DNA of 64,000 nt from Terriglobus roseus. Lineage in GTDB: Bacteria; Acidobacteriota; Terriglobia; Terriglobales; Acidobacteriaceae. Location: positions 3,968,001 through 4,032,000 of the forward strand of contig NZ_FNSD01000001.1 of NCBI RefSeq assembly GCF_900105625.1, in the 5' to 3' direction. Positions 1-64,000 of this stretch are shown here, in pieces; position 1 is the stretch's first letter, and the number at the start of each line of letters is the position of its first letter. The notes beneath the pieces were generated by a model, which ran no database searches, was not told where the DNA came from, and saw nothing but the letters and a program-made list of their open reading frames with translations. A program made the position numbers and the translations under genes.

Positions 1-1
1 C

Positions 2-1303
2 GCTCCCGATGAAGTTAGTAGCGACTTCCGCGACCCCGTCTCCGGCGAACTGTACGAGGTCGAGTACCCGTGGAGCGAGTCGCGTGGCGATTCCGCGGCC
101 ACCAACAAGCCGAATGCCAGTGCGTTGCGGCATCTTTGGGCCGAGCGTCGCGATTCTACGTTGCCCATCGATCAGAGTGGTGTGTGGCGCTATCGCGACC
201 TGCTGCCCATTCTGAACGACGATGCGAACGCGATCACGCTACGCGAGGGCAATACGCCCCTTTACGACCTGCCGCGGAATGCGAAGGCCTTGGGGCTGGA
301 TTTCCTGCTGGCCAAGCATCAGGGTATGAACCCGACGGGTTCTTTCAAGGACACCGGCATGACGTCCGCGCTGTCGGTCGCCGCAGAGCGTGGCTACAAG
401 TGGGTCGCGTGTGCGTCCACGGGGAATACGTCAGCCGCCATGGCTGCGTATGCTGCCCGCGCCGGTCTGCGGGCAATCGTGTTTATTCCCGAAGGCAAGA
501 TCGCGTGGGGCAAGCTGTCGCAGTCGATGGACTATGGCGCCGTCACCGTGCAGCTGAAGACAGACTTCGACGGCTGCGTGAAGATGCTAACCGACATGGT
601 CAAAAAGAACCCGATCTACCTGCTGAACAGCGTGAATCCGTATCGACTGGAAGGTCAGAAGACGCCCGCGATCGAGATTTGCGAGCAGCTTGACTGGCAG
701 GTGCCGGATCACGTGATCGTTCCGGGCGGTAACCTGGCCAACGGTTCGGCATTGGGTAAGGGCTTTGGCGAGTTGAAGCACCTTGGCTTCATCGACCGCA
801 TTCCGAAGATTTCGGTGATCCAGGCGGAGGGAGCGAATCCGCTCTTCCAATGGTTCACGAACGCCGAGAAGATGCTGCATCCCGTCACTGCGCACACGCG
901 CGCAACGGCGATTCGCATTGGTAATCCGGCAAGCTGGCGCAAGGCTGCCCGTATTATTGAGGCCACTGGCGGATGGTGCGAGCAGGCGAACGAGAGCGAG
1001 ATTGCTCTCGCAAAGGCGCAGATCGGCGCCGAAGGCATCGGCTGCGAGCCGGCCTCAGCCGTAACGTTAGCGGGCCTGAAAAAGCTGCTGAAGTCGGGAC
1101 ACGTACAGACGGGCGAACGCGTCGTCCTGCTGCTGACCGGACACACGCTGAAGGATCCGGAGTACACGATCGACTTTCACAAGGATCTGCTTGCGACGGA
1201 TCTTCCGGAGGCTGCGCCGTTCCGCAAGCCCCCCATTGTGCTGGAGCCGAACGAGTCTGCCGTGATGCGTGCCCTGGAAGCCGAGATGGCGGCGACGGTC
1301 TAG
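2..1303 (+). CDS. thrC: threonine synthase (5' end outside window)
   Basis: Pyridoxal-phosphate enzyme that turns O-phospho-L-homoserine into L-threonine. The reading frame is open from base 2, reading through SGELYEVEYPW, typical of the N-terminal lead of long threonine synthases, so the true start lies upstream; internal TTG/ATG codons are not the start. The PLP lysine sits in NPTGSFKDTGM, the phosphate-binding loop in PGGNLANGSALGKG, and substrate-contact segments ASTGNTSAAMAAYAARAG are present. The stop is two bases before the ATG of homoserine kinase, so the two form an operon catalysing the last two steps of threonine synthesis. About 433 codons are visible. The family assignment is secure; only the N-terminus is missing. 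Confidence 0.95.
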   Translation, partial: APDEVSSDFRDPVSGELYEVEYPWSESRGDSAATNKPNASALRHLWAERRDSTLPIDQSGVWRYRDLLPILNDDANAITLREGNTPLYDLPRNAKALGLDFLLAKHQGMNPTGSFKDTGMTSALSVAAERGYKWVACASTGNTSAAMAAYAARAGLRAIVFIPEGKIAWGKLSQSMDYGAVTVQLKTDFDGCVKMLTDMVKKNPIYLLNSVNPYRLEGQKTPAIEICEQLDWQVPDHVIVPGGNLANGSALGKGFGELKHLGFIDRIPKISVIQAEGANPLFQWFTNAEKMLHPVTAHTRATAIRIGNPASWRKAARIIEATGGWCEQANESEIALAKAQIGAEGIGCEPASAVTLAGLKKLLKSGHVQTGERVVLLLTGHTLKDPEYTIDFHKDLLATDLPEAAPFRKPPIVLEPNESAVMRALEAEMAATV

Positions 1304-1305
1304 CG

Positions 1306-2226
1306 ATGGCGGCGCCGATCAAGCTGAAGTTGCCGGCGACGTCGGCGAACCTGGGACCTGGATTCGATGCGCTTGGACTGGCGATGGACTTTGCGCTGCA
1401 TATCGATGCGCATGAGTCCGAGACTTTTTCAATCAAAGCCACTGGTCGCAACGCCGCGCAATGCGGGGATGTTGCGGACTCACTCGTGCTGGAAACCTAC
1501 CAGAGCGTTCTGACCGGACAGGGGATCGACCCGACACCGATCCACCTCGATCTTCACAACGAGATTCCGCTGGGCATGGGCTGTGGCTCTTCGGCTGCTG
1601 CGCTGGTGGCCGGGGTCTCGCTGGCGTCCCATTTCGGTGGGCTGCACTGGACCAGGGAGCAGATACTGACCGAGGCTTCGCTGCGTGAGGGACATCCCGA
1701 TAACGTTGCAGCCTGCGTGCTGGGCGGCCTTACAGTTTCGAGCATGCTCATGCCCGAAGAGGGGCCAGCGATCATCGATGCGCTCAGCATCGCGGCGCCT
1801 GTCAGCTGGCCTCTGCTCGTCGTGATGCCGGATGCGTCACTGTCTACGAAGAAAGCACGTGCACTGCTACCGGAGACCTACTCGAAGGCCGATGCGATCG
1901 CGAACGTCCAGCGCGTCGCGATGCTGACGGCAGCATTTGCGCAGGGTCGTGGCGATCTGCTGGTACGTGCCATGGACGATCGCATGCATCAGCCCTATCG
2001 CGCCGCAGCCTGTCCGCTGCTCCCTCGGCTGCTGCCTTTGGCGGGTCACGACGGCATCCTGGGCGTGGCGCTCTCCGGTGCCGGACCGTCGGTACTGATG
2101 ATCCTGCAGGACCAGTCGATTGTTGAGCACGCGAACAAAGCCGTTCAGGGTCTCCTAATGTCGGGCGATCCCATGCAGGCCGAGATTTTGCTGTCGACAG
2201 TTGGCAACGCCGCGATAGTTTTTTAG
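1306..2226 (+). CDS. thrB: homoserine kinase
   Basis: GHMP-family kinase that phosphorylates L-homoserine with ATP, supplying the substrate of threonine synthase encoded just upstream. The 306-residue length is normal. The N-terminus PATSANLGPGFDALGLA is the GHMP substrate-binding signature, and the ATP loop is PLGMGCGSSAAALVAG near residues 84-99. The C-terminal GHMP motif is ALSGAGPSVLM. An in-frame start far upstream (973) exists but would overlap thrC by over 300 bases; the ATG two bases after the thrC stop gives the conserved N-terminus, so that start was chosen. The pair is probably translationally coupled. A terminator-like hairpin follows about 100 bases downstream. Confidence 0.95.
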   Translation: MAAPIKLKLPATSANLGPGFDALGLAMDFALHIDAHESETFSIKATGRNAAQCGDVADSLVLETYQSVLTGQGIDPTPIHLDLHNEIPLGMGCGSSAAALVAGVSLASHFGGLHWTREQILTEASLREGHPDNVAACVLGGLTVSSMLMPEEGPAIIDALSIAAPVSWPLLVVMPDASLSTKKARALLPETYSKADAIANVQRVAMLTAAFAQGRGDLLVRAMDDRMHQPYRAAACPLLPRLLPLAGHDGILGVALSGAGPSVLMILQDQSIVEHANKAVQGLLMSGDPMQAEILLSTVGNAAIVF

Positions 2227-2324
2227 GAGAATTACTTTTTTGTTACTGAAGTGCGCTGTACGAAGGCCGTGTGGAGTGCTAATTTCTTAGTTGTAGACAA
2301 CCCTGGGGGAGGGTTAGTCTGCGG

Positions 2325-2368
2325 GCGCCCGTTGATCTCGCATGAGATCCGGGCGCTTCCTCTTTTCC
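2325..2368 (+). terminator. hairpin terminator after thrB
   Basis: Inverted repeat GCGCCCG / CGGGCGC (2325-2331 with 2350-2356) continues after a TT bulge into GATCTC / GAGATC (2334-2339 with 2344-2349), closed by a GCAT loop and followed by the pyrimidine-rich run TTCCTCTTTTCC. It lies between thrB and the convergent permease gene, so it probably ends the thr operon transcript. The T tract is broken, so intrinsic strength is uncertain. Confidence 0.6.
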
Positions 2369-2417
2369 AGCGACCCCGGGCAGCCCTTATATTCATGCGA
2401 TCAACGAGAAGATTTCC

Positions 2418-3224
2418 CTAGCGCGTGCGCGGGTCGGCCCAGTCGCGCAATGCGTCGCCGAGAAATGAGAAGGCCAGAACGCACAGCATCACGGCGATCG
2501 CCGGAGCCATCACCATGTGCGGGGAGTCGAAAAGATGGGCGCGCGCGTCGTTGAGCATGGAACCCCAACTCGCCGTGGGCGGCGGTACTCCAAGGCCGAG
2601 GAAGCTCAGCGTAGCCTCTGCAAGAACGGCGCCTGCCATCCCGATGGCAGCCTGCACGATCACAGGCTGGACGATGTTGGGCAGGATGTGTCGCGTGAGG
2701 ATGCGCAGATCACTTGCACCCAGTGAGCGAGCAGCCTCCACAAACTCACGCTCACGCGCAGACATCACCTGTGCGCGGACGAGGCGGGCATAATTCACCC
2801 AACCGGAAAGCGTGAGCGCCAGGATGACGTTTCGCAGCCCTGGTCCCAGAAAAGCCACGAGTGCGATAGCCAGCAGAATGCCGGGCATCGCCATGAAGGC
2901 GTTCATCACGTAGACATTCAGCAGCGTGTCGCGCCAACCGCCGTAGTAACCCGATAGGGAACCAATGATCAGGCCCAGGATGAGTGAGAAGCCTACGACC
3001 GTGAACGCAACCAGCAGCGACAGTCGAGCGCCGAACAGAACCCGCGAGAAGATATCGCGTCCAAGTTCATCAGTGCCTAACAGGAAGCCATGTCCAGGCG
3101 ACAACAGACGTTGCTCAAGATGCAGCGCGGCAGGGTCGTAAGGGGAAAGCCATGGTGCCAGCAGGGCGGCCAGAGTGAAGACGGCCAGCAAGGCAACGGC
3201 GGCCCAGGCGATGGGAGAACGCAT
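2418..3224 (-). CDS. DppC/OppC-type ABC transporter permease, solitary
   Basis: Inner-membrane permease of the peptide/nickel ABC importer family (BPD_transp_1), 268 residues, slightly short for DppC. Visible features are the N-terminal DppC-type segment with the LLGTDELGRDIFSRVLFGAR signature, several membrane spans, and the EAA loop EAARSLGASDLRILTRHILPN that contacts the ATPase. I start at the ATG of MRSPIAWAAV because a longer frame to 3326 would overlap the divergent glycosyltransferase start and lacks family similarity. No DppB, ATPase or substrate-binding protein gene is next to it, which is unusual as these permeases work as heterodimers; partners must be encoded elsewhere or the gene is an orphan. 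The substrate cannot be inferred. Confidence 0.85.
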   Translation of the reverse strand: MRSPIAWAAVALLAVFTLAALLAPWLSPYDPAALHLEQRLLSPGHGFLLGTDELGRDIFSRVLFGARLSLLVAFTVVGFSLILGLIIGSLSGYYGGWRDTLLNVYVMNAFMAMPGILLAIALVAFLGPGLRNVILALTLSGWVNYARLVRAQVMSAREREFVEAARSLGASDLRILTRHILPNIVQPVIVQAAIGMAGAVLAEATLSFLGLGVPPPTASWGSMLNDARAHLFDSPHMVMAPAIAVMLCVLAFSFLGDALRDWADPRTR

Positions 3225-3318
3225 GGGGAGATAGTACGGCACGGCAGGCGCGGTTTCTCGCAGAAGGCCGCAGTGCTGGAAGCTATGATGGTGCATCCAC
3301 ACCGTTACAAGGAGTCTC

Positions 3319-4641
3319 TTGCGCATCCTGATCTTTGGCCTGAACTATGCCCCGGAGTTGACGGGCATTGGTAAGTACACGGGCGAAATGGCCTCTTGGC
3401 TGGCTGAGCGCGGGCATGCTGTGCACGTCGTTACGGCGCCGCCGTATTATCCGGCCTGGCGGATCAGCGACGAGTATCGTGGCCTGGGCTATGTCACGGA
3501 GGGCGGTGGGCCCGCCGCCGATGGTGTGGGAGAGCCACTCGTCTTTCGTTGCCCGCTCTACGTTCCGGAGGAAGCCACAGGGTTGAAGCGCGTCCTGCAT
3601 TTGTTTTCGTTTGCGGCTAGTGCCGCGCCGATTGTGATGCGAGAGGTATTGCTGCCGCGCGGCGGCAGTCCCGGTCCTGACGTGATCTGGACTGTAGAAC
3701 CCACGTTCTTTGGTGCTCCGGTGGCGTTGGCCGCAGCCTCGCTCGCACAGGCGCCCGCGTGGTTGCATGTACAGGACTTCGAAGTGGACGCTGCTTTTGA
3801 TTTGGGGCTGCTGCCGGCGAACGGAAAGATCCATGCCAGTGCCGTCGGCCTCGAAGCGGTTCTTACCCGGACCTTTGCGCGCGCGTCGAGCATATCGGTC
3901 CGCATGGTGGAGCGGCTGCTCCGCAAGGGGGTGAGGCCGGAGCAGACCGTCCTTTTCCCAAACTGGGTCGACGTCGACCAAGTCCTGCCCTCACCTGTTG
4001 GGGCACCCAATCCATTTCGATCCTCTCTTGGATTGGAAGGCAAAGTCGTATTGCTTTACAGCGGCAATATGGGTAGCAAGCAGGGTCTGGAGCTGCTGCC
4101 TGCACTGGCGCGCGCGCTGGCAGACGATCCCTCGATCCACTTTCTTTTCTGCGGCGACGGGGCATTCCGCCCGACCATGGAGTCGCTTGTGAAGGGAATG
4201 GACAACGTAACGCTCATGCCGCTGCAGCCTCTGGAAGCCCTGAATGATCTGTTGAACTGCGCGGACATCCACCTGCTGCCACAACGCGCGGATGCGGCTG
4301 ACCTCGTGATGCCCTCGAAGCTGACTGGCATGCTTTCCAGCGGCCGCCCTGCCATCGTGACAGCGCAGGCAGGCACGCAGGTAGCTGCGGTGGTCAGTGG
4401 TGTTGCTCTTGGAACTGGATCCCCTACGCACGAGCCATGTGGTGTTGTGGTACCGGCGGGAGACCTTGCGGCGCTGGTAGAAGCTGTTCATGAACTGGTT
4501 GCAGATCCCGCACGTCGAGCGTCGCTGGGCGCGGCTGCGCGCCGGTTTGCTGTGGAGCATATGGGCAAGGAAAAGGTGCTGGAGCAATTCGAGCAGAACC
4601 TGTTGACCGCGGTACGGGACTATCGAAATGGTGTCCGCTGA
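3319..4641 (+). CDS. wcaI: WcaI-like exopolysaccharide glycosyltransferase
   Basis: GT4-type glycosyltransferase of 440 residues, related to WcaI of colanic acid synthesis; transfers a sugar, in that system fucose, to a lipid-linked intermediate at the cytoplasmic membrane. The N-terminus ILIFGLNYAPELTGIGKYTG is the WcaI signature, followed by ERGHAVHVVTAPPYYPAW. The C-terminal Rossmann half has LYSGNMGSKQGLELLP and the usual LPQRADAADLVMPSKL nucleotide-sugar region. The start is a TTG at 3319 preceded by AAGGAG with four intervening bases. gmd and fcl follow on the same strand, so a GDP-L-fucose donor is plausible. The gene name is by similarity; the acceptor is unknown. Confidence 0.85.
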   Translation: MRILIFGLNYAPELTGIGKYTGEMASWLAERGHAVHVVTAPPYYPAWRISDEYRGLGYVTEGGGPAADGVGEPLVFRCPLYVPEEATGLKRVLHLFSFAASAAPIVMREVLLPRGGSPGPDVIWTVEPTFFGAPVALAAASLAQAPAWLHVQDFEVDAAFDLGLLPANGKIHASAVGLEAVLTRTFARASSISVRMVERLLRKGVRPEQTVLFPNWVDVDQVLPSPVGAPNPFRSSLGLEGKVVLLYSGNMGSKQGLELLPALARALADDPSIHFLFCGDGAFRPTMESLVKGMDNVTLMPLQPLEALNDLLNCADIHLLPQRADAADLVMPSKLTGMLSSGRPAIVTAQAGTQVAAVVSGVALGTGSPTHEPCGVVVPAGDLAALVEAVHELVADPARRASLGAAARRFAVEHMGKEKVLEQFEQNLLTAVRDYRNGVR

Positions 4642-4778
4642 GGTCGCGAACGGTCTTCGGTGCTTACCGAGATAGCGCCTTCACTTGCCGCAATGCATTG
4701 ACACAGGAGTGTGATGGCACTTCAAGATCTGTCGCGTAATATGAACATATTCCAGCGGCGAACAGGAAAGAAGACCCA

Positions 4779-5864
4779 TTGAAAAAGGCACTGATCACAG
4801 GTGTAACCGGGCAGGACGGGGCTTACCTTGCGGAATTTTTGCTGAAGAAGGGCTATGAGGTCCACGGCATCAAGCGCCGTACTTCGCTCTTCAATACGGC
4901 GCGGATCGACCACATTTATGAGGATCCTCACGAGACCCACCGGAATTTCATCCTGCACTACGGCGACATGACGGACTCGTCCTCGCTGATCCACATTGTG
5001 CAGAAGGTGCAGCCGGACGAGATTTACAACCTGGCTGCGCAGTCCCACGTTGCAGTGTCCTTCGAGCAGCCGGAATATACGGCCAACAGCGACGCTCTTG
5101 GTGTGCTTCGCCTCTTGGAAGCGATCCGCATCCTCGGCCTGGAGAAGAAGACGCGGTTCTACCAGGCCAGCACCAGTGAGCTTTACGGCATGGTGCAGGA
5201 GATTCCGCAGAAGGAGACCACACCCTTCTATCCGCGCAGTCCGTACGCTGTTGCAAAGATGTATGGCTACTGGATCACAGTGAACTACCGCGAGGCCTAC
5301 GGCATGTACGCATGCAACGGAATCCTGTTCAATCACGAGAGCCCGCTTCGCGGCGAGACATTCGTAACGCGCAAGATCACGCGGGGTCTGTCGCGTATCA
5401 AGGTCGGCCTGCAGTCTGAACTGTACCTGGGCAATATGGACGCGAAGCGTGACTGGGGGCATGCACGCGATTACATCGAGATGCAGTGGCTCATGTTGCA
5501 GCAGGAGAAGCCCCAGGACTTTGTGATCGCAACCGGTGTGCAATACAGTGTGCGCGAATTCGTAAAGCGCTGTGCCGCGTTGCTGGAGATGGAGCTGACC
5601 TGGACCGGCGAGGGCGTCGATGAGAAGGCTGTCGATGCGAAGGGCAACGTAGTTGTTGCAGTCGATCCTCGATACTTCCGCCCCACCGAGGTTGAGACGC
5701 TGCTGGGCGACCCCTCCAAGGCTCAGCGCGAACTGGGATGGACGCCGCGGACTAGCTTCGATGAGTTAGTCAAGGAGATGGTCGAAGCGGACTACTCCGC
5801 TGCGCAGCGTGACGCACTGGTGATCAAGCACGGGTACAAAGCCTTCAACGTTCGCGAAACCTAG
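4779..5864 (+). CDS. gmd: GDP-mannose 4,6-dehydratase
   Basis: Extended-SDR enzyme that converts GDP-D-mannose to GDP-4-keto-6-deoxymannose in the cytoplasm, the committed step toward GDP-L-fucose. The 361-residue protein has the NADP-binding [14 protein letters not shown] at the N-terminus, [11 protein letters not shown], the SDR active-site pair STSELYG and [10 protein letters not shown], and [17 protein letters not shown], all characteristic of Gmd. Start is TTG at 4779 with an AGGAAAG site upstream; the start agrees with the conserved MKKALITG beginning. fcl follows after a 112-base gap holding a strong hairpin. Assignment is secure. Confidence 0.96.
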
Positions 5865-5887
5865 ATCGCGTTCGAACGCGGTCCTGC

Positions 5888-5915
5888 GAAGGGCACGGCT
5901 CATGCCGTGCCCTTC
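5888..5915 (+). terminator. 12-bp hairpin between gmd and fcl
   Basis: Perfect inverted repeat GAAGGGCACGGC / GCCGTGCCCTTC with a TCAT loop. It lacks a T tract, so it may be an attenuator, an RNA-processing or stability element rather than a full terminator; the downstream fcl gene belongs to the same pathway. A 14-base palindrome CGCGTTCGAACGCG lies just upstream at 5867-5880. Confidence 0.5.
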
Positions 5916-5976
5916 TGAACAGTTCGGTGAAGCAGCGATTACAGCGTTGACGTTGAGACCTTTTGAGGAGAACAAG

Positions 5977-6951
5977 ATGTCTGGATACATGCCGGTTGAC
6001 GCACCGATTTTCATTGCGGGCCATCGCGGCCTGGTAGGTTCTGCGATTGGGCGTGAACTGCGAAGGCTGGGTTACACGAATCTGTTGACGCGGTCTCGTG
6101 CAGAGTTGGACCTGTTGCATGCTGACTCTGTTGCCGACTTCTTTTTGAAGGAGCGACCGAAGTTCGTCGTGCTGGCTGCGGCGAAGGTTGGCGGCATTCT
6201 GGCGAACAACAGCTATCCGGCAGATTTCATAAGGCAGAACCTGGCGATTCAGAGCAACATCATCGAAGCGAGCTACGCGAATGGCGTCGACCGCCTGTTG
6301 TTCCTTGGGTCGAGCTGTATCTATCCGAAGATGGCGCCACAGCCGATGCCGGAGAGCTGCCTGCTGACCGGGCCGCTGGAGCCCACCAACCGACCCTACG
6401 CGCTGGCAAAGATCGCCGGCATCGAGATGTGCTGGTCGTTCAATCGGCAGTACGGCACCCGTTACCTGGCGGCGATGCCGACCAACCTCTACGGGCCGAA
6501 CGACAACTTCGACCTCAACACATCGCACGTCCTGCCCGCGCTGATGCGCAAGACGGCGAAGGCCATTGCAGAGGGTGCGCCAGAGGTCGAGGTGTGGGGC
6601 AGCGGAACGCCGAAGCGCGAACTGCTGTACTCCGACGACCTGGCCGAGGCATGCGTCTACCTGCTGAATCTGTCCCAGGAGAAGTACAGCACGCTGCTGC
6701 GTGACGACGTTCCGCCGCTGATCAATATCGGCACCGGCGAAGATGTAACGATTCGTGAATTGGCCGAAACTGTTGCTCGTGTCCTCGGGTTCAAAGGAGT
6801 GTTACGCTTCGATCCCTCCAGGCCAGACGGTACACCGCGAAAGCTGATGGACGTAAGCCTCATCCACGCGCTCGGCTGGCAACACCGCGTCGCCCTGGAA
6901 GAAGGGATCAAGCGTACGTGGGAGGCCGTCCAAAGTGAAATCGGAAACTGA
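5977..6951 (+). CDS. fcl: GDP-L-fucose synthase
   Basis: Bifunctional epimerase/NADPH reductase that makes GDP-L-fucose from the Gmd product. The 324-residue protein shows IFIAGHRGLVGSAIGREL at the NADP site, VLAAAKVGGILANN, the catalytic FLGSSCIYPK and PYALAKIAGIEMC (Tyr/Lys pair), and MPTNLYGPNDNFDLNTSHVL, all Fcl hallmarks. The ATG at 5977 is preceded by GAGGAG with six bases of spacing and was preferred over an upstream in-frame ATG at 5902 that lies inside the intergenic hairpin. Its last 17 bases overlap the GTG start of the CAP-domain gene. Confidence 0.95.
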   Translation: MSGYMPVDAPIFIAGHRGLVGSAIGRELRRLGYTNLLTRSRAELDLLHADSVADFFLKERPKFVVLAAAKVGGILANNSYPADFIRQNLAIQSNIIEASYANGVDRLLFLGSSCIYPKMAPQPMPESCLLTGPLEPTNRPYALAKIAGIEMCWSFNRQYGTRYLAAMPTNLYGPNDNFDLNTSHVLPALMRKTAKAIAEGAPEVEVWGSGTPKRELLYSDDLAEACVYLLNLSQEKYSTLLRDDVPPLINIGTGEDVTIRELAETVARVLGFKGVLRFDPSRPDGTPRKLMDVSLIHALGWQHRVALEEGIKRTWEAVQSEIGN

Positions 6952-7789
6952 TACAACGGCAAAGGAAACGGGCGCCTCATGTCTCATTGTTGAGGCATGG
7001 GGGCGCAACCTCAAGGGAGCCAAGCGGTCTGACATCCCACGTTTTCTGAGGGTTTGTTGCACATTTTTTGTCGCGTCCCTAATGACGTGTGCGGCCCGCG
7101 CACAGCTGCACACCGTAGCAGAACAGTACCTGTTTCAATCCATCAACCAGGAGCGTGCAGCTGTCGGTCTTCCTGCGCTGAAGTGGAGTCAACCGCTGAC
7201 GCATGCGGCTCAAGATCACGCGGTCCAGATGCGCGCTGCCGGCGCCATCTCCCACCAGTTCAGAGGAGAGGCGGATCTTACCGAGCGCGCCTCTTCCACG
7301 GGAACCCGTTTCTCGCGCGTGTCCGAAAATGTTGCCACAAGCATCTCTGTCCTCGAGATGCACACCGCCTTAATGAATTCCCCGCATCACCGTGAAAATA
7401 TCCTGGACGCAAAGGTCAACTCAATCGGCATTTCCGTCGTGCAGTCCGGTCGGCAGCTTTGGGGCGTGGAAGATTTTGCGCGAGATGTTCCTGAGCTCAG
7501 TTATCTGCAGCAGGAGGCCCGTGTGGCTCAACTGGTGCTGCGTGCCGGCATTGCCAATGTGGAGCCAAGCCCCGAAGCTCGCGAAATTTGCCGCATGTCC
7601 ACAGGCTTCGCAGGCGATCGTCCCGCGTTTGTGATGCGCTATACCGCGAGCGATCTGGACCGGCTACCGTCGCAACTGACGCATCGCCTTAAAGAGGGGG
7701 GCGTAAGCAGCGCGGCTGTGGGCGCATGTTCTTTGTCAGAGAGAACTGACTTTACCAGTTACAACATTGCCGTGGTGCTCTACCGCTGA
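6935..7789 (+). CDS. secreted CAP/SCP-domain protein
   Basis: A 284-residue protein with a CAP (SCP/PR-1, YkwD-like) domain. After a charged lead, LRVCCTFFVASLMTCAARA looks like a signal segment near residues 38-56. The domain starts at EQYLFQSINQERAAVGLPAL, continues through AQDHAVQMRAAGAISH, FSRVSENVA and SPHHRENILD, and ends at GIGSV-like NSIGISVV; the two His and Glu residues typical of the CAP cavity (ISH, SEN, HRE) are visible. About 110 further residues follow without a recognised domain. The GTG start at 6935 overlaps fcl, suggesting coupled translation; a later start is possible because the pre-signal lead is long. Bacterial CAP proteins have varied roles, so function is unknown. Confidence 0.8.
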   Translation: MKSETDTTAKETGASCLIVEAWGRNLKGAKRSDIPRFLRVCCTFFVASLMTCAARAQLHTVAEQYLFQSINQERAAVGLPALKWSQPLTHAAQDHAVQMRAAGAISHQFRGEADLTERASSTGTRFSRVSENVATSISVLEMHTALMNSPHHRENILDAKVNSIGISVVQSGRQLWGVEDFARDVPELSYLQQEARVAQLVLRAGIANVEPSPEAREICRMSTGFAGDRPAFVMRYTASDLDRLPSQLTHRLKEGGVSSAAVGACSLSERTDFTSYNIAVVLYR

Positions 7790-7921
7790 TCCGCCTGCAG
7801 GTTGCCTCGCGCAGTCTTGCAGGTGCTCGGATGTCTGCCGCGCTTTGACCCCACCGCCAGCGTTTGTTATAAAGGAACTGCGAGTCGAGCCGGCGCCCGC
7901 CCGCCGGCACCTCGTAATTGT

Positions 7922-7996
<75 letters not shown>

Positions 7997-8248
7997 TCTA
8001 ACCAACAACATTAGATGGGTCCGCGTTGTCTTTTTGTTTCGCTCGTCGGAACTGTCGCATGACCTCTCCCGCCTGATGCTTACCCTACACGTAGCCAAAC
8101 CCCCAGGAATGCTGATGGTCGTTGCGCGTCAACATGGCACATGAGTGCCTGATGCTAGGAACCATCTTCGTCGCGGATCCGTTTCCTGCGATGGTAGTAT
8201 TTCAAAATTCTCTGACTGCCTGGTCGCAGTCGGACACCATGTGATTCG

Positions 8249-8998
8249 ATGACTGATAGTTCAAAATTCCTCCTGAGTCTCTCCCCCTCCATGCGCGAAA
8301 GTTTAGAGTCGCTTGCGCTCGCGGAAGGCGCATCCATGGACCATCTGCTGATCATTGCCCTGGCCGAAAAACTTGCCCGGTCGGAACATCGGAGTTGGTT
8401 GACGCAGCAGGCATGGATGGACAGCGGAGGACCTGCGCGCGAAACATTACGAGAGAGATTGCGGAGACGGGGCGGAAACCCCGAACTTCTTCGCACGCCA
8501 GTCACGCAAGCGGCAGATAGCTCGCTCTCTCTCGCTGGAGATGCTGCACTCGAACGGCTACGCATGGAGAACGAACGCGAGCGGCAGAAGTTGGCCGATC
8601 TGTTTGAAGGTGCGCCTGTTTTCATTGCGGTACTTGGCGGACCGGACCACGTCTTCGAGATGGTGAATGAGTCTTACCGGGAATTGATGGGAAACCGCGA
8701 ACTAATTGGTAAGCGCGTCGTTGATTGTGTCCCTGAGGTGGCGGGGACGGTCTGGATGGATTTGCTGGATCATGTTTACCGGACCGGCCAACCGCGCGTT
8801 GAGCGCGGTGCTAGGCTATCGCTTGCCCCCGCCCAGGGGCAGCCTCTCGAAGATAAGTTCGTCGACTACACCTATAAGGCCCGTCGCGAATCTGACGGAA
8901 CAATATCTGGGATCATCGCCCTGGGCGTCGACACCAGCCTTGTGCAAGAGGTGCTGCAAAGCACAAGTGCGAGCACGTTTCTGCTCGATGAAAACTAG
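8249..8998 (+). CDS. ribbon-helix-helix / PAS domain protein
   Basis: A 249-residue protein with two parts. Residues about 7-50 (LSLSPSMRESLESLALAEGA, then a helix ending EKLARSEHRSW) resemble the ribbon-helix-helix fold of Arc/HicB-type DNA-binding antitoxins. A charged helix (ERLRMENERERQKLADLFEG) leads into a PAS domain at about 120-235 with NESYRELMGNRELIGKRV and a final strand ISGIIALGVD. It ends soon after the PAS fold at LLDEN, without the histidine kinase or cyclase domain that usually follows such PAS domains. No clear ribosome site precedes the ATG. It stands alone, between tRNA-Asn and a gene-poor stretch. A PAS-sensing transcription regulator is one inference; a truncated sensor kinase is another. 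Confidence 0.65.
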   Translation: MTDSSKFLLSLSPSMRESLESLALAEGASMDHLLIIALAEKLARSEHRSWLTQQAWMDSGGPARETLRERLRRRGGNPELLRTPVTQAADSSLSLAGDAALERLRMENERERQKLADLFEGAPVFIAVLGGPDHVFEMVNESYRELMGNRELIGKRVVDCVPEVAGTVWMDLLDHVYRTGQPRVERGARLSLAPAQGQPLEDKFVDYTYKARRESDGTISGIIALGVDTSLVQEVLQSTSASTFLLDEN

Positions 8999-9638
8999 CG
9001 ACCCGGCGAGTCTTTAGGGGATGGCAGTTCTTCGGATGACTCCGGTAGAGAGTCCATCTCGCCATAGTCGCTGCTTTAGTTAATCTCAGATAGAAGTCCG
9101 AGTCGCCGAGCGTCGGAGTCTGTGAGCTGGCGGTGAACAGACGCCCCGGCGTCTACCAAACTCAGTAGGCTGACGACCTCCTCTGTGGCGAAACATGGCG
9201 AAAGAAAAGCCCCGAAGGCCGATCGCGAATTGCAGGTGAACGAGTCTGTGCAATGCGAAGCCGAATCTATCAGAGCAATACAGCTGACACGCACATAGAC
9301 ATCTCGCCCGTGGACGGGAAAGATGCTCAATAAATAGCTTTTCAAGTGAATCAACCTTCGGTGCGGATGGCGAGCAATTCTCTGCGCGGTATCAGTATGA
9401 AGCAGCGCAAGGGGAATTGGTTAGGGATATTTTCAAGGAGCAATCTTTATCAAGATGGTTCTCCTCCCCCCGGCATCCCTCCAGTCATCAGCGAGCGACC
9501 TTCGTCGCAGCAGACCTCTACTGCGAGGTTCCAGAACTTGGCGCGCGCTGAGCAGGCACAAACACATGGCAAGTGTTTGATGGGCACCGCTAAGATGATT
9601 GGGAAGTTTAGCGGCCTTGCGACGGGAGTCGAAGCTTG
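8999..9638 (+). other. gene-poor interval before the GH106 gene
   Basis: About 640 bases without a gene I can support. Short open frames exist on both strands (for instance 9346-9639 on + and 9076-9354 on -) but they show no recognisable motif, no signal peptide and no convincing ribosome site. No tRNA, strong hairpin or repeat was seen. Decayed sequence or a long leader for the downstream gene are both possible. Confidence 0.4.
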
Positions 9639-12332
9639 ATGGGAAAGTTCACGGGGAAGTATGGTGTCGCAGCGGCGGCTCTCATATTCGCGGCAGTCGG
9701 ATCGGGAATCGCGCTCAGAGCGCAGGATATCTCTGCGTTGCGCAAGGGGTTCATCACTCCCTCGAACGATGCCAAACCCATGATGCGCTGGTGGTGGTTC
9801 GGGCCGGCTGTCACGCGGGAAGAGATCACGCGCGAGATTGACCAGATGCATGCAGGCGGCATCGGTGGCTTTGAGCTTGCATCGGTTTACCCGCTTGCGT
9901 TGGATGATCCTTCGAAGGGGATTCATAACCTTCGGTATGCATCGCCTGAGATGGTCGAGATGCTACGCGTGGCGCAGGAGCATGGCCGCGCCCTGGGCAT
10001 GCGCGTCGACCTGACGCTGGGCAGCGGATGGCCCTTCGGCGGACCACATATTCCGATCGATCAGGCTGCCGCGAAGTTGAAAGTCGTCGCTGTGCCCCTG
10101 CGCGCGCCTCGACCGGTCATGGCGGATGGCGAGAGCTTGATTGCAATCTATTCGGCGACCGGGACGCCGGAAAAGTGGGATGCTGCAAACGCACATCGTG
10201 AACCGCTTAGCTTCAACGGAGGGGGCGCGCCGAAGGCGTCGGTGGCGGTGTACTTCATTCTGAGTCATACGAAGCAGATGGTGAAGCGTGCGTCGGTCGG
10301 CAGCGAAGGCTATGTGCTGGATCACATGTCGAAGCAGTCGATCGCGACCCATCTGGCAGCTGTGGGCGAACCGCTCTTGAAAGGGTTCACGGGGGCTCCG
10401 CCGTATGCCATTTTTTCCGATTCACTGGAAGTCTATGGCAGCGACTGGACGCCAACGCTGCCCCAGGAGTTTCAGCGCCGGCGTGGTTACGACCTTCTGG
10501 ATCATCTGCCGGAGCTGGTGCAGGGCGGCACGCCGCAGGCTGAGGCCGTGCGGCACGACTGGGGTGTTACGCTCTCTGACCTGGTGCGCGAAAACTACCT
10601 GCAACCGATGACGACGTTCGCGGCCGAGCATGGCACAAAGTTCCGTTCGCAGACTTATGGCGAACCCGCGGCGACGCTTGGGGATGAACGTGTGCCGCAG
10701 TTACCCGAGGGTGAAGGTCCGCAATGGAGCGCGTTCTCGTTCACGCGTTGGACATCGTCGGCGAACCACATCTTCGGCAACAACGTGACATCCGCGGAGA
10801 CTTGGACGTGGCTGCACGCGCCCGTCTTCCGCGCGACGCCATTAGACATGAAGGCCGAAGCCGACCGGATGTTCCTGGAGGGCGTTAACCAGTTTATCGG
10901 CCATGGCTGGCCCTACTCTGCGCCCGGTGTACAGGAACCCGGGTGGTCACTGTACGCGGCGGCTGTCTTCAATGCACACAACCCGTGGTGGCCCGTCATG
11001 CCGCAGGTAACGGGCTATCTGCAACGCGTGAGTTGGCTGCTGCGGCAGGGTGAGCCGTCCAACGACGTTGCCGTGCTGCTGCCTGAGGATGATGCGCAGG
11101 CGGAATTTCGCCCCGGCCATGTCTCTGTCACCGCCGAAATGCAGTATCACATCACGCCGGCCCTGATGAAGTCGATGCTGGGCGCGGGTTACAACGTCGA
11201 CTACACCGATGCAAAGGCAATCGAGCTCAAGGGGCTTTCGTATCCCGTCGTGGTTGTACCCACAACCCATCGCATGCCGCTGGCATTGGTGCAGCGTCTG
11301 CAGACGTATGCCAAGGGCGGCGGCAAGATCATCTTTGTAGGCGAGACGCCTTCTACTTCGCCGGGACTACTGGAGGCGAGTGAGAGTGCGCGTGTCGCAG
11401 CAGCGGTGGCGCAGCTGCTACCCATGTCGCAGCACGTTGCGTCCGAGGTTGAACTGCCCAACGCGCTGCATCGCGCATTGCCACCGGACATGGATGTGAG
11501 TGCGAGTCATGGCGAGGTGGGCTTCCTGCACCGCAAACTGAAGGGCGCAGACGTTTACTTCATCGCGAACACCTCGAACGTCGCGCAGGTGCTGAAAGTT
11601 TCGCCGCGTGCTACGCGCCATGCAGCCGAGTGGTGGGATGCGGAGAAGGGCGGCGAGAGCAGCGCAACGCTCGGTGCGGAGATCACGTTACCGCCATATG
11701 CGTCCCGTGTGCTGGTGTTGCATGACGGCGCGGCTGTTCGCACAAAGGAGACTTCGCTCACTGCAGAGAGCCGCGATCCCATCACCCTTACTGGCTGGCA
11801 TGCATCGTTCCCCGGTAGCGCGGGATCGCCCGCCATGCCGGAGCGAGCAGTCGCCAGCACCGTGTGGACTGATGATGCTGCGACCAGGTTCTACTCAGGC
11901 GAGGTTCGTTACACAACTACGTTCACGGCGCGTGCTCTCAGCAAAGGCCAGCACCTCATGCTGCAGTTCCCGGACGGCAAGCCGCTTGTGAACACAAGGG
12001 CGCCGAACTTACCGGGAATGCGTGCGTGGTTCGATGCTCCTGTGCGGGATGCGGCGCTGGTTACGGTGAACGGCAAATTGGCGGGAACGCTGTGGCATCC
12101 GCCGTATGAGCTGGACCTGTCGCCGTTGCTGAAAGATGGAGACAACACCATCGAGGTCCGCGTCTTTAACACGGCGACGAACGAGATGGCGGGCAGGCCG
12201 CCGGTCGATTACACGGCCTTGAAGGCGGTCTATGGCGATCGCTTCCAGATGCAGGACATGGATAAGATCGACGCCGCGACATCAGGCATGGTGGGGCCGG
12301 TGACGCTCCAGTATCGGAGCGAGTCAAAGTAG
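9639..12332 (+). CDS. GH106-type glycoside hydrolase (alpha-L-rhamnosidase-like), secreted
   Basis: Large exported hydrolase (897 residues from the ATG at 9639; a TTG directly before it is also possible). A signal peptide ends near IALRAQ. The N-terminal catalytic barrel begins with PMMRWWWFGPAVTREEI and GGIGGFELASVYPL, the family-106 opening, followed by LGMRVDLTLGSGWPFGGPHI and the EVYGSDWTP and YGEPAATLGDE regions where the acidic residues lie. The C-terminal part ends in a jelly-roll module with VTVNGKLAGTLWHPPYELDL. GH106 enzymes remove alpha-L-rhamnose from plant pectin side chains and related glycans; the exact linkage here cannot be read from sequence. It stands as a single gene followed by a strong hairpin. 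Confidence 0.85.
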   Translation: MGKFTGKYGVAAAALIFAAVGSGIALRAQDISALRKGFITPSNDAKPMMRWWWFGPAVTREEITREIDQMHAGGIGGFELASVYPLALDDPSKGIHNLRYASPEMVEMLRVAQEHGRALGMRVDLTLGSGWPFGGPHIPIDQAAAKLKVVAVPLRAPRPVMADGESLIAIYSATGTPEKWDAANAHREPLSFNGGGAPKASVAVYFILSHTKQMVKRASVGSEGYVLDHMSKQSIATHLAAVGEPLLKGFTGAPPYAIFSDSLEVYGSDWTPTLPQEFQRRRGYDLLDHLPELVQGGTPQAEAVRHDWGVTLSDLVRENYLQPMTTFAAEHGTKFRSQTYGEPAATLGDERVPQLPEGEGPQWSAFSFTRWTSSANHIFGNNVTSAETWTWLHAPVFRATPLDMKAEADRMFLEGVNQFIGHGWPYSAPGVQEPGWSLYAAAVFNAHNPWWPVMPQVTGYLQRVSWLLRQGEPSNDVAVLLPEDDAQAEFRPGHVSVTAEMQYHITPALMKSMLGAGYNVDYTDAKAIELKGLSYPVVVVPTTHRMPLALVQRLQTYAKGGGKIIFVGETPSTSPGLLEASESARVAAAVAQLLPMSQHVASEVELPNALHRALPPDMDVSASHGEVGFLHRKLKGADVYFIANTSNVAQVLKVSPRATRHAAEWWDAEKGGESSATLGAEITLPPYASRVLVLHDGAAVRTKETSLTAESRDPITLTGWHASFPGSAGSPAMPERAVASTVWTDDAATRFYSGEVRYTTTFTARALSKGQHLMLQFPDGKPLVNTRAPNLPGMRAWFDAPVRDAALVTVNGKLAGTLWHPPYELDLSPLLKDGDNTIEVRVFNTATNEMAGRPPVDYTALKAVYGDRFQMQDMDKIDAATSGMVGPVTLQYRSESK

Positions 12333-12343
12333 GAAGGTCCGCT

Positions 12344-12382
12344 GGCGGGCATAACGAATTCGCGTGATTCGTTGCGCCCGCC
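12344..12382 (+). terminator. hairpin after the GH106 gene
   Basis: Inverted repeat GGCGGGC / GCCCGCC and AACGAAT / ATTCGTT separated by a two-base mismatch, with a seven-base loop. It starts 12 bases after the GH106 stop and ends 30 bases before the next gene, so it probably separates two transcription units. No U tract follows. Confidence 0.5.
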
Positions 12383-12412
12383 GGCGTAGCCTGTTTGGCA
12401 GGAGATGTCCTC

Positions 12413-13627
12413 ATGTCGAGCACTACGCACCCCGCGGGAATTGCTTCGTCGCCGTCTGCTTCCCGTTCCAGTCGGACCCTCTCGCGAGAGGTCGCAGCGG
12501 CCGGCGTCCCCTGGTACATCTGGACCGGTGTTGCGGGCATCACGTCAGCCTCAGTTGGCGCGGCGTGGGACGTGGCGTGGCACCGTTCCATTGGTCGTGA
12601 CACCTTCTGGACGCCTGCGCACCTGATGATTCAACTGTGTGGCGTGCTGGCGGCGGTCGTCGGCCTTTGGCTTGTGTATCAGTGCACCTTCCAGAAAGAT
12701 TCGAAGCTGCGCGCGGCATCGGTGAACGTGTTTGGTCTGCGTGCACCGCTGGGGATTTTTCTTGCGGGTTGGGGCGGCATTGCCATGATCACGTCTGCGC
12801 CCTTCGACAACTGGTGGCATGCCGCGTACGGTCTGGACGTAAAGATCGTCAGTCCGCCGCACACACTCTTGATCCTAGGTATTCGTGCGGTCTCACTCGG
12901 CGTCTTCTTCCTGATTCTGGCGACAATGAACCGCGCAGCAGCCGAGGGAGCCAGCAGCTTCTCCACGCTGCAAAAGCTGCTGCTGTACCTGGGTGGCCTC
13001 ACCGTGGGCGGTCAGATGTTCTTCCTCCAGGAGTACACGTGGGACATTGGACTGCACCAGTTCGTCCCTTATATCGCCATGGGAATTGCCGTGCCGGTGG
13101 TCTTTGCGATGATCTCGCAGGCGTCGCGCTTCAAGTGGGCAGCGACGACTTCCGCTGCAATTTACATGGCGTTCCTGATTGGGGAGATCCTGATCTTTCC
13201 ACTGATGCACGCAGAGCCGAAGCTCGGACCGGTCTTTAACCCGGTCACGCATCTCATCCCCGCGAAGTTCCCGATCCTGTTGATCGTTCCGGCTCTCGCT
13301 CTGGATCTTCTCTGGCAGAAGATAAAGGACTGGAAGACGTGGCAGATTGCTCTTGTTTCCGGCGTCGTCTTCGTCGCGGTGCTCACTGCGGTCGAGTGGC
13401 CTTTCGCTAACTTCCTTCTTTCGAAGGCGAGCGAGAACCGCTTCTTCGGGACGACGTACTTTGACTACAACTCACGACCGGACGGTGAGGATCGTATGCG
13501 GATCTTCTTCCATCCCGTATACGGCCTTCCGCTCTGGTTCGGCCTGATGCGGGCATCGGTTTACGCAGCGATCTCCACATGGGTTGGCTTCGTCTTCGGC
13601 CGTTGGATGCGTGGAGTTCAACGGTGA
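12413..13627 (+). CDS. uncharacterised polytopic membrane protein with conserved histidines
   Basis: A 404-residue inner-membrane protein with roughly nine hydrophobic spans. I do not recognise a named family. Histidines recur at span edges in WDVAWHRS, FWTPAHLMIQL, NWWHAAYGLDV, SPPHTLLILG, GLHQFVPY and FHPVYGLPLWF, an arrangement that could bind metal or haem; this is inference. The ATG at 12413 follows GGAG with eight intervening bases; earlier in-frame codons lack a ribosome site. The stop overlaps the GTG start of the next gene (GTGA), so the two are translationally coupled and probably act together. Context downstream is fluoride and copper handling. Confidence 0.8.
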   Translation: MSSTTHPAGIASSPSASRSSRTLSREVAAAGVPWYIWTGVAGITSASVGAAWDVAWHRSIGRDTFWTPAHLMIQLCGVLAAVVGLWLVYQCTFQKDSKLRAASVNVFGLRAPLGIFLAGWGGIAMITSAPFDNWWHAAYGLDVKIVSPPHTLLILGIRAVSLGVFFLILATMNRAAAEGASSFSTLQKLLLYLGGLTVGGQMFFLQEYTWDIGLHQFVPYIAMGIAVPVVFAMISQASRFKWAATTSAAIYMAFLIGEILIFPLMHAEPKLGPVFNPVTHLIPAKFPILLIVPALALDLLWQKIKDWKTWQIALVSGVVFVAVLTAVEWPFANFLLSKASENRFFGTTYFDYNSRPDGEDRMRIFFHPVYGLPLWFGLMRASVYAAISTWVGFVFGRWMRGVQR

Positions 13628-15117
13628 CGCGCCGCCACTGTGTGCGTTTCTTCTCTGTGCTGATGTTCCTGCTGCCGATGGTGGCGCGCGCCCATGTTGG
13701 GAATAAGGATGTCTTCGTCGAGCTACAGCCCGGTCCTTACAAGCTATTTGTCACCATCCGTCCCCCGATGGTAATTCCCGGCGTGGCGACAGTCGAGGTG
13801 CGTAGCTCCGGCCCGAAGTTAAGTTCGATCCGGATTACACCGGTCCCGATGATCGGCGAAGCGAGCAAGCATCCACCCACACCGGACGCCATGAAACGAT
13901 CAACGGACGATCCAGCCTTCTTTACCGGGTCGCTGTGGCTGATGGGCAGTGGTTCCTGGAAGGTCCAGCTCGCTCTCGAGGGAGCGGAGGGCAATGCAAG
14001 CGCAAGTGTCCCTGTGCCCGCAATGGCACTTTCTGTCATGCGGATGAATCGTTCCTTGGGGCTGCTGCTCGCAGCCCTGGGCGTGTCCCTGGTGTTGGGG
14101 ATCGTAGGCATTGTTGCGGCGGCCTCGCGTGAGTCGCGCCTCGCTCCCGGTGAAGCGCCCGATGTATCCCGGAAGCGACACGCAATCGTGATGGGCGCTG
14201 TCGCTTTCGTCGTCGTCATCGCCGCGATTTTACTTGGCGCGCGGTGGTGGAACGTAGAGGCCGCCGATTACGCTTCGTATGTCTTCCGTCCTCTGGGCCT
14301 GACGCCGTTGCTGCGCGGCAACACGCTTGACCTGCAGATGGGCAACTTCACTACCGAGAATGTCCGGCGCAACCGCGTGTCCACGGACCTGCTACCGGAT
14401 CATGGGCACCTGATGCATCTCTGCGCTATACGAGAGCCCGGCATGGATGCGGTCTTTCATCTGCATCCGGCGCCGGTCGCTCCGGGAAAGTTGAGCATGC
14501 AACTGCCCGCAATGCCGCCGGGCCACTATCGCCTGTTCGGCGACATTGTGCACCGCAATGGATTGCCGGAGACGCTGACTGCAGCATTGGACATTCCCGC
14601 AGGTTTTAAGGGGGGCAAGCTCGATCCAGAGGACGCTGAAGCAGCGCCGCCAGCGCTTGATGTCGGTGAGTTGGGACCGGTGGACAAGCTGCCCGACGGC
14701 TACAGCATGGTCTGGGATCGACCGGCGATGCTCGTCGCGAATCAACCAACGATCTTCCGCTTTCACTTGTTGAACGTGCAGGGCGAGCCCGCAAGCGATG
14801 TCGTGCCTTATCTGGGTATGGCGGGTCATGCCGCCTTTGTGAAAACGGACTTGACTGCCTTCGCGCATACTCATCCCGAGAGTTCAGCGCCCATGTTGTC
14901 CATGATGGTAGCCAATGACGGTGCCACTCCTGACGCCACGTCTGATATGTCGGTGCAGGGTATGGGCGCGATGGATGGCGTGAAGGCTGACACCATCGTC
15001 TCGCCGACAGTTGAGTTCCCTTATGGCTTCCCGTCGTCCGGACGCTATCGAATCTTCGTGCAGATGAAGCATGGCGGCACTGTTGAGACGGGAGTCTTTG
15101 ACGCTGAGGTCCGCTGA
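13624..15117 (+). CDS. uncharacterised membrane-anchored periplasmic protein, His/Met-rich, N-terminal His
   Basis: 497 residues from the overlapping GTG start. The signal peptide ends FLLPMVARA followed by HVGNKDVFVEL, so cleavage at the A-R-A site would leave histidine as the mature N-terminus, as in copper proteins of the CopC and LPMO type. A beta-rich domain follows (about 25-125), then two membrane spans (about 140-165 and 190-210). The C-terminal domain carries DHGHLMHLC, AVFHLHPAPV, GDIVHRNG, AFAHTHPE and Met-rich MSVQGMGAMDG, recalling FixH/YtkA-like periplasmic domains. Copper binding is inferred, not shown. It is coupled to the membrane protein upstream and convergent with the nucleotidyltransferase gene 16 bases away. 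Confidence 0.8.
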   Translation: MTRRHCVRFFSVLMFLLPMVARAHVGNKDVFVELQPGPYKLFVTIRPPMVIPGVATVEVRSSGPKLSSIRITPVPMIGEASKHPPTPDAMKRSTDDPAFFTGSLWLMGSGSWKVQLALEGAEGNASASVPVPAMALSVMRMNRSLGLLLAALGVSLVLGIVGIVAAASRESRLAPGEAPDVSRKRHAIVMGAVAFVVVIAAILLGARWWNVEAADYASYVFRPLGLTPLLRGNTLDLQMGNFTTENVRRNRVSTDLLPDHGHLMHLCAIREPGMDAVFHLHPAPVAPGKLSMQLPAMPPGHYRLFGDIVHRNGLPETLTAALDIPAGFKGGKLDPEDAEAAPPALDVGELGPVDKLPDGYSMVWDRPAMLVANQPTIFRFHLLNVQGEPASDVVPYLGMAGHAAFVKTDLTAFAHTHPESSAPMLSMMVANDGATPDATSDMSVQGMGAMDGVKADTIVSPTVEFPYGFPSSGRYRIFVQMKHGGTVETGVFDAEVR

Positions 15118-15133
15118 GCTTCAAAGGCTGGGG

Positions 15134-16453
15134 TTAAGGTGCAGTGCGGCCGCCATGCCGAATGCGGGACGCAAACCAGGAACTGACGCGAACGATCGGG
15201 AAGAGGAAGAACAGACTACGGGGGAGACGCGATTCCGCCATCTCGTCGGGTCGGTAGGTCCACGTGCGAAGTTCTGAAAGCAGGGCTCCCGCACCGCGAC
15301 CCAGCAGGAAGCGCGAGAGATAAACAGACGTGCTGCCGAAGCGCTGCGCGTCCACCTCCTTCGTCTCGCCTTCCCCGGCGAGCAGACGAAGTGCAGATCG
15401 GCGAAGAAACTGCAGTGTCGCGTCCTTCTCCAGCTCATGCTGCAGGGGACCGATGTCGAGCAGGAGTAAATCGTGACATAGCAGCATCGCTTGCCCCACG
15501 GATCGGCCTGCGTCCATGTGTTTCAAGCGTTCATATACTGCAACGACCGCAGCCGGGTTGTCATGCGGCAGCAGCGTATAGACGTCTGCCAGCCACTTTA
15601 AACGGCCCCAGCCATGCGAGGCACCATGAACGCAGAGATAGGCGAGTAGCGTATCGCCGCCCAGCGTTGTAACGGTAGCTCCGGGTGCAATCGCAACCTC
15701 CTGGAGTGCGGCCGGCGGCAGATCACCTCGGAGAAGCGGCAGGTCGGTAAGACGCCAGTGAAGCTCCAGAGACACGCCGGCCACGCCTCGATGCCAGTCA
15801 ATGGATTTTCCATAACGCAGCCACACGTGCTGGTGATCCGCGGAGAGGGTGTTCGGATTCTGCGGCGTATATCCGGAGGCCTGCAAGAGTTCCACCGCGG
15901 CACTTACCTGAGATTGCGGTACCCACAGGTCCACATCCTTTGCATGACGCAGGCTGGCATCGCCAAAGGCAAGCGCAGTGAGCGCTGCTCCCTTCAGAAA
16001 GACGGCCTGCAGATCAGCTTCGCGAAATGCCTTGCCCAGTCGCATGGTTTCAAGTGCCAGCATCATGGACTGGCGCGCCTGAGTCCCTGCGGCGCGCTGC
16101 AACGCGGTGCTGATATCTGCGGGTGGATGCACTCCCGCTGTCACGAGCCCGCGGAGCAGCAGCCCAAAGACACGATGCCTGTGACAAACATCAAGGACAA
16201 GTTGCCAGTCTGCTACGGCGGCTGCGGCTTCGCGGATAGTTGCTGACTCCTCCTCGGCGAAGGGGAAGCGCAGGCAAGCGAGCACCAGCCGAAACTCTGG
16301 CGAGAATGAGACTTTGCCCGTGTTTCCTCCCGGTAGATCAGCCGCTGTGTGAACTGCCTGCATGCCTCTCCAGAGTAAGCGGACGAGAAGCCGCGCACCC
16401 AATGAAAGCATAGGACGCAGCCCGCGCACCATACGCTGCGCGACGCCTGGCAT
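15134..16453 (-). CDS. nucleotidyltransferase-fold protein (NTP_transf_5 type)
   Basis: A 439-residue protein whose middle part (about 150-330) matches the uncharacterised nucleotidyltransferase family PF14907. The signature is FLKGAALTALAFGDASLRH followed by KDVDLWVP, where the Asp pair of a nucleotidyltransferase active site lies, then YTPQNPNTLSADHQHVWL and SLELHWRLTD. An N-terminal helical region of about 100 residues and a C-terminal helical region (HGWGRLKWLADVYTLL onward) complete it. Relatives occur near exopolysaccharide, glycosyltransferase and RiPP genes, but substrates are unknown. The gene diverges from the fluoride riboswitch by 24 bases, so the two promoters must overlap. Function cannot be assigned. 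Confidence 0.75.
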   Translation of the reverse strand: MPGVAQRMVRGLRPMLSLGARLLVRLLWRGMQAVHTAADLPGGNTGKVSFSPEFRLVLACLRFPFAEEESATIREAAAAVADWQLVLDVCHRHRVFGLLLRGLVTAGVHPPADISTALQRAAGTQARQSMMLALETMRLGKAFREADLQAVFLKGAALTALAFGDASLRHAKDVDLWVPQSQVSAAVELLQASGYTPQNPNTLSADHQHVWLRYGKSIDWHRGVAGVSLELHWRLTDLPLLRGDLPPAALQEVAIAPGATVTTLGGDTLLAYLCVHGASHGWGRLKWLADVYTLLPHDNPAAVVAVYERLKHMDAGRSVGQAMLLCHDLLLLDIGPLQHELEKDATLQFLRRSALRLLAGEGETKEVDAQRFGSTSVYLSRFLLGRGAGALLSELRTWTYRPDEMAESRLPRSLFFLFPIVRVSSWFASRIRHGGRTAP

Positions 16454-16477
16454 GTTAGGCTAGTGCAAATTAACGCG

Positions 16478-16547
16478 TGGCGATGGGGTTCCGCCAGAAC
16501 CGCACGCGGCCGGGCCGCTGCTGATGACTCCTACGAATCGTAGGAGG
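16478..16547 (+). promoter_or_regulatory. fluoride (crcB-motif) riboswitch with ribosome-site sequestering hairpin
   Basis: The aptamer fits the crcB-motif layout: TGGCG (16478-16482) pairs with CGCCA (16492-16496) around ATGGGGTTC; GCGGC (16506-16510) pairs with GCCGC (16514-16518); the conserved CTGATG follows at 16521-16526. GGGGT (16485-16489) can pair with ACTCC (16527-16531) to close the aptamer. The same bases belong to a competing perfect 8-bp hairpin CTCCTACG / CGTAGGAG (16528-16535 with 16539-16546) that buries the ribosome site AGGAGG (16542-16547). Fluoride binding should free the site and switch translation on. The next gene is a CLC-F exporter, matching the known regulon. Confidence 0.9.
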
Positions 16548-16551
16548 TCCC

Positions 16552-17853
16552 ATGTCCGAAGAACGTCCCGTCTCGCCCAATCACCTTTTTCGATATCTTT
16601 GGCGTTGGATCCCGCTTGCCGTAATGGCAGGGATTCTTGCTGGTTCGGCGTCAGCATTACTGCTGTGGTCGCTGAATCTTGCGACAGCGGTGCGCGAAGA
16701 CCATCGCTGGCTCATCGCACTGCTGCCGATCGCAGGGCTTGCCGTCGGGCTGATGTATCACTACCTGGGCACCTCGGTCGAGGCCGGCAATAACCTCATC
16801 CTGGACGAGGTGCATGATCCGCAGCGCACCCTCCCCGTGCGCATGACGCCGCTGATTCTGATCGGCACGTTTGTCACACATCTCTTCGGCGGATCGGCCG
16901 GCCGCGAAGGCACTGCCATCCAGACAGGAGCCTCGCTCGCCGACCAGCTTTCCAAGCCATTCCGGCTCAGCGCAGAAGAGCGTCGAGTGCTGTTGATGTG
17001 CGGGATCAGTGCCGGCTTCGCTTCTGTCTTTGGTACACCATTGGCCGGGGCGGTCTTTGGGCTTGAAGTGTTGATGGTGGGATCGGTGAGCTACAGCGCC
17101 CTTGTGCCGTGCGTCGTTGCAGCCTTTGCTGGAGACCTGACCACACGAGCCTGGCATGTCTCACACACCCTGTATCGCGTTAGCGAAGTGCCTGCAATCT
17201 CGGCGCGTGGCGTGCTCTTCGCAGCCATTGCGGGCGCAATCTTCGGTCTTGTCGCGATGGCATTTGCGCGTACCGTCCATGTCATCGCGGCCCGCTGCAA
17301 AGCGATGGTCACTTACAGTCCGTTGCGGCCCGTGCTGGGCGGCATCCTTGTCGCGGCCGCCGTCTTTGCGTTTGGTACGACGAAGTACATCGGACTGGGC
17401 ATACCAGGCATCGTCGCAGCCTTCCATGGCCCTCAGCCACCTTACGATTGGGCCGCAAAGTTCCTGTTCACCGTGGTGACGCTTGGTACCGGTTTCAAGG
17501 GGGGCGAGGTGACACCGCTCTTCTTCATCGGCGCAACGCTGGGCAATGCGCTTGCGTACGTACTGCCACTGCCGTCTTCGTTGCTGGCTGGCATGGGCTT
17601 TGTCGCGGTCTTCGCGGGAGCAGCCAACACGCCCGTTGCCTCGACACTCATGGCAGTCGAACTATTCGGCGCAGAAGCGGGCGCGTACGCCGGCATCGCT
17701 TGCGTCTTCAGTTACCTGTTCTCAGGCAGTAGCGGCATCTATCGATCGCAGCGCGCGGGCACTGCTAAGGTTGCGCGTGACGGAGCAATGGAAGAGGACT
17801 CACTTGCGCTCGAAGCGAAGGATGACCAGATACAGGGCGTACGTTCCCAGTGA
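16552..17853 (+). CDS. CLC-F type fluoride/proton antiporter
   Basis: Inner-membrane CLC-family exporter of 433 residues that expels fluoride in exchange for protons. It carries the sequence variants that mark the fluoride branch rather than chloride CLCs: GNNLI at 79-83 in place of GSGIP, GREGT at 117-121 in place of GREGP with the gating Glu at 119, and GFKGGEVTPLF near residue 315 in place of the GxFxP motif. About ten helices are visible, plus a short acidic C-terminal tail. The ATG at 16552 lies five bases after AGGAGG, which is buried in a riboswitch hairpin. Regulation by fluoride is therefore expected. Motif knowledge is from the published CLC-F family; transport was not tested here. 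Confidence 0.93.
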   Translation: MSEERPVSPNHLFRYLWRWIPLAVMAGILAGSASALLLWSLNLATAVREDHRWLIALLPIAGLAVGLMYHYLGTSVEAGNNLILDEVHDPQRTLPVRMTPLILIGTFVTHLFGGSAGREGTAIQTGASLADQLSKPFRLSAEERRVLLMCGISAGFASVFGTPLAGAVFGLEVLMVGSVSYSALVPCVVAAFAGDLTTRAWHVSHTLYRVSEVPAISARGVLFAAIAGAIFGLVAMAFARTVHVIAARCKAMVTYSPLRPVLGGILVAAAVFAFGTTKYIGLGIPGIVAAFHGPQPPYDWAAKFLFTVVTLGTGFKGGEVTPLFFIGATLGNALAYVLPLPSSLLAGMGFVAVFAGAANTPVASTLMAVELFGAEAGAYAGIACVFSYLFSGSSGIYRSQRAGTAKVARDGAMEEDSLALEAKDDQIQGVRSQ

Positions 17854-17862
17854 ATTCTCGCT

Positions 17863-20292
17863 CTAGAGCTTCGCGGATCGCAATCGAAGCGCATTCCCTA
17901 TCACTGACACAGAGCTCAGGCTCATAGCCGCAGCCGCGATCATTGGACTCAGCAGGAAACCGAAGAACGGGTAGAGCACGCCCGCCGCGACGGGAACGCC
18001 GATGATGTTGTAGGCGAAGGCAAAGAAGAGATTCTGCCGGATGTTTTGCACGGTTGCCTGGCTTAGTCGACGCGCACGCAAGACAGCTCGTAGATCGCCA
18101 TGCAGCAGTACGATGCCCGCTGATTCCATCGCAACATCGGTCCCTGTTGCCATCGCGATGCCGACGTCTGCAGTCGCGAGCGCGGGCGCATCATTCACGC
18201 CATCGCCGGCCATTGCAACGGTGCGCCCCATAACCTTGTAACGTGTGACGACATCCGCTTTGCCTGCGGGTAGAACGCCTGCTACGTACTCAATGTCCAA
18301 GGCCTTCGCGACTGCCGCAGCGGTTGCTTCCTGATCCCCCGTCACCATCACTACACGCACGCCCGATGTCTTCAACTCACGCACAACATCTGCAGCCGAG
18401 ATGCGAACTGCATCCGCGATGCATAAGAGACCTGCTGCCTTGCCGTCGCGAGCAAGGATGACAACCGTCTCCGCAGCAGATTGATGTGCCGCGAATGCAG
18501 CCTGCAATGACGACGCATCGATCGCGAGCGACTGCATCAGTGCTGCATTGCCAACGGCAATGTCTCTGCCGCCAACATCCCCTCGTACGCCCATGCCAGG
18601 AATGTTATCGAAGCTTTCAGCAGGCTGCAGCGCGATCTTTCTCTGTCCTGCCTCGGCGATCAACGCTGCGGCTAACGGGTGTTCGCTCGATCGCTCGACG
18701 CTTGCGGCCAGTCGTACGATGTCGTCTTCAGTGAAGCCGGCCGCAGGGATGATGGCGGTGACGCGTGGCTTGCCCTCGGTCAATGTTCCAGTCTTATCGA
18801 TCAGCAGTGTATTGACGGAGGCAAGCTTCTCCAGTGCCTCGGCGTTACGTACCAGTACGCCTGCGCCTGCTCCGCGGCCCGTGCCGACCATTATGGCCAT
18901 CGGTGTCGCCAGGCCTAGCGCGCATGGGCAAGCCACAATCAGGACCGCAATCGCATTCACGATGGCGTGCGCCAGTCGTGGCGTTGGCCCGAGCAGATAC
19001 CAGGCCAGGAAGGTCACGATGCTGATCAGGAGTACGGCCGGTACGAAGTACGCGGCGACGCGATCCGCGAGCCGTTGAATCGGCGCACGCGTGCGCTGTG
19101 CTGCTGCGACCATGGAGACGATCTGTGCCAGCAGCGTCTCAGTACCGATGCGCTCCGCCTTCATCACGAACCCGCCAGTGCCGTTCACCGTGCCACCGAT
19201 GACATTGTCTCCAGCTGCCTTCGCCACTGGCATTGGCTCACCGCTCACCATGGATTCATCCACAGCGCTCGAGCCTTCCAGAACCACGCCGTCAACAGGA
19301 ACCTTCTCACCTGGGCGCACACGTAGACGATCGCCGACTTTGACAGCGTCCAGTGCAATCTCTTTTTCGTGGCCGCAGTCAGTGACGCGCAAAGCAGTGC
19401 GAGGCGCAAGTTGCAGCAGCGATCGCAATGCCGACCCTGTCTGGCTGCGAGCTCTCAATTCCAGCACCTGGCCTAACAGCACCAGTGCGATGATCACCAC
19501 CGCCGGCTCATAGTACAGCGGTACTGCGCCGTGCATGTCGCGCACGGAAGCAGGGAAGAGTACCGGCGCAATGGTTGCAGCAACGCTATCGATGTAAGCA
19601 ACACTTGCCCCCAGTGCGATCAGCGTGAACATGTTTCCGCTGCGGTTCTTTACGGACTGCCAGCCGCGTACGAAGAACGGCCATCCGCACCAGAGCACAG
19701 CGGGTGTTGCGATGACGAACTCAATCCATGCGAGCGTACGCACTGAGAACGCACGCTGCAGAGACATCGACGGCAGCATCTCGGAGAACATCACGCCGAG
19801 CAGCGGGACAGCCATCGCGAGGGCGATCCAGAAGCGCCGTTGCATGTCACGCAGTTCTGGATTGTCCTCCATGGCGACCACCTCGCGCGGCTCCAGCGCC
19901 ATGCCGCACTTTGGGCAATTACCAGGCTCGGCGCGCACGATCTCAGGGTGCATGGGACAGGTGTACTCGGTCTTTGTGGCTAACGAAACCACTGCGGGTT
20001 CAAGCGCCATGCCGCACTTCGGGCAAGTGCCCGGGCCCAACTGGCTGACCTCAGGGTCCATGGGACAGATGTACTCGGTGCCTGCATCGGCCGCTGTTGG
20101 AGCAGCTACTGGCTTCGGTGCAAGATACTTCATTGGATCGGCCACGAACTTCGCGAGGCAGCCCTTGCCGCAGAAGTAGTAGCGTTCGCCGCTATGCTCC
20201 GCAGAGCCCGCAGCCTTCGACGGCAGCACCATCATCCCGCACACAGGATCTCGGTGCTTCGCTTCGGCGATCTCTTCCGGTAACGCGCTCAA
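17863..20292 (-). CDS. copA: copper-translocating P1B-type ATPase with YHS and metal-binding domains
   Basis: 809-residue inner-membrane ATPase that exports Cu(I). In order: a YHS domain (DPVCGMMV to [10 protein letters not shown], about 14-57), two heavy-metal-binding modules (YICPMDPEV...[10 protein letters not shown] and YTCPMHPEI...[10 protein letters not shown], about 74-136), eight spans, the transport motif [11 protein letters not shown], phosphorylation loop [11 protein letters not shown], nucleotide-domain [10 protein letters not shown] (HP), hinge [12 protein letters not shown] and the last spans with FAYNIIGVP and [14 protein letters not shown] typical of Cu(I) pumps. Start is TTG at 20292, overlapping the TolC-like gene by four bases (TTGA). 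It is the last gene of a four-gene copper operon. Silver transport is also possible, as in SilP-like relatives. Confidence 0.92.
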
Positions 20293-21764
20293 TTGGTCCC
20301 GCCCATCGTGGAATGCAACATTGCATCGCCTCCGCTAACCGGTGCATCAAGGCCACCACCCAGTGTGTAGTTCTGTAGACCGATAAGGCCCATCCACTCT
20401 TTTTCCAATGCATGCAGGTAGGCCATGCGCAGTTGTGCCAGCGTGCGCTGCGACATCAATACCTGCGGATACGGCGCTGCCATGGACTGGTACTTCATGG
20501 CATACAGCTCATAGGCACGCAGCGCGCGCGGCAGTAGCTGCGTGCGGTAGCGTTCGGCTTCGAAGCGTGCTGCGAGATAGCTTTGCACCAGCGGCTGCGC
20601 CCTCTGTTGCAACTGTAGCTGCGTGCGCGTGATATCGCTCTTTGCGTGCGACAACTCGGCCTCAGCCGCGGCCTTATTCCCTTGATTGCGGTTCCATAAC
20701 GGCAGCTCTACACCTACTTGCGCGAAGCCCATCCAGCCTGCACGCTTCGTTGGATCACTGAGTTGGTCACCGCTGTTCCATAGTCCAGCCTGCACCTTCA
20801 GATCAGGCACCGGCTCGCGTTTTGCGCTGGTGCGTTGCGCTTCTGCAACGGCGACTTCCTGCTGTGCGCGTTGGACGTCGGGACTGTTGGCGAGCAGCTT
20901 GGCGACTGCCTGGTCTGCGTTGAGATCGGGGATAGATTCGAGATCGCCGGTCAGCTTCGCCAGTGGGATCGAGTTCTGTCCACACAGAGCTGCGAGCATG
21001 TGAAAACGTTGCAGATAGTCCCGTTGTGCGTCGACGTAATCGATCTTCGTTTGCTCCGCTTCGACCTCCGCCTGAAGCACGTCCGGAGCGTCCGCCTGGC
21101 CGAGATTTGCCAGCGTATGAATCGATTCAATTGTGTCCAGGGCGACCGACATCAGCTGTTTTCGCACGGAAACGGCGGATTGTGCCGCGAGTGCCTGATA
21201 GAAGACCCGTTGCACATCCGCGCGGACGCGAATTGCCTGCTGTTCGATCCCGATCGCATCCGCTTTCGCAGCCTGCTGGTACACCTCGCGCCGCAAGCCG
21301 AGTTTACCGCCAAGGACGATGTCCTGCTGTACGAAGGCACCCTGTTCGCCTCCGCCGTAGCTGCCGCCGCGGATGTGTTCGCCGCTGTAGCCGACCGTTG
21401 GGTTCGGAGGCAGCGCCGCCTGACGTGCCTGTGCCTGGCTGCGCTGTCGTAAAGCCGCGGCCTGCTTCAGCGTTGGATTGTTCGCGGTTGCCAGGTCTTC
21501 AAGTTGCTGCAGTGTCAGCGGTGCATTTGCTTCGGCTTCTTTGAGAAGCTCGGGTGCGGGCGAGTCATCTCCGGTCTGCATGGTGGGGGCTTCAGCCTCT
21601 TGCAGATGGAGCGTGTCGCGGCGGATCGAAGGTGTCGCGCCGGACTGCTGAGCGGTCTTTGGCGGCATGCTCATTCCAGGCATGTCGCCCATCTGTGCCG
21701 ATGCTGAGCCGGACGCGGCGATGAGCAGTACTGTGAGAGTCGACGACAGGGACCGAAAGCTCAT
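20289..21764 (-). CDS. TolC-family outer-membrane channel with Met-rich N-terminus
   Basis: 491-residue outer-membrane efflux protein with two OEP repeats (about 80-265 and 290-460). A signal peptide ends at ASGSASA; the mature start [12 protein letters not shown] is Met-rich, a common sign of copper contact. The first repeat begins [20 protein letters not shown], with [14 protein letters not shown] and the coiled-coil helices AVSVRKQL and [13 protein letters not shown]; the second has [19 protein letters not shown]. The ATG overlaps the multicopper oxidase stop by four bases and has GGAGG six bases upstream. No RND pump or membrane-fusion protein gene is present nearby, so its inner-membrane partner is unclear; CusC-like function is inferred from context. 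Confidence 0.9.
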
Positions 21765-23146
21765 GCCCGACCTCCTTCGTTAGTCAGCAGGGACGCATAG
21801 GGATCGTTCTTACGGTTGGCGCTCCGCATCTTTCCCATGACTTCGTCGTAGCGCGCGGGTGGCAGCACGCGCAGGAAGGTCATCATGCCCTGCATGGCAC
21901 TGCTCCAACCCGCGTTCAGGCCAAAATTCTCCGGCTTGTCGAGCATGCTGCTTTGCTCCATGTTCATCGTGGGACCTTCCATGTAGGCGTCCTGCGGAAA
22001 GTTCGGCACGTTGCTGGCATTCGGCGCAATGTTCTTGTCTTGCTCTCGCATCGCGCTGTCGCCCATATCCATGGACATCATGCCCGCCATCTGCTCACTG
22101 CTCGTCTTTGGTTCGCTTCTGGCCATTGACTGCTGCATGTCCTGCATGGCGGTCATGCTTCTTGCCTGCGAGAGCGGACCGTTGGTGGTGGGCACGCCCT
22201 GCACATCCGAGCTCATCTGATTCATCATGTGGTGCGGCATGTGGCAGTGCAGCATCCAGTCACCGGGATTGTTTGCGACCAGTTCCACATCGCGCGCCTG
22301 CCCGACGCCGACCAGCGTGGTGTTGCCGGGCCACCATGCGCTCGGCTGAATGCGGCCGCCCTCGGTGCCGGTGACGTGGAAGGTGTGGCCGTGCAGGTGA
22401 ATCGGGTGGTGATCCATGCCCAAATTGATGAAGCGAAGGCGCACGCGATCGCCTTGACGAACAATAAGTGGAGTCGTTGCGGGACCGGCCTTGCCGTTGA
22501 TGACCAGCCAGTTAAACTCCATCTTCATGGTGTTTGGCACGGTGTTATTGGCGAGCACGGCGTACTCCTGAAAGTGCAGGACAAAGTCCTTGTCGCAGTG
22601 CGGCGTGTACGCCTCGCGCGGATGCATGATGAAGGCGCCGAGCATGCCTGCCATCTCCTGCATGGCCATGTGCGAGTGGTAGAAGTACGTGCCAGCCTGA
22701 TGGATGTCGAACTCGTAGACGAACGTCTCGCCGGGCCGCGTGGGTGCCTGGCTGATGCCGGGCATGCCGTCAAACTGGATCCGGTCTTCAAAGCCATGCC
22801 AGTGAATGGAGCATGGCTCCGGCAACTGGTTTTCAAAGATCACACGCACGCGATCTCCCTGCGTCACCTGGAAGGTCGGGCCGGGTGCCGATCCATTGAA
22901 GCCCCACACATCGATGATTTTGTTTGGCGCGATCTGTTGCTTGAAGACATGCGCGACCAGGTGGAAGACCTTCACATCGCCGTCCATGGTGAAGGGCATA
23001 TCGCCCACTTCTGTGGTGACGACTGGCACATTGTGCGCGTGCGCTGTGTGGTGCGTCGGAGGCGTGGTCGCGAAGAGCCGCGGGGCGGTCATAAGACCGG
23101 CGCCAAGGCCGAACGCGCGCTGCAGAAAGCTGCGGCGGTTACTCAT
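21761..23146 (-). CDS. multicopper oxidase, Tat-exported
   Basis: 461-residue periplasmic oxidase, likely a cuprous or metal-detoxifying oxidase. A twin-arginine signal NRRSFLQRAFGLGAG opens the protein. Copper ligands are visible as HWH at 115-117, HSH at 157-159, HHPIHLHGH at 246-254 and HCHMPHH at 300-306, which together supply types 1, 2 and 3 sites. The carboxy tail beyond 310 is Met-rich (MTAMQDMQQSM, MAGMMSMDMGDSAM), as in copper-tolerance oxidases of the CopA/PcoA type. AAGGA precedes the ATG by nine bases. It is the second gene of the copper operon and overlaps the TolC-like gene by ATGA. Assignment to the family is secure, the physiological substrate is inferred. Confidence 0.92.
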   Translation of the reverse strand: MSNRRSFLQRAFGLGAGLMTAPRLFATTPPTHHTAHAHNVPVVTTEVGDMPFTMDGDVKVFHLVAHVFKQQIAPNKIIDVWGFNGSAPGPTFQVTQGDRVRVIFENQLPEPCSIHWHGFEDRIQFDGMPGISQAPTRPGETFVYEFDIHQAGTYFYHSHMAMQEMAGMLGAFIMHPREAYTPHCDKDFVLHFQEYAVLANNTVPNTMKMEFNWLVINGKAGPATTPLIVRQGDRVRLRFINLGMDHHPIHLHGHTFHVTGTEGGRIQPSAWWPGNTTLVGVGQARDVELVANNPGDWMLHCHMPHHMMNQMSSDVQGVPTTNGPLSQARSMTAMQDMQQSMARSEPKTSSEQMAGMMSMDMGDSAMREQDKNIAPNASNVPNFPQDAYMEGPTMNMEQSSMLDKPENFGLNAGWSSAMQGMMTFLRVLPPARYDEVMGKMRSANRKNDPYASLLTNEGGRA

Positions 23147-23230
23147 GAGGATGTTCCTTCAGATGTCCTAAAGCGTTAGGAGGCCACGGGCGTGCTGCTG
23201 CTGCGTGGGAGACGGACCGAAGGAACGGGA

Positions 23231-23638
23231 CTAGACGCGGAGTGGCTGCAGCATCGCCCTGGGAGGCGACGGCGGATGGAGCGCTCGAGGAGGCACGGCA
23301 TAGCCAGCGATCAGCAGCGGAAGGTGGGACTCCGCAAGGGGCGGTGTTGCTGCATCGGTGGAGAGTGTCGTCTGCTGCGTTGCGGGCGCAAGGCTACCTT
23401 GCTGCAGGATGCAGGTGCTATGTGCGCAATGCGTCATGCTGCTTGCGTTCTGCACCGTCGCAGTTCCGTTTGCCGCTACATGGTGGCACGATGGCATGGC
23501 TTCCATCGCGTCTTCCTGCGTGGCCGCGGGCGCTGCCTTCGTCGCCGCACCGTCGCAGCAGGGCATCGCCCATGCCGGAAGCACGGGGCCGCCCAGCAAA
23601 AGGGTGAGCAACATCGCGAGATGGATCAGGCGCCGCAA
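23231..23638 (-). CDS. small secreted Cys/His/Met-containing protein of the copper operon
   Basis: 135-residue protein with a signal peptide (LIHLAMLLTLLLGG, cleavage after LPAWA). The mature part starts MPCCDGAATKA and contains MPSCHHVAANG, SSMTHCAHSTC, a Cys/His/Met pattern suited to copper binding, followed by a Pro-rich, low-complexity tail. I do not recognise a family. Start is a TTG at 23638 behind AGAAGAGA; an ATG at 23614 is the alternative. It is the first gene of the unit leading to the multicopper oxidase, 84 bases downstream. A periplasmic copper scavenger is inferred from composition and position. Confidence 0.6.
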   Translation of the reverse strand: MRRLIHLAMLLTLLLGGPVLPAWAMPCCDGAATKAAPAATQEDAMEAMPSCHHVAANGTATVQNASSMTHCAHSTCILQQGSLAPATQQTTLSTDAATPPLAESHLPLLIAGYAVPPRALHPPSPPRAMLQPLRV

Positions 23639-23764
23639 GAGTCTCTTCTAAAGGATGCACCGGAGCGGGGATGGGTGCAACCGTGCGCGGGTGCACGCCA
23701 GAAATCCGGCGCCTACAGGGCGGCAACATGCTCGGAGCCGGGCGCGCGTATGCAGCAGCGGCGA

Positions 23765-23816
23765 GCCCGGCCTATGCCGGGCCCTCGTCGTTGCGACCGT
23801 CTTCGGAAAAGACGGT
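23765..23816 (-). terminator. tandem hairpins between MarR gene and copper operon
   Basis: Two consecutive perfect inverted repeats: GCCCGGC / GCCGGGC (23765-23782, CTAT loop) and ACCGTCTT / AAGACGGT (23796-23816, five-base loop). They lie downstream of the MarR gene stop and upstream of the copper operon, both on the minus strand, and would insulate them. No clear T tract follows. Confidence 0.5.
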
Positions 23817-23847
23817 TGGGTTTGCCTCAATCTTGATAGAGGAATGC

Positions 23848-24312
23848 TTAGAAGGCCTGGACACTGCTTTCGAGGATCAGCCGCAGCGACTTGGCTGCGC
23901 GATCCAGCGCGGTGCGGTCTTCGGAGCCCAACTCGGCAAGCCGATCGGCCAGCCAGTCGGCGCGGCGCTCGTTGACGGCGCGAAGATACTGCGTGCCGGT
24001 GCGGGTGACGGTGAGACCGATGCGACGACGATCCACGTCGCCTTTTGCGATCTCACGCTGTACATAACCCAGTGTCATCAGTCGCTTGACGTGTGCGCTC
24101 ATGGCGGGCCGGCTCATCTGCTCCATCTCAGCCAGTTCGCTGACGCCCAGGCCGGGCTCTTCACGCAGTGTGCCAAGGAGTTGTGCATCAAGAGAAGAGC
24201 CGCCGCCTCGAAGTGCTTCCCGCCGGAGGTGGCGGCTAAGGCGAAGGATAGAAGGACGAAGTTCTGCGGCCAGTTTCACCGTTTTCGTAATCGTAGTCGT
24301 TGTGTTACGCAT
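23848..24312 (-). CDS. MarR-family transcription regulator
   Basis: 154-residue winged-helix repressor. Visible elements are the LRPSILRLSRHLRREA dimerisation helix, recognition region GVSELAEMEQMSRPAMSAHV (residues about 57-76), the wing KGDVDRRRIGLTVTRTG and a C-terminal helix. I start at the ATG of MRNTTTTITKT because GGGAG lies just upstream; a longer frame to 24375 has no support. It diverges from a flavin reductase gene 136 bases away, which is its most likely target along with itself. It is also just upstream of the copper operon on the same strand, but hairpins separate them, so a role in copper control is uncertain. Confidence 0.88.
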   Translation of the reverse strand: MRNTTTTITKTVKLAAELRPSILRLSRHLRREALRGGGSSLDAQLLGTLREEPGLGVSELAEMEQMSRPAMSAHVKRLMTLGYVQREIAKGDVDRRRIGLTVTRTGTQYLRAVNERRADWLADRLAELGSEDRTALDRAAKSLRLILESSVQAF

Positions 24313-24448
24313 GCCCTGCAATACTCCCAACAATGTCCGGGGGTGGTGTTTGCCGCCCTGCCGAACCTCAGACACACTACATGCCTTCCCGATAGAATGG
24401 CAATCGCTAAGAAGTTACAGTTTGACGACAATGAGATTCGCGGGAACT

Positions 24449-24985
24449 ATGACTGAAAATGACGTAAAGACGGAGCCCGAGATCGAACTGCGTCGCAACT
24501 TTGTGTCGGCTATGCGACGTTTGATCGCTACCGTCACCATCATTACGGCAGGAGACGCCTCAGCCCGCGCGGGCATGGTCGCAACGGCGGTGATGTCTGT
24601 CTCTGCAGATCCGCCATCCCTCGTTGTCGGTATCAATCGCGAGGCTACCGTGTGGCAGGCGGTAAAAGATACAGGCCGCTTCAGTGTGAACCTATTGGCC
24701 ACGCATCACGCGCCGCTGGTGTATCCCTTCAGCGGCCAGTTACAGGGCGAGGAGCGCTTCACGCTGGGGGAGTGGCATGCGCACACGTCCCAGACGCCGT
24801 ACCTCGCGGACGCGATCGTCAGCCTGTTTTGCCGGGTGGATAGCGCGCTGGACTACGGCACGCACACGCTGTTTGTTGGAGCGGTCGACGACATCCGTCT
24901 GAGCGCCGCCGCGAACGAGCCTTTGCTGTGGCGGAATGGTTCGTTTGCAAATGCTGTGCCACTGGATGAATTGCTTGAGTCTTAG
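24449..24985 (+). CDS. flavin reductase (HpaC/DIM6-NTAB family)
   Basis: 178-residue FMN-binding reductase that uses NAD(P)H to reduce free flavin for a partner monooxygenase or other acceptor. The family opening is LRRNFVSAMRRLIATVTIIT, followed by GMVATAVMSVSADPPSLVV (flavin loop), KDTGRFSVNLLA and ALDYGTHTLFVGAVDDIRL. The start ATG at 24449 (MTENDVKTE) is favoured; an in-frame ATG at 24431 is also possible, and the frame stays open further upstream through the MarR gene. No monooxygenase gene is adjacent, so the partner is unknown. Divergent MarR control is likely. Confidence 0.88.
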   Translation: MTENDVKTEPEIELRRNFVSAMRRLIATVTIITAGDASARAGMVATAVMSVSADPPSLVVGINREATVWQAVKDTGRFSVNLLATHHAPLVYPFSGQLQGEERFTLGEWHAHTSQTPYLADAIVSLFCRVDSALDYGTHTLFVGAVDDIRLSAAANEPLLWRNGSFANAVPLDELLES

Positions 24986-25004
24986 CTGTTCGACTCACCT
25001 AGTG

Positions 25005-25020
25005 CTTAGCTGCAGCTAAG
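25005..25020. terminator. 16-bp palindrome between convergent genes
   Basis: Perfect palindrome CTTAGCTGCAGCTAAG in the 60-base gap between the flavin reductase and TlpA-like stops. A partial copy CTTAGCTG occurs at 24981-24988, overlapping the flavin reductase stop. It could form a short hairpin on either strand; no T tract, so weak. Confidence 0.3.
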
Positions 25021-25045
25021 ACCCTCGGCATGAACGCTCGCGGCG

Positions 25046-26323
25046 TTATCGCGAAGCTGTCTGGTTCGCAGCCAGCAGCTTCTCTACAAGCGCGAAGGTC
25101 TCGTTGCGCAGGTCCGTGTAGGCCGCGCCGGTGGCGGGGCCGCTGAAGCCTGCATGGGTCTCCTTGACGAGACCGTCGCGACCCACAAAGAACGCAGTCG
25201 GCCAGCAGTTCAGATTCTTACCCTGCGGAAGCTTTTCATTCAGTTCATCGGGCGTCCCCATCACAAGCACGGGGTAGGGAATCCGGTACTGCGTCACGAA
25301 GGCGCGCAGGCGCTCCGGGTTCTTCAACTGGTCATCCTCTTCGAAGGAGAGGTCTACGATCTCGAGACCGCGCTGATGGTATTTGTTGTAGAGCTCGACG
25401 AGCAGCGGCGCTTCGTCGTGGCAGTTGGGGCACCAGCTGCCGCCAATGGCTACGATCACCACCTTACCCTTGAAGTCTGGATCGGTGCTGCTGACAGTCG
25501 TTCCGGCAAGGTTGGGACCGGCAAAGCGAAGGGGCTCGGCGGGGTTCACAACGGTCGTCTGCTCCGTTGGCAACGTGGGCTTGCCGAGGTTCGCAAGGCG
25601 CGCCGCCTCGGGACGATTCGCGATCCAATGGTCACCTGCCTTGAGGTCAGAGACCAGCAGAGTGCCGTCGGTATTCGGCTTCAATGTCAGGATCGCGCCG
25701 CCTGAATCAGCAAAGCGGCTTACGCGGTACTCGCCGACAGCTTCGTCAAATCGGCCATAGAGGCCGCCGGTGTCGCCGTCGATGCGCAGGATTACCGCCT
25801 TGATCTGGCCGTTGCCCTCGAACGGAGCGACACGCAAAGTCCAGGCTGACTCGCCCTTTTTGGACTTCTGCGGCAGCGTAATCTCCCAGTCGCCATTGAT
25901 GGTGGCGCCCTTCTTGCTGCCGTCTGCCTTCGCCGCCGGAACGAAGACGCTGGCGGGCTTGCCATCGCGGTCGGCATGCAACTGAAGGGCGATGGGAGCC
26001 GGCAGGCGAGCGCCGTTGTAGGTCGCGGTCAGCGTGTTTCCGTTGAGGGTACCGTCCAGCGTGCGTGCGAAGGAGTTGAAGTGCAGCACCAGGTGCTGGC
26101 CGGTGAGCGTGCCGTTGCTGGATGGAGCGCGCTCCGTGCCATTCAGGAAGGTTCCGGTGATCGCACCGGACTTCGTGGCGGATGTGAGATCGAGCTGCAC
26201 CGGCACGGCCTGACCGTTTACGGTGGCAGTGCCGGACCAGTGGCGCGCGACCTTCTGTGAGAGAGCGAGGTGCGGCAGAGCTGCGAAGAGAGTCATTGCT
26301 GCGGCAGTGCGAAGGACGTTCAT
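25046..26323 (-). CDS. exported TlpA-like thiol-disulfide oxidoreductase
   Basis: 425-residue periplasmic protein. A signal peptide ends near LPHLALS. The first 260 residues are beta-rich repeats without a named domain (ARHWSGTATVNGQAVPVQLDL, GDWEITLPQ). The C-terminal thioredoxin domain (about 275-415) has the redox pair in GGSWCPNCHDEAPLL, the helper cis-proline region NCWPTAFFVGRDG and FEEDDQLKNPERL typical of TlpA/ResA proteins. The ATG at 26323 is preceded by AGGAGA. It may reduce or isomerise disulfides of exported proteins, but peroxiredoxin-like function cannot be excluded. It is a single-gene unit, convergent with the flavin reductase. Confidence 0.88.
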   Translation of the reverse strand: MNVLRTAAAMTLFAALPHLALSQKVARHWSGTATVNGQAVPVQLDLTSATKSGAITGTFLNGTERAPSSNGTLTGQHLVLHFNSFARTLDGTLNGNTLTATYNGARLPAPIALQLHADRDGKPASVFVPAAKADGSKKGATINGDWEITLPQKSKKGESAWTLRVAPFEGNGQIKAVILRIDGDTGGLYGRFDEAVGEYRVSRFADSGGAILTLKPNTDGTLLVSDLKAGDHWIANRPEAARLANLGKPTLPTEQTTVVNPAEPLRFAGPNLAGTTVSSTDPDFKGKVVIVAIGGSWCPNCHDEAPLLVELYNKYHQRGLEIVDLSFEEDDQLKNPERLRAFVTQYRIPYPVLVMGTPDELNEKLPQGKNLNCWPTAFFVGRDGLVKETHAGFSGPATGAAYTDLRNETFALVEKLLAANQTASR

Positions 26324-26704
26324 GGTGGTCGATCTCCTGGTGCGAGCGGGGCGGCAGCCGGCGATCCGGTCCTGTCGGGCGCACGCAAAGGCGCATCAAC
26401 CCGCACAAAGACGGATCGTAGCCACGGCACGGAAGGTTGTCAGGGAAGTACTACAGAGACGCGAAAACCTGGTGCACGGCTACGAACAGCAGCAGCGGCA
26501 ACAACAGGTTTTGGCGAGGGACTTCACATGAGCAGCGTAGCTTGAAGAGCGGCCAGCGTCAATATGTGAGGTGAAGTTCATACATCATCGGATGCGCCAG
26601 CCATAGGCGGGGATTCCGTTTTGTCCGCTCGATGCTTTGTGGTTTGCTTTCGGCGGAATCGCTTAAGTCATCTGCCTCCGAACGCAAAAGCTCGCGCAGT
26701 GAAC
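26324..26704. other. intergenic region without a supported gene
   Basis: About 380 bases between the TlpA-like gene start and the DUF3106 gene stop, both on the minus strand. It should contain the promoter of the TlpA-like gene and the end of the sigma-factor operon. No tRNA, repeat or convincing coding frame was found. Confidence 0.4.
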
Positions 26705-27568
26705 TTAGCGGCCCGGTAGCAGCGGCTCGACGGAGAGCAGATTACCCAGCGTGCCGCGTTCCTCGTCGGTGAACTGCTGCCGGTACTCGGGTGAATTGAG
26801 CATGGAATTGCGCTGTTGAACCGGCATCTGGCGTAGATCGCGGAATGACCTGGCCACCATCCGCCGGCGATCCTCGGGCAATGCACCGAGCTGCCCCATG
26901 GCGCTGCGCACGTTGCCGCGCTGCTGCGGACTCATGTGTTCCATGGTTTCAGCCCGCTGGATTACGCGCTCGCGCTGCTGCTGGGGCATGGTGTTGAGCC
27001 GGTTCAGGCGATTCATCACCTGATTCTGTTGTTGCGGTGCCAGCCGATTGAAGCCGGGTTCATTCTGCAAGGCGCGCTGCTGCTGCTGCGGGTTCAGGTT
27101 GCTGTGTTGCTGCATCCACTGCCCCAGATGTTCACCGCGAACGGGTTGTCCTGCCTGACCGCCCTGCTGTACCGGTCCAATGAATCGTTGCTGTCCTGCG
27201 CCGGCCTGCGGCTGAGCGGGTCCGGCAAATCGCTGCTGATTGCCCTGTTGCGGCGTGGGTCCAACCACACGTCCGGCATTCCCCTGGAAGCTGGAGCCCG
27301 GGTATCCAGAACCATAGGCAGGCCCGCCGTTGTAGCCTCCCGGGCGAGGCGCACCCATCATGCCACCGCCGCCCATACGCTGGGCGCCACCCATGTTGGG
27401 GGAGCCTCCCATGCGCGGACCGCCACCCGTCATACCTCCCGCAGGGCGCCCATAGCCGCCCGCCTGCCGTCCCGGCTGCGCAAAGGCCGAAAGGCCAATC
27501 AGCAGGCAGGCGGACGCTGCGAGCATCGTGCGCTCGACGGTCTTGCGGAATGGGGTAAGCAGAGTCAT
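26705..27568 (-). CDS. secreted DUF3106-domain protein
   Basis: About 287 residues with a signal peptide (MLAASACLLIGLSAFAQ). The mature N-terminal half is low-complexity, rich in Gly, Met, Pro and Gln (GGMTGGGPRMGGSPNMGG and similar). The C-terminal part (about 150-285) has the DUF3106 pattern of repeated short helices: LNPQQQQRALQNEPGFNRL, LNTMPQQQRERVIQRAE, LPEDRRRMVARSFRDLRQMP, QFTDEERGTLGNLLS. ATG at 27568 or the TTG at 27577 may be the start. The gene is last in a unit with an ECF sigma factor and a putative anti-sigma factor, an arrangement suggesting a periplasmic stress-sensing role like that of heavy-metal or Spy/CpxP-type proteins. The role is inferred. Confidence 0.8.
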   Translation of the reverse strand: MTLLTPFRKTVERTMLAASACLLIGLSAFAQPGRQAGGYGRPAGGMTGGGPRMGGSPNMGGAQRMGGGGMMGAPRPGGYNGGPAYGSGYPGSSFQGNAGRVVGPTPQQGNQQRFAGPAQPQAGAGQQRFIGPVQQGGQAGQPVRGEHLGQWMQQHSNLNPQQQQRALQNEPGFNRLAPQQQNQVMNRLNRLNTMPQQQRERVIQRAETMEHMSPQQRGNVRSAMGQLGALPEDRRRMVARSFRDLRQMPVQQRNSMLNSPEYRQQFTDEERGTLGNLLSVEPLLPGR

Positions 27569-27647
27569 GGGTGTCAAAGTCAGATCAGGTAAATCTGAAA
27601 TGCAAGCAAAGTATCAAATGGTGCAAACGTTACCAGCCGCGATCGGC

Positions 27648-28052
27648 TTAGATTTCAGGTGCGTCGTCGTCCAGCAACTGGTCCATCTGCTGAATCGTTT
27701 GATCGTTAGTGTCGATGATCTGCAGGTCTTCCACGGTCGCCGAAATCGCTGGCGCGTTCACCTTTTGCAGATGCGAAACTTCAAGCCAGCTGCCGCCACC
27801 CGCCACCAGCAGCAGCGCCATGGCACCCGCCAGCATAGGCTTCAGTGTGGCCGTGTTGCCGTACAGGAAACGGTCGCGCAGCCGCGCAAAGAAGCCCTCC
27901 GGCTCGCGCTGTACCTCCTCGCGGAATCGCGCCATCATCCGGGCATCGAACCACGGCGAAGGCTCCGGGGCCTTCCAGTCGTCGAGCAGCGCCATCATCT
28001 CGTGCATGGCCTGTTCGTCGGATACTTCGGTCGTCTTCTTGGCAGAAAACAT
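27648..28052 (-). CDS. single-pass membrane protein, putative anti-sigma factor
   Basis: 134 residues: a cytoplasmic N-terminus (SDEQAMHEMMALLDDWKAPE, WFDARMMARFREEV), one membrane span (TLKPMLAGAMALLLVAGGGSW, about 72-92) and a short periplasmic tail ending in an acidic QMDQLLDDDAPEI. Topology, size and position directly after an ECF sigma gene (29-base gap) fit an anti-sigma factor, though no zinc-binding HxxxCxxC motif is present. The ATG at 28052 has AAGGAAGG upstream and is preferred over 28070. Family not recognised with certainty. Confidence 0.65.
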   Translation of the reverse strand: MFSAKKTTEVSDEQAMHEMMALLDDWKAPEPSPWFDARMMARFREEVQREPEGFFARLRDRFLYGNTATLKPMLAGAMALLLVAGGGSWLEVSHLQKVNAPAISATVEDLQIIDTNDQTIQQMDQLLDDDAPEI

Positions 28053-28081
28053 AACAACCTTCCTTCTCAACTCTAAATACG

Positions 28082-28765
28082 CTAAACGAACTCTTTTAGC
28101 CGCTCGCGAAGTGTCTGGTAGGCGCGAAACAGCAGAGATTTCGTTGCAGATTCGCTCAATTTCAGCACCGCGCCGATCTGCTTGTAGTCCATCTCCTGAT
28201 ATTTGTGCATCAACACGGCGCTCCGCTGGCGCTCGGGCAGGGCCATTACATGAGCCTTGATCGCTTTCATGCGTTCTGCCCGCATCAGGTCAGCCTCGAT
28301 GGTCGGCGTCTCGTCGGCCACGTCGTGCATGCTGCCTGTCTCGGGATCCGGCTCGTCCAGATGGACGGTTGGCGCGGTCCTTTCGTTCTTCGTGTCGCGG
28401 GCGTGGTTCACTGCAAGGTTTGTCGCGATGCGATAGAGCCAGGTTGTGAACCGGGCCTCGGCGCGGTAGGTCTCACGCGAGCGATAGACCCGGAGGAAGA
28501 CCTCCTGCGCCATCTCCTCCGCAATCGCCTGGTTGTGGACCATGCGATACATGAAATGAACGATCGGCCGACGGTATTTGTTCATCAGGTAGTCGAAGCA
28601 CTCAAGCTCGCCCGCCTTCAGCCGAAGCATGATTTCGGCATCACCGGTCTCAGCCGGTTTCGCCGCAACTGCCTGCAATTCCTCTGCAAAGCCACTCGCA
28701 CGGCCAGGAGCCAGATCGGCTTCCGTACCCGCCATCATGCCCGGATTGAGCGCCAGACTTGCCAT
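28082..28765 (-). CDS. ECF RNA polymerase sigma factor
   Basis: 227 residues from the chosen ATG. Region 2 is FDYLMNKYRRPIVHFMYRMV through MAQEVFLRVYRSRETYR and FTTWLYRIATNLAVNH; region 4 is LPERQRSAVLMHKYQEMDYK and IGAVLKLSESATKSLLFRA. Together these place it in the RpoE-like ECF group. The frame is open upstream to 29101 with an acidic, low-complexity extension, but GGAGAAG sits five bases before the ATG at 28765 and gives a normal ECF length, so I prefer it; starts at 28975 or 29038 are not excluded. It heads a unit with a putative anti-sigma factor and a DUF3106 protein. Genes controlled are unknown apart from likely autoregulation. Confidence 0.9.
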   Translation of the reverse strand: MASLALNPGMMAGTEADLAPGRASGFAEELQAVAAKPAETGDAEIMLRLKAGELECFDYLMNKYRRPIVHFMYRMVHNQAIAEEMAQEVFLRVYRSRETYRAEARFTTWLYRIATNLAVNHARDTKNERTAPTVHLDEPDPETGSMHDVADETPTIEADLMRAERMKAIKAHVMALPERQRSAVLMHKYQEMDYKQIGAVLKLSESATKSLLFRAYQTLRERLKEFV

Positions 28766-29212
28766 ATCTTCTCCGACACCATCCGGGTCGGATTGTTGCG
28801 CATCGACCGCACTTTCCGGGTCCGGATCGCCATCGGAGTCGCGCTGAACGGCGTCGTTCGCGTCGTCCTCAAGATCGGAATCGTCACCGGGCGCACCGCC
28901 ATCTTCCGGCGCACTGCGATGCGCGCCGGTGTAGCGATCCACCTCACCCGAGTGTCCGGTCCTGCCTGCTGCCATACGTCCGTAAATCCTTCGATCGCGC
29001 GCCCATGCGCAACGAGTAGCACTTATTTGTACCGGCATTCGCCTCGGATGCCAAAGCAAACGCTCACGGTGGGATGCGCCGAAGCAACACCCGGGTCGCA
29101 TGGCAAGCCAGAGAGTAACGCACGTCCCTCGCCACTTCCAAGGGATCTGCAGACCCGCCGAGTGATCCCGCGTTGCGTGATAAACTTCATTTCAGCAAGC
29201 GCATCCCCGCGC
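28766..29212. other. interval between sigma factor gene and tRNA-Val
   Basis: About 450 bases. The sigma-factor frame remains open here to 29101 on the minus strand, encoding an acidic Asp/Glu-rich stretch, so part of this could be coding if an upstream start is used. Otherwise it would be the promoter and leader of the sigma operon. No other feature was seen. Confidence 0.35.
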
Positions 29213-29287
29213 GGGCGCATAACTCAGCGGTAGAGTGCCACCTTCACACGGTGGAAGTCGTAGGTTCGAATCCTGCTGTGCCCACCA
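29213..29287 (+). tRNA. tRNA-Val (CAC)
   Basis: 75-base cloverleaf: acceptor GGGCGCA / TGTGCCC (one G-T pair), D arm ACTCAGCGGTAGAGT, anticodon arm CCACC-TTCACAC-GGTGG with anticodon CAC, T arm GTAGG-TTCGAAT-CCTGC, discriminator A and encoded CCA. A tyrosine-recombinase remnant lies about 90 bases downstream, so this gene may have served as an integration site. Confidence 0.96.
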
Positions 29288-29322
29288 TCAAGTCAACAAC
29301 TTAGCGACACTGGCGAATGGAT

Positions 29323-29352
29323 TTGATGCCAAAGTGCACCCTCTGGCATCAA
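29323..29352. repeat. 9-bp inverted repeat downstream of tRNA-Val
   Basis: TTGATGCCA / TGGCATCAA with a 12-base spacer. It lies between the tRNA 3' end and the recombinase remnant. It could be a transcription terminator for the tRNA or a leftover recombination arm site; neither can be shown. Confidence 0.4.
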
Positions 29353-29380
29353 CCGCGCCGATTGTGCCGGCTGCATCCTT

Positions 29381-29602
29381 CTATGTCGCCTGCTGCTGTA
29401 TAGCTGCTGCCGCGAGCATCGCGTAGACCGAGCCGACCATCTGCTGCGCACTCTCTGGCAGTTCCTGCAGGTAATCGTTCGCGGTCGTGTCCGCTCGCGA
29501 GTGACGCAGGTGAGATTGAATGTCCTTCACGGAACGAAGATTCTGGGCTCGTGTTGCGATCGTGCGGCGGATGATCTGGTGATTCAATTTCTCGATACCC
29601 AC
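29381..29602 (-). pseudogene. C-terminal remnant of a tyrosine recombinase/integrase
   Basis: Only about 73 residues remain. They contain the second half of the catalytic domain of a site-specific tyrosine recombinase: NHQIIRRTIATRAQ (the second conserved Arg), VKDIQSHLRHSRADTTANDY with the conserved His region LRHS and the probable nucleophilic Tyr, then LQELPESAQQMVGSVYAML. The N-terminal arm- and core-binding parts and the first Arg are missing; bases upstream do not continue the frame. Next to tRNA-Val, this marks a decayed integrative element. Inactive as it stands. Confidence 0.75.
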
Positions 29603-29749
29603 TGATTCCCCCGTGAGGCTTCAAGACTTTTCTCGGTAGTTGGAGGTGTCGGTACCTCGCCGTCCGCGTTCGGAAAGGTCGGGTCATCAGGAGAGCATTT
29701 CCGTTGGCGTAAGTTTCCAACTGCGTGCTACTTGCTTCATACTGGGCCG

Positions 29750-30916
29750 ATGGGGTCGCCTTATTCACATCTGTCGCAAAGTGTAGCGGGCAGTCGTCGA
29801 AGGTTCCTGCAAGGTGCTATCGGCACGCTTTCTGCTGCGACTGTTTCGTGTGGGTTATCCGCACAGGCGCTGCCATTACTACGCCCTTCACAGAAGACAA
29901 TCGTCGTTACTTTTGGCGGCGGTGCGCGTGATGAGGAGACCTTCTCCGAAGACGGGCAGGAGAATATTCCGAATCTGCTTCAAACTCTCTTGCCGCAGGG
30001 CACCTTTTTTAGCCAGGTAGTTAATGCCGGCATTCTTGGTCACTACGTTGCGACCGCGAGCGTCGTGACGGGCAAATATGAGCGCTTCAACAACTTCATC
30101 GCGCAGCCTCCACCGAACCCCACGCTTTTCGAGTACTACCGGAAGGGATTGAAGCGCCCCGCAAACGATGCTTGGGTCATCGCCCCCAGCAACGGCTTTC
30201 AGCGGATTGGCAGCAGCAGCCATTCGTCTTTCGGGCCCGGATTCGGCGCTGGTGTGATCCTGCCGAAGCGTTTGCTGCAGTCAGCCTTGCGAAGCAAAGG
30301 GCTCGTTGACGGCGACCAGCTCTCTCATCTTCTGCAAGACAGCTACGAGATGCCGCTGTATCAGCCGCAGCAATCCAGTATGGACCACGAGATGCATCTG
30401 GACACGCTTGAGTCGACGCTGAAGCTGTCCGTGCAGGATTTTGTCCAGAAGGCACGCAGTCTCGACAGCGCGGATGAGCTTTCCATCTACGTCACGCGGC
30501 AGTTGATGAAGCACCTCGCACCCTCGCTGATGATGCTGACACTTCATGACATGGACGTCGCACACGCCGGTGCGTACTCGCTGTACGTCGATGCGATTCA
30601 ACGCGCAGACCGTCTGTGTGCGGACTTATGGGAGATGGTCCAGGGCGATCCGGAGTATAAGGACCGTACAACCCTATACATCATGCCAGACTTTGGCCGT
30701 GACTCGGACGATGATCCGACTGGCAACGGCTTCCAACACCACAGAACCGGCAGTGCGATGGCCCGGACTACCTGGATGCTGATACTGGGACCGCACATTC
30801 GCCAGAATACGACCGTCACCCGACCGGTGGAATCAATTGACCTTGTCCCTACAATCGGTTATTCCCTGGGTTTTGCGACGGGGGGCGACGGCAGGCTGTT
30901 GCAAGAGATCCTATGA
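29750..30916 (+). CDS. exported alkaline-phosphatase-fold hydrolase (sulfatase-like), uncharacterised
   Basis: 388 residues from the ATG at 29750 (TTG at 29732 is an alternative). A twin-arginine-like lead GSRRRFLQGAIGTLSAATV directs export. The fold is suggested by TIVVTFGGGARDEETFSEDG at the start of the mature domain, where alkaline-phosphatase/sulfatase enzymes hold metal ligands and the nucleophile, LTLHDMDVAHAGAYSLYVDA in the middle, and PDFGRDSDDDP followed by GFQHHRTGS near the end, resembling the D..H metal sites. The match is distant, so enzyme type and substrate are open. It overlaps the next gene by ATGA, indicating a functional pair. Confidence 0.6.
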   Translation: MGSPYSHLSQSVAGSRRRFLQGAIGTLSAATVSCGLSAQALPLLRPSQKTIVVTFGGGARDEETFSEDGQENIPNLLQTLLPQGTFFSQVVNAGILGHYVATASVVTGKYERFNNFIAQPPPNPTLFEYYRKGLKRPANDAWVIAPSNGFQRIGSSSHSSFGPGFGAGVILPKRLLQSALRSKGLVDGDQLSHLLQDSYEMPLYQPQQSSMDHEMHLDTLESTLKLSVQDFVQKARSLDSADELSIYVTRQLMKHLAPSLMMLTLHDMDVAHAGAYSLYVDAIQRADRLCADLWEMVQGDPEYKDRTTLYIMPDFGRDSDDDPTGNGFQHHRTGSAMARTTWMLILGPHIRQNTTVTRPVESIDLVPTIGYSLGFATGGDGRLLQEIL

Positions 30917-32118
30917 CGCCTGAACAGTTGTCGCCCTTAGCTTTTGCTGGTTTTGCGCCCATGGCACGTGCCTTTGCGAATGATCATCTGGCGCTGCTGC
31001 GACGGTTGCCTCTCGTCCTGTGTCCTTCGTTCCTTCAACAGATACAGGCACTCGACACCAGCTTCCCTGCAGAGATTGCCAGCCTTCGCTGGCAGAGCGA
31101 TGCGCTACAAGGGCTGTCAGCAAGTAGATTTGATTTACTGACTAGTCCACTGAAAGCGATCTCGCTGTCGCCGTCCCTGAAGCGCGCTGACTGGGTGGGT
31201 AGACCGGCGGCATTCGTGACAGAACTAACGGCATACCTGTGGTCCAGCGGTCAGATGACCGAATTTCGGAAGGCGACCGCAGATCTATTTGCTTCCGTTC
31301 CTCCGCAGGTCGACGATACGCATCGGCTTGTGGTCGTCATTCTTGGGCAGGAAGCGCAGGTTGATAGCAAGTCGGTATTGCGAAAGCTCCGCAAGCAAGG
31401 CGTATTTCTGACTGCGATCCAGAATGCGACAGCACCCGCCGAGATTCGCGAGCTTCTGCTCAAACACGTCGCGCAGCCTTTGGGAGCTTATGCGAGTTGG
31501 TATGTCGATGGTGGCCCGGCGCATCCGGAAATCGGCGGCAACCTCTCCGGGATTCAGTTACTCACTTACCCAGGGCTTGCCTCCGTCCGGGATCGGGTCT
31601 TGAACCGGATGCAGGTTGATATCGCCAGCCCCGGCAGCGGGCCCGAACACCTGCGCGATCAACTTGCCGCGTTCACTCAGAGCGATGCTCGTGCGACCGA
31701 CCTCACTGGCGATGGAGTGCTGCAGCGGTTTTACACCGAGCTGTTTACGCAGAGCTCCGGTCCACAGATCTTCAGCACGAGCTTTGTGCAATGGACGGGA
31801 CGAGAGCTGGCTCGTCGGGCTAAGCCTTCGACTCTTTTGCTGCGCTATGCGCCTCGTCAACGCCATCGCGGCCTGAACGAACTGCTGCCGGGTGAAAAGG
31901 CCGCGACCGTCGACGTCCAGGGATCGCTGCGGGACGCGGAGATGGGTGCTTTCTATAACTGGATCGAGATGAAGAGAATTACTGCGCCTGACAAGCTGAC
32001 GTTCGTTGTATGGGTCGAAGGACATCCGCTAGCCGTGGTGCTTGGTCCGGGCAGCCCGGCTGGCTCTGTCTGCACAACGCCCATGACGCTATCGAAGGCC
32101 GTGGAGACATTCGGCTAA
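30913..32118 (+). CDS. uncharacterised protein coupled to the phosphatase-fold gene
   Basis: 401 residues, no signal peptide and no membrane span, so probably cytoplasmic. I recognise no domain. Visible stretches include an alpha/beta segment RLVVVILGQEAQVDSKSVLR around 145, ASWYVDGGPAHPEIGGN, FSTSFVQWTGRELARRAKPS, and a C-terminal beta segment LTFVVWVEGHPLAVVLGP. Its start codon overlaps the stop of the exported phosphatase-fold gene (ATGA), so the two are almost certainly co-translated, which is odd for one exported and one apparently cytoplasmic product. A perfect bidirectional terminator follows. Function unknown. Confidence 0.75.
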   Translation: MTPEQLSPLAFAGFAPMARAFANDHLALLRRLPLVLCPSFLQQIQALDTSFPAEIASLRWQSDALQGLSASRFDLLTSPLKAISLSPSLKRADWVGRPAAFVTELTAYLWSSGQMTEFRKATADLFASVPPQVDDTHRLVVVILGQEAQVDSKSVLRKLRKQGVFLTAIQNATAPAEIRELLLKHVAQPLGAYASWYVDGGPAHPEIGGNLSGIQLLTYPGLASVRDRVLNRMQVDIASPGSGPEHLRDQLAAFTQSDARATDLTGDGVLQRFYTELFTQSSGPQIFSTSFVQWTGRELARRAKPSTLLLRYAPRQRHRGLNELLPGEKAATVDVQGSLRDAEMGAFYNWIEMKRITAPDKLTFVVWVEGHPLAVVLGPGSPAGSVCTTPMTLSKAVETFG

Positions 32119-32140
32119 TCTGTCGCACAAAGCAAAAAAT

Positions 32141-32169
32141 GCCCCTGTGAGAATAGATCTCACAGGGGC
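32141..32169. terminator. bidirectional intrinsic terminator
   Basis: Perfect 12-bp stem GCCCCTGTGAGA / TCTCACAGGGGC with an ATAGA loop, preceded by AAAAAAT and followed by TTGCTTT; the flanking AAAGCAA / TTGCTTT also pair. It lies between the convergent unknown gene (+) and the TonB-dependent receptor (-); on the minus strand the stem is followed by ATTTTTTGC, a good T tract. Confidence 0.85.
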
Positions 32170-32184
32170 TTGCTTTGGAGGCAA

Positions 32185-35100
32185 CTAGAAGGAAAGACGA
32201 GCAGCGACCTGCAGAACTCTGGCGTTCGGAAGAATGCCGGAGAAGCGTGTCGACGTAATGGCCTGCCCCGAAGTTCCGGTCAGACTCGTGCCGGGGTTGC
32301 TGAATGATGGTGTGTTCAACACGTTAAAGCCATCCACTCGCAGCTGCAACGCAGTCTCCCGATAGGGAAGTGCGAAGCTTTTGAAGAGTGACATGTCCAC
32401 ACGGTTGAAGCCGGGACCGACGACACCGACGCGGCCACGTGGACCGGACGGGATCACGCCTGCGTTCGCTGCGTTGATGGTGTTCTGGCTTGCCGAGGCA
32501 CCACTGCTTACGACCTGCGGTGGATTGGTGAATGAGCAGGGATTAAACCACTGACTGATCGTGCGAGTTTTGGCGGCGCAGTTGAACTGTGGCTGTGTTG
32601 GGCTGAGGGAGCTTCGTGTGCTACCGGAACCAAGCGGGGCTCCCGTGCTGAATGGATCGGCGATCTGGTACGGATAGCTCGAACCCTGGTTTGAAGAAGT
32701 GAGGAAGATGGGGTTGCCGGTCTGTGCCTGGAACACCAGGCTCGACTTCCATCCACCAATCACTTCGTCGAGCAGCTTGCTGTCGTGGGCGAATTTCTTT
32801 CCACGACCGAAGGGCAGTTCGTATTGCGCATTCAGGCTCACGCGGCTGCGAACGTCCTGCGTGCAGCTGCCGTAGTCATATCGGAAGCCGAGAAGATTCG
32901 GATTCCGGTAACCACCCTGCTGCGCCTGTCCGATAGGCCCGAACGAGTCATCAAGGCAGTGAGCCCATGAGTAGCCACCCAGGAAATACAGGCCTGCACC
33001 GAACTGCTTTTCGATCTTCGCCTGCAGGGAATCGTAAGACGCAATACCCTCATTGGAGACGTTCGCAATCCCGAAGTCATAGAAAGGCTGATAGGCCTGT
33101 CCGTTGGCTCCACTCGGGACATATCCGGCGTAGGTGTTGGCGTTGTAGCTCATCCGAAGACGACGGCTCTTGCTGCCCTGGTAGCTCACGGTCATGGTCA
33201 TGGTGTTAGACAGTGAGTGCTGCAGGCTAAGGTTATAAGCTTCGTTGTAGGAACTCTTCGCGTTCTGATCCTGGCTATAAATCTGGCCAATGCCGGAAGC
33301 TGCGGCGAGTGCTGCGGGACTGGTGGCGGCGGCGCCGAAACCAGTTTCTAGCGTCTGACCGTTGGTCGGGCAGTTCACCGATCCGTTGAGGTTGTAGCAC
33401 TGGTTGGGCGTGGGAACGAAGCTCGAATTCACAAAGAATGGAGCGTTGTTCGCAAGGTTCAGGCCCAGGCCAATGTTTTCCAAGCCGCCGTAGAACATAC
33501 CGAAACCGCCACGCAACACAGTCTTGGGCTCGAGCAGAAAATTGAAGCCCACACGTGGTGCGAAGTTCAAACGTTGCGGATTCACCAGATAGTTATTGTC
33601 GGTGTATTGGACAGCGATGTGGTCCGCAGCGAGGGTAGTTGCTAAGGTAGCTGCGATCGGGTAGCTGCGCTGAGAGGACGGTATGAGGAGCGTACCCGTT
33701 CCCTGGTTGTTATTCGCGTAGTTTCCGATGAAGTTTGACTGCATGTTATTCAATTCACGGATGGGTTGCGAGTATTCCCAACGTACGCCCATGTTCAGCG
33801 TAAACCGTGGGGTTACCTTCCAGTCGTCCTGCAGGAAGGCTGCGTAGTACCAACGTAGATCGGTAAACGGCTGCACTGTGCTCAGACCAGAGTTGTTCAT
33901 CTGGTCCTGCAGGTAATCTGCCAGGCCTGAACCGGAGACGTTGACCTTGTCCGCCGGATTCTCGCTGTATGTGCCGTTGAAGTTCTGGTACCCGATGCCA
34001 TTGGGTGGCTGCAGGCCGTAGAAACGCACGTGCTGAAAGTTGATGCCGGCCTTGACCGTGTGCCGTCCGACCTGCTTGTTTACGTTGTCAATGATCTGCA
34101 GAACATTCTGGAGCTCATCGGAGGGAAGATAGCCAGTGGTCCCAAGCTGTGTCGCTGCATCATTGCCGCTACGGGAATCGCCGAAGTTTGTCTGCGGGAG
34201 ACCGCCGAGGTTCTTGCCGGTAGGAATGCCGCCCAGGCCAAGGCTGGCTGCGAAGCCGCTGTTTGCAGCGTTCGGTCCCAGGTAGGAGGCGTGCAGCCAG
34301 TTATAGCCAGCACGGAACTCGTTGGAGAGTGTTGGGCTGAAGAAGTGGGTCTCCGAGAAAACACCGCTCTTAGCGTAGTTGGAGTTCTGTCCCGAGCTGC
34401 CAAAACTGCCACCGTCAAGGATGCCCAGCGGCGGTGCATAGCTGATGGGGTTGTTGGAGTAGCTGTAACGGGCGAACATCTGATCCTTCGCCGAAAAGTT
34501 GTAGTCGACACGAAGGTCATACTGGGTGGTGTCATTCGTGATGGCAGTTGCAGGAGCGGTGTAGTTATTGAAGGCCTGGTGCACATTCGCCGCATTCGGA
34601 AGCGGGTAGAGCGCGAGCACTGCTTTTGCCACAGCGTTGATCTGATTGGCACAAAGCACGTTCCGAACACCATTGCAGGTCAGGTAACGCGGATCAGCAC
34701 CAGCGTTCGCAGTTCCGCCGACGATACTGGTTGCCGTTCCACCGGGCTGGTACAGCGAGATCGCACCACGGCCTGCCGTATTTGCAGGGCTTAGCAACTC
34801 GCTGAAGTCGCCTGTCCGCTCCAGGGCGGTGGGTACGGTGAGATTCGGTGTTGGCGGAGAGTACTGCGAAATTCGGGTGCCTTCCGCGTCGGCGAAGACG
34901 AAGATCTTGTCCTTCCAGATAGGGCCGCCGAGTGTCGCTCCGAACTGGTTCATGTGATATGCCGTCTTGTTGGTAGCGAAGTAATCGAGCGCATTCATGC
35001 GGTCGTTACGGTAGTACTCCCACAGGCTGCCGTGGACGGAATTAGTGCCGGCCTTGATCGAGGCATTGATTGCTGCGCCAGTACCGCGCCCAAGTTCCGC

Positions 35101-35799
35101 ACTGTAGTCGCTGCTCTGGACGCGGAATTCAGCAAGTGCATCCGGTGGTGGACGAACGGCATAGGTTGCGCCGTTCAGGAAGTCCTGCATATTGGAGTTA
35201 TTGTCGACGCCATCCAGGACAAAGTTATTCTGCGACACGCGGTTGCCGTTGGATGCGAAGTCGCCAGCACCGGCGACCTGTCGGAATCCCTGATTGGGGG
35301 CTGCCACACCGGTCGTCAACTGCGCCGCGAAGACGTAGTTCCGGCCGTCCAGAGGAATGTCATTGAGCACTCTGGCTGTGAAGGTCTGGCCTGTAGAAGC
35401 TTCCTCGGTCTGCAGGGCGGTATCGGCGGTGACTGTAACCGCATCAGAAGCCCCTCCCGCGGAGAGGTTCAGGTTGAGGCCGACCACCTGGCTGACGCTC
35501 ACTCGGATGTTGTCCTGCGTTTGCGGCGCGAAGCCGGGAGCTTCTACCGTCAACTGGTACGTACCGATCTTGACCGGTGTGAAGCTGTACGCGCCTGACT
35601 TGTCGGTGACTCGCGTCAGTGTCAGGTTTGTTTCCTTGTTGACGAGCGTGATGGTTGCACCGTTCACAAGCGCCTTGTTAGCGTCGCGCACCAGACCAGT
35701 GACCGATCCCTGATCGATCTGTGCGAAGAGTGGGACAGATCCTGAGATCAGCGAGGCGGAAAGACCGACCGCGAGCACTGCTCGATTTCCAAAGCGCAT
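32185..35799 (-). CDS. Oar-like TonB-dependent receptor with carboxypeptidase-regulatory domain
   Basis: 1204-residue outer-membrane receptor. A signal peptide ends at SGSVPLFAQ; a carboxypeptidase-regulatory-like beta domain follows (about 30-115: GSVTGLVRDANKALVNGATI, TDKSGAYSFTPVKIGTYQL), then a plug region with LNDIPLDGRNYVF and FVLDGVDNNSNM, and a long 22-strand-type barrel ending in the aromatic VLQVAARLSF expected of outer-membrane barrels. Such receptors replace SusC in Acidobacteria and are thought to bind large glycans or peptides. It diverges from the GH35 gene across 158 bases, and the locus continues into fucose catabolism, so an oligosaccharide ligand is likely. No SusD partner is present. 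Ligand identity is inferred. Confidence 0.92.
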   Translation of the reverse strand: MRFGNRAVLAVGLSASLISGSVPLFAQIDQGSVTGLVRDANKALVNGATITLVNKETNLTLTRVTDKSGAYSFTPVKIGTYQLTVEAPGFAPQTQDNIRVSVSQVVGLNLNLSAGGASDAVTVTADTALQTEEASTGQTFTARVLNDIPLDGRNYVFAAQLTTGVAAPNQGFRQVAGAGDFASNGNRVSQNNFVLDGVDNNSNMQDFLNGATYAVRPPPDALAEFRVQSSDYSAELGRGTGAAINASIKAGTNSVHGSLWEYYRNDRMNALDYFATNKTAYHMNQFGATLGGPIWKDKIFVFADAEGTRISQYSPPTPNLTVPTALERTGDFSELLSPANTAGRGAISLYQPGGTATSIVGGTANAGADPRYLTCNGVRNVLCANQINAVAKAVLALYPLPNAANVHQAFNNYTAPATAITNDTTQYDLRVDYNFSAKDQMFARYSYSNNPISYAPPLGILDGGSFGSSGQNSNYAKSGVFSETHFFSPTLSNEFRAGYNWLHASYLGPNAANSGFAASLGLGGIPTGKNLGGLPQTNFGDSRSGNDAATQLGTTGYLPSDELQNVLQIIDNVNKQVGRHTVKAGINFQHVRFYGLQPPNGIGYQNFNGTYSENPADKVNVSGSGLADYLQDQMNNSGLSTVQPFTDLRWYYAAFLQDDWKVTPRFTLNMGVRWEYSQPIRELNNMQSNFIGNYANNNQGTGTLLIPSSQRSYPIAATLATTLAADHIAVQYTDNNYLVNPQRLNFAPRVGFNFLLEPKTVLRGGFGMFYGGLENIGLGLNLANNAPFFVNSSFVPTPNQCYNLNGSVNCPTNGQTLETGFGAAATSPAALAAASGIGQIYSQDQNAKSSYNEAYNLSLQHSLSNTMTMTVSYQGSKSRRLRMSYNANTYAGYVPSGANGQAYQPFYDFGIANVSNEGIASYDSLQAKIEKQFGAGLYFLGGYSWAHCLDDSFGPIGQAQQGGYRNPNLLGFRYDYGSCTQDVRSRVSLNAQYELPFGRGKKFAHDSKLLDEVIGGWKSSLVFQAQTGNPIFLTSSNQGSSYPYQIADPFSTGAPLGSGSTRSSLSPTQPQFNCAAKTRTISQWFNPCSFTNPPQVVSSGASASQNTINAANAGVIPSGPRGRVGVVGPGFNRVDMSLFKSFALPYRETALQLRVDGFNVLNTPSFSNPGTSLTGTSGQAITSTRFSGILPNARVLQVAARLSF

Positions 35800-35957
35800 A
35801 CGGGGACACCCTTGTTGGATTGCTGAAAGACGATCCTACGACCGAGAACGGGCTTGCTCATGAGGTATGGTGTTTTCAGCTGTGAAAGCAGTATTGCATC
35901 AGTGAGCAGAATGTCAACGGAAAGTTCACGCCCCTGTAACGCTCGAGGAGGGTCTTC

Positions 35958-37850
35958 ATGCGGCGGGACATCAAGGATTTGAAGATGTCGTTTTTGAAGG
36001 TTGCAAGAACTCTGGTGTCCGTCGCGCTGCTGCCGGGAGTCTCCCTGTTGGCAGGCGCTCAGAGAAGCCCCGCTACTGTAAGCCCCCTGCAGGTCGCCGG
36101 AGGTCATCTGGAATTGCGAGGGAAACCCTTTCAGATTGTTTCGGGTGAACTGGAATACGCTCGCATCCCGAGAGAGTACTGGCGGGACAGGCTCCGCAAG
36201 GCACACGCTATGGGCCTGAACGCGATCACGGCGTATGTGTTTTGGAATGTGCATGAACCACGGCCCAGTAGTTACGATTTCAACGGTCAGAACGACGTGA
36301 AGGAGTTCCTTCGGGAGGCACAGCAGGAGGGGCTGTACGTCATACTTCGTCCGGGACCGTACGTGTGCGCGGAGTGGGATCTTGGCGGCTATCCCTCGTG
36401 GCTTCTTAAGGACCATTCGATGGTTCTTCGCGGCATGCAGCCTCAGTTCCAGGAAGCTGCAACACGCTGGATGCTGCGGCTGGGGAAGGAGCTTGCGCCG
36501 CTGCAGGCAGATCGCGGTGGCCCCATCCTCGCCGTCCAGGTGGAGAACGAATATGGCTCCTTCGGCGAAGATCATGCGTACATGAAGTGGATGCAGCAAC
36601 TGGTGATCAAAGCCGGATTCGGCGGATCACTGCTGTATACAGCAGATGGTGCGGACGTCCTGGATAAGGGAAGCCTTCCGGGTGTCTTCGCCGGGATCGA
36701 TTTCGGCACGGGAGATGCTGATCGATCCATCAAGCTCAAGTCGGCCATTCGCCCGGACTCGCCCACGTATGTCGCGGAATACTGGGACGGCTGGTTTGAC
36801 CACTGGGGCGAAAGGCATCAGACGACGGATGCCGCGAAGCAGGAGTCCGAGGTTCGGGCGATGCTGCACAGCGGAGCCTCTGTCAGCCTGTACATGGTGC
36901 ATGGCGGCACCTCATTTGGCTGGATGAATGGTGCCAATAACGATCACGACGGATACCAGCCGGACGTGTCGAGCTATGACTACGACGCTCCTCTGGATGA
37001 GTCGGGAAGACCGCGGCCCAAGTACTTCCGCATGCGTGATGTCATTGCGCAGGAGACGCACATCCAACCGATCCCGGTACCCGTGTCATCGCCGATGATC
37101 AGCTTTCCGGCGGTGACGCTCACGGAGTCCGTCTCACTTTGGGATACTCTTCCGCCCGCGGTGGAACGCGACACGCCTCCGAGTATGGAGGATATGGATC
37201 AGGCGTATGGATACATCCTGTACCGCCGTCAGCTTACGGGCTCAGGCAAGGCTGATTTAACCATTTCAGATCTTCATAGCTACGCGCGGGTTTACCTCGA
37301 TGGGAAGCTTGTCGGTGTGATGGATCGGCGGCTGGGGCAGAAGAGTATCTTGCTTGCTGTCGAAGGCACGCACCGACTCGACATCCTTGTGGAGAACTCC
37401 GGCCGTATCAACTTCAAGACCGCGATACGAGGTGAGCGTGCAGGTGTGCTTGGGGCGATTCGCTACGGTGACTTGCGGCTTGCCGGCTGGAAGGTCTATC
37501 CATTGCCGTTTGCGCCACCGCCTGTGAAGGGTTACACGACCGCCGCGTGCAGCGGGCCATGCTTCTCCCAGGGAACGTTTCAAATTGCCTATCCGGGAGA
37601 CACGTACCTGAATACGCAGCAACTGGGTAAAGGCGTTATCTGGGTCAACGGACACCTGCTGGGCCGCTTCTGGAACATTGGACCGTCCGGTACACTCTAC
37701 CTTCCCGGGGTGTGGCTTCGTAAGGGAAGCAACACCTTGAAGGTGCTGGACCTGGATGGTGGTGGGACCGGTGCAGTCCGCGGTCAGGATGCAGCGTTTT
37801 ACTTCGAGCCAAAGAATGAGACCGCGCAGTCGCTGGGTGTTTCGAATTGA
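35958..37850 (+). CDS. GH35 beta-galactosidase, secreted
   Basis: 630-residue exported beta-galactosidase that removes terminal beta-D-galactose. Start at 35958 is supported by GAGGAGGG seven bases upstream; a signal segment VSVALLPGVSLLAGAQ follows. The GH35 barrel opens with FQIVSGELEYARIPREYWRD, has RPGPYVCAEWDLGGYPSWLL, the acid/base Glu at about 198 in VQVENEYG, the nucleophile Glu at about 274 in AEYWDGWFDHWG, and MVHGGTSFGWMNGAN. Beta-sandwich modules make up the last third (HSYARVYLDGKLVGVMDRR, WVNGHLLGRFWNIGPSGTLY). Divergent to the outer-membrane receptor and followed by GH20, it probably trims galactose from a fucosylated glycan. Confidence 0.93.
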   Translation: MRRDIKDLKMSFLKVARTLVSVALLPGVSLLAGAQRSPATVSPLQVAGGHLELRGKPFQIVSGELEYARIPREYWRDRLRKAHAMGLNAITAYVFWNVHEPRPSSYDFNGQNDVKEFLREAQQEGLYVILRPGPYVCAEWDLGGYPSWLLKDHSMVLRGMQPQFQEAATRWMLRLGKELAPLQADRGGPILAVQVENEYGSFGEDHAYMKWMQQLVIKAGFGGSLLYTADGADVLDKGSLPGVFAGIDFGTGDADRSIKLKSAIRPDSPTYVAEYWDGWFDHWGERHQTTDAAKQESEVRAMLHSGASVSLYMVHGGTSFGWMNGANNDHDGYQPDVSSYDYDAPLDESGRPRPKYFRMRDVIAQETHIQPIPVPVSSPMISFPAVTLTESVSLWDTLPPAVERDTPPSMEDMDQAYGYILYRRQLTGSGKADLTISDLHSYARVYLDGKLVGVMDRRLGQKSILLAVEGTHRLDILVENSGRINFKTAIRGERAGVLGAIRYGDLRLAGWKVYPLPFAPPPVKGYTTAACSGPCFSQGTFQIAYPGDTYLNTQQLGKGVIWVNGHLLGRFWNIGPSGTLYLPGVWLRKGSNTLKVLDLDGGGTGAVRGQDAAFYFEPKNETAQSLGVSN

Positions 37851-38114
37851 TTGTGGACGAGCATTACTTACCCATGAGGTTCAGGTGCCATGCATGACGC
37901 GCGTGTTCGGCCTCTGCTGGTACTACGTGCCAAGTCTGGCGATAGCCGATAGATGTGAGCTAAGGGTGCCCAAGTACAGGTAGGCAGGCATGACACGACT
38001 GCTGCTTCTGTGTGAAGGCGCGCGTCGGAATCGCTGCATGCCGTCGTCACGAATTTGTATCGGTCGTTCCGGCTCTTAAACGTATTCCCAGAGTTTGGTG
38101 TGAAAGGTCCTTCT

Positions 38115-40175
38115 ATGCGTCAACGTTCGATTCTTGCTTTCGCCATTGTTGCCCACCTGGTATGTGCGGGCAGCATGCATGCCGTTGCTGCGGATCTTTC
38201 TCTGTCAGCGAATCATCTCATGCCGCAGCCAGTAAGTATGTCGACGGGTCAAGGACGACTCGTGCTTACCAAGGGCTTCACCGCGAGTACACCACGCGGG
38301 TCTTCGCCGCGTCTCGACAGGGCCGTCGAACGGATGCTCTATCGTCTGGAGGACCAGACTGGCTTAGAGCTTGTACGACAGGTTGGTCACGTTACGGGTG
38401 CGACTTTAACGGTTGATGTTCTGCAGCCGGACACGACGGTTCAGGGATTGGACGAAGATGAATCCTACCACCTGGATATCACCTCCAATGCGATCCAGAT
38501 TCATGCCGCGACCACGACGGGCGCGATGCACGCCTTGGAAACAATGCTTCAATTGGTTCAGCCAGCAGGCTCCGCTTACATGGTGCCCGCGGCGGTCATT
38601 GATGACAGTCCGCGCTTTCATTGGCGCGGACTCATGATCGATTGCGGCCGACACTTCGAACCCATCGACGTGCTGAAGCGGAACCTCGATGCGATGGCTG
38701 CCGTAAAGCTGAACGTCTTTCACTGGCACTTGACCGAGGATCAGGGATTCCGTATCGAGAGCAAGCGGTTCCCCAGGCTGACGGCCGAGGGCTCTGACGG
38801 ACTCTTCTATACCCAGGAGCAGGCGCGGGAGCTTGTGCAGTATGCGCGCGATCGCGGTATCCGCATAGTCCCGGAGTTTGAGATGCCGGGACACTCCGTT
38901 GCATGGCTCGTCGCCTACCCGGAACTGAATAGTGGGACACAACCGACCGGGATCCGGCGCGAGTTCGGCGTGTCGGACTACGTGCTTGATCCCACACGGG
39001 AAGCGACGTACAAGTTCATTAACTTGTTCCTCACAGAAATGGCCTCAATCTTCCCGGACCAATATGTGCACATCGGAGGAGACGAGGCGCCTGCCCCGGA
39101 TTGGAAGACTAATCCGCGTATCGTTGCCTTCATGAAGTCGCATGACCTGAAGGACAACGATGCCTTGCAGGCTTACTTCAACAAGCGCGTCCTCGCGATT
39201 CTGACTAAGCTGAACCGGCGCATGGTGGGATGGGACGAGATCTTCAACCCAGCACTTCCAAAGGATGTCGTCATCCAGTCGTGGCGTGGCGAGCAGTCCC
39301 TGAGCAAGGGCGCCACGCAGGGCTACCAGGGTGTGCTCTCGGCCCCCTACTATCTCGACGGGATGCAGCCGGCAGTGAAGCCTTATCTCGCAGATCCAAT
39401 CTCAGCGAATACGACACTGACGCCAGAGCAGCAGAAGCTGATTCTGGGCGGAGAGATCTGCATGTGGGGTGAGCATCTGGATGGACGGACGATCGATTCA
39501 CGTATCTGGCCGCGCAGCGCAGCGATCGCCGAGCGATTCTGGTCGCCACAGAACGTGCGAGACGTCGACAGTATGTACTCGCGCCTTGATGCAGTCTCTG
39601 TCGAACTGGAGACGCTGGGACTTCGGCACCTCACGAGTGAAGATGCTGAGCTTCGTGGTCTGGCTGGAAGCGAACATATTGCAGCTCTACGCACCTTCGC
39701 GTCAGCGTTTGAACCGGTTGGGTTCGGTGATCGATCCTCCGAGCAGCACACCTCGCAACGAACTGCTTTGACGAGTTTTGTTGATGCGGTTCGGCCCGAC
39801 CCGCCGATCCGACACCAGTTGGAGTTGGCTGCGAAGCGATATCTCGCAAAGGGAACAGAGACCACCTCTGCTACGTCTCAATCGAAGGATCTTCTGGAAC
39901 GCTTCTTCTCGGAGGTGAATGCATCCATGCCGTCTGTTAACGAACTGATCAAGCAGCAACCCCGGTTGCAGCCCATGCAGGAACGTGCGGATCAGCTCGC
40001 GGTGCTGACAGGGATTGGCAGCCAGGCGATACATTTTCTGGAGACTGGAACGTCTGCACCTGCCCAATGGAAACAGGATGCGTTAGCGCGAATCGAAGGG
40101 GCGAAGAAGCCTAGTGGTCTGGTCTTCTTTGACTTCCTGTCGCCGCTGACCGATCTGGTAAACGCAACACGATAG
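38115..40175 (+). CDS. GH20 beta-N-acetylhexosaminidase, secreted
   Basis: 686 residues from the ATG at 38115, which has GAAAGG upstream; a signal peptide (ILAFAIVAHLVCAGSMHAVAA) follows. The N-terminal GH20b domain (about 30-145) precedes the catalytic barrel, which shows FHWRGLMIDCGRHFEP, LNVFHWHLTEDQGFRIESK, VPEFEMPGHSVAW and the catalytic Asp-Glu pair in HIGGDEAPAPDWK near residue 323. QSWRGEQSL and GGEICMWGEHLD supply later substrate contacts. The enzyme removes beta-linked GlcNAc or GalNAc by substrate-assisted catalysis. With GH35 and GH29 nearby it points to host-type or fungal complex glycans. Family assignment is secure; linkage is not. Confidence 0.94.
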   Translation: MRQRSILAFAIVAHLVCAGSMHAVAADLSLSANHLMPQPVSMSTGQGRLVLTKGFTASTPRGSSPRLDRAVERMLYRLEDQTGLELVRQVGHVTGATLTVDVLQPDTTVQGLDEDESYHLDITSNAIQIHAATTTGAMHALETMLQLVQPAGSAYMVPAAVIDDSPRFHWRGLMIDCGRHFEPIDVLKRNLDAMAAVKLNVFHWHLTEDQGFRIESKRFPRLTAEGSDGLFYTQEQARELVQYARDRGIRIVPEFEMPGHSVAWLVAYPELNSGTQPTGIRREFGVSDYVLDPTREATYKFINLFLTEMASIFPDQYVHIGGDEAPAPDWKTNPRIVAFMKSHDLKDNDALQAYFNKRVLAILTKLNRRMVGWDEIFNPALPKDVVIQSWRGEQSLSKGATQGYQGVLSAPYYLDGMQPAVKPYLADPISANTTLTPEQQKLILGGEICMWGEHLDGRTIDSRIWPRSAAIAERFWSPQNVRDVDSMYSRLDAVSVELETLGLRHLTSEDAELRGLAGSEHIAALRTFASAFEPVGFGDRSSEQHTSQRTALTSFVDAVRPDPPIRHQLELAAKRYLAKGTETTSATSQSKDLLERFFSEVNASMPSVNELIKQQPRLQPMQERADQLAVLTGIGSQAIHFLETGTSAPAQWKQDALARIEGAKKPSGLVFFDFLSPLTDLVNATR

Positions 40176-40235
40176 AAGCGGGGAGTCGGTAGAGCATCGC
40201 TGCACTACCGGCTTACGCTGCGTTTGCGCCGTGGG

Positions 40236-41045
40236 CTAGGTGGCGTCGGCGCCGGACGTCAGCGCACGATCCAGGTGGGTGTAACCACCGTCGACGAAGA
40301 CATGCTGGGCGGTTGTGTGGGCGGATTGCGTTGGTGATAGCAGAAAGGCCACAGCAGAGGCGATCTCCGATGCACGAGTCATGCGGTGCTGAAGAGGGAC
40401 GCGCGCACCTACAGTTGCAAGGCCAGTACCTCCGTGTTGCTGAGCGAGCCATTGCTCATATAAGGGCGTGACCACCTCAGCAGGCACGACGGCGTTCACA
40501 CGAATGCCATAGGGAAGTAACTCCGCAGCCCACTCGCGTGTGAGTGCCAGTTGCGCGCCTTTGGCGGCTGCGTAAGCCGAGGTGCCACCCTGGCCGGTGA
40601 CGGCAACCTTCGAGCTGATGTTCACGATGGAGCCGTGACTTTCCTTCAGCATGGGCAGAGCAAAGTGCGCAAGGGAATAGTAGTGCAAGAGATTCTGCCG
40701 AAGACTCTCTTCGAAGCGGAGCGGATTCCCCGTCTCAAGACCAACATTATCGTTGGCCCCCGCATTGTTCACCAGGCCATCCAGGCGACCGAAGCTGTCG
40801 CGCACGAAGGCAATGGCAGCCTCGCACTGCCTCGGATCCGCAAGCTCTGCCTGGAAGAAACGGCATCGCGAAGAAACCGATGCCTTCATCTCTGTCTCGA
40901 ATGCCATCACTTCAGGCGTATGGCGTCCAGCGACCACAACGGTCGCACCCTCTTCCAGGCATTGCCGCGTCACCGCCTGACCTATGCCTGACCCGCCGCC
41001 ACTTACCAGAAATACAAGGCCATCCATGCCGAGATTCATTGCCAT
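40236..41045 (-). CDS. short-chain dehydrogenase, probable L-fucose dehydrogenase
   Basis: 269-residue SDR. The NAD site is LVSGGGSGIGQAVTRQCLEE, NNAGAND follows, and the catalytic residues lie in IVNISSKVAVTGQGGTSAY-AAAKG (Ser, Tyr, Lys). In the oxidative fucose pathway an SDR oxidises L-fucose to L-fucono-1,5-lactone; this gene is co-transcribed with the keto-deoxyfuconate dehydrogenase three bases upstream and divergent from the rest of the pathway, so that role is inferred. Start at 41045 is close to the upstream stop; an in-frame ATG at 41039 has better spacing from AGGGG. Which of the two SDRs takes which step is the main doubt. Confidence 0.8.
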   Translation of the reverse strand: MAMNLGMDGLVFLVSGGGSGIGQAVTRQCLEEGATVVVAGRHTPEVMAFETEMKASVSSRCRFFQAELADPRQCEAAIAFVRDSFGRLDGLVNNAGANDNVGLETGNPLRFEESLRQNLLHYYSLAHFALPMLKESHGSIVNISSKVAVTGQGGTSAYAAAKGAQLALTREWAAELLPYGIRVNAVVPAEVVTPLYEQWLAQQHGGTGLATVGARVPLQHRMTRASEIASAVAFLLSPTQSAHTTAQHVFVDGGYTHLDRALTSGADAT

Positions 41046-41048
41046 CCC

Positions 41049-41813
41049 CTACCGAACGTGAAGAAATCCGCCATCGATCGGGTAGTCGCAGCCGGTAGCA
41101 AACGATGCTTCATCCGAGCAGAGGTACAGCGCGAGAGCAGCAATTTCCTCAGGCTTTCCCATGCGGCCAATCGGCTGCGCCCGCGCCAATTCCTCGAGCT
41201 TTGCAGCTTCTTGCCCCGGATAGTTCTTCGCGACGAAACCATCGACAAAGGGCGTGTGAACGCGTGCCGGCGAGATCGCGTTGCAGCGTATACCTGCCGC
41301 CAGATAGTCCCGCGCGACGGAGAGCGTCATCGACAGCACAGCTCCCTTGGACATCGAATACGCCAGCCGGTCGTTGAGACCCGCAGTCGCCGCGATGGAG
41401 GCCATATTCAAAATCGATCCGCCACCGCGTTCCAGTAAGAGCGGCAAAGCTGCTTGCATGCAAAGAAAGGTGCCGCGCACATTCACTGCGTACAGGCGGT
41501 CAAGATCGCTTGCGGTAGTGTTTTCCAGTCGCCCAACGTGGGCGATCCCTGCACAATTGACCAGGATGTCCAGCGGCCCGAGCCCGTTGAAGACCTCCTT
41601 GACGGCGTCTTCGCTGGACACGTCGCAAGTCCTGGCGAGTACTTCAGCACCTGTGTGCTCTGCGATCGCTGTGGCGACACCTGCGACCGCATCCGGCACC
41701 AGATCGCATACGACCACGGCCGCTCCAGCACTGGCAAAACTCTTTGCAATGGCAAGACCGATTCCGCTGGCTGCGCCCGTGACTACGGCTCGCTTTCCCG
41801 TTAAGCTAAACAT
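41049..41813 (-). CDS. SDR, probable 2-keto-3-deoxy-L-fuconate dehydrogenase
   Basis: 254-residue SDR that in the oxidative L-fucose pathway oxidises 2-keto-3-deoxy-L-fuconate to 2,4-diketo-3-deoxy-L-fuconate with NAD. The cofactor loop is VVTGAASGIGLAIAKSFA, the NCAGIAHVG motif follows, and the catalytic set lies in ILNMASIAATAGLNDRLAY-SMSKG. The C-terminal segment PARVHTPFVDGFVAKNYPG matches the substrate loop I associate with this activity. ATG 41813 has AGAGGTGG eight bases upstream and was chosen over 41861. It is the first gene of a two-gene minus-strand unit starting at the divergent fuc promoter region. Role is inferred from context and loop similarity. Confidence 0.8.
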   Translation of the reverse strand: MFSLTGKRAVVTGAASGIGLAIAKSFASAGAAVVVCDLVPDAVAGVATAIAEHTGAEVLARTCDVSSEDAVKEVFNGLGPLDILVNCAGIAHVGRLENTTASDLDRLYAVNVRGTFLCMQAALPLLLERGGGSILNMASIAATAGLNDRLAYSMSKGAVLSMTLSVARDYLAAGIRCNAISPARVHTPFVDGFVAKNYPGQEAAKLEELARAQPIGRMGKPEEIAALALYLCSDEASFATGCDYPIDGGFLHVR

Positions 41814-41874
41814 CTTCCGATCCACCTCTAGTGCACTCGGCGCGGTTGAACTCGCGTGCATTGTCTTGCCTCAT

Positions 41875-41919
41875 ATGAAACCACTATTTCATTGACAAAA
41901 AAAGACCCAACTCCATAAA
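41875..41919 (+). promoter_or_regulatory. fuconate dehydratase operon promoter with overlapping palindromic operator
   Basis: An 18-base palindrome ATGAAA-CCACTA-TTTCAT occupies 41875-41892 and directly abuts a consensus -35 TTGACA at 41892-41897. After 16 bases comes CATAAA (41914-41919), a 4/6 match to the -10. The palindrome is placed to let a regulator block the -35; the IclR-type protein encoded at the end of the locus is the natural candidate, and the site also sits upstream of the divergent SDR genes. Binding is inferred. Confidence 0.6.
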
Positions 41920-42002
41920 CTGCAGCAATCTGTTCCGTTGGAATGCGGTAAGCATCCCAGGGTCTGCTGAGAACGAGAATAGTCGAAGAGCTGAAAGGGC
42001 GT

Positions 42003-43334
42003 TTGCAAGTGGAAAGACCTGTGATAACGAAGGTGCGGGTCCTCGACATCCGTTTCCCAACGTCTCGCGAACACATCGGATCGGATGCGGTTAACACGGA
42101 CCCGGATTATTCGGCGGCATACTGCATCCTTGAAACAAGTACCGGCGAAGAGGGACATGGCCTTACGTTCACTCTTGGCCGCGGTACCGACATCGTCGTC
42201 AAGGCTCTGGAGTATCTGGCGAGCAAAGTCGAAGGCCGTGCTCTGGATGAAATTACGGCAGACTTGAATGCGTTTGCGATGGAGTTGTCGGGCGATACGC
42301 AGTTGCGCTGGCTCGGTCCGGACAAGGGCGTGGTGCACCTCGCGTGCGGAGCCATGCTGAACGCCGTCTGGGACCTCTACGCGCGCTGCGAGCGGAAGCC
42401 TGTGTGGCGGCTCCTGATGGACATGCAACCAGAACAGATAGTTGCTGCCATCGACTTTCGCTACATTGCCGACGCGCTTTCGCCGGAAGAAGCTCTCACG
42501 ATCCTGCGGGGAGGAAAGCAGGGCCAGGCAGAACGGCTGCGCCAGCTGGAGCGTACGGGATATCCCGCGTATACGACGTCGGTTGGCTGGTTCGGTTTCA
42601 GCGACGAAAAAATACGGAACCTTTGCCACGCAGCCCTCGCTGAAGGCTGGACGCATTTCAAGCTGAAGGTCGGCGGAACGCCCGAAGATGATTTGCGTCG
42701 TGGTTTGATCGTGCGGGAAGAGATTGGCTGGGCGAATCGTCTCATGGTCGATGCGAATCAGCGGTGGGGCGTCCAGCAGGCGATTGACCGCACACTGCTG
42801 CTTCGTGAGCTTCAGCCATGGTGGATGGAAGAGCCTACGAGTCCCGACGACATCCTCGGGCACGCCCGTATCCGGCGCGAGACCGGGGTGCGAATCGCAA
42901 CCGGGGAACATTGTCAGAATGCCGTGATGTTCAAACAGTTGTTCCAGGCAGAGGCAATCGATGTCTGCCAGATCGACAGCTGTCGCGTCGCGGGTATCAA
43001 CGAGAATCTGGCGATCATGCTGATGGCTGCAAAGTTCGGTGTGCCGGTCTGCCCCCACGCAGGCGGAGTCGGATTATGTGAATACGTTCAACACCTCTCC
43101 GTATTCGATTACCTTGGGATCTCTTGCTCGCTGCAGGATCGGGTGATCGAGTACGTGGAACACTTACACGAACATTTCGTCGATCCCGTTCGCATTGAGC
43201 GAGGACATTACCTGTTGCCGAAACTGCCGGGATATAGCGGCGAGATGCGTCCGGAATCGATCGAACAATATAGATATCCAGGCGGGGACGCCTGGAGAGG
43301 AACTCCCCATGAAGCTGATTTCGTACAGGCATAA
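42003..43334 (+). CDS. L-fuconate dehydratase (enolase superfamily)
   Basis: 443-residue dehydratase of the mandelate racemase/enolase group that turns L-fuconate into 2-keto-3-deoxy-L-fuconate. Active-site residues line up well with characterised FucD: Lys220 and Lys222 in HFKLKVGG, metal ligands Asp250 (MVDANQRW), Glu276 (WWMEEPTSPDD) and Glu302 (ATGEHCQN), and the catalytic His352 in CPHAGGVGLCEYVQHL. The N-terminal segment TKVRVLDIRFPTSREHIGSD is also FucD-like. TTG at 42003 or GTG at 42009 starts translation; AAAGGG lies just upstream of both. It heads a five-gene operon, and its 3' end overlaps the hydrolase gene by 26 bases. Confidence 0.92.
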   Translation: MQVERPVITKVRVLDIRFPTSREHIGSDAVNTDPDYSAAYCILETSTGEEGHGLTFTLGRGTDIVVKALEYLASKVEGRALDEITADLNAFAMELSGDTQLRWLGPDKGVVHLACGAMLNAVWDLYARCERKPVWRLLMDMQPEQIVAAIDFRYIADALSPEEALTILRGGKQGQAERLRQLERTGYPAYTTSVGWFGFSDEKIRNLCHAALAEGWTHFKLKVGGTPEDDLRRGLIVREEIGWANRLMVDANQRWGVQQAIDRTLLLRELQPWWMEEPTSPDDILGHARIRRETGVRIATGEHCQNAVMFKQLFQAEAIDVCQIDSCRVAGINENLAIMLMAAKFGVPVCPHAGGVGLCEYVQHLSVFDYLGISCSLQDRVIEYVEHLHEHFVDPVRIERGHYLLPKLPGYSGEMRPESIEQYRYPGGDAWRGTPHEADFVQA

Positions 43335-44133
43335 GGACGGCGGTTCAACGCGTGCCGGTCTGCTGGAAGGCGATGCAGTGAGGCCCTTCGTGGGCTCCGA
43401 TCGTGATCCAGTGCTTGCGTTCATCGAAAGTGGTGACACGCAGCCTGCCCTGGAGGCACAGACTCTCGCGCTGAGTGAGGTTAAACTGCTTGCCCCTATC
43501 CAGCGGCCGCCGCGCATTTTTGGAGTAGGTCTCAACTACCGTGAGCATGCAGCAGAGTCGAAGATGGTTGTGCAGAGTGTGCCGACCGTATTCATGAAGC
43601 TGTCCTCCTCCGTTATCGGGCCCGAAGAGGATGTGATCCTGGCGCCTGAAGCCCTCCAGCCAGACTTCGAAGTGGAGCTGGGTGTTGTCATCGGCAGGCC
43701 CGGATACCGCATTGCCGCCGGCGACTGGGAAGATCATGTTTTTGGCTACACCATTGTGAATGACGTGAGTGCACGCGCTGTGCAGCTTGCAACGACGCAG
43801 TGGACGCTGGGCAAGAGCTTTCCGACCTTCACACCGATGGGTCCATGCATCGTCACTCGCGACGAAGTCCCCGACCCACACGCGTTGGATATCAAGTTGA
43901 CCCTGGACGGAGAGGTGATGCAATCTGCGAATACTCGTGATCTCATCTTCCGTGTCCCGGAGCTGATCGCATACATCTCTTCGATCGTTCCTTTGGAGGC
44001 TGGTGATGTCATCAGTACCGGAACGCCGCCGGGCGTTGGACTTGGCCGCACTCCACAACGGTGGCTCAAACCCGGGGAGCAGATGCTGCTTGAAGTCGAG
44101 CGCATTGGCACGCTGCGCAACCGGACCCGTTAA
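43309..44133 (+). CDS. FAH-family hydrolase, probable 2,4-diketo-3-deoxy-L-fuconate hydrolase
   Basis: 274-residue fumarylacetoacetate-hydrolase-fold enzyme. Typical segments are RIFGVGLNYREHAAES, TVFMKLSSSVIGPEEDVIL, the metal-binding DFEVELGVVIG (Glu-x-Glu), YTIVNDVSARAVQ, KSFPTFTPMGPCI and ISTGTPPGVG. In the oxidative fucose route it splits the diketo acid into pyruvate and L-lactate; that activity is inferred from its position inside the operon. The ATG at 43309 is preceded by GGAGAGGA. It lies within the 3' end of the dehydratase gene, so translation is coupled. Confidence 0.87.
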   Translation: MKLISYRHKDGGSTRAGLLEGDAVRPFVGSDRDPVLAFIESGDTQPALEAQTLALSEVKLLAPIQRPPRIFGVGLNYREHAAESKMVVQSVPTVFMKLSSSVIGPEEDVILAPEALQPDFEVELGVVIGRPGYRIAAGDWEDHVFGYTIVNDVSARAVQLATTQWTLGKSFPTFTPMGPCIVTRDEVPDPHALDIKLTLDGEVMQSANTRDLIFRVPELIAYISSIVPLEAGDVISTGTPPGVGLGRTPQRWLKPGEQMLLEVERIGTLRNRTR

Positions 44134-44149
44134 ACGATCGGAGGTTCTT

Positions 44150-44533
44150 ATGCTGCGTTCCGGTATCCTGCATCCGCAACTCAACTCGCTGCTAAGCCGC
44201 GTCCGGCATACCAACACCCTGGTGATTGCGGATCGTGGGTTTCCATTCTGGCCGCAGATCGAAACGGTGGATCTGGCACTGGTGGATGACATCCCGACCG
44301 TCCTGGATGTACTGCGGGCGATCGTTCCTAACTTCTCGATTGGGCACGCGTGGATGGCGAGCGAATTCAAAGAGCACAATGATGAGAACCTTCTGCACAG
44401 CTTCCGTGAATTATTACCAGAATTGACCTTCGAGCCTCATGAAGCGGTGAAGCAAAGGGTGCCTAATGCAATCGGTCTCGTCCGCTCCGCGGGAACGGCC
44501 CAGTATTCGAACGTGATTCTTCAATCGGCCTAA
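44150..44533 (+). CDS. fucU: RbsD/FucU-family L-fucose mutarotase
   Basis: 127-residue protein of the RbsD/FucU fold that interconverts sugar anomers, here probably L-fucopyranose, so that the correct anomer meets the dehydrogenase. Family marks are the N-terminal GILHPQLNSLLSRVRHTNTL, VIADRGFPFWP, VDLALVDDIPTVLDVL, and the C-terminal VRSAGTAQYSNVIL with the catalytic Tyr region. GGAGG lies five bases before the ATG at 44150. It sits sixteen bases after the hydrolase stop and is the third gene of the operon. Many oxidative fucose loci instead use a DUF718-type mutarotase, so the RbsD type is notable. Confidence 0.9.
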   Translation: MLRSGILHPQLNSLLSRVRHTNTLVIADRGFPFWPQIETVDLALVDDIPTVLDVLRAIVPNFSIGHAWMASEFKEHNDENLLHSFRELLPELTFEPHEAVKQRVPNAIGLVRSAGTAQYSNVILQSA

Positions 44534-44571
44534 AGGCATGTCTCCCGGTTTCGGGTAGAAGGGTGAGCGCG

Positions 44572-45435
44572 ATGCGAGTGGACGCACATCATCACCTGTG
44601 GCATTACAACGTTGACGAGTTTTCGTGGATTGAAGACGAAGCCGCTGCACTCCGCCGCGACTTCCTGCTAGCGGACTTCGAGGCTGCTCTTAAAGAGGCA
44701 CACGTAGACGCAAGCGTAGTGGTGCAGGCTCGCCAATCGCTGTCCGAGACCCTTTGGTTGCTGAAGTGTGCAGAGCAGTCCGAATCGATCGGTGGTGTTG
44801 TTGGATGGGTGCCACTCAATGACAGCGACAAACTCTCTAAGGCTCTGGACGAACTCAGTTCGCATCGAACTTTTGTCGGCGCTCGCGAGATCCTTCAAGA
44901 CAAGCCAGATGGCTTCCTGATGGATTCAGCATTGACGGAGGGTATGCGTCAGCTTACGCAGCGTGACATCACATACGATCTCCTGATCCGCGCTTCCCAG
45001 CTTGAAGAAGCCATCCGTTTCGTCGACCTGCATCCCAATCAAAAGTTCGTACTGGACCATGCCGGGAAGCCCCGGATAGCACAAGGTGAAGTGGAACCCT
45101 GGGCCGGGCTGCTCCGCGACCTCGGCCGCCGTCACAATGTCTTCTGCAAGCTTTCGGGTCTGGCGACCGAAGCTAAGCGGGACGGCTGGACCGCGGCCGA
45201 TCTGGCACCATATCTTGATACGTGCCTGGGAGCCTTTGGGCCGCAGCGATGTATGGCAGGTTCTGACTGGCCCGTTTGCCTTGTCGCGACCTCTTACTCA
45301 GCTTGGTGGCAGTCGCTGGAGCGTTGGGTAGATTCCATGTCGGCAGATGAGCAGCAGCAAATCATGGGCGGTACGGCGTGTCTGTTCTACGGGTTATCGC
45401 CGGTGGGACGCCCAGCGGCAAAGCAGATCCGGTGA
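44572..45435 (+). CDS. amidohydrolase-2 family L-fuconolactonase
   Basis: 287-residue TIM-barrel hydrolase (PF04909) that opens L-fucono-1,5-lactone to L-fuconate. The N-terminal RVDAHHHLWHYNVDEFSWI is typical of this lactonase group, with the histidine metal motif; later come SVVVQARQSLSETLWLL, WVPLNDSD, KFVLDHAGKP, NVFCKLSGLATEA and the Asp in MAGSDWPVCL. ATG 44572 is used, with AGGGTGAG upstream; a GTG three codons earlier is possible. The stop overlaps the GTG start of the permease (GTGA). Pathway role is strongly supported by the neighbours. Confidence 0.9.
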   Translation: MRVDAHHHLWHYNVDEFSWIEDEAAALRRDFLLADFEAALKEAHVDASVVVQARQSLSETLWLLKCAEQSESIGGVVGWVPLNDSDKLSKALDELSSHRTFVGAREILQDKPDGFLMDSALTEGMRQLTQRDITYDLLIRASQLEEAIRFVDLHPNQKFVLDHAGKPRIAQGEVEPWAGLLRDLGRRHNVFCKLSGLATEAKRDGWTAADLAPYLDTCLGAFGPQRCMAGSDWPVCLVATSYSAWWQSLERWVDSMSADEQQQIMGGTACLFYGLSPVGRPAAKQIR

Positions 45436-46757
45436 ACACAAACCCCAGCTTCGATCCGACGGAAGGGCGCCTACAGTCGGCGAGTGCATCGCTGCTTCCC
45501 AAAAGCGGCCTGATCCCGTTCGCTTTGGTCACGGCACTCTTCTTTCTATGGGGCATGTCCAACAATCTGACCGATGTGCTGGTGCAGCAATTCAAGAAAT
45601 CGTTTGATCTGTCTCCGCTGCAGGCACAGCTGGTACAGACAGCGGTCTTCTTCGGCTACTTCTGCATGGCTCTGCCGGCAGCCCTCGTGACGAAACGCCA
45701 CGGCTATAAGCGCGGGATCCTGATTGGCCTTGGCCTGTTCGGGACGGGTATGCTGCTGTTCTGGCCAGCCGCTGTCATTGGTCGCTACTCCTTGATGCTG
45801 TTTGCGCTGTACGTTGTCGGTTGCGGATCGGCAGTTCTGGAGACCACCGCCAACCCTTTCATTGCGCAATCGGGACCACCTGAGAGCTCGGAGCGGCGAC
45901 TGAACCTCGCTCAGAGTTTCAATCCACCTGGAACCATTTGCGGAGTTTTAGTCGGCACCTATTTCATCTTTTCTGGTGTTGAGCTGACGCCAGCGCAGGT
46001 GCTTGCGCTGCAGCAGCATGGCCAGTACACGCATTACCTGCATAGCGAGCTGATGCGTGTCGTCCCACCCTACGTAACCCTGGGGTGTGTTGTGCTCGCA
46101 TTGGCGGGCGTTATCGCGTTTGCACGCTTCAATACGACTCTCCGGCAAAATGCCGGCGCACCGCCAGAGCATCTCGGTCGTCAAATCGTGCAGATACTTC
46201 GCACGCCCCAGGTACTCGCCGCAGTCGCGGCACAGTTCTGTTATTGCGGTGCGCAGGTCAGCACCTGGTCGGCATTTATCCCCTACACCAAGCAATACGC
46301 CGCAACATCCGAGCGAACGGCCGCACTGTTTCTCACTGGCAATCTGGTCGCCTTTGCCGCTGGCCGCATCTTCTCGACATCCCTCATGCGGCGGTTCCGC
46401 CCCGTGCGCATGATGACCGCTTACGCCCTGGTGAACATTCTTGTCCTTGGATTTGCAGTACTGCGTCCGGGGCTGCCGGGGGCGATTGCCCTTGTCGTCA
46501 CAAGTTTCTTCATGTCCGTGATGTACCCAACGATCTTTTCCATTGGGATTAAGGGCCTTGGTGCGAAGACAGAGCTTGCAAGCTCCTTGCTTGTGATGGC
46601 GGTGGTAGGTGCGGCGGTGATACCGCCCCTGCTCGGCCTGGTCGCCCGGGCAACACGCAGTTATGCGTTGGGCTATGCACCGGTGCTGGCGTGCTATGCC
46701 GTGGTCGCGGTCTTCGGCTGGCTTCACAGCGGAGCACCGGTGAAGGCGTCCGACTAG
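45432..46757 (+). CDS. fucP: L-fucose:H+ symporter of the FucP type
   Basis: 441-residue major facilitator with twelve spans. The FucP signature FFLWGMSNNLTDVLVQQFKK near the first span contains the Asp known to matter in E. coli FucP, and GSAVLETTANPFIAQSGPP contains the conserved Glu of the fourth span. NLAQSFNPPGTICGVLVGTY and FCYCGAQVSTWSAF-type segments complete the match. The GTG at 45432, overlapping the lactonase stop, is preferred over 45378. It is the last gene of the operon and overlaps the fucosidase gene end by four bases on the other strand. It should bring free L-fucose, released by GH29 in the periplasm, into the cytoplasm. Confidence 0.92.
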   Translation: MNTNPSFDPTEGRLQSASASLLPKSGLIPFALVTALFFLWGMSNNLTDVLVQQFKKSFDLSPLQAQLVQTAVFFGYFCMALPAALVTKRHGYKRGILIGLGLFGTGMLLFWPAAVIGRYSLMLFALYVVGCGSAVLETTANPFIAQSGPPESSERRLNLAQSFNPPGTICGVLVGTYFIFSGVELTPAQVLALQQHGQYTHYLHSELMRVVPPYVTLGCVVLALAGVIAFARFNTTLRQNAGAPPEHLGRQIVQILRTPQVLAAVAAQFCYCGAQVSTWSAFIPYTKQYAATSERTAALFLTGNLVAFAAGRIFSTSLMRRFRPVRMMTAYALVNILVLGFAVLRPGLPGAIALVVTSFFMSVMYPTIFSIGIKGLGAKTELASSLLVMAVVGAAVIPPLLGLVARATRSYALGYAPVLACYAVVAVFGWLHSGAPVKASD

Positions 46758-48418
46758 AGTTTCTGCAGCGTCACGGAGCCTCGCTCCGCACCCACTACCG
46801 TTCCACTGATGGCAACCGTTTCCGCAACACCCGTGATGTCCAGGACAAGTTCATCGACATGAGCAGGGCTTCGCTTGAGCAGGTCAGGCTCATCGACTCC
46901 GTGCAGGCGCAACGAAAGATTGTTGAGCCCTTTCACAGTGCCAGCAAGTGGAATGAAGCGAAGCCGATATTGGGCCGCAGCCTTGATCTGTGAGGTTAGG
47001 TCCAGATGGAAGGTGTGACTTTCCCATCGGCCGACAAGATTGGCCGCCCAGAGCTGCGCAGGGGCGTCCCATGCTGTGGGAGGCTCCTGGCCGGTATGGA
47101 ACGCTACCATGGAACGAAGATGCGGGCGTCCGACACTTTCCGTGATCGTCAATCGCACCTTGTCGTAGACCGCCGAGGCAATGGGCTGGATGCGCTTATG
47201 GCCGATAGCGGAACCGCTACCGAGGAGTGTCCAGGATCCGCCCTTATAACCCTCCAGCCTGTAACTGCGCACCCGTTCGCCGAAGCGTAGATCCTCTGCA
47301 AGCACCATCGTGTCGATGGGCATCGCCGGCTTGCCGCTCAGCAGGAGTGAGCTGCCACTGCCTGCTGTTTCTGCAACGGGATCCTGAAAGCGCCGCCAAA
47401 TTTCCGCACCCAGCTGAGTCGCTGCCTCCGTGTCCTTTGCCGGCAGCAATCCGCTTCTATCTGCGGGAATATTGAGCAGGAGCTGCGCGCCCCGGCCGAC
47501 GGATCGGTAGTAGATCGAGAGCAGTTGGTCGACGTTTAAAACCTTGCTCTCATTCTTGGTGCTCCAGAACCAGTCCGGACGCCGTATCGAGACGTCCACC
47601 TCATTCGGCATCCACACCGCTCCCGAAGGATCGCTGTTCAAAGACGTAGCGGTGCCTGTCTTCGCCTCTTCGGCATCAATGCCGTTCCAGCAGGGATAGG
47701 GCGCGTAGCCGTCTTCATTACCCACCCACCGTATAGTGGCTGCAGAACCTTGAAAGACCATGGAATGCGGCTGGTAGCGCGCCAGCAGGTCACTTACAGG
47801 CGTTCGTGTGGATCCGTCGAACCACACTTCCACCATGGGACCATAGTTGCCGAGGACTTCGGTGAGCTGTTGCCGGTACATGGTGTCGTACCGGGCCTGC
47901 ATCTCGGGCGTGGCACAGACTCCGCCGGTCTTAGCGCCGAAGTGATCGTCACGAGGACAGACGTAAACTCCAAGTTTCAAACCGTGGCGTTTGCAGGAAG
48001 CCGCCACCTCTGCAAGTACGTCCCCTCGGCCACTCTTCCAGGGCGTGTTCCGGATGCTGTATTCCGTGGTTTTGGTCTGCCACATGCAGAACCCGCCCTG
48101 GTGTTTCGCCACAAAGACGAGGTACCGCGCACCCAAAGCGACAGCAGTCCTTGCCCACTGGTCGGTATCGAGATCCCGCGGATTTATCCGGGACAGTGGT
48201 GTGGACAGATCGTCCGACTCAAGATCCTGCCATGTGTTGGGCGCGAAGTGAACGAACATGCCCAGCTCAAGATCCTGCCAGGCAAGTTGGTCGGCGCTGG
48301 GATGCGCACGGGTCTTTGCTGCATCCGATGCTCCCTCCAGAAGGAAAGGGAAGCCATGCGCGTAGCCGGTACCGATACCGACGGAAGCTGCCGAGAGGAT
48401 GAAGTTGCGCCTGTTCAT
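46754..48418 (-). CDS. GH29 alpha-L-fucosidase, exported
   Basis: 554-residue exported fucosidase. A Tat-like signal MNRRNFILSAASVGIG begins the protein. The catalytic barrel shows WQDLELGMFVHFAPNTW, LVFVAKHQGGFCMWQTKTT, the nucleophile Asp near residue 201 in MVEVWFDGSTR, and WFWSTKNESKV; the C-terminal part is a beta-sandwich with LHGVDEPDL. It releases alpha-L-fucose from glycans, feeding the permease and oxidative pathway on the opposite strand. ATG 48418 was chosen because the longer frame to 48475 disrupts the signal peptide. It is convergent with fucP and downstream of the IclR gene on the same strand, 92 bases away. Linkage preference unknown. Confidence 0.92.
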   Translation of the reverse strand: MNRRNFILSAASVGIGTGYAHGFPFLLEGASDAAKTRAHPSADQLAWQDLELGMFVHFAPNTWQDLESDDLSTPLSRINPRDLDTDQWARTAVALGARYLVFVAKHQGGFCMWQTKTTEYSIRNTPWKSGRGDVLAEVAASCKRHGLKLGVYVCPRDDHFGAKTGGVCATPEMQARYDTMYRQQLTEVLGNYGPMVEVWFDGSTRTPVSDLLARYQPHSMVFQGSAATIRWVGNEDGYAPYPCWNGIDAEEAKTGTATSLNSDPSGAVWMPNEVDVSIRRPDWFWSTKNESKVLNVDQLLSIYYRSVGRGAQLLLNIPADRSGLLPAKDTEAATQLGAEIWRRFQDPVAETAGSGSSLLLSGKPAMPIDTMVLAEDLRFGERVRSYRLEGYKGGSWTLLGSGSAIGHKRIQPIASAVYDKVRLTITESVGRPHLRSMVAFHTGQEPPTAWDAPAQLWAANLVGRWESHTFHLDLTSQIKAAAQYRLRFIPLAGTVKGLNNLSLRLHGVDEPDLLKRSPAHVDELVLDITGVAETVAISGTVVGAERGSVTLQKL

Positions 48419-48510
48419 AGGCGAGAGTTTACATTTACTGGCGAACAATGTGAACCACGGGCGACGTCCTGCCATCTGTTTCCGTGACAGCTTCGGATCA
48501 TCGCCGTTCC

Positions 48511-49308
48511 TTAATGCGGCGCGCCGATAGCTTTGGAAATCTCGCGGCTTGTCTCCCGCAGCATGAGCTCCGCCTCGCGAAGGGGAATGCTTGCACCGAG
48601 CCGGTGGATGAAGGGGATGGTTAGCGCAGCGACGGCTCGACTCGACTCACCCATCAAAGGGCAGGAGATATTGATCACGCCCTGCACCTGATAGCTCTTC
48701 CGCGTCTCGTACCCGCGGCGCTCGATCTTTCTCAAGTGGCTGCCCAGGTCTGCAGGCACCCTGCGACCTGTCTCTTTCTGCCAGTCGGCAAGCGCTTTCT
48801 CTCTTGCTTCCGAGGGCAGGTGTGCAAGGATCACTTGTCCCGACGCTGCCTCCATCAGGTCTACCCTCGATCCAGCCTTCACGTACAGGCCCACGGACGC
48901 CCGCGCATTCGTTTGAGCCAGAATCACGACGTGCCCGGCTTCCAGGACGCCAAGATGACATGACTGCTCGAGCTTTTCAGACAGAACATGCATGCGAGGC
49001 AGCGCTTCCGAGAGGAGTCGTTCGGTTGGGGGATGCTCCTGTACAAGCTGGAATAGGCGCAGGGAAAGAACGTAGCGATCCTGTTGCGTCTCAATGATGT
49101 ATCCCCTGCGCTGTAGGCAGACGAGCATACGAAAGATCTCAGAGACTGTCCGTTGCAGCGCTCTCGCGACCTCACTCTTGGTCAGTCCATTGCGATCTCT
49201 TGCTAACAACTCCAGGATGTCCAAACCTTTTTCGAGCGCTGGTGTGGCATACACCACGGTCTGGTCCGAACTTCCAGAATGGATTTCTTGCGAAGACTTG
49301 CGTGCCAT
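48511..49308 (-). CDS. IclR-family transcription regulator
   Basis: 265 residues with a winged helix at about 22-85 (ALEKGLDILELLARDRNGLT, SEVARALQRTVSEIFRMLV) and an effector-binding IclR domain at about 100-260 (CHLGVLEAGHVVILAQTNAR, VDLMEAASGQVILAHLP, RRGYETRKSYQVQGVINISC). IclR proteins often control sugar-acid catabolism. It ends the fucose locus and lies just upstream of the fucosidase gene, so control of that gene and of the divergent fuc promoters is the obvious inference; a pathway intermediate could be the ligand. The palindrome at 41875-41892 is a candidate operator. Confidence 0.9.
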   Translation of the reverse strand: MARKSSQEIHSGSSDQTVVYATPALEKGLDILELLARDRNGLTKSEVARALQRTVSEIFRMLVCLQRRGYIIETQQDRYVLSLRLFQLVQEHPPTERLLSEALPRMHVLSEKLEQSCHLGVLEAGHVVILAQTNARASVGLYVKAGSRVDLMEAASGQVILAHLPSEAREKALADWQKETGRRVPADLGSHLRKIERRGYETRKSYQVQGVINISCPLMGESSRAVAALTIPFIHRLGASIPLREAELMLRETSREISKAIGAPH

Positions 49309-49849
49309 GGACAGAAGTATCGCAGAGGATCGAATCGCCTGCTACAAGAGATGGGTCCGCAGGATTATTGATTGGGCAACCGAAGCGCGCTTCTGCACAG
49401 TGCGCTTTTGAAGTTTGAGAACTTGGCTAAGCGAACTCCATACTGACGAGCAAATCGCTTTCCGCGGCCTGAAGGTGCGGCTTGATGTGACGTACCCGGT
49501 GGCCGTTTTCGGCAAAGGCGTGACGCATATCCAGGTTGGCGACTCTGTCTTCGGCGTTGCGGATTAGATGAATCACTCGACAGGTTAGGCCGCGGAGTAT
49601 GCCATTCTGAAGTCTTTCTCCGTGTCCCTAAAGGGTTAGGCGTCATTCGGAGTGAGCCAGCATTGGAAACGTGCGTTGGCCGCTTCTCGACAGTTGAGTG
49701 CATGGGTGCTGCTATTTCGGACGTTGTCGTCTAAGAAGGTCAGAACAATTCTCCCGGGACCTGCATGATTTCACACGCAAGATGGCTGGCTAGGCCGCCC
49801 TGCGTATGTTGCCACGATCCGCGGAGACCACTGACGCCCAGCGCACTTC
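49309..49849. other. gene-free interval with a possible alcohol-dehydrogenase remnant
   Basis: 540 bases with no intact gene. On the plus strand around 49450-49567 a short frame reads LDVTYPVAVFGKGVTHIQVG followed by DSVFGVAD, resembling the GVT..xVGDxVFG stretch of zinc-type alcohol dehydrogenases or quinone oxidoreductases, then stops. It is too short and isolated to be functional; decayed DNA is the likely explanation. The promoter of the IclR gene must lie at the left end. Confidence 0.35.
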
Positions 49850-50638
49850 TTATTGTGATAGCAAAGCTTCTGTTTCACTTGCCGCGATCATCCGCTGAGC
49901 CTCAGCCTTCATAAAGACCGCACGAGGGGCAAGGCGCCCTATCAGACGTGCCAAGCGGCTCAAGCCCGGAAGTATCTCTTCGTGATCTCGTTCCAGCCCG
50001 CGTATAGACGCTTTGGCGAATTCGTTAACATCCATGGCAGAAGACGAATTCAGTTCCTCCTGCCCCTTATTGAAGTTGGTCTTCACCGCAGGCGGCGCAA
50101 GCTCGATTACCTTGACCGACGAGTTTTTCAACTGCACGCGAAGAGATTGCGTGTACGAGTGCACGGCTGCCTTCGTTGCGCAGTAGATCGGCTTAACCGC
50201 CAGTGGAACGAACGCAAGCCCCGAACTGACGTTCACGATCATCGCTGTCTGCTGACTCTTTAGCTGGGGTAGAAATTGCTGAATCATCTGAATGGAACCG
50301 GTCAGGTTTGTTCGAATCTCTTTGTCCAGATCTTCCAGTCGTACCGTCGTGTCGTTCAAGTTACGCTTCAAACCAATTCCTGCGTTATTGATGAGGATAT
50401 TTACGCTCGGAAACGCACGCGTGACCTCCGAATAGAGCCGCCTGATTGCCGCGGGATCACCCACGTCGCTTACATAGGTATGGACACCGGGCAACGATTG
50501 ACGAACCATCGCTAGCTTCTCTTCGGTTCTTCCGGTAACAAGGACCGTGTTTCCGCGCTCAAGCAACTGCGCGGCGAGCGCGTAACCGATGCCGCTGGTG
50601 CCGCCTGTGATCAGGATCGTGTTATTAGACATTTTCAT
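49850..50638 (-). CDS. DltE-like short-chain dehydrogenase
   Basis: 262-residue SDR with NAD(P) loop ILITGGTSGIGYALAAQLLE, NNAGIGLKRN, and catalytic residues in VNVSSGLAFVPLAVKPIY-CATKAA. The region TQSLRVQLKNSSVKVIELAP and KTNFNKGQEELNSSSAMDVN matches the DltE-like subgroup of unknown substrate. AAGGAG lies six bases before the ATG. The TetR gene lies directly upstream on the same strand, and both genes carry the same palindromic operator in their promoters, so this enzyme is probably the TetR regulon, possibly acting on a toxic aldehyde or ketone. Substrate is not known. Confidence 0.88.
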   Translation of the reverse strand: MKMSNNTILITGGTSGIGYALAAQLLERGNTVLVTGRTEEKLAMVRQSLPGVHTYVSDVGDPAAIRRLYSEVTRAFPSVNILINNAGIGLKRNLNDTTVRLEDLDKEIRTNLTGSIQMIQQFLPQLKSQQTAMIVNVSSGLAFVPLAVKPIYCATKAAVHSYTQSLRVQLKNSSVKVIELAPPAVKTNFNKGQEELNSSSAMDVNEFAKASIRGLERDHEEILPGLSRLARLIGRLAPRAVFMKAEAQRMIAASETEALLSQ

Positions 50639-50703
50639 AGAAACTCCTTAAGTACATGCTTTCGATCATGCGTCTACTGACTTCAGTTGTGCCTTATAGA
50701 ATT

Positions 50704-50715
50704 CTGTCTAGACAG
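50704..50715 (-). promoter_or_regulatory. TetR operator upstream of the SDR gene
   Basis: Perfect 12-base palindrome CTGTCTAGACAG, identical to the one in the TetR promoter. On the minus strand it is followed by AATTC and a -10-like TATAAG, with ATGACT in the -35 position overlapping its edge. It lies about 66 bases before the SDR start, in the gap between the two genes. Confidence 0.7.
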
Positions 50716-50735
50716 TCATCTACCGACCAAAATAA

Positions 50736-51302
50736 TTAGGAGACCATCCTCCACAAGGCCTCTACCCCGTTATTGCAATGAGCCTTTGCATGGCCAGGAT
50801 CCTGGATCATCTGATCCATGGTTGCGTCCGCCACCGAGTTCATAAGTGCAACAACAAATCCCATCGGTACCTTGCGCATGGAGCCGGCACTGCGTACACG
50901 CTGCAGCAACTCACCAATCGCAGCCATCGTTGTGTGTCCAGTTGCCCGCGTCTCCGGCGTTATCTCATCGGATACAGAGAGTTGAGCTAATGCTTTCCGT
51001 TTCTCGGGAAAGCGAAGCGCCCATTCACCCCAGTTGCGCCAGATGTGGAAGAACTGCGCTCGAAGCTCCGCATCCTTTGGGAAATCCCTCATGGCAACTG
51101 ACGCCATCTCCTGTTTCAACTCAAGGTAGAGCTCGTTGAAGAGCTCCGATTTCGTTTCAAAATAGGTAAAAAGTGAACCGTTCGCGATGCCAGCTTCCCT
51201 CGCGATGCCCATTGTGGGCGCCCTCAGTCCTTCAGTCACGATGACCCGAATTGCCGCCCCCAGAATTCGATTCCGTTTGTCGTCGCTGCGAGGTCTTGGC
51301 AT
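50736..51302 (-). CDS. TetR-family transcription repressor
   Basis: 188 residues from the ATG at 51302. The N-terminal helix-turn-helix is NRILGAAIRVIVTEGLRAPT with MGIAREAGIANGSLFTYFET as the recognition part, followed by KSELFNELYLELKQEM typical of TetR proteins; the C-terminal ligand domain is divergent. A start six codons earlier (51320) would run into the promoter -10 element, so the later ATG is favoured; it lacks a ribosome site and would lie at about +1 of the transcript, suggesting a leaderless message. Identical palindromes upstream of this gene and of the SDR gene support autorepression and control of the SDR. Confidence 0.9.
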   Translation of the reverse strand: MPRPRSDDKRNRILGAAIRVIVTEGLRAPTMGIAREAGIANGSLFTYFETKSELFNELYLELKQEMASVAMRDFPKDAELRAQFFHIWRNWGEWALRFPEKRKALAQLSVSDEITPETRATGHTTMAAIGELLQRVRSAGSMRKVPMGFVVALMNSVADATMDQMIQDPGHAKAHCNNGVEALWRMVS

Positions 51303-51308
51303 AACAGA

Positions 51309-51338
51309 ATTATCTGCCAATACTGTCTAGACAGTCAA
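51309..51338 (-). promoter_or_regulatory. TetR promoter with operator in the spacer
   Basis: On the minus strand: -35 TTGACT (51333-51338), 18-base spacer, -10 GATAAT (51309-51314). The spacer and the last -35 bases hold the palindrome CTGTCTAGACAG (51323-51334). The predicted transcript start falls about at the ATG at 51302, with no ribosome site between. Confidence 0.7.
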
Positions 51339-51664
51339 CTACAGCCAGGCATACATTCCGCTGTACCTCTCATGAAAGCGTGACCGCTGATGCATTGGCT
51401 GATGCAGATTGTTACCGGAAGTTGGCTTGTTGTCAGTATCCGCGACTGACGAGCGAGGTATCCGCCGCGGGCGCGCGGCCCCGGCACTGAGGAGCTGTTC
51501 CGATCATCCCTCGATCTACGCATGGAAAAAGGATGCGATCGCTTCTCGCTTTACGAAACACTTTATCGCGCGAGATGACGTTTGGGGCATTCGCTAGGGC
51601 GTCAGCCGCCCTCACCAAATGTGATCGCTCCACCGGAAGCTCGGATGCCGCTGCCTTGGCGTTC
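51339..51664. other. interval without a supported gene
   Basis: About 325 bases between the TetR promoter and the end of the LysR gene. Short frames on both strands have no recognisable motif or ribosome site. No hairpin, tRNA or repeat was found. Confidence 0.4.
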
Positions 51665-52546
51665 TCAGGATGCTATCTCAGTGAGAATGTCGGTGACGTT
51701 CCGGACCAGACGGGACCGTTCCGAACGCCGATGAACAGCGTGGATCGAGAGTTGCTGCGGTTCGCCTTTGAGGGATTTCATCACAACTCCGGTTGGGCGA
51801 ATGGTCCTGAAATTTGCTGGCATAATGGCACACCCACCGCCCGCTCCTATTAGCGGGAGGGCTGTTTGCAGCATCCGGACTTGCTGAGTACGTTGCGGCT
51901 GGAATCCGGCTTTCTTGCACATGGAAAGCGCGAGTTCACGGAAGTCGTCGTGCTCAAGCTTCTCCGGGATGATGAAGATCTCTTTTGCGAAGGCGCGTAA
52001 GCTGACTGTCTCATCCTGAGCTCGCGGATCTCTGGAACTGAAGGCAAGTACCATTTCGTTGTTCTCGACCGCCTGGCCGATGAGTGCTGAATCCGCGGGT
52101 CGAACGTGCATCAATCCGACGTCGATCTCTTCTCGAAGCAGAGCCACCGTTTGTTGCGAAGCATCTGCTTCCTGCAAGTTCACCTCAATTTCCGGATAGG
52201 CCTTTCTCACCTTCCGAAGCAACAGAGGTATGAGTGTGAGCGCTGCCGTACTGATGAATCCGATATTGACGGTACCGGTATTTCCAGCCTCCACACCTTG
52301 CAACTCGAGTGCGCCTGCAGAGAGTGCCTCGACTGCTTCTCGCGCTCGCGGCAGGAAGGTTTTTCCCGCCTGCGACAACGCGACCTGATGACTGTTTCGC
52401 CAAAACAGGGCTGATCCGAGCTCCTCTTCAAGCTGACGAATCTGTTGGCTCAATGCGGGCTGCGCCAGGTGAAGGCGTGTTGCGGTTCTTCCAAAGTGCA
52501 ATTCCTCTGAAAGCGCGATGAAAGCGCGAACATGTCGAAGTTCCAT
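51665..52546 (-). CDS. LysR-family transcription regulator
   Basis: 293 residues. The winged helix is at the N-terminus (MELRHVRAFIALSEELHFGR, TATRLHLAQPALSQQIRQLE), followed by the linker helix and a periplasmic-binding-like effector domain (GTVNIGFISTAALTLIPLLL, EEIDVGLMHVRP, MLQTALPLIGAGGGCAIMPA). The ATG at 52546 is preceded by AAGGAGG with seven bases of spacing and gives the usual LysR beginning. The 144-base gap to the divergent shikimate/hydroxybenzoate cluster makes that cluster its expected target; LysR proteins commonly sense aromatic acids such as cis,cis-muconate, protocatechuate or shikimate. Ligand not known. Confidence 0.9.
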   Translation of the reverse strand: MELRHVRAFIALSEELHFGRTATRLHLAQPALSQQIRQLEEELGSALFWRNSHQVALSQAGKTFLPRAREAVEALSAGALELQGVEAGNTGTVNIGFISTAALTLIPLLLRKVRKAYPEIEVNLQEADASQQTVALLREEIDVGLMHVRPADSALIGQAVENNEMVLAFSSRDPRAQDETVSLRAFAKEIFIIPEKLEHDDFRELALSMCKKAGFQPQRTQQVRMLQTALPLIGAGGGCAIMPANFRTIRPTGVVMKSLKGEPQQLSIHAVHRRSERSRLVRNVTDILTEIAS

Positions 52547-52689
52547 CGACGGCCTCCTTGACGATTGTATTAGCTTATCGCAGGCATCACGAGATACGCA
52601 TATCATGCATCGCCACGATGTCATCTTACGAAGGGATGGCTCCTGATGAAGCCATAGCGGATCGAAGAGATTTGACGAAATTCGGACGG

Positions 52690-53637
52690 ATGATGGCGAT
52701 GGATCGTCGGCGTTTTATGAGTGGGCTCGGTATCGCTGCGGCCTCTGGATCGTTCGCGCCGGCAGATGTCCTGGCAATGAAAGGAAAACAAGAAATGGAA
52801 ACGCTCCCAGCACTTCATATCAGCGAGATAACGACGAAACCCTGGTCCCTCAAACAGGATGTCGGGGCGTATCAAGCCGCGGGTTTAGGAATCGAGCTCT
52901 GGGAATCCAAGTTCAGCGACGACGACTTTGAGCGAGAGATTGACTGGCTCGTGCAGACCGGGATCTCTGTGAGTTCGTTGCAGCCCAAGGTATTGACCGT
53001 GTTTCCTTCCATGTCCGTTGCAGAGCCAAAAGACCCTACCGAGCGGATAAAACTGATGTGCCGCGCGATCGATCGTTTCAAGGTGGTCCTGAAAGGGAAG
53101 TCGATCCCGACCAATACTGGTGCCGACTTCACCGGAAATGAAGATGCGGTGTGGCGCGGATCTGTCGAGGCGTATAAGCGCATCGCAGATTATGCTGCGG
53201 AGCGCGATGTTAAGGTTGCGTTCGAACCGCTTGGTGCTTCGTTAATGAATCGAAGCACAACAGTCAGCAACATCGAGGTTGCTCTCGAACTCCTGCACGA
53301 AGTGAACCATCCCAATCTTGGTATCTGCGCCGACGCTTACAACCTGTGGGAGAGCAGCGCCCTCGACCAGGTATCTCTCTGCGGAGACAAGCTTTTTCTT
53401 GTCCACATCGCTGACTGGAAGCGGCCCCGAAACTTTCATGATCGTCACGTCCCGGGCGAAGGTGTGATTCCCCTCGCGGGTTTTCTGCAACGTGTTGAGG
53501 CGTTGAGGTACCAAGGCCCACTTGTCGTTGAACTCTTTTCGGAAGGAGTGCCTGACTCACTCTGGAAGGAAGAACTTACTGCTGTCGTCGCGCGCTGCAA
53601 GAGCGGCGTAGCCAAAGCAATGAACAGCGCAAGCTGA
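52690..53637 (+). CDS. exported xylose-isomerase-like TIM-barrel protein, candidate 3-dehydroshikimate dehydratase
   Basis: 315 residues from ATG 52690. The N-terminus MDRRRFMSGLGIAAASG is Tat-like, so the protein may be exported. The barrel (AP-endonuclease 2 family) shows EWLVQ-like WLVQTGISVSSLQPK, AERDVKVAFEPLG (Glu ligand), NLGICADAYNLWES (Asp), LFLVHIADWKRP (His), DRHVPGEGVIPL and GPLVVELFSEG (Glu), the metal set of this fold. Family members include sugar epimerases, inositol enzymes and 3-dehydroshikimate dehydratases; the neighbouring shikimate dehydrogenases and decarboxylase favour the dehydratase, which makes protocatechuate. Earlier in-frame ATGs (52618, 52558) exist. An exported dehydratase is unusual, as in the periplasmic quinate route, so the role stays tentative. 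Confidence 0.7.
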   Translation: MMAMDRRRFMSGLGIAAASGSFAPADVLAMKGKQEMETLPALHISEITTKPWSLKQDVGAYQAAGLGIELWESKFSDDDFEREIDWLVQTGISVSSLQPKVLTVFPSMSVAEPKDPTERIKLMCRAIDRFKVVLKGKSIPTNTGADFTGNEDAVWRGSVEAYKRIADYAAERDVKVAFEPLGASLMNRSTTVSNIEVALELLHEVNHPNLGICADAYNLWESSALDQVSLCGDKLFLVHIADWKRPRNFHDRHVPGEGVIPLAGFLQRVEALRYQGPLVVELFSEGVPDSLWKEELTAVVARCKSGVAKAMNSAS

Positions 53638-53650
53638 GGAGGCTTGAACC

Positions 53651-54508
53651 ATGCAGTCAAACAAAGCAATGGCAGGACTGATCGGGTACGGAATTCAAGG
53701 CTCTTCTTCACCTCAGATCCACGAGGAAGAGGCGGCCGCTCTGGGCTTCGACCTTGTCTACCGCATTATCGATTTCGAGCAGCCTAAGCGTGAGGCGTCA
53801 TTCCTGCCTGCTCTTCTTCAATCTGCCGAATCGATCGGCTTCGCGGGCCTCAACGTAACGCACCCATACAAGGAAGATGCGTATAAGCAGGTCGATACCC
53901 TGTCGAAGGAAGCGGAAGAGATCGGATCCATCAATACGATCGTCTTCCGTGATGGAAAGCGTTACGGGGACAACACGGATTGGTCCGGATTTTCTGAGAA
54001 TCTTCGGTCTACGCTGCCGGATGTTGACCTAAGCACGGTTGCGCTAATCGGTACAGGAGGAGCAGGGCTTGCCGTCGCATATGGCCTGCTGAAGCTTGGT
54101 ACCAAAGATCTTCGACTATTCGATACCGACCACGTACGAGCCAGCAAGCTACAGCAGCATCTGGCGAAGAACTTTTCTGACCGGAAGATCGCGGTGAGCA
54201 AATCACCGGCTGAGGCTCTCGACGAAGTGAACGGTTTGGTGAACGCCACACCAGTTGGAATGGAGGGGCATGACGGTATGCCAGTGGAAGAAAACCTTCT
54301 TCAGTCCACCATGTGGGTCGCAGATATCGTTTGGTTCCCGCTGGAAACGCAGCTACTAAAGACCGCTCGTGAACTAGGCTGCAAGGTATGCGGCGGCGGC
54401 GGAATGGCGGTGCGGCAGGCAGCCTTGAGCTTTAAGCAGTTCTTCCAGACTGAGCCTGATGTGGATCGTATGTTGAAGCGCTTTGTGGAAGCTACGAAGA
54501 AAGCCTAA
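53651..54508 (+). CDS. shikimate/quinate dehydrogenase homologue
   Basis: 285-residue AroE-fold dehydrogenase interconverting shikimate (or quinate) and its 3-dehydro form. The substrate domain has GIQGSSSPQIHEEEAAALG, GLNVTHPYKEDAYKQ with the catalytic Lys and DNTDWSGFSENLR with the catalytic Asp; the nucleotide domain has ALIGTGGAGLAVAYGLLKLG and NATPVGMEGHDGMP. The C-terminal GGGGMAVRQAALSFKQFF is standard. GAGGAGG lies upstream of the ATG, and the gene follows the TIM-barrel gene by 13 bases. A catabolic role is inferred from the neighbours, since the biosynthetic aroE would normally be elsewhere. Confidence 0.9.
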   Translation: MQSNKAMAGLIGYGIQGSSSPQIHEEEAAALGFDLVYRIIDFEQPKREASFLPALLQSAESIGFAGLNVTHPYKEDAYKQVDTLSKEAEEIGSINTIVFRDGKRYGDNTDWSGFSENLRSTLPDVDLSTVALIGTGGAGLAVAYGLLKLGTKDLRLFDTDHVRASKLQQHLAKNFSDRKIAVSKSPAEALDEVNGLVNATPVGMEGHDGMPVEENLLQSTMWVADIVWFPLETQLLKTARELGCKVCGGGGMAVRQAALSFKQFFQTEPDVDRMLKRFVEATKKA

Positions 54509-54554
54509 CGCGGTCTACACAAAAACAGAGCGTCCGCTTGGGAGGAAATAAAGT

Positions 54555-55148
54555 ATGAGGCCCATCATTGTTGGGATTTCGGGCGCAACCGGGATCGCGT
54601 ATGGCGTTCGGGCGCTTTCGTTGCTCCGTGATCTTGGAGTGGAGACACACCTGGTGATCTCAAGCGGCGCAAAGATGACCGTGCACGAGACCGGCGTAAC
54701 CGTAGCCGAGGTCGAGTCGCTCGCGACGCATGTCCATCATCACGAAAACCTTGGTGCAACACTGTCGAGTGGGTCGTTTCGAACGGCAGGCATGATGGTC
54801 ATGCCGTGCTCGATGCGCAGCCTGGCGGCGATCGCGCATGCTGCACCCTACAACCTGCTGACTCGCGCGGCGGACGTGACGCTGAAGGAGCGGCGCAGGC
54901 TTGTCCTGCTGACACGCGAGGCCCCGTTGAATCAGGCGCATTTGCAAAACATGCTCCTCGCGACGCAGATGGGAGCTGTCATCTACCCTCCGGTGCCGGC
55001 ACTCTACAGCCGCCCTCAAAGCATCGAGGAGATGATCGACTACACGGTCATGCGGGTCTTCGACCTCTTTGATATTGAAGCTCCAGTGGACCTGCCTCGC
55101 TGGGCAGGCATGGCCTCCCTCAGCACAGCAGCGATCGCCCGCCCATAA
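54555..55148 (+). CDS. ubiX: UbiX-type flavin prenyltransferase
   Basis: 197-residue enzyme that joins dimethylallyl phosphate to FMN, making the prenyl-FMN cofactor of UbiD decarboxylases. Marks are PIIVGISGATGIAYGVRAL at the FMN site, VHHHENLGATLSSGSFRTAG, MMVMPCSMRSLAAIAHA, LTRAADVTLKERRRLVLLTRE-like LKERRRLVLLTRE, and PPVPALYSRPQSIEEMIDY. GGGAGGAAA lies upstream of the ATG. It directly precedes the UbiD gene (33-base gap), the expected pairing, as in LpdB-LpdC. Confidence 0.94.
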   Translation: MRPIIVGISGATGIAYGVRALSLLRDLGVETHLVISSGAKMTVHETGVTVAEVESLATHVHHHENLGATLSSGSFRTAGMMVMPCSMRSLAAIAHAAPYNLLTRAADVTLKERRRLVLLTREAPLNQAHLQNMLLATQMGAVIYPPVPALYSRPQSIEEMIDYTVMRVFDLFDIEAPVDLPRWAGMASLSTAAIARP

Positions 55149-55181
55149 CCCGAGTGCGCAACAACAGAAGGAGCCGGCAGC

Positions 55182-56696
55182 ATGACTGAGAAACAGAATC
55201 TATCTCCCGAAGAACAGGAAAGCCCCATCAACGATCTGCGCTCAGCACTGGATCGTCTTCGCAAGTATCCGGGACAGTTGATCGAGACGGATCACATCGT
55301 CGACCCGCAGGGCGAACTGGCTGGTGTTTACAAACGCATTGGTGCAGCCGGAACCGTGGTTCGGCCAACGCAGACCGGGCCGGCGATGATCTTCAACAAT
55401 GTCAAAGATTATCCGGGATCGAGCGTGCTTGTAGGCCTTCTGGCAAGCCGTGAGAGAACAGGCATCCTTCTCGATGCACCTAAAGAGAAACTCACCGAGA
55501 AGCTGTTCGACGCGATCAATCACGGCATCGATCCCGTTCAGGCTGGGCCCGAGGACGCCAAGTGTCAGGAACTTGTGTACCGGGCTACCGACCCGGACTT
55601 TGATCTGCGCAGGATCCTCCCGGCTCCTACCAATACCGATCATGATGCGGGACCGTACTTCTGCATGGGTCTAGTTCTTGCGAGCGATCCCGAACTCGGG
55701 ACGAACGTGACGATCCACCGCCTCTGCGTCCAGGGCAAGGACAAGATGACGATCTTCTTCGCGCCCGGTCGGATCATCGATATTTTCCGTCAACGTCAGG
55801 AAGCCAATGGCAAGGAACTGGAAGTAACGATCAACATGGGCCTTGATCCAGCGATCTACATCGGCGCTGAATTCGAAATGCCGACCGTGCCGGTGGGATA
55901 CAACGAACTTCGGATGGCGGGCGGTCTCCGCCAAGAGCCTGTGAAGCTGGTGAAAGGTGTGACGGTGCAGGCCGATGCGATTGCCTACGCAGAGATCATC
56001 ATTGAAGGAAAGATTCTTCCCAATGTCCGAGAAGCGGAGGATCAGAACACGCACACAGGGTTCGCCATGCCAGAGTTCCCGGGATACAACGGGGTCGCGG
56101 CTGAGTCGCTTCCGGTGATCCAAGTCACGGCCATTACGACGCGCAGGAACCCGATTCTCCAGACTCTTGTAGGTCCCGGCGAAGAGCACGTTTCGCTCGC
56201 TGGCCTGCCGACCGAGGGCAGCATCTATGACATCTGTCACAAGGCGATGCCCGGATTCGTGACCGGCGTGTACTGCCATCCTGCTGGTGGAGGAAAGTTT
56301 CTTGGCATACTTCGTTGCAGGAAGACTTCGGCTTATGACGATGGCCGCGCGCGTCAGGCTGCGCTACTGGCCTTCGGAACTTACTCCGAGATGAAGAACA
56401 TTATTCTCATTGATGAAGACGTCGACATGTTCGAGACCGACGATGTGCTGTGGGCAATGACCACACGCATGCAAGGCAGTAAGGACATCCTTGTTGTCCC
56501 CGGCGTAAGCTGCCATGTCCTGGATCCATCGCAGACTCCTGAGTACGATCCGACGCTACCCGCGAAGGGGGTCACCTCAAAGACAATCTACGACGCGACC
56601 AAGCCGTTCCACATGCGGGACAAGTTTGAACGCGCACAGTTTCGTGATGTGGATCCGCGGCCCTTCGCTCCGGAGTTGAACCTTCGTTATCCATGA
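55182..56696 (+). CDS. UbiD-family hydroxybenzoate decarboxylase (LpdC/AroY-like)
   Basis: 504-residue prenyl-FMN decarboxylase. Its opening HIVDPQGELAGVYKRIGAAG and GTVVRPTQTGPAMIFNNVKD, then TNTDHDAGPYFCMGLVLASD, NMGLDPAIYIGAEFEMPT, ILPNVREAEDQNTHTGFAMP and EFPGYNG follow gallate and protocatechuate decarboxylases closely. The conserved Arg-Glu-Glu set of UbiD enzymes should lie in TIHRLCVQGKDK and the AEDQNTHTG region. Substrate is probably protocatechuate (to catechol) or gallate, given the upstream shikimate enzymes; this is inferred. GAAGGAG precedes the ATG. It is the last gene of the unit; a 13-bp inverted repeat follows within the convergent gene. Confidence 0.9.
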   Translation: MTEKQNLSPEEQESPINDLRSALDRLRKYPGQLIETDHIVDPQGELAGVYKRIGAAGTVVRPTQTGPAMIFNNVKDYPGSSVLVGLLASRERTGILLDAPKEKLTEKLFDAINHGIDPVQAGPEDAKCQELVYRATDPDFDLRRILPAPTNTDHDAGPYFCMGLVLASDPELGTNVTIHRLCVQGKDKMTIFFAPGRIIDIFRQRQEANGKELEVTINMGLDPAIYIGAEFEMPTVPVGYNELRMAGGLRQEPVKLVKGVTVQADAIAYAEIIIEGKILPNVREAEDQNTHTGFAMPEFPGYNGVAAESLPVIQVTAITTRRNPILQTLVGPGEEHVSLAGLPTEGSIYDICHKAMPGFVTGVYCHPAGGGKFLGILRCRKTSAYDDGRARQAALLAFGTYSEMKNIILIDEDVDMFETDDVLWAMTTRMQGSKDILVVPGVSCHVLDPSQTPEYDPTLPAKGVTSKTIYDATKPFHMRDKFERAQFRDVDPRPFAPELNLRYP

Positions 56697-56716
56697 GCGA
56701 TCGCCCCTGCGGGAAT

Positions 56717-57508
56717 TCATCGCCTGCCCAGAAGAAAGTCAAGCATCAGATCCAATCCCGCATCGACCATCCCGGAGCCGTCGGCTGTCTTACAGCCGAC
56801 GGCTTGAGCGGCTTTCAAGAGCGGCGTTTGTCCATGTCCCGCGACCACATCTCCAACAAACATAGACGCGGTGAGTAGCTTACTCGAAACAGGCAATGGG
56901 TCTTCCGCATGCATTCCCATCGGCGTCGTATTGATGACCAGGTCGAAGCCTGTGGGATCAGGCCGGCCGGAGGCCAGATGACCGCGACGGGCCAACAGCC
57001 GCACTAATCCCTCAGCCTTCTCGGTATCGACATCATGAAGGATCAACTCTCGAGTCCCCGCATCCAGCAACGCAGCCGCGATGGCGCTACCGGCCGCTCC
57101 TGCTCCAATCTGGAGAACTCGTGCACCCTCGATCTTTGCCCCAGCCTTTTTTTGAGCCTCGACGAACGCCAGGCCATCAAGCATGTCACCATGCCACGAA
57201 CCGTCATCGTTACGCCGAACAATGCTGACCACGCCCAACAACTTTGAAGTCTCAGAGAACGTCGCGCAGTGTTGAAACATAGTGCCCTTGTGCGGCATGG
57301 TCACGAGTAGCCCCCGCACATTGGAAACGGGGGCCAGTCCGCGCAGCAGGTCGCCGAGTGTCCCCTCCGGGACGAGCATGGGCACGCAGGCGCCATTGTG
57401 ATGGCGCTCCGCAAACTTCGCGGTAAGGCGCTGAGGTGACTTCACAAAGCCGATGGGATCGCCAAGAATTGGGTACAAATGTGTTTCGCCACTCAGTGAT
57501 TCGAACAC
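56717..57508 (-). CDS. second shikimate dehydrogenase family protein
   Basis: 263-residue AroE-fold protein on the opposite strand from the first. It has YPILGDPIGFVKSPQRL, GLLVTMPHKGTMFQH with the catalytic Lys, GDMLDGLAFVEAQ with the catalytic Asp, the NAD(P) loop VLQIGAGAAGSAIAAALLDA and NTTPMGMHAEDPLP. GTG start behind TAGGAGG. The PMHK-type sequence replaces the usual NVTxPxK, indicating a paralogue of the quinate/shikimate or other hydroxyacid type. It is downstream of the frameshifted cupin gene in the minus-strand unit and 20 bases from UbiD. Exact substrate is uncertain. Confidence 0.88.
   Translation of the reverse strand: MFESLSGETHLYPILGDPIGFVKSPQRLTAKFAERHHNGACVPMLVPEGTLGDLLRGLAPVSNVRGLLVTMPHKGTMFQHCATFSETSKLLGVVSIVRRNDDGSWHGDMLDGLAFVEAQKKAGAKIEGARVLQIGAGAAGSAIAAALLDAGTRELILHDVDTEKAEGLVRLLARRGHLASGRPDPTGFDLVINTTPMGMHAEDPLPVSSKLLTASMFVGDVVAGHGQTPLLKAAQAVGCKTADGSGMVDAGLDLMLDFLLGRR
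56776..56804 (+). terminator. 13-bp inverted repeat inside the 3' end of the second shikimate dehydrogenase gene
   Basis: AGCCGTCGGCTGT / ACAGCCGACGGCT with a CTT loop, a perfect 13-bp stem placed 80 bases after the UbiD stop and inside the convergent coding sequence. It may end the UbiD transcript; no T tract follows, so this is uncertain. Confidence 0.5.
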
Positions 57509-57581
57509 GCTAGAACCTCCTACCCTTCAGCTACCGAATCGACACCACTTGCGGTAGCTCTTGATCGTGATCGTGACCGCG

Positions 57582-57976
57582 TCACTTCGTGTACTGTTCG
57601 TCTGTGACGGGTTCAAGCCAGTCGACTGCCTTGCCGTCGAGCACTTCCGTGATGGCGATGTGCGTCATGCCAACTTGAGCGGAGGCACCGTGCCAATGCT
57701 TCTCGCCGACCTCAAAAAAGACAACATCCCCAGGCCTTACCTGCTCGATCGAGCCACCTTCACGCTGAACGAATCCGAGTCCCTGCGTGATGATGATCGT
57801 TTGACCTGCAGGGTGTGTGTGCCAGCGGGTACGTGCGCCCGGTTCGAAGGTGACGACGCCGCCGTTCGAGTTACGGCCGCCATCCGCGGGGAAGAGTGAG
57901 TCCACGCGAACATTGCCGGTAAACCAGTCTGCGGGCCGACCATAGAGGGTGTAGTGCCTACTCGTGTGATTTTCAT
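57582..57976 (-). pseudogene. cupin-domain protein gene with apparent single-base frameshift
   Basis: A small cupin whose two halves sit in different frames. The N-terminal [15 protein letters not shown], starting at ATG 57976 behind AAAGGA, should continue into [14 protein letters not shown], but a missing base near 57932-57937 (GGCCCGC instead of one more C) puts that in another frame, where translation from GTG 57905 gives a 107-residue cupin core with [20 protein letters not shown] and [17 protein letters not shown], holding the metal histidines. Either a real mutation or a sequencing error in a C run. Close in design to the intact cupin two genes upstream. Downstream of the aldo-keto reductase in the same unit. 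Confidence 0.75.
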
Positions 57977-58004
57977 GATGTCCTTTCGAACAGGTTCATT
58001 GTGA

Positions 58005-58985
58005 TTACCAGGCGTACGCCTGGGGAGCTTCTCCGCCCGGGCCGGGCCAGATCTCATCGAGGCGCTTGAGCGTGTCTTCGGAGAGCTTGACGTCCAGCGC
58101 GTGAAGTCCCTCGGTTAGCTGCTCTTTCGTTCGTGGTCCCATGATGGGAGCGGTCACCGCAGGATTATGCAGCAACCAGGCCATCGCCACATCCGAAGGC
58201 TTCTCTCCAAGCTCTCTGCAGAGGTTTTCGTACGCCTCCAACTGTGGGCGCAGCTTCTCGATTTCTTTGCTCTTCGATGAGAGCCGGCCTTCCTTAGCCT
58301 TCTGCAGTGCGCCGCCGAGCAAGCCGCTTCCGAGAGGGCTCCATGGGAAAAGACCGAGCCCGTAGTGTTTGCAGGCAGGGATCACTTCCAGCTCGATCGT
58401 GCGAGCCGTCAGGTTGTAAAGGCTCTGCTCCGACGCGAGTCCCATGAAGTGCCGGGCCTTTGCTTCGCCCTGAGCCGTCGCAATGTCCCAACCCGCAAAG
58501 TTGCTGCTGCCGACATAGAGCACCTTGCCTTGCTGCACCAGCAGTTCCATTGCCTGCCAGATCTCTTCCCACGGTGTGCGGCGATCGATGTGGTGCATCT
58601 GGTACAGGTCGATATGATCTGTCTGCAGACGGCGAAGGCTGTCTTCACAGGCCCTCCGGATATGGTACGCAGAGAGCTTGCGATCATTCGGCCCAAAGTC
58701 CATCGGTTGATACACCTTGGTGGCAAGAACGATATGCTCCCGTCGTCCACCCTGGGCGAGCCACCGTCCGATGATCTCCTCGGACACGCCATAGCCTTTC
58801 TCGATGTCAGGCTTCTGTGGACCGCCGTAGACATCCGCTGTATCGAAGTGAATGATGCCCTGCTTTAGGGCCTCGTCCATGATCTCGAAGCTTGTCGCTT
58901 CATCGGTCACCATGCCGAAGTTCATTGTTCCAAGTCCGAGCCGGCTGACCTGTAAACCTGTTCTTCCTAGATACGCATACTGCAT
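58005..58985 (-). CDS. aldo/keto reductase
   Basis: 326-residue NADPH-dependent AKR barrel. Typical marks: RTGLQVSRLGLGTMNFG at the start, the catalytic Asp and Tyr in HFDTADVYGGPQ, Lys in HIVLATKVYQP, His in LYQMHHIDRRTPWEE, and the cofactor region PWSPLGSGLLGG with APIMGPRTKEQL. AAGGAG lies seven bases before the ATG. It is one of a minus-strand run of genes with SDR, cupin and CMD-domain proteins that is divergent from an AraC regulator; such groups often respond to electrophile or oxidative stress. Substrate unknown. Confidence 0.92.
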   Translation of the reverse strand: MQYAYLGRTGLQVSRLGLGTMNFGMVTDEATSFEIMDEALKQGIIHFDTADVYGGPQKPDIEKGYGVSEEIIGRWLAQGGRREHIVLATKVYQPMDFGPNDRKLSAYHIRRACEDSLRRLQTDHIDLYQMHHIDRRTPWEEIWQAMELLVQQGKVLYVGSSNFAGWDIATAQGEAKARHFMGLASEQSLYNLTARTIELEVIPACKHYGLGLFPWSPLGSGLLGGALQKAKEGRLSSKSKEIEKLRPQLEAYENLCRELGEKPSDVAMAWLLHNPAVTAPIMGPRTKEQLTEGLHALDVKLSEDTLKRLDEIWPGPGGEAPQAYAW

Positions 58986-59034
58986 TGAATACTCCTTGGT
59001 TCCTGTAACGCGTTCACCTTGAGATTAGGAATCG

Positions 59035-59410
59035 CTAGGGTTTCGGCAGGATACGCACCGTAGCCGCACGAGCGCGATCACCGACCATCGGGTTCAAGTA
59101 TTTGCTGGACGCGTACTTCGAGCGATACGCAGCGTCGATCTGATCGTTGATCTCACCATCTACCAGCTCGAACGTGACATCGTTGGTCTTGCCTGCCGCG
59201 GTGATCTGTCCAGCCTTTTGTTTCTCTGCCGCTTGATACCAGCGTGACGATGTGCCGTTATAGGCCCGCACATACAACTCGCCATCGACCACCACAGACC
59301 AAATCCATGTAAGCGTGCCAGTTGTTACGCCGTCCTCGCGGAACGGAGCGACATGCAGGTCATCTGTCGGCCGCGATCTCGTGAAGTCGTTCTCTCTTCC
59401 AAGCACTCAT
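59035..59410 (-). pseudogene. DUF2255-family gene with apparent single-base frameshift
   Basis: The C-terminal 110 residues (DDLHVAPFREDGVTTGTLTW, YVRAYNGTSSRWYQAAEKQ) match DUF2255 proteins. The expected beginning MSAWKRERLHEIAADR is encoded from ATG 59410, which has AGGAGG six bases upstream, but in another frame that meets TGA; removing one base at 59365 joins the two. A GTG at 59406 would give a read-through start without the family N-terminus. Function of DUF2255 is unknown. Mutation versus sequencing error cannot be told apart here. Confidence 0.7.
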
Positions 59411-59429
59411 CATGAACCTCCTAAGAGCA

Positions 59430-59921
59430 CTACTTGCTCCCGCTGTATTGCTTATCCGTTACTTGCTCCAGCCAATCCACCGCGTTGCCATCCAGGTTGT
59501 CCTGAATTGCGATGTGCGACATCGAGGCGTCAGGAGCAGCGCCATGCCAGTGCTTCACATGGGCTGGGATCGTGACGACATCGCCAGCACGTACAACCTG
59601 GATTGGACCTCCCTCCATCTGGACACGCCCGGTTCCAGCCGTGATGATGAGAACCTGACCAAAGGGATGCGTGTGCCATGCGCTTCGGGCCCCAAGGGAG
59701 AAGGTCACGATCCCGGCAGAGACACGCGAAGGTGCACTCGCAGGGAACAACTGCTCGACCTTCGCGGTGCCGGTAAAGAACTTTGGTGAGCCATCGACCA
59801 CTGGCCGCACGCCGGCATGGCTAATGGCAAGACTCTTTGAAGCGTCAGGCGGCGCCGGACTCTGAGCAAATCCTGTGACGAACACGAGCGGTGCGAGCGT
59901 CACGAGAAGAAGTTTTTTCAT
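59430..59921 (-). CDS. exported cupin-domain protein
   Basis: 163 residues with signal peptide MKKLLLVTLAPLVFVTGFAQ. The cupin barrel (about 60-150) has FFTGTAKVEQLFPAS, SAWHTHPFGQVLIITAGTGR and HVKHWHGAAPDASMSHIAIQ, with the His/Gln/His metal ligands. ATG 59921 follows AAAGGACTCC. It resembles the frameshifted cupin further down the unit, suggesting duplication with one copy exported. Enzymatic role unknown; relatives are annotated as quercetin-2,3-dioxygenase-like or carboxymuconolactone-decarboxylase-associated cupins. Confidence 0.88.
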   Translation of the reverse strand: MKKLLLVTLAPLVFVTGFAQSPAPPDASKSLAISHAGVRPVVDGSPKFFTGTAKVEQLFPASAPSRVSAGIVTFSLGARSAWHTHPFGQVLIITAGTGRVQMEGGPIQVVRAGDVVTIPAHVKHWHGAAPDASMSHIAIQDNLDGNAVDWLEQVTDKQYSGSK

Positions 59922-59947
59922 GGAGTCCTTTCTGGATTCGCGCTCGG

Positions 59948-60823
59948 CTATTTCTGACGCTTTTCGAAGACGTCCTTCACCACAGCCAGCGCGGAAAAGG
60001 CGCATGGCCATCCTGCGTAGAACGCAATGTGTGTCAGCACTTCCGAGGCCTGCTCCTGCGTCAAACCGTTGTCCATTGCGCGACCAAGGTGATACGTAAT
60101 CTGCGCCGTTTGACCATTTGCGATGAGTGCGCTGACAGTCACCAGGCTGCGATCACGCGGCGCAAGAGCAGGTCGAAGCCACAAGTCCCGGAAGAGCAGA
60201 TCCGTTGTGTTCTGCACAAGACCAGGCGAGGTCGCACCGAAGTTATTCCCAACCTGCGTTGCGCGCTGCTTCTCTGCTTCCTCGTTGAGGGGCAGCATCT
60301 TGCCCTGCGCTGGTGGAAGCTGATCGAAACCGATGCCGCGGGCATGGAAGATGTCCTTTGCGATCGCGACTGCCGACATCGCATTCGGCCAACCCCCATA
60401 GAAGGCCAGGTGCGTGATGATCTCGGAAAGCTCTGCAGGCTTCACACCGTTATCAAGCGCGAGCGTGAAGTGGTGCGGCATCTCGATGGACTGGATACGA
60501 GCGATCAGGGTCGCCACCGTGACGACGCTGCGGTCACGCAGTGAAAGCTCGGGGCGCTTCCACAAGCCATTCAGCAGTGGGCCTTCCGTGTAATGAGCCA
60601 GTGCCGGCGATACAGCCTGCACATCGCTGATCGTCAGGGCACCGGGCAGTGCGACGTGCTTCTTATCGTTGGACATGCCATTCTCCAGGGTCCAGATGGG
60701 TTCGACCTGCCACAGCGAAACAACGCTCGCTGCCAGCCCAGTCTTGATGAGGGAGCGCCTTCCAACATCCGTCGGCGCTCCAACTGTTTCTGCTGCCACA
60801 TCACGAAATGTGATCGGACGCAT
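59948..60823 (-). CDS. exported protein with two carboxymuconolactone-decarboxylase domains
   Basis: 291 residues. A Tat-like lead with VGRRSLIKTGLAASVVSLW precedes two CMD repeats: LKNG-type LSLRDRSVVTVATLIARIQ with EMPHHFTLALDNGVKPAEL and ITHLAFYGGWPNAM, then LAPRDRSLVTVSALIANGQ, QITYHLGRAMDNGLTQEQ and LTHIAFYAGWPCAFSAL. The peroxidase-type CxxC of AhpD is absent (EMPH, QITYH instead), so lactone decarboxylase or unknown chemistry is likelier. ATG 60823 has AGGGA upstream; TTG 60829 is an alternative. It lies directly after the SDR gene and before the exported cupin gene, a combination seen repeatedly in bacteria. Confidence 0.9.
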   Translation of the reverse strand: MRPITFRDVAAETVGAPTDVGRRSLIKTGLAASVVSLWQVEPIWTLENGMSNDKKHVALPGALTISDVQAVSPALAHYTEGPLLNGLWKRPELSLRDRSVVTVATLIARIQSIEMPHHFTLALDNGVKPAELSEIITHLAFYGGWPNAMSAVAIAKDIFHARGIGFDQLPPAQGKMLPLNEEAEKQRATQVGNNFGATSPGLVQNTTDLLFRDLWLRPALAPRDRSLVTVSALIANGQTAQITYHLGRAMDNGLTQEQASEVLTHIAFYAGWPCAFSALAVVKDVFEKRQK

Positions 60824-60832
60824 ACGCAATCC

Positions 60833-61600
60833 CTACCGCATCACGTAGCCACCATCGACGGAGATCGACTGGCCGGTAATGTAGCTGGCTGCATCGCTGC
60901 ACAGGAAGAGCACGGTGTTGGCAATCTCCTCCGGACGTCCTTCCCGCTGCATCGGAACGAACATCTCGCGCATTGTCTTGAGTGCTTCGCCCTGCCCTCC
61001 GGCTTCCATTTGATCGGCCATCGCAGTGCGGATGAGGCCTGGGCAAACATCATTCACGCGGATGCCGCGGGTTGCATACTCCAGAGCTGCGCTCTTGGTA
61101 AAGCCGATGACGCCGTGCTTTGCTGCGTGATACGTTCCGCGCTGATTGCCGCCGACCAGGCCACCCAGCGACGAGCAATTCACGATCGCGCCGCTGCCTT
61201 GCTCACGCATCACCTGCAGTTCGAACTTCATGCAGCTCCATACGCCGCGAAGATTGACGCCCATCACCCGGTCATAATCGTCGCGAGTCACGTCAGCGGT
61301 CTCCGCCAGGACGTTCTGGATGCCGGCATTGTTGTAGGCTGCGTCGAGACGTCCGAACGTCTTCACCGTCAGTTTGACCATCGCTTCGACTTCGTCGTCG
61401 TTCGAAACGTCGCAGCGGATCGCCAGAGTCTTGAAGCCCTTGTCTGCCAGTTCTCTTGTGGCCGTCTGAACTGCCTGTTCATTCACGTCCGCCAGAACAA
61501 CCGCTGCGCCCGATTCCGCAAAGGCTTTCGCTGTAGCAAACCCCAGCCCAGATGCAGCACCCGTCACCAGTGCCACTTTTCCCTCAAATGAAATGACCAT
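60833..61600 (-). CDS. short-chain dehydrogenase/reductase
   Basis: 255-residue classical SDR: cofactor loop ALVTGAASGLGFATAKAFAE, DVNEQAVQTATRELAD, NNAGIQNVLAE, catalytic residues in IVNCSSLGGLVGGNQRGTY-HAAKHG, and C-terminal SDAASYITGQSISVDGGY. ATG 61600 is preceded by GAGGAAGAG; the long frame upstream to 61996 has no family similarity and would invade the divergent AraC gene. First gene of the minus-strand unit with CMD, cupin, DUF2255 and AKR genes. Substrate unknown. Confidence 0.92.
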   Translation of the reverse strand: MVISFEGKVALVTGAASGLGFATAKAFAESGAAVVLADVNEQAVQTATRELADKGFKTLAIRCDVSNDDEVEAMVKLTVKTFGRLDAAYNNAGIQNVLAETADVTRDDYDRVMGVNLRGVWSCMKFELQVMREQGSGAIVNCSSLGGLVGGNQRGTYHAAKHGVIGFTKSAALEYATRGIRVNDVCPGLIRTAMADQMEAGGQGEALKTMREMFVPMQREGRPEEIANTVLFLCSDAASYITGQSISVDGGYVMR

Positions 61601-61780
61601 ATCTCTTCCTCTCGTGTCCCTTGCTCTGATTCCGGCGAGTTCCGCCGATCTCGAGATCAAGACCAAGGCTAGGGATTGGGAAGATCGATTACTTACCTGA
61701 TCCTGCCGATTGTTTGCACAATCCTGTTGGAGAAACAAATTTATAGCAAAACGTACTACGCTTGATTTGGGGGCGATGAG

Positions 61781-62728
61781 ATGCCTGAGAAGAAGAAAAG
61801 CGTTGCCCAAAACGACACAGCCGTACAGGAAGCGAGACGCAGCCTTGCTCGTCGCATCGGATCGATCACCGGCGCTGCGGGTGAGCACGCAACGACTATC
61901 CCCGGGGTTGTTCTCTACCACCGGGATGAGCCGACTCCATGCTACCGGGCCTCCTATGAACCCAGCCTGAGCATCTTCACGCAGGGCCGAAAGCACGTCA
62001 TTCTGGGTGAAAAGGAATATGTTTGCGATTCTTCGTCGTTTCTTCTTTCCTCGATCGACGTGCCTGCCCAGAGTCAGATCGTTGAAGCTTCAGAGAAGAC
62101 GCCGTTGCTGGTGATGTTTCTGCGCTTCGACATGCCGATGGTTCGCGAGATCCTGACGCGGGATGATCTGCCGGAGGTGGAGCTTAACTCTCACCGGCAG
62201 GGCCTGGCAGTGGGCGAGACCACGGTAGACCTGCTGGCTGCCTGCCAACGTTTGCTCGATCTTGTGGATACGCCCGAGGACATTCCGTTTCTTAGCCCCT
62301 TGATCCAGCGCGAAATCATCTATCGTTTGCTCAAGACACCTCAGGCTGGCCGACTTCGAGCGATCGCGACAAGTGGGGACCTCGTACAGCGGACGGCAAG
62401 AGCGATCTCCTGGCTGCGCGCCAACTTCACAAAGCCACTCAGCGTGGAGGAACTTGCCTCGATCGCCCGCATGGGTGTCTCAACACTTCATCATCAGTTC
62501 CGTGCCCTGACGTCCATGAGCCCATTGCAATATCAGAAGATGCTCCGGCTTCAGACTGCTCGAGAGCGCATGTTGATGGATGGCCTCGATGCAACGACTG
62601 CCGCCTACGAAGTGGGTTACGAGAGCATCAGCCAGTTCAGCCGGGAGTACAGCCGCTGCTTCGGCCTCCCACCAATCCGGGACATACGCGCACTCAAGTC
62701 AAGTGCGCTCCTCACCGAAGCAAGGTAG
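61781..62728 (+). CDS. AraC-family transcription regulator (AraC_N type)
   Basis: 315 residues. The N-terminal AraC_N cupin-like region (about 40-195) has YEPSLSIFTQGRKHVILGEK, FLLSSIDVPAQSQIV and PLIQREIIYRLL; the C-terminal DNA-binding domain has the two helix-turn-helix motifs PLSVEELASIARMGVSTLHH and TTAAYEVGYESISQFSREYS with the FGLPPIRDIRA ending. Regulators of this type usually sit divergent to AKR/SDR genes and respond to reactive compounds. Separated by 180 bases from the SDR gene, it is the probable activator of that unit. Confidence 0.92.
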   Translation: MPEKKKSVAQNDTAVQEARRSLARRIGSITGAAGEHATTIPGVVLYHRDEPTPCYRASYEPSLSIFTQGRKHVILGEKEYVCDSSSFLLSSIDVPAQSQIVEASEKTPLLVMFLRFDMPMVREILTRDDLPEVELNSHRQGLAVGETTVDLLAACQRLLDLVDTPEDIPFLSPLIQREIIYRLLKTPQAGRLRAIATSGDLVQRTARAISWLRANFTKPLSVEELASIARMGVSTLHHQFRALTSMSPLQYQKMLRLQTARERMLMDGLDATTAAYEVGYESISQFSREYSRCFGLPPIRDIRALKSSALLTEAR

Positions 62729-62811
62729 GGTGAACATTCGCATCGGCTCTGCGTGCGTCTCGAGGTTGTTCGCGAACGACCGATTTTCAAGTTTGATGGA
62801 GAGGAGGGTTT

Positions 62812-63201
62812 ATGCAGGGAACCATCTACCGCAATTGGCTATTCGCAACTTTGGCTGTTTCTGCGCTGACACCGATAGGACATACACAAACGACCGAACA
62901 ACGCATCGTCAGAATCGCTGAGCTCGAGATCGACCCCAACCAATTGATGGCGTACAAGGAAGCTCTCAAAGAAGAGATTGAGGCTTCGATTCAATTGGAA
63001 CCCGGTGTGTCAGCCCTCTACGCCTTATCGGTCAAAGATCATGCCAACCAAATTCCGATTTTCGAATGCTACTCCGACCAATCTGCCTACGAGTCACATC
63101 TTCAGACAGCTCACTTTCTGAAGTACACGTCCGCTACGCAAATCATGGTGAAGTCGCTGAAACTTATCCAGACTGACCTCATTCTGCTTGGATCGAAATG
63201 A
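62812..63201 (+). CDS. exported ABM-domain (putative quinol monooxygenase-like) protein
   Basis: 129 residues with a signal peptide ending near PIGHTQ. The remainder is one antibiotic-biosynthesis monooxygenase (dimeric alpha-beta barrel) domain: VRIAELEIDPNQLMAYKEAL, GVSALYALSVKDHANQIPIF, CYSDQSAYESHLQTAHFLKY. GAGAGGAGGG precedes the ATG. It lies 83 bases after the AraC gene. Cofactor-free oxygenation of a quinol is the family's known chemistry in some members; here the substrate is unknown. Confidence 0.85.
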   Translation: MQGTIYRNWLFATLAVSALTPIGHTQTTEQRIVRIAELEIDPNQLMAYKEALKEEIEASIQLEPGVSALYALSVKDHANQIPIFECYSDQSAYESHLQTAHFLKYTSATQIMVKSLKLIQTDLILLGSK

Positions 63202-63393
63202 ACCGCTACAGATTGCAAGACGTGGTATGGAACCGGTCGCACGCGCTTCTTGGGTTCTATTGCTATTCCGTCTGACCTTGCCGAGACAAAGAAGGCATGT
63301 TTGGGAAGTAATCGAGCTCCGTTGGAGCGCTGCCGTAGAGTGTGCGCAGGGGCTCGCTAGAGGTATTTGCTGCGGCGTATACTCAGGCCGATT

Positions 63394-64000
63394 ATGGCAA
63401 CGCGCGTTGAAGACTTTTCCTTCGTGGATCGTAAGAATTCGGAAAGCATTCCGCACGACGCGGTGCGCCGCGAATTGGATCGGATGCTTCAGAGCAAGCA
63501 CTTCCGAACGAGCAAACGAAGTGGCCAGTTTCTGCGACACGTCGTGGAACAGAAACTGGAAGGCAACGACGAAAACATTAAGGAGCGAATCTTAGGCATC
63601 GCGCTTTTTGGCCGCGATGCCAACTATGCCACCGGTGATGATCCCGTCGTGCGCGTACAGGCGAAGGAGGTTCGCAGGCGACTGGAAGCTTATCGCTCGG
63701 ACCTGCCGAACGATGTGGAAGTCCTCATTGACCTTCCGACAGGCAGTTATGTACCAGCCTTCTCACTCAGAGAGTCGTCGCCCCTCAACCCGCTGCATGA
63801 CTATGCCGGCATCCACCCTCTAGTCGATGTTCCGGATACTCACGCAGCCACTCCAGGGGGCAGGCCGGTGTTCGATGACGAGCAGACAACGCCGTCCGAA
63901 AAACCGGGCGGACTGAACGGCAATTCAGGATCCTCCTTCGTCGGTCATGGCGGCCTTTCACCACTCATCACGACCTTGGTGCTTGTCCTCGTGGCTGCAC
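63394..64000 (+). CDS. membrane-anchored regulator-like protein, 3' end outside window
   Basis: The frame from ATG 63394 is open to the window edge (202 codons visible). The first 120 residues contain LDRMLQSKHFRTSKRSGQFL, EGNDENIKERILGIALFGR, YATGDDPVVRVQAKEVRRRL and DLPTGSYVPAF, the DNA-binding-like N-terminal domain of a family common in Acidobacteria whose C-terminus usually holds TPR repeats. A Pro/Gly-rich linker follows, and the visible end starts a membrane span (LITTLVLVLVAA). It would be a membrane-anchored transcription factor by analogy with ToxR-like proteins; that is inferred. No neighbour operon can be seen. Confidence 0.75.
   Translation, partial: MATRVEDFSFVDRKNSESIPHDAVRRELDRMLQSKHFRTSKRSGQFLRHVVEQKLEGNDENIKERILGIALFGRDANYATGDDPVVRVQAKEVRRRLEAYRSDLPNDVEVLIDLPTGSYVPAFSLRESSPLNPLHDYAGIHPLVDVPDTHAATPGGRPVFDDEQTTPSEKPGGLNGNSGSSFVGHGGLSPLITTLVLVLVAA

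Follow-up and report, generated by a model that had tools for sequence, protein, structure and literature searches.

An Oar-like receptor, exo-glycosidases and the oxidative L-fucose pathway in a putative regulon of Terriglobus roseus

Introduction

Can a soil Acidobacterium import a fucose-bearing glycan, dismantle it and consume the fucose with the genes of a single locus? The question is raised by positions 32185 to 49308 of a 64,000-nucleotide stretch of the Terriglobus roseus genome (hereafter the window), where a preliminary description made from the sequence had placed a fucosylated-glycan utilization locus joined to a complete oxidative L-fucose pathway. Judged from its genes, the locus looks able to import such a glycan, to cut it to monosaccharides and to turn the fucose into pyruvate and lactate. 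Fucosidases joined to the oxidative pathway are already known from bifidobacterial fum loci and the single parts are known elsewhere; it is their combination that is unusual.

Results

Gene content of the locus

At the sequence level the observations comprise gene families, signal sequences recognized by eye, and a pair of palindromes that turn up again in relatives. Every gene named in the preliminary description is present as an intact open reading frame with a clear family match (Table 1); its list had missed one gene, that of an IclR-family regulator.

Table 1. Genes and operator-like sites of the locus (window coordinates)
Feature	Position	Strand	Evidence and remarks
Oar-like TonB-type outer-membrane receptor, 1204 aa	32185..35799	-	CarboxypepD_reg + OMP_b-brl_4 barrel; PF25183 695 bits
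Operator-like palindrome GTGAAAGCAGTATTGCAT, receptor/GH35 gap	35882..35899	.	overlaps -10 of promoter-like site
GH35 beta-galactosidase, secreted	35958..37850	+	381 bits; PDB 8fa5 602 bits; signal peptide by eye
GH20 beta-N-acetylhexosaminidase, secreted	38115..40175	+	324 bits; PDB 6yhh 463 bits; signal peptide by eye
SDR, L-fucose 1-dehydrogenase	40236..41045	-	NF052481 345 bits, cut-off 300
SDR, probable 2-keto-3-deoxy-L-fuconate (KDF) 4-dehydrogenase	41049..41861	-	PDB 8xwk 157 bits
Operator-like palindrome ATGAAACCACTATTTCAT, SDR/FucD gap	41875..41892	.	fused to -35 box TTGACA
L-fuconate dehydratase FucD, enolase superfamily	42003..43334	+	1yey 530 bits
FAH-family hydrolase, probable 2,4-diketo-3-deoxy-L-fuconate hydrolase	43309..44133	+	PF01557 237 bits; first ATG about 43309
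RbsD-related putative pyranase/mutarotase (RbsD_FucU), 127 aa	44150..44533	+	PF05025
Probable L-fucono-1,5-lactonase, amidohydrolase (Amidohydrolase_2)	44563..45435	+	NF052480 best family
FucP, L-fucose:H+ symporter (MFS)	45378..46757	+	TIGR00885 354 bits, cut-off 280
GH29 subfamily-B-like, putative alpha-1,3/4-L-fucosidase	46754..48475	-	Tat-like signal RRNFIL (by eye); SpGH29 residues
IclR-family regulator, in line with GH29	48511..49308	-	Pfam

The predicted oxidative L-fucose pathway

Two proteins of the locus, the L-fucose dehydrogenase and FucP, exceed curated cut-offs (NCBIfam/TIGR). FucD aligns over nearly its full length with the L-fuconate dehydratase 1yey and scores 551 bits to 4a35, the mitochondrial enolase superfamily member 1. 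The L-fucose 1-dehydrogenase and the L-fuconate dehydratase of the non-phosphorylating pathway were thus both found, through NF052481 and 1yey. For the second SDR, 8xwk is the third-best solved chain, outscored by a pair of different SDRs at 162 and 160 bits. The protein is not named by any specific NCBIfam model; its neighborhood suggests KDF 4-dehydrogenase activity. The accessible text of PMC11199699 describes 8xwk as a KDF dehydrogenase. The FAH hydrolase belongs to its family by PF01557 and by its best solved relative, the L-2,4-diketo-3-deoxyrhamnonate hydrolase 8gsr (188 bits), and lies below the cut-off of the specific model NF053535 (221 vs 500 bits). The diketo acid derived from rhamnonate is presumably identical with that derived from fuconate. 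The lactonase also falls below the cut-off of its family (243 vs 400 bits), and its best solved relative is the 4dlf group (166 bits). Since the FucP reading frame starts within the end of the lactonase gene, the real FucP start may be further on. A whole-genome search for FucI gave one match to its C-terminal domain, at 24 bits vs a cut-off of 29, and it was not counted. Taken with the solved relatives, these family matches support well the earlier assignment of an oxidative L-fucose pathway.

The glycosidases and their likely glycan

The GH20 reading frame opens at 38055, with ATG 38115 as its probable start. Alignment of the GH29 protein with 6org (SpGH29 group) shows that D171, W211, E215 and D257 of 6org are all identical. 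In SpGH29, D171 is the nucleophile and E215 the acid/base, and W211 and D257 contact galactose, according to the accessible part of a review (PMC10154630) which also warns that the GH29 subfamily does not always predict linkage. The window enzyme therefore has the catalytic and galactose-contacting residues of GH29-B, and this makes Lewis-type epitopes the best guess for its substrate. The complex host-type or fungal glycans proposed earlier may accordingly be narrowed to those with Lewis-type Gal-(Fuc)GlcNAc ends, epitopes that plant N-glycans carry too.

Two palindromes associated with promoter-like sites

The promoter-like site overlapped by GTGAAAGCAGTATTGCAT (35917-35890, minus strand) is directed at the receptor, and the one fused to ATGAAACCACTATTTCAT extends from 41892 to 41921 on the plus strand. 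Between 32 and 50 kb, the two promoter-like sites with 10/12 matches coincide with the two palindromes, while such sites are no commoner than in shuffles (5 vs 5.9). In the whole genome the pattern RTGMAA-N6-TTKCAY is matched exactly twice, each time within the locus, as compared with one match for the backward control. Because the consensus was derived from these two sites, they are not independent of it, and the tests proper are its absence elsewhere in the genome and its placement in relatives.

Among 51 distinct relative FucD loci we found eight exact sites, and none for the backward control. Five of the eight lie between divergent KDF dehydrogenase and FucD or FAH genes, and three between a receptor and GH29. 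In the FucD gap of the window a TTGAC or TTGAA box, accompanied by a TACAAT-like -10, is fused to the palindrome, and so it is in six relatives, where the fusion stands before fucose genes. The exact palindrome is absent from most of the 51 loci, and also from the region ahead of IclR-GH29 in the window. In 12 other genomes of the genus the exact sites total 62 vs 30 for the backward control, so that in those genomes a match to the pattern is not specific in itself. An IclR homologue lies near FucD in 16 of the 39 distinct loci that are flanked by 5 kb or more on either side. The palindrome resembles what we take to be the KdgR box, GAAA-N6-TTTC. No paper on KdgR/IclR control of such a locus was found in a literature search whose coverage excluded most subscription papers.

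Relative loci and alternative readings

Homologues of the FAH hydrolase, both dehydrogenases, lactonase, FucP and IclR recur around FucD in related genomes, which indicates that the clustering of the pathway genes is not due to chance. Under the score thresholds used, an Oar-like receptor was near FucD in 10 of the 39 loci and GH29 in 8, the latter being a lower bound because single-segment thresholds miss split matches (as in L117 and L118). GH35 was near one and GH20 near none, hence the complete set is rare. The earlier statement that few loci combine receptor, depolymerizing enzymes and oxidative branch was too strong, in view of these receptor and GH29 counts and of the fum locus; what stands is the rarity of the full set. 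In another genus, one locus (L134) brings together a receptor homologue of 64% identity, GH29, GH35, the KDF dehydrogenase, FucD and FAH genes, and IclR, as a partial version of the window locus. Its KDF dehydrogenase match is just 43%, it gave no match to L-fucose dehydrogenase, lactonase, FucP or GH20 at the thresholds used, and it has no exact palindrome. Our literature search yielded no paper joining Acidobacteria, L-fuconate and fucosidase, or 2-keto-3-deoxy-L-fuconate, fucosidase and TonB, which is weak evidence because most subscription papers were outside its coverage; a Granulicella omics paper has no occurrence of fucose or fucosidase.

Oar-like proteins are abundant in this genome (73 PF25183 matches with 65 of 91 candidates scored, some being pieces of split genes), and the nearness of the receptor by itself tells little; the shared operator and L134 say more about its membership. 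The low counts of GH35 and GH20 would fit a fucose core (the SDRs, FucD, FAH hydrolase, isomerase, lactonase and FucP) that formed one ancestral module, beside which the receptor, GH35 and GH20 are unrelated neighbors serving another galactoside. The spread of Oar-like genes throughout the genome agrees with this, as does the fact that among eight close receptor homologues (57-77% identity, one partial) only that of L134 adjoins fucose genes, one of the other seven sitting near a contig end. However, the receptor/GH35 gap holds one of the genome's only two operator copies, L134 unites receptor, GH29 and GH35 with FucD, and GH20 occurs in 4 and GH35 in 2 of 13 GH29-B loci (within the stretch examined; 13 of the 19 other places with at least 50% identity). 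We consider such accidental neighborhood rather improbable. That the pathway serves mainly D-arabinose or L-galactose, which share their configuration with L-fucose, the fucosidase being incidental, is far less credible still: the fucose enzymes of Campylobacter jejuni also use D-arabinose (accessible text of PMC6946681) and the GH29 relatives include exo-alpha-L-galactosidases, as weak matches (28 bits), but the FucP and L-fucose dehydrogenase models exceeded their cut-offs and the GH29-B catalytic residues are conserved. The idea of a single fucosylated-glycan locus is reasonable. The receptor and the glycosidases are neighbors on the DNA and have an operator-like site in common. The whole region is in our view likely to be a feeding locus for fucosylated glycans working as one regulon, to which, as far as sequence can tell, the receptor and fucose catabolism probably both belong.

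The identity of the mutarotase requires similar weighing. The preliminary description had assigned it to the RbsD/FucU type, and the superfamily holds; FucU itself is ruled out, the protein being nearer to RbsD (57.9 bits to 3p12 vs 16.8 to FucU 2wcv; 29% identity to E. coli RbsD, 24% to FucU). H20, D28, H97, K101, Y119 and N121 are common to it and E. coli RbsD, and E. coli FucU differs at positions 97 and 101. The conserved residues would also suit an ordinary D-ribose pyranase placed here by accident, as would the fact that the solved proteins closest to it, at 58, 52 and 46 bits, are pyranases of D-ribose, and the location of the gene away from the tested fucose genes in 5 of 17 relatives. 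Yet the genome's sole PF05025 match sits inside the fucose gene run; in the other 12 of the 17 relative genomes the gene adjoins those of FucP, lactonase or L-fucose dehydrogenase, vs none of 12 comparison regions (4 from the same genome, 7 around receptor homologues and 1 around GH29-B, chosen on other grounds and not at random); and the protein remains below the D-ribose pyranase equivalog cut-off of NF008761 (84.5 vs 93 bits). We hold an accidental ribose enzyme to be unlikely. The 39 full FucD loci comprise five with the RbsD type, four with the RhaM type (one at just 37 bits; a single protein served as query) and 30 with neither. Another relative locus of the RbsD type, L133, which is without FucD, carries both genes. 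On these figures, mutual exclusion of the two types is weaker than first appeared. A RhaM-type gene also exists elsewhere in the T. roseus genome, about 438 kb off by coordinates, and could provide a backup mutarotase.

Discussion

The following sequence of events is proposed. The Oar-like receptor would carry a fucose-capped oligosaccharide over the outer membrane, and the secreted GH29 would take off alpha-1,3/4-fucose before GH35 removes beta-galactose and GH20 GlcNAc, an order suited to taking apart Lewis-type Gal-(Fuc)GlcNAc ends. L-Fucose would enter the cell through FucP, the RbsD-related isomerase would provide the ring form oxidized by the first SDR, and the lactonase, L-fuconate dehydratase, second SDR and FAH hydrolase would lead on to pyruvate and L-lactate with no ATP spent. 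The putative operator in both divergent gaps is predicted to be bound by a repressor of the IclR family, probably the product of the gene at 48511-49308. The example of KdgR suggests that its inducer may be 2-keto-3-deoxy-L-fuconate.

The XCC4070 mutarotase of Xanthomonas campestris is presumably of the RhaM type. It belongs to the non-phosphorylating L-fucose pathway of XCC4065-4070, a system that the locus resembles in the match of FucD to 1yey; the accessible parts of PMC5080750 and PMC11199699 do not describe glycosidases or a receptor as members of that operon. Bifidobacteria were reported to have no homologue of this mutarotase and putative RbsD/FucU-domain mutarotases instead (PMC5080750, accessible text), and in fungi PF05025 mutarotases share the taxonomic spread of L-fuconate dehydratase (PMC10481521, accessible text); with these two cases, the superfamily beside the oxidative pathway is not new. 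RbsD and FucU share PF05025 with the window protein, whose genomic context is mostly fucose.

The fum locus of Bifidobacterium kashiwanohense, as far as the accessible text of PMC6817895 goes, links fucosidases of families GH95 and GH29 with the oxidative branch and has 2'-fucosyllactose as inducer. It shares with the window the GH29 fucosidase and L-fuconate dehydratase and, where the counterparts in the window are putative, the mutarotase, lactonase and KDF dehydrogenase. It differs by an ABC transporter, a KDF aldolase ending, a LacI regulator and fucosidases devoid of signal peptide; it has no outer-membrane receptor because Bifidobacterium is Gram-positive. The Xanthomonas XyGUL resembles the window in having an outer-membrane receptor and a set of exo-glycosidases to which GH35 and a fucosidase belong, and its glycan breakdown is inferred to be periplasmic; its fucosidase is a GH95 acting on alpha-1,2-fucose, and fucose catabolic genes are not described in the accessible part of PMC8245568. 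The N-glycan cluster with NixE is reported to be likewise a combination of outer-membrane receptor and exo-glycosidases, GH35 and a fucosidase among them, and fucose catabolic genes do not figure in the passages covered.

A broader scenario, which we offer tentatively and hold to be somewhat doubtful, is that in some Acidobacteriaceae an RbsD-related enzyme acting on L-fucose replaced the RhaM-type mutarotase of the oxidative pathway, and that a fucose-sensing IclR protein captured Oar-like receptors by means of a portable promoter-operator, so that varied receptors and glycosidases plug into one fucose regulon. The literature covered (titles, abstracts and some passages, with a Solibacter paper and receptor terms) gave no substrate for such an Oar-like receptor. 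Whether L-fucose can be served by the scaffold of a ribose pyranase is a question for which the RbsD-related isomerase makes a clean test case. A receptor that an operator ties to a sugar pathway of defined course is a direct experimental handle and, if the scenario is true, the Oar family, which is very large in these soil bacteria, would gain a testable role in glycan import.

Organization of the locus and its predicted L-fucose pathway

Twelve intact genes make up the locus, and two divergent promoter gaps separate genes of opposite strands. Putative signal peptides were recognized by eye at the N-termini of GH35, GH20 and GH29, that of GH29 being of the twin-arginine type. To the left of the receptor lie two neighboring ORFs of 394 and 401 amino acids that gave no Pfam match. 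Further right, a xylose-isomerase-like barrel, two shikimate-dehydrogenase-like genes and UbiD possibly form a quinate/shikimate or aromatic acid locus.

Features of the locus and its flanks, from left to right in window positions
Feature	Position	Strand
Two ORFs	29732-32118	+
Whole locus	32185-49308	
Oar-like receptor		-
Divergent promoter gap, receptor/GH35	35800-35957	
GH35, GH20		+
Two SDRs		-
Divergent promoter gap, SDR/FucD	41862-42002	
L-fuconate dehydratase (FucD), FAH hydrolase, RbsD-related protein, lactonase, FucP		+
GH29, IclR regulator		-
Xylose-isomerase-like barrel, two shikimate-dehydrogenase-like genes, UbiD	52558-57508	

The L-fucose dehydrogenase and the L-fucose:H+ symporter FucP passed curated cut-offs. 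The dehydratase scored 530 bits against the L-fuconate dehydratase 1yey and 551 bits against 4a35 (mitochondrial enolase superfamily member 1). The nearest relative of the FAH protein is L-2,4-diketo-3-deoxyrhamnonate hydrolase, although the protein scored too low to pass the NCBIfam model named after this enzyme; we take the substrate of that hydrolase and 2,4-diketo-3-deoxy-L-fuconate to be a single compound. The lactonase matched the L-fuconolactonase family under the family cut-off, and its top solved relative was the 4dlf/4dnm group. For the second SDR, the L-KDF dehydrogenase of Herbaspirillum (8xwk; PMC11199699) was the third-best solved chain, narrowly behind two other SDRs. A search of the own genome for the fucose isomerase C-terminal domain gave a sub-threshold match only.

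The isomerase is related to RbsD

The mutarotase had been described preliminarily as of the RbsD/FucU type; within that superfamily its sequence is nearer to RbsD, scoring 57.9 bits against a D-ribose pyranase vs 16.8 against FucU. It carries H97 and K101 as does E. coli RbsD, unlike FucU, and these positions presumably line the RbsD pocket. In an alignment of the window protein with 23 relatives' rows (one genome entering twice, as L014 and L118), H97 was found in 24/24 rows and K101 in 22/24.

A homologue occurs in 18 of 150 family genomes, own genome counted. Of the other 17 genomes, 12 carry it in one fetched stretch with at least one gene for FucP, lactonase or L-fucose dehydrogenase, a neighborhood seen in 0/12 comparison regions; it is away from these genes in L119, L121, L127 (lactonase matches under threshold), L129 and L132. 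In L129 the gene adjoins UxaA-type dehydratase and UxuA genes, so its product may not be limited to a single sugar. A comparison of 52 distinct FucD loci (own included) showed the RbsD type in 8 relatives, the RhaM type in 4 and both in none; neither was present in 30 of the 39 FucD loci that have 5 kb or more of sequence on each side. Both types occur together in L133, which is without FucD.

Genes of UxaA/GD_AH-type dehydratases were observed near the RbsD-related gene with no close FucD, in L122 (17369-19027) and, at approximately 8.1 and 8.8 kb respectively, in L129 and L132. That of L122 lies between FAH and the 2-keto-3-deoxy-L-fuconate 4-dehydrogenase (KDFDH) gene, and this position makes its product a possible alternative L-fuconate dehydratase. 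A PF07959 fucose pyrophosphorylase-domain protein is encoded near the RbsD-related gene and FucP in L131 (10200-11819), L125 and L133, with GH29-A also nearby in L131 and L133; this neighborhood is a possible fucose salvage variant. RbsD/FucU-domain mutarotases were earlier proposed for this kind of pathway in bifidobacteria (PMC5080750).

A palindrome in both divergent gaps

The SDR/FucD gap contains the palindrome ATGAAA-N6-TTTCAT with perfect arms; a near copy of it is present between receptor and GH35. The consensus RTGMAANNNNNNTTKCAY, derived from these two sites, has exactly 2 sites in the own genome, both in these gaps, against 1 for the reversed pattern used as control. The 904 kb covered by 51 distinct FucD loci of relatives contained 8 exact sites and no control site; most of these loci have none. 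Five of the 8 occupy gaps in which KDFDH diverges from FucD or FAH, and the other three are located between a receptor and a GH29 gene. No site was found upstream of IclR-GH29. In 12 other genomes of the genus the exact pattern was only about twice as frequent as the control (62 vs 30), in part due to a sequence repeated in two genomes. GTGCAACGGCGTTTTCAT was found several times in G128 and in G148, in the latter three times at 115-base spacing, which suggests a dispersed repeat.

In the FucD gap of the window and in six relatives (five of the exact-site loci and L035, whose FucD is cut short), the right arm runs directly into TTGAC or TTGAA, which is followed at promoter spacing by a TACAAT-like box. 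The L117 site and the receptor-gap site of the window are built without this junction. Between 32 and 50 kb, where promoter-like sites are in total no more numerous than expected by chance, only two reach 10/12 matches and each coincides with a palindrome. With moderate confidence, we regard the palindrome as a candidate operator of an IclR-family repressor.

The receptor in relatives

By FucD, the named relatives include Granulicella, Edaphobacter, Terriglobus and Acidipila. The best evidence for upkeep of the combination, though partial, is L134, a stretch from another genus whose products are 64% (receptor), 62% (GH29), 53% (GH35), 43% (KDFDH) and 71% (FucD) identical to those of the window. 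It also holds FAH and an IclR gene, and gave no exact palindrome site and, at the thresholds used, no match for L-fucose dehydrogenase, lactonase, FucP or GH20. Against a single regulon of receptor, glycosidases and fucose catabolism count the rarity of GH35 (1/39) and GH20 (0/39) near FucD in relative loci and the position of 7 of the 8 close receptor homologues, which are not beside the tested fucose genes. The case for a role of the receptor in fucosylated-glycan uptake is therefore built on its adjacency, the candidate operator and a single partial relative.

In two genomes of the same genus (L117, 14481-17650; L118, 200-5900), a different receptor, 25-26% identical, stands with GH29-A and GH88 beside the fucose genes, which resembles an exchange of the receptor module; in both, receptor and GH29 flank an exact copy of the candidate operator. 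Receptors with the Oar-like barrel PF25183 form a very large family in the own genome (G000; 4.81 Mb, two contigs), with 73 matches when 65 of 91 candidates were scored.

Known loci and the proposed glycan

This kind of locus is already known. The fum locus of B. kashiwanohense has in common with ours the joining of fucosidase to the oxidative L-fucose pathway (PMC6817895), and loci of Xanthomonas the presence of receptor, GH35 and fucosidase (PMC8245568). In the literature, of which coverage was partial, no paper was found on Acidobacteria or TonB with the pathway intermediates. What differs here is the conjunction of an Oar-like receptor, Lewis-type exo-enzymes, the FAH ending, the RbsD-related isomerase and a recurring promoter-operator.

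Among the top solved relatives of GH29, a predicted subfamily B enzyme, are SpGH29 and chains that bear the name alpha-1,3/4-fucosidase. The nucleophile, acid/base and galactose-contacting Trp and Asp of SpGH29, with roles as named in a review, are all kept. Among 13 fetched loci with GH29-B genes of relatives, 4 also contain GH20 and 2 contain GH35. Together, GH29, GH35 and GH20 would suit Gal-(Fuc)GlcNAc ends. Lewis a has been described in plants on a few secreted glycoproteins (PMC7933510), and we infer that these would be a natural food in soil.
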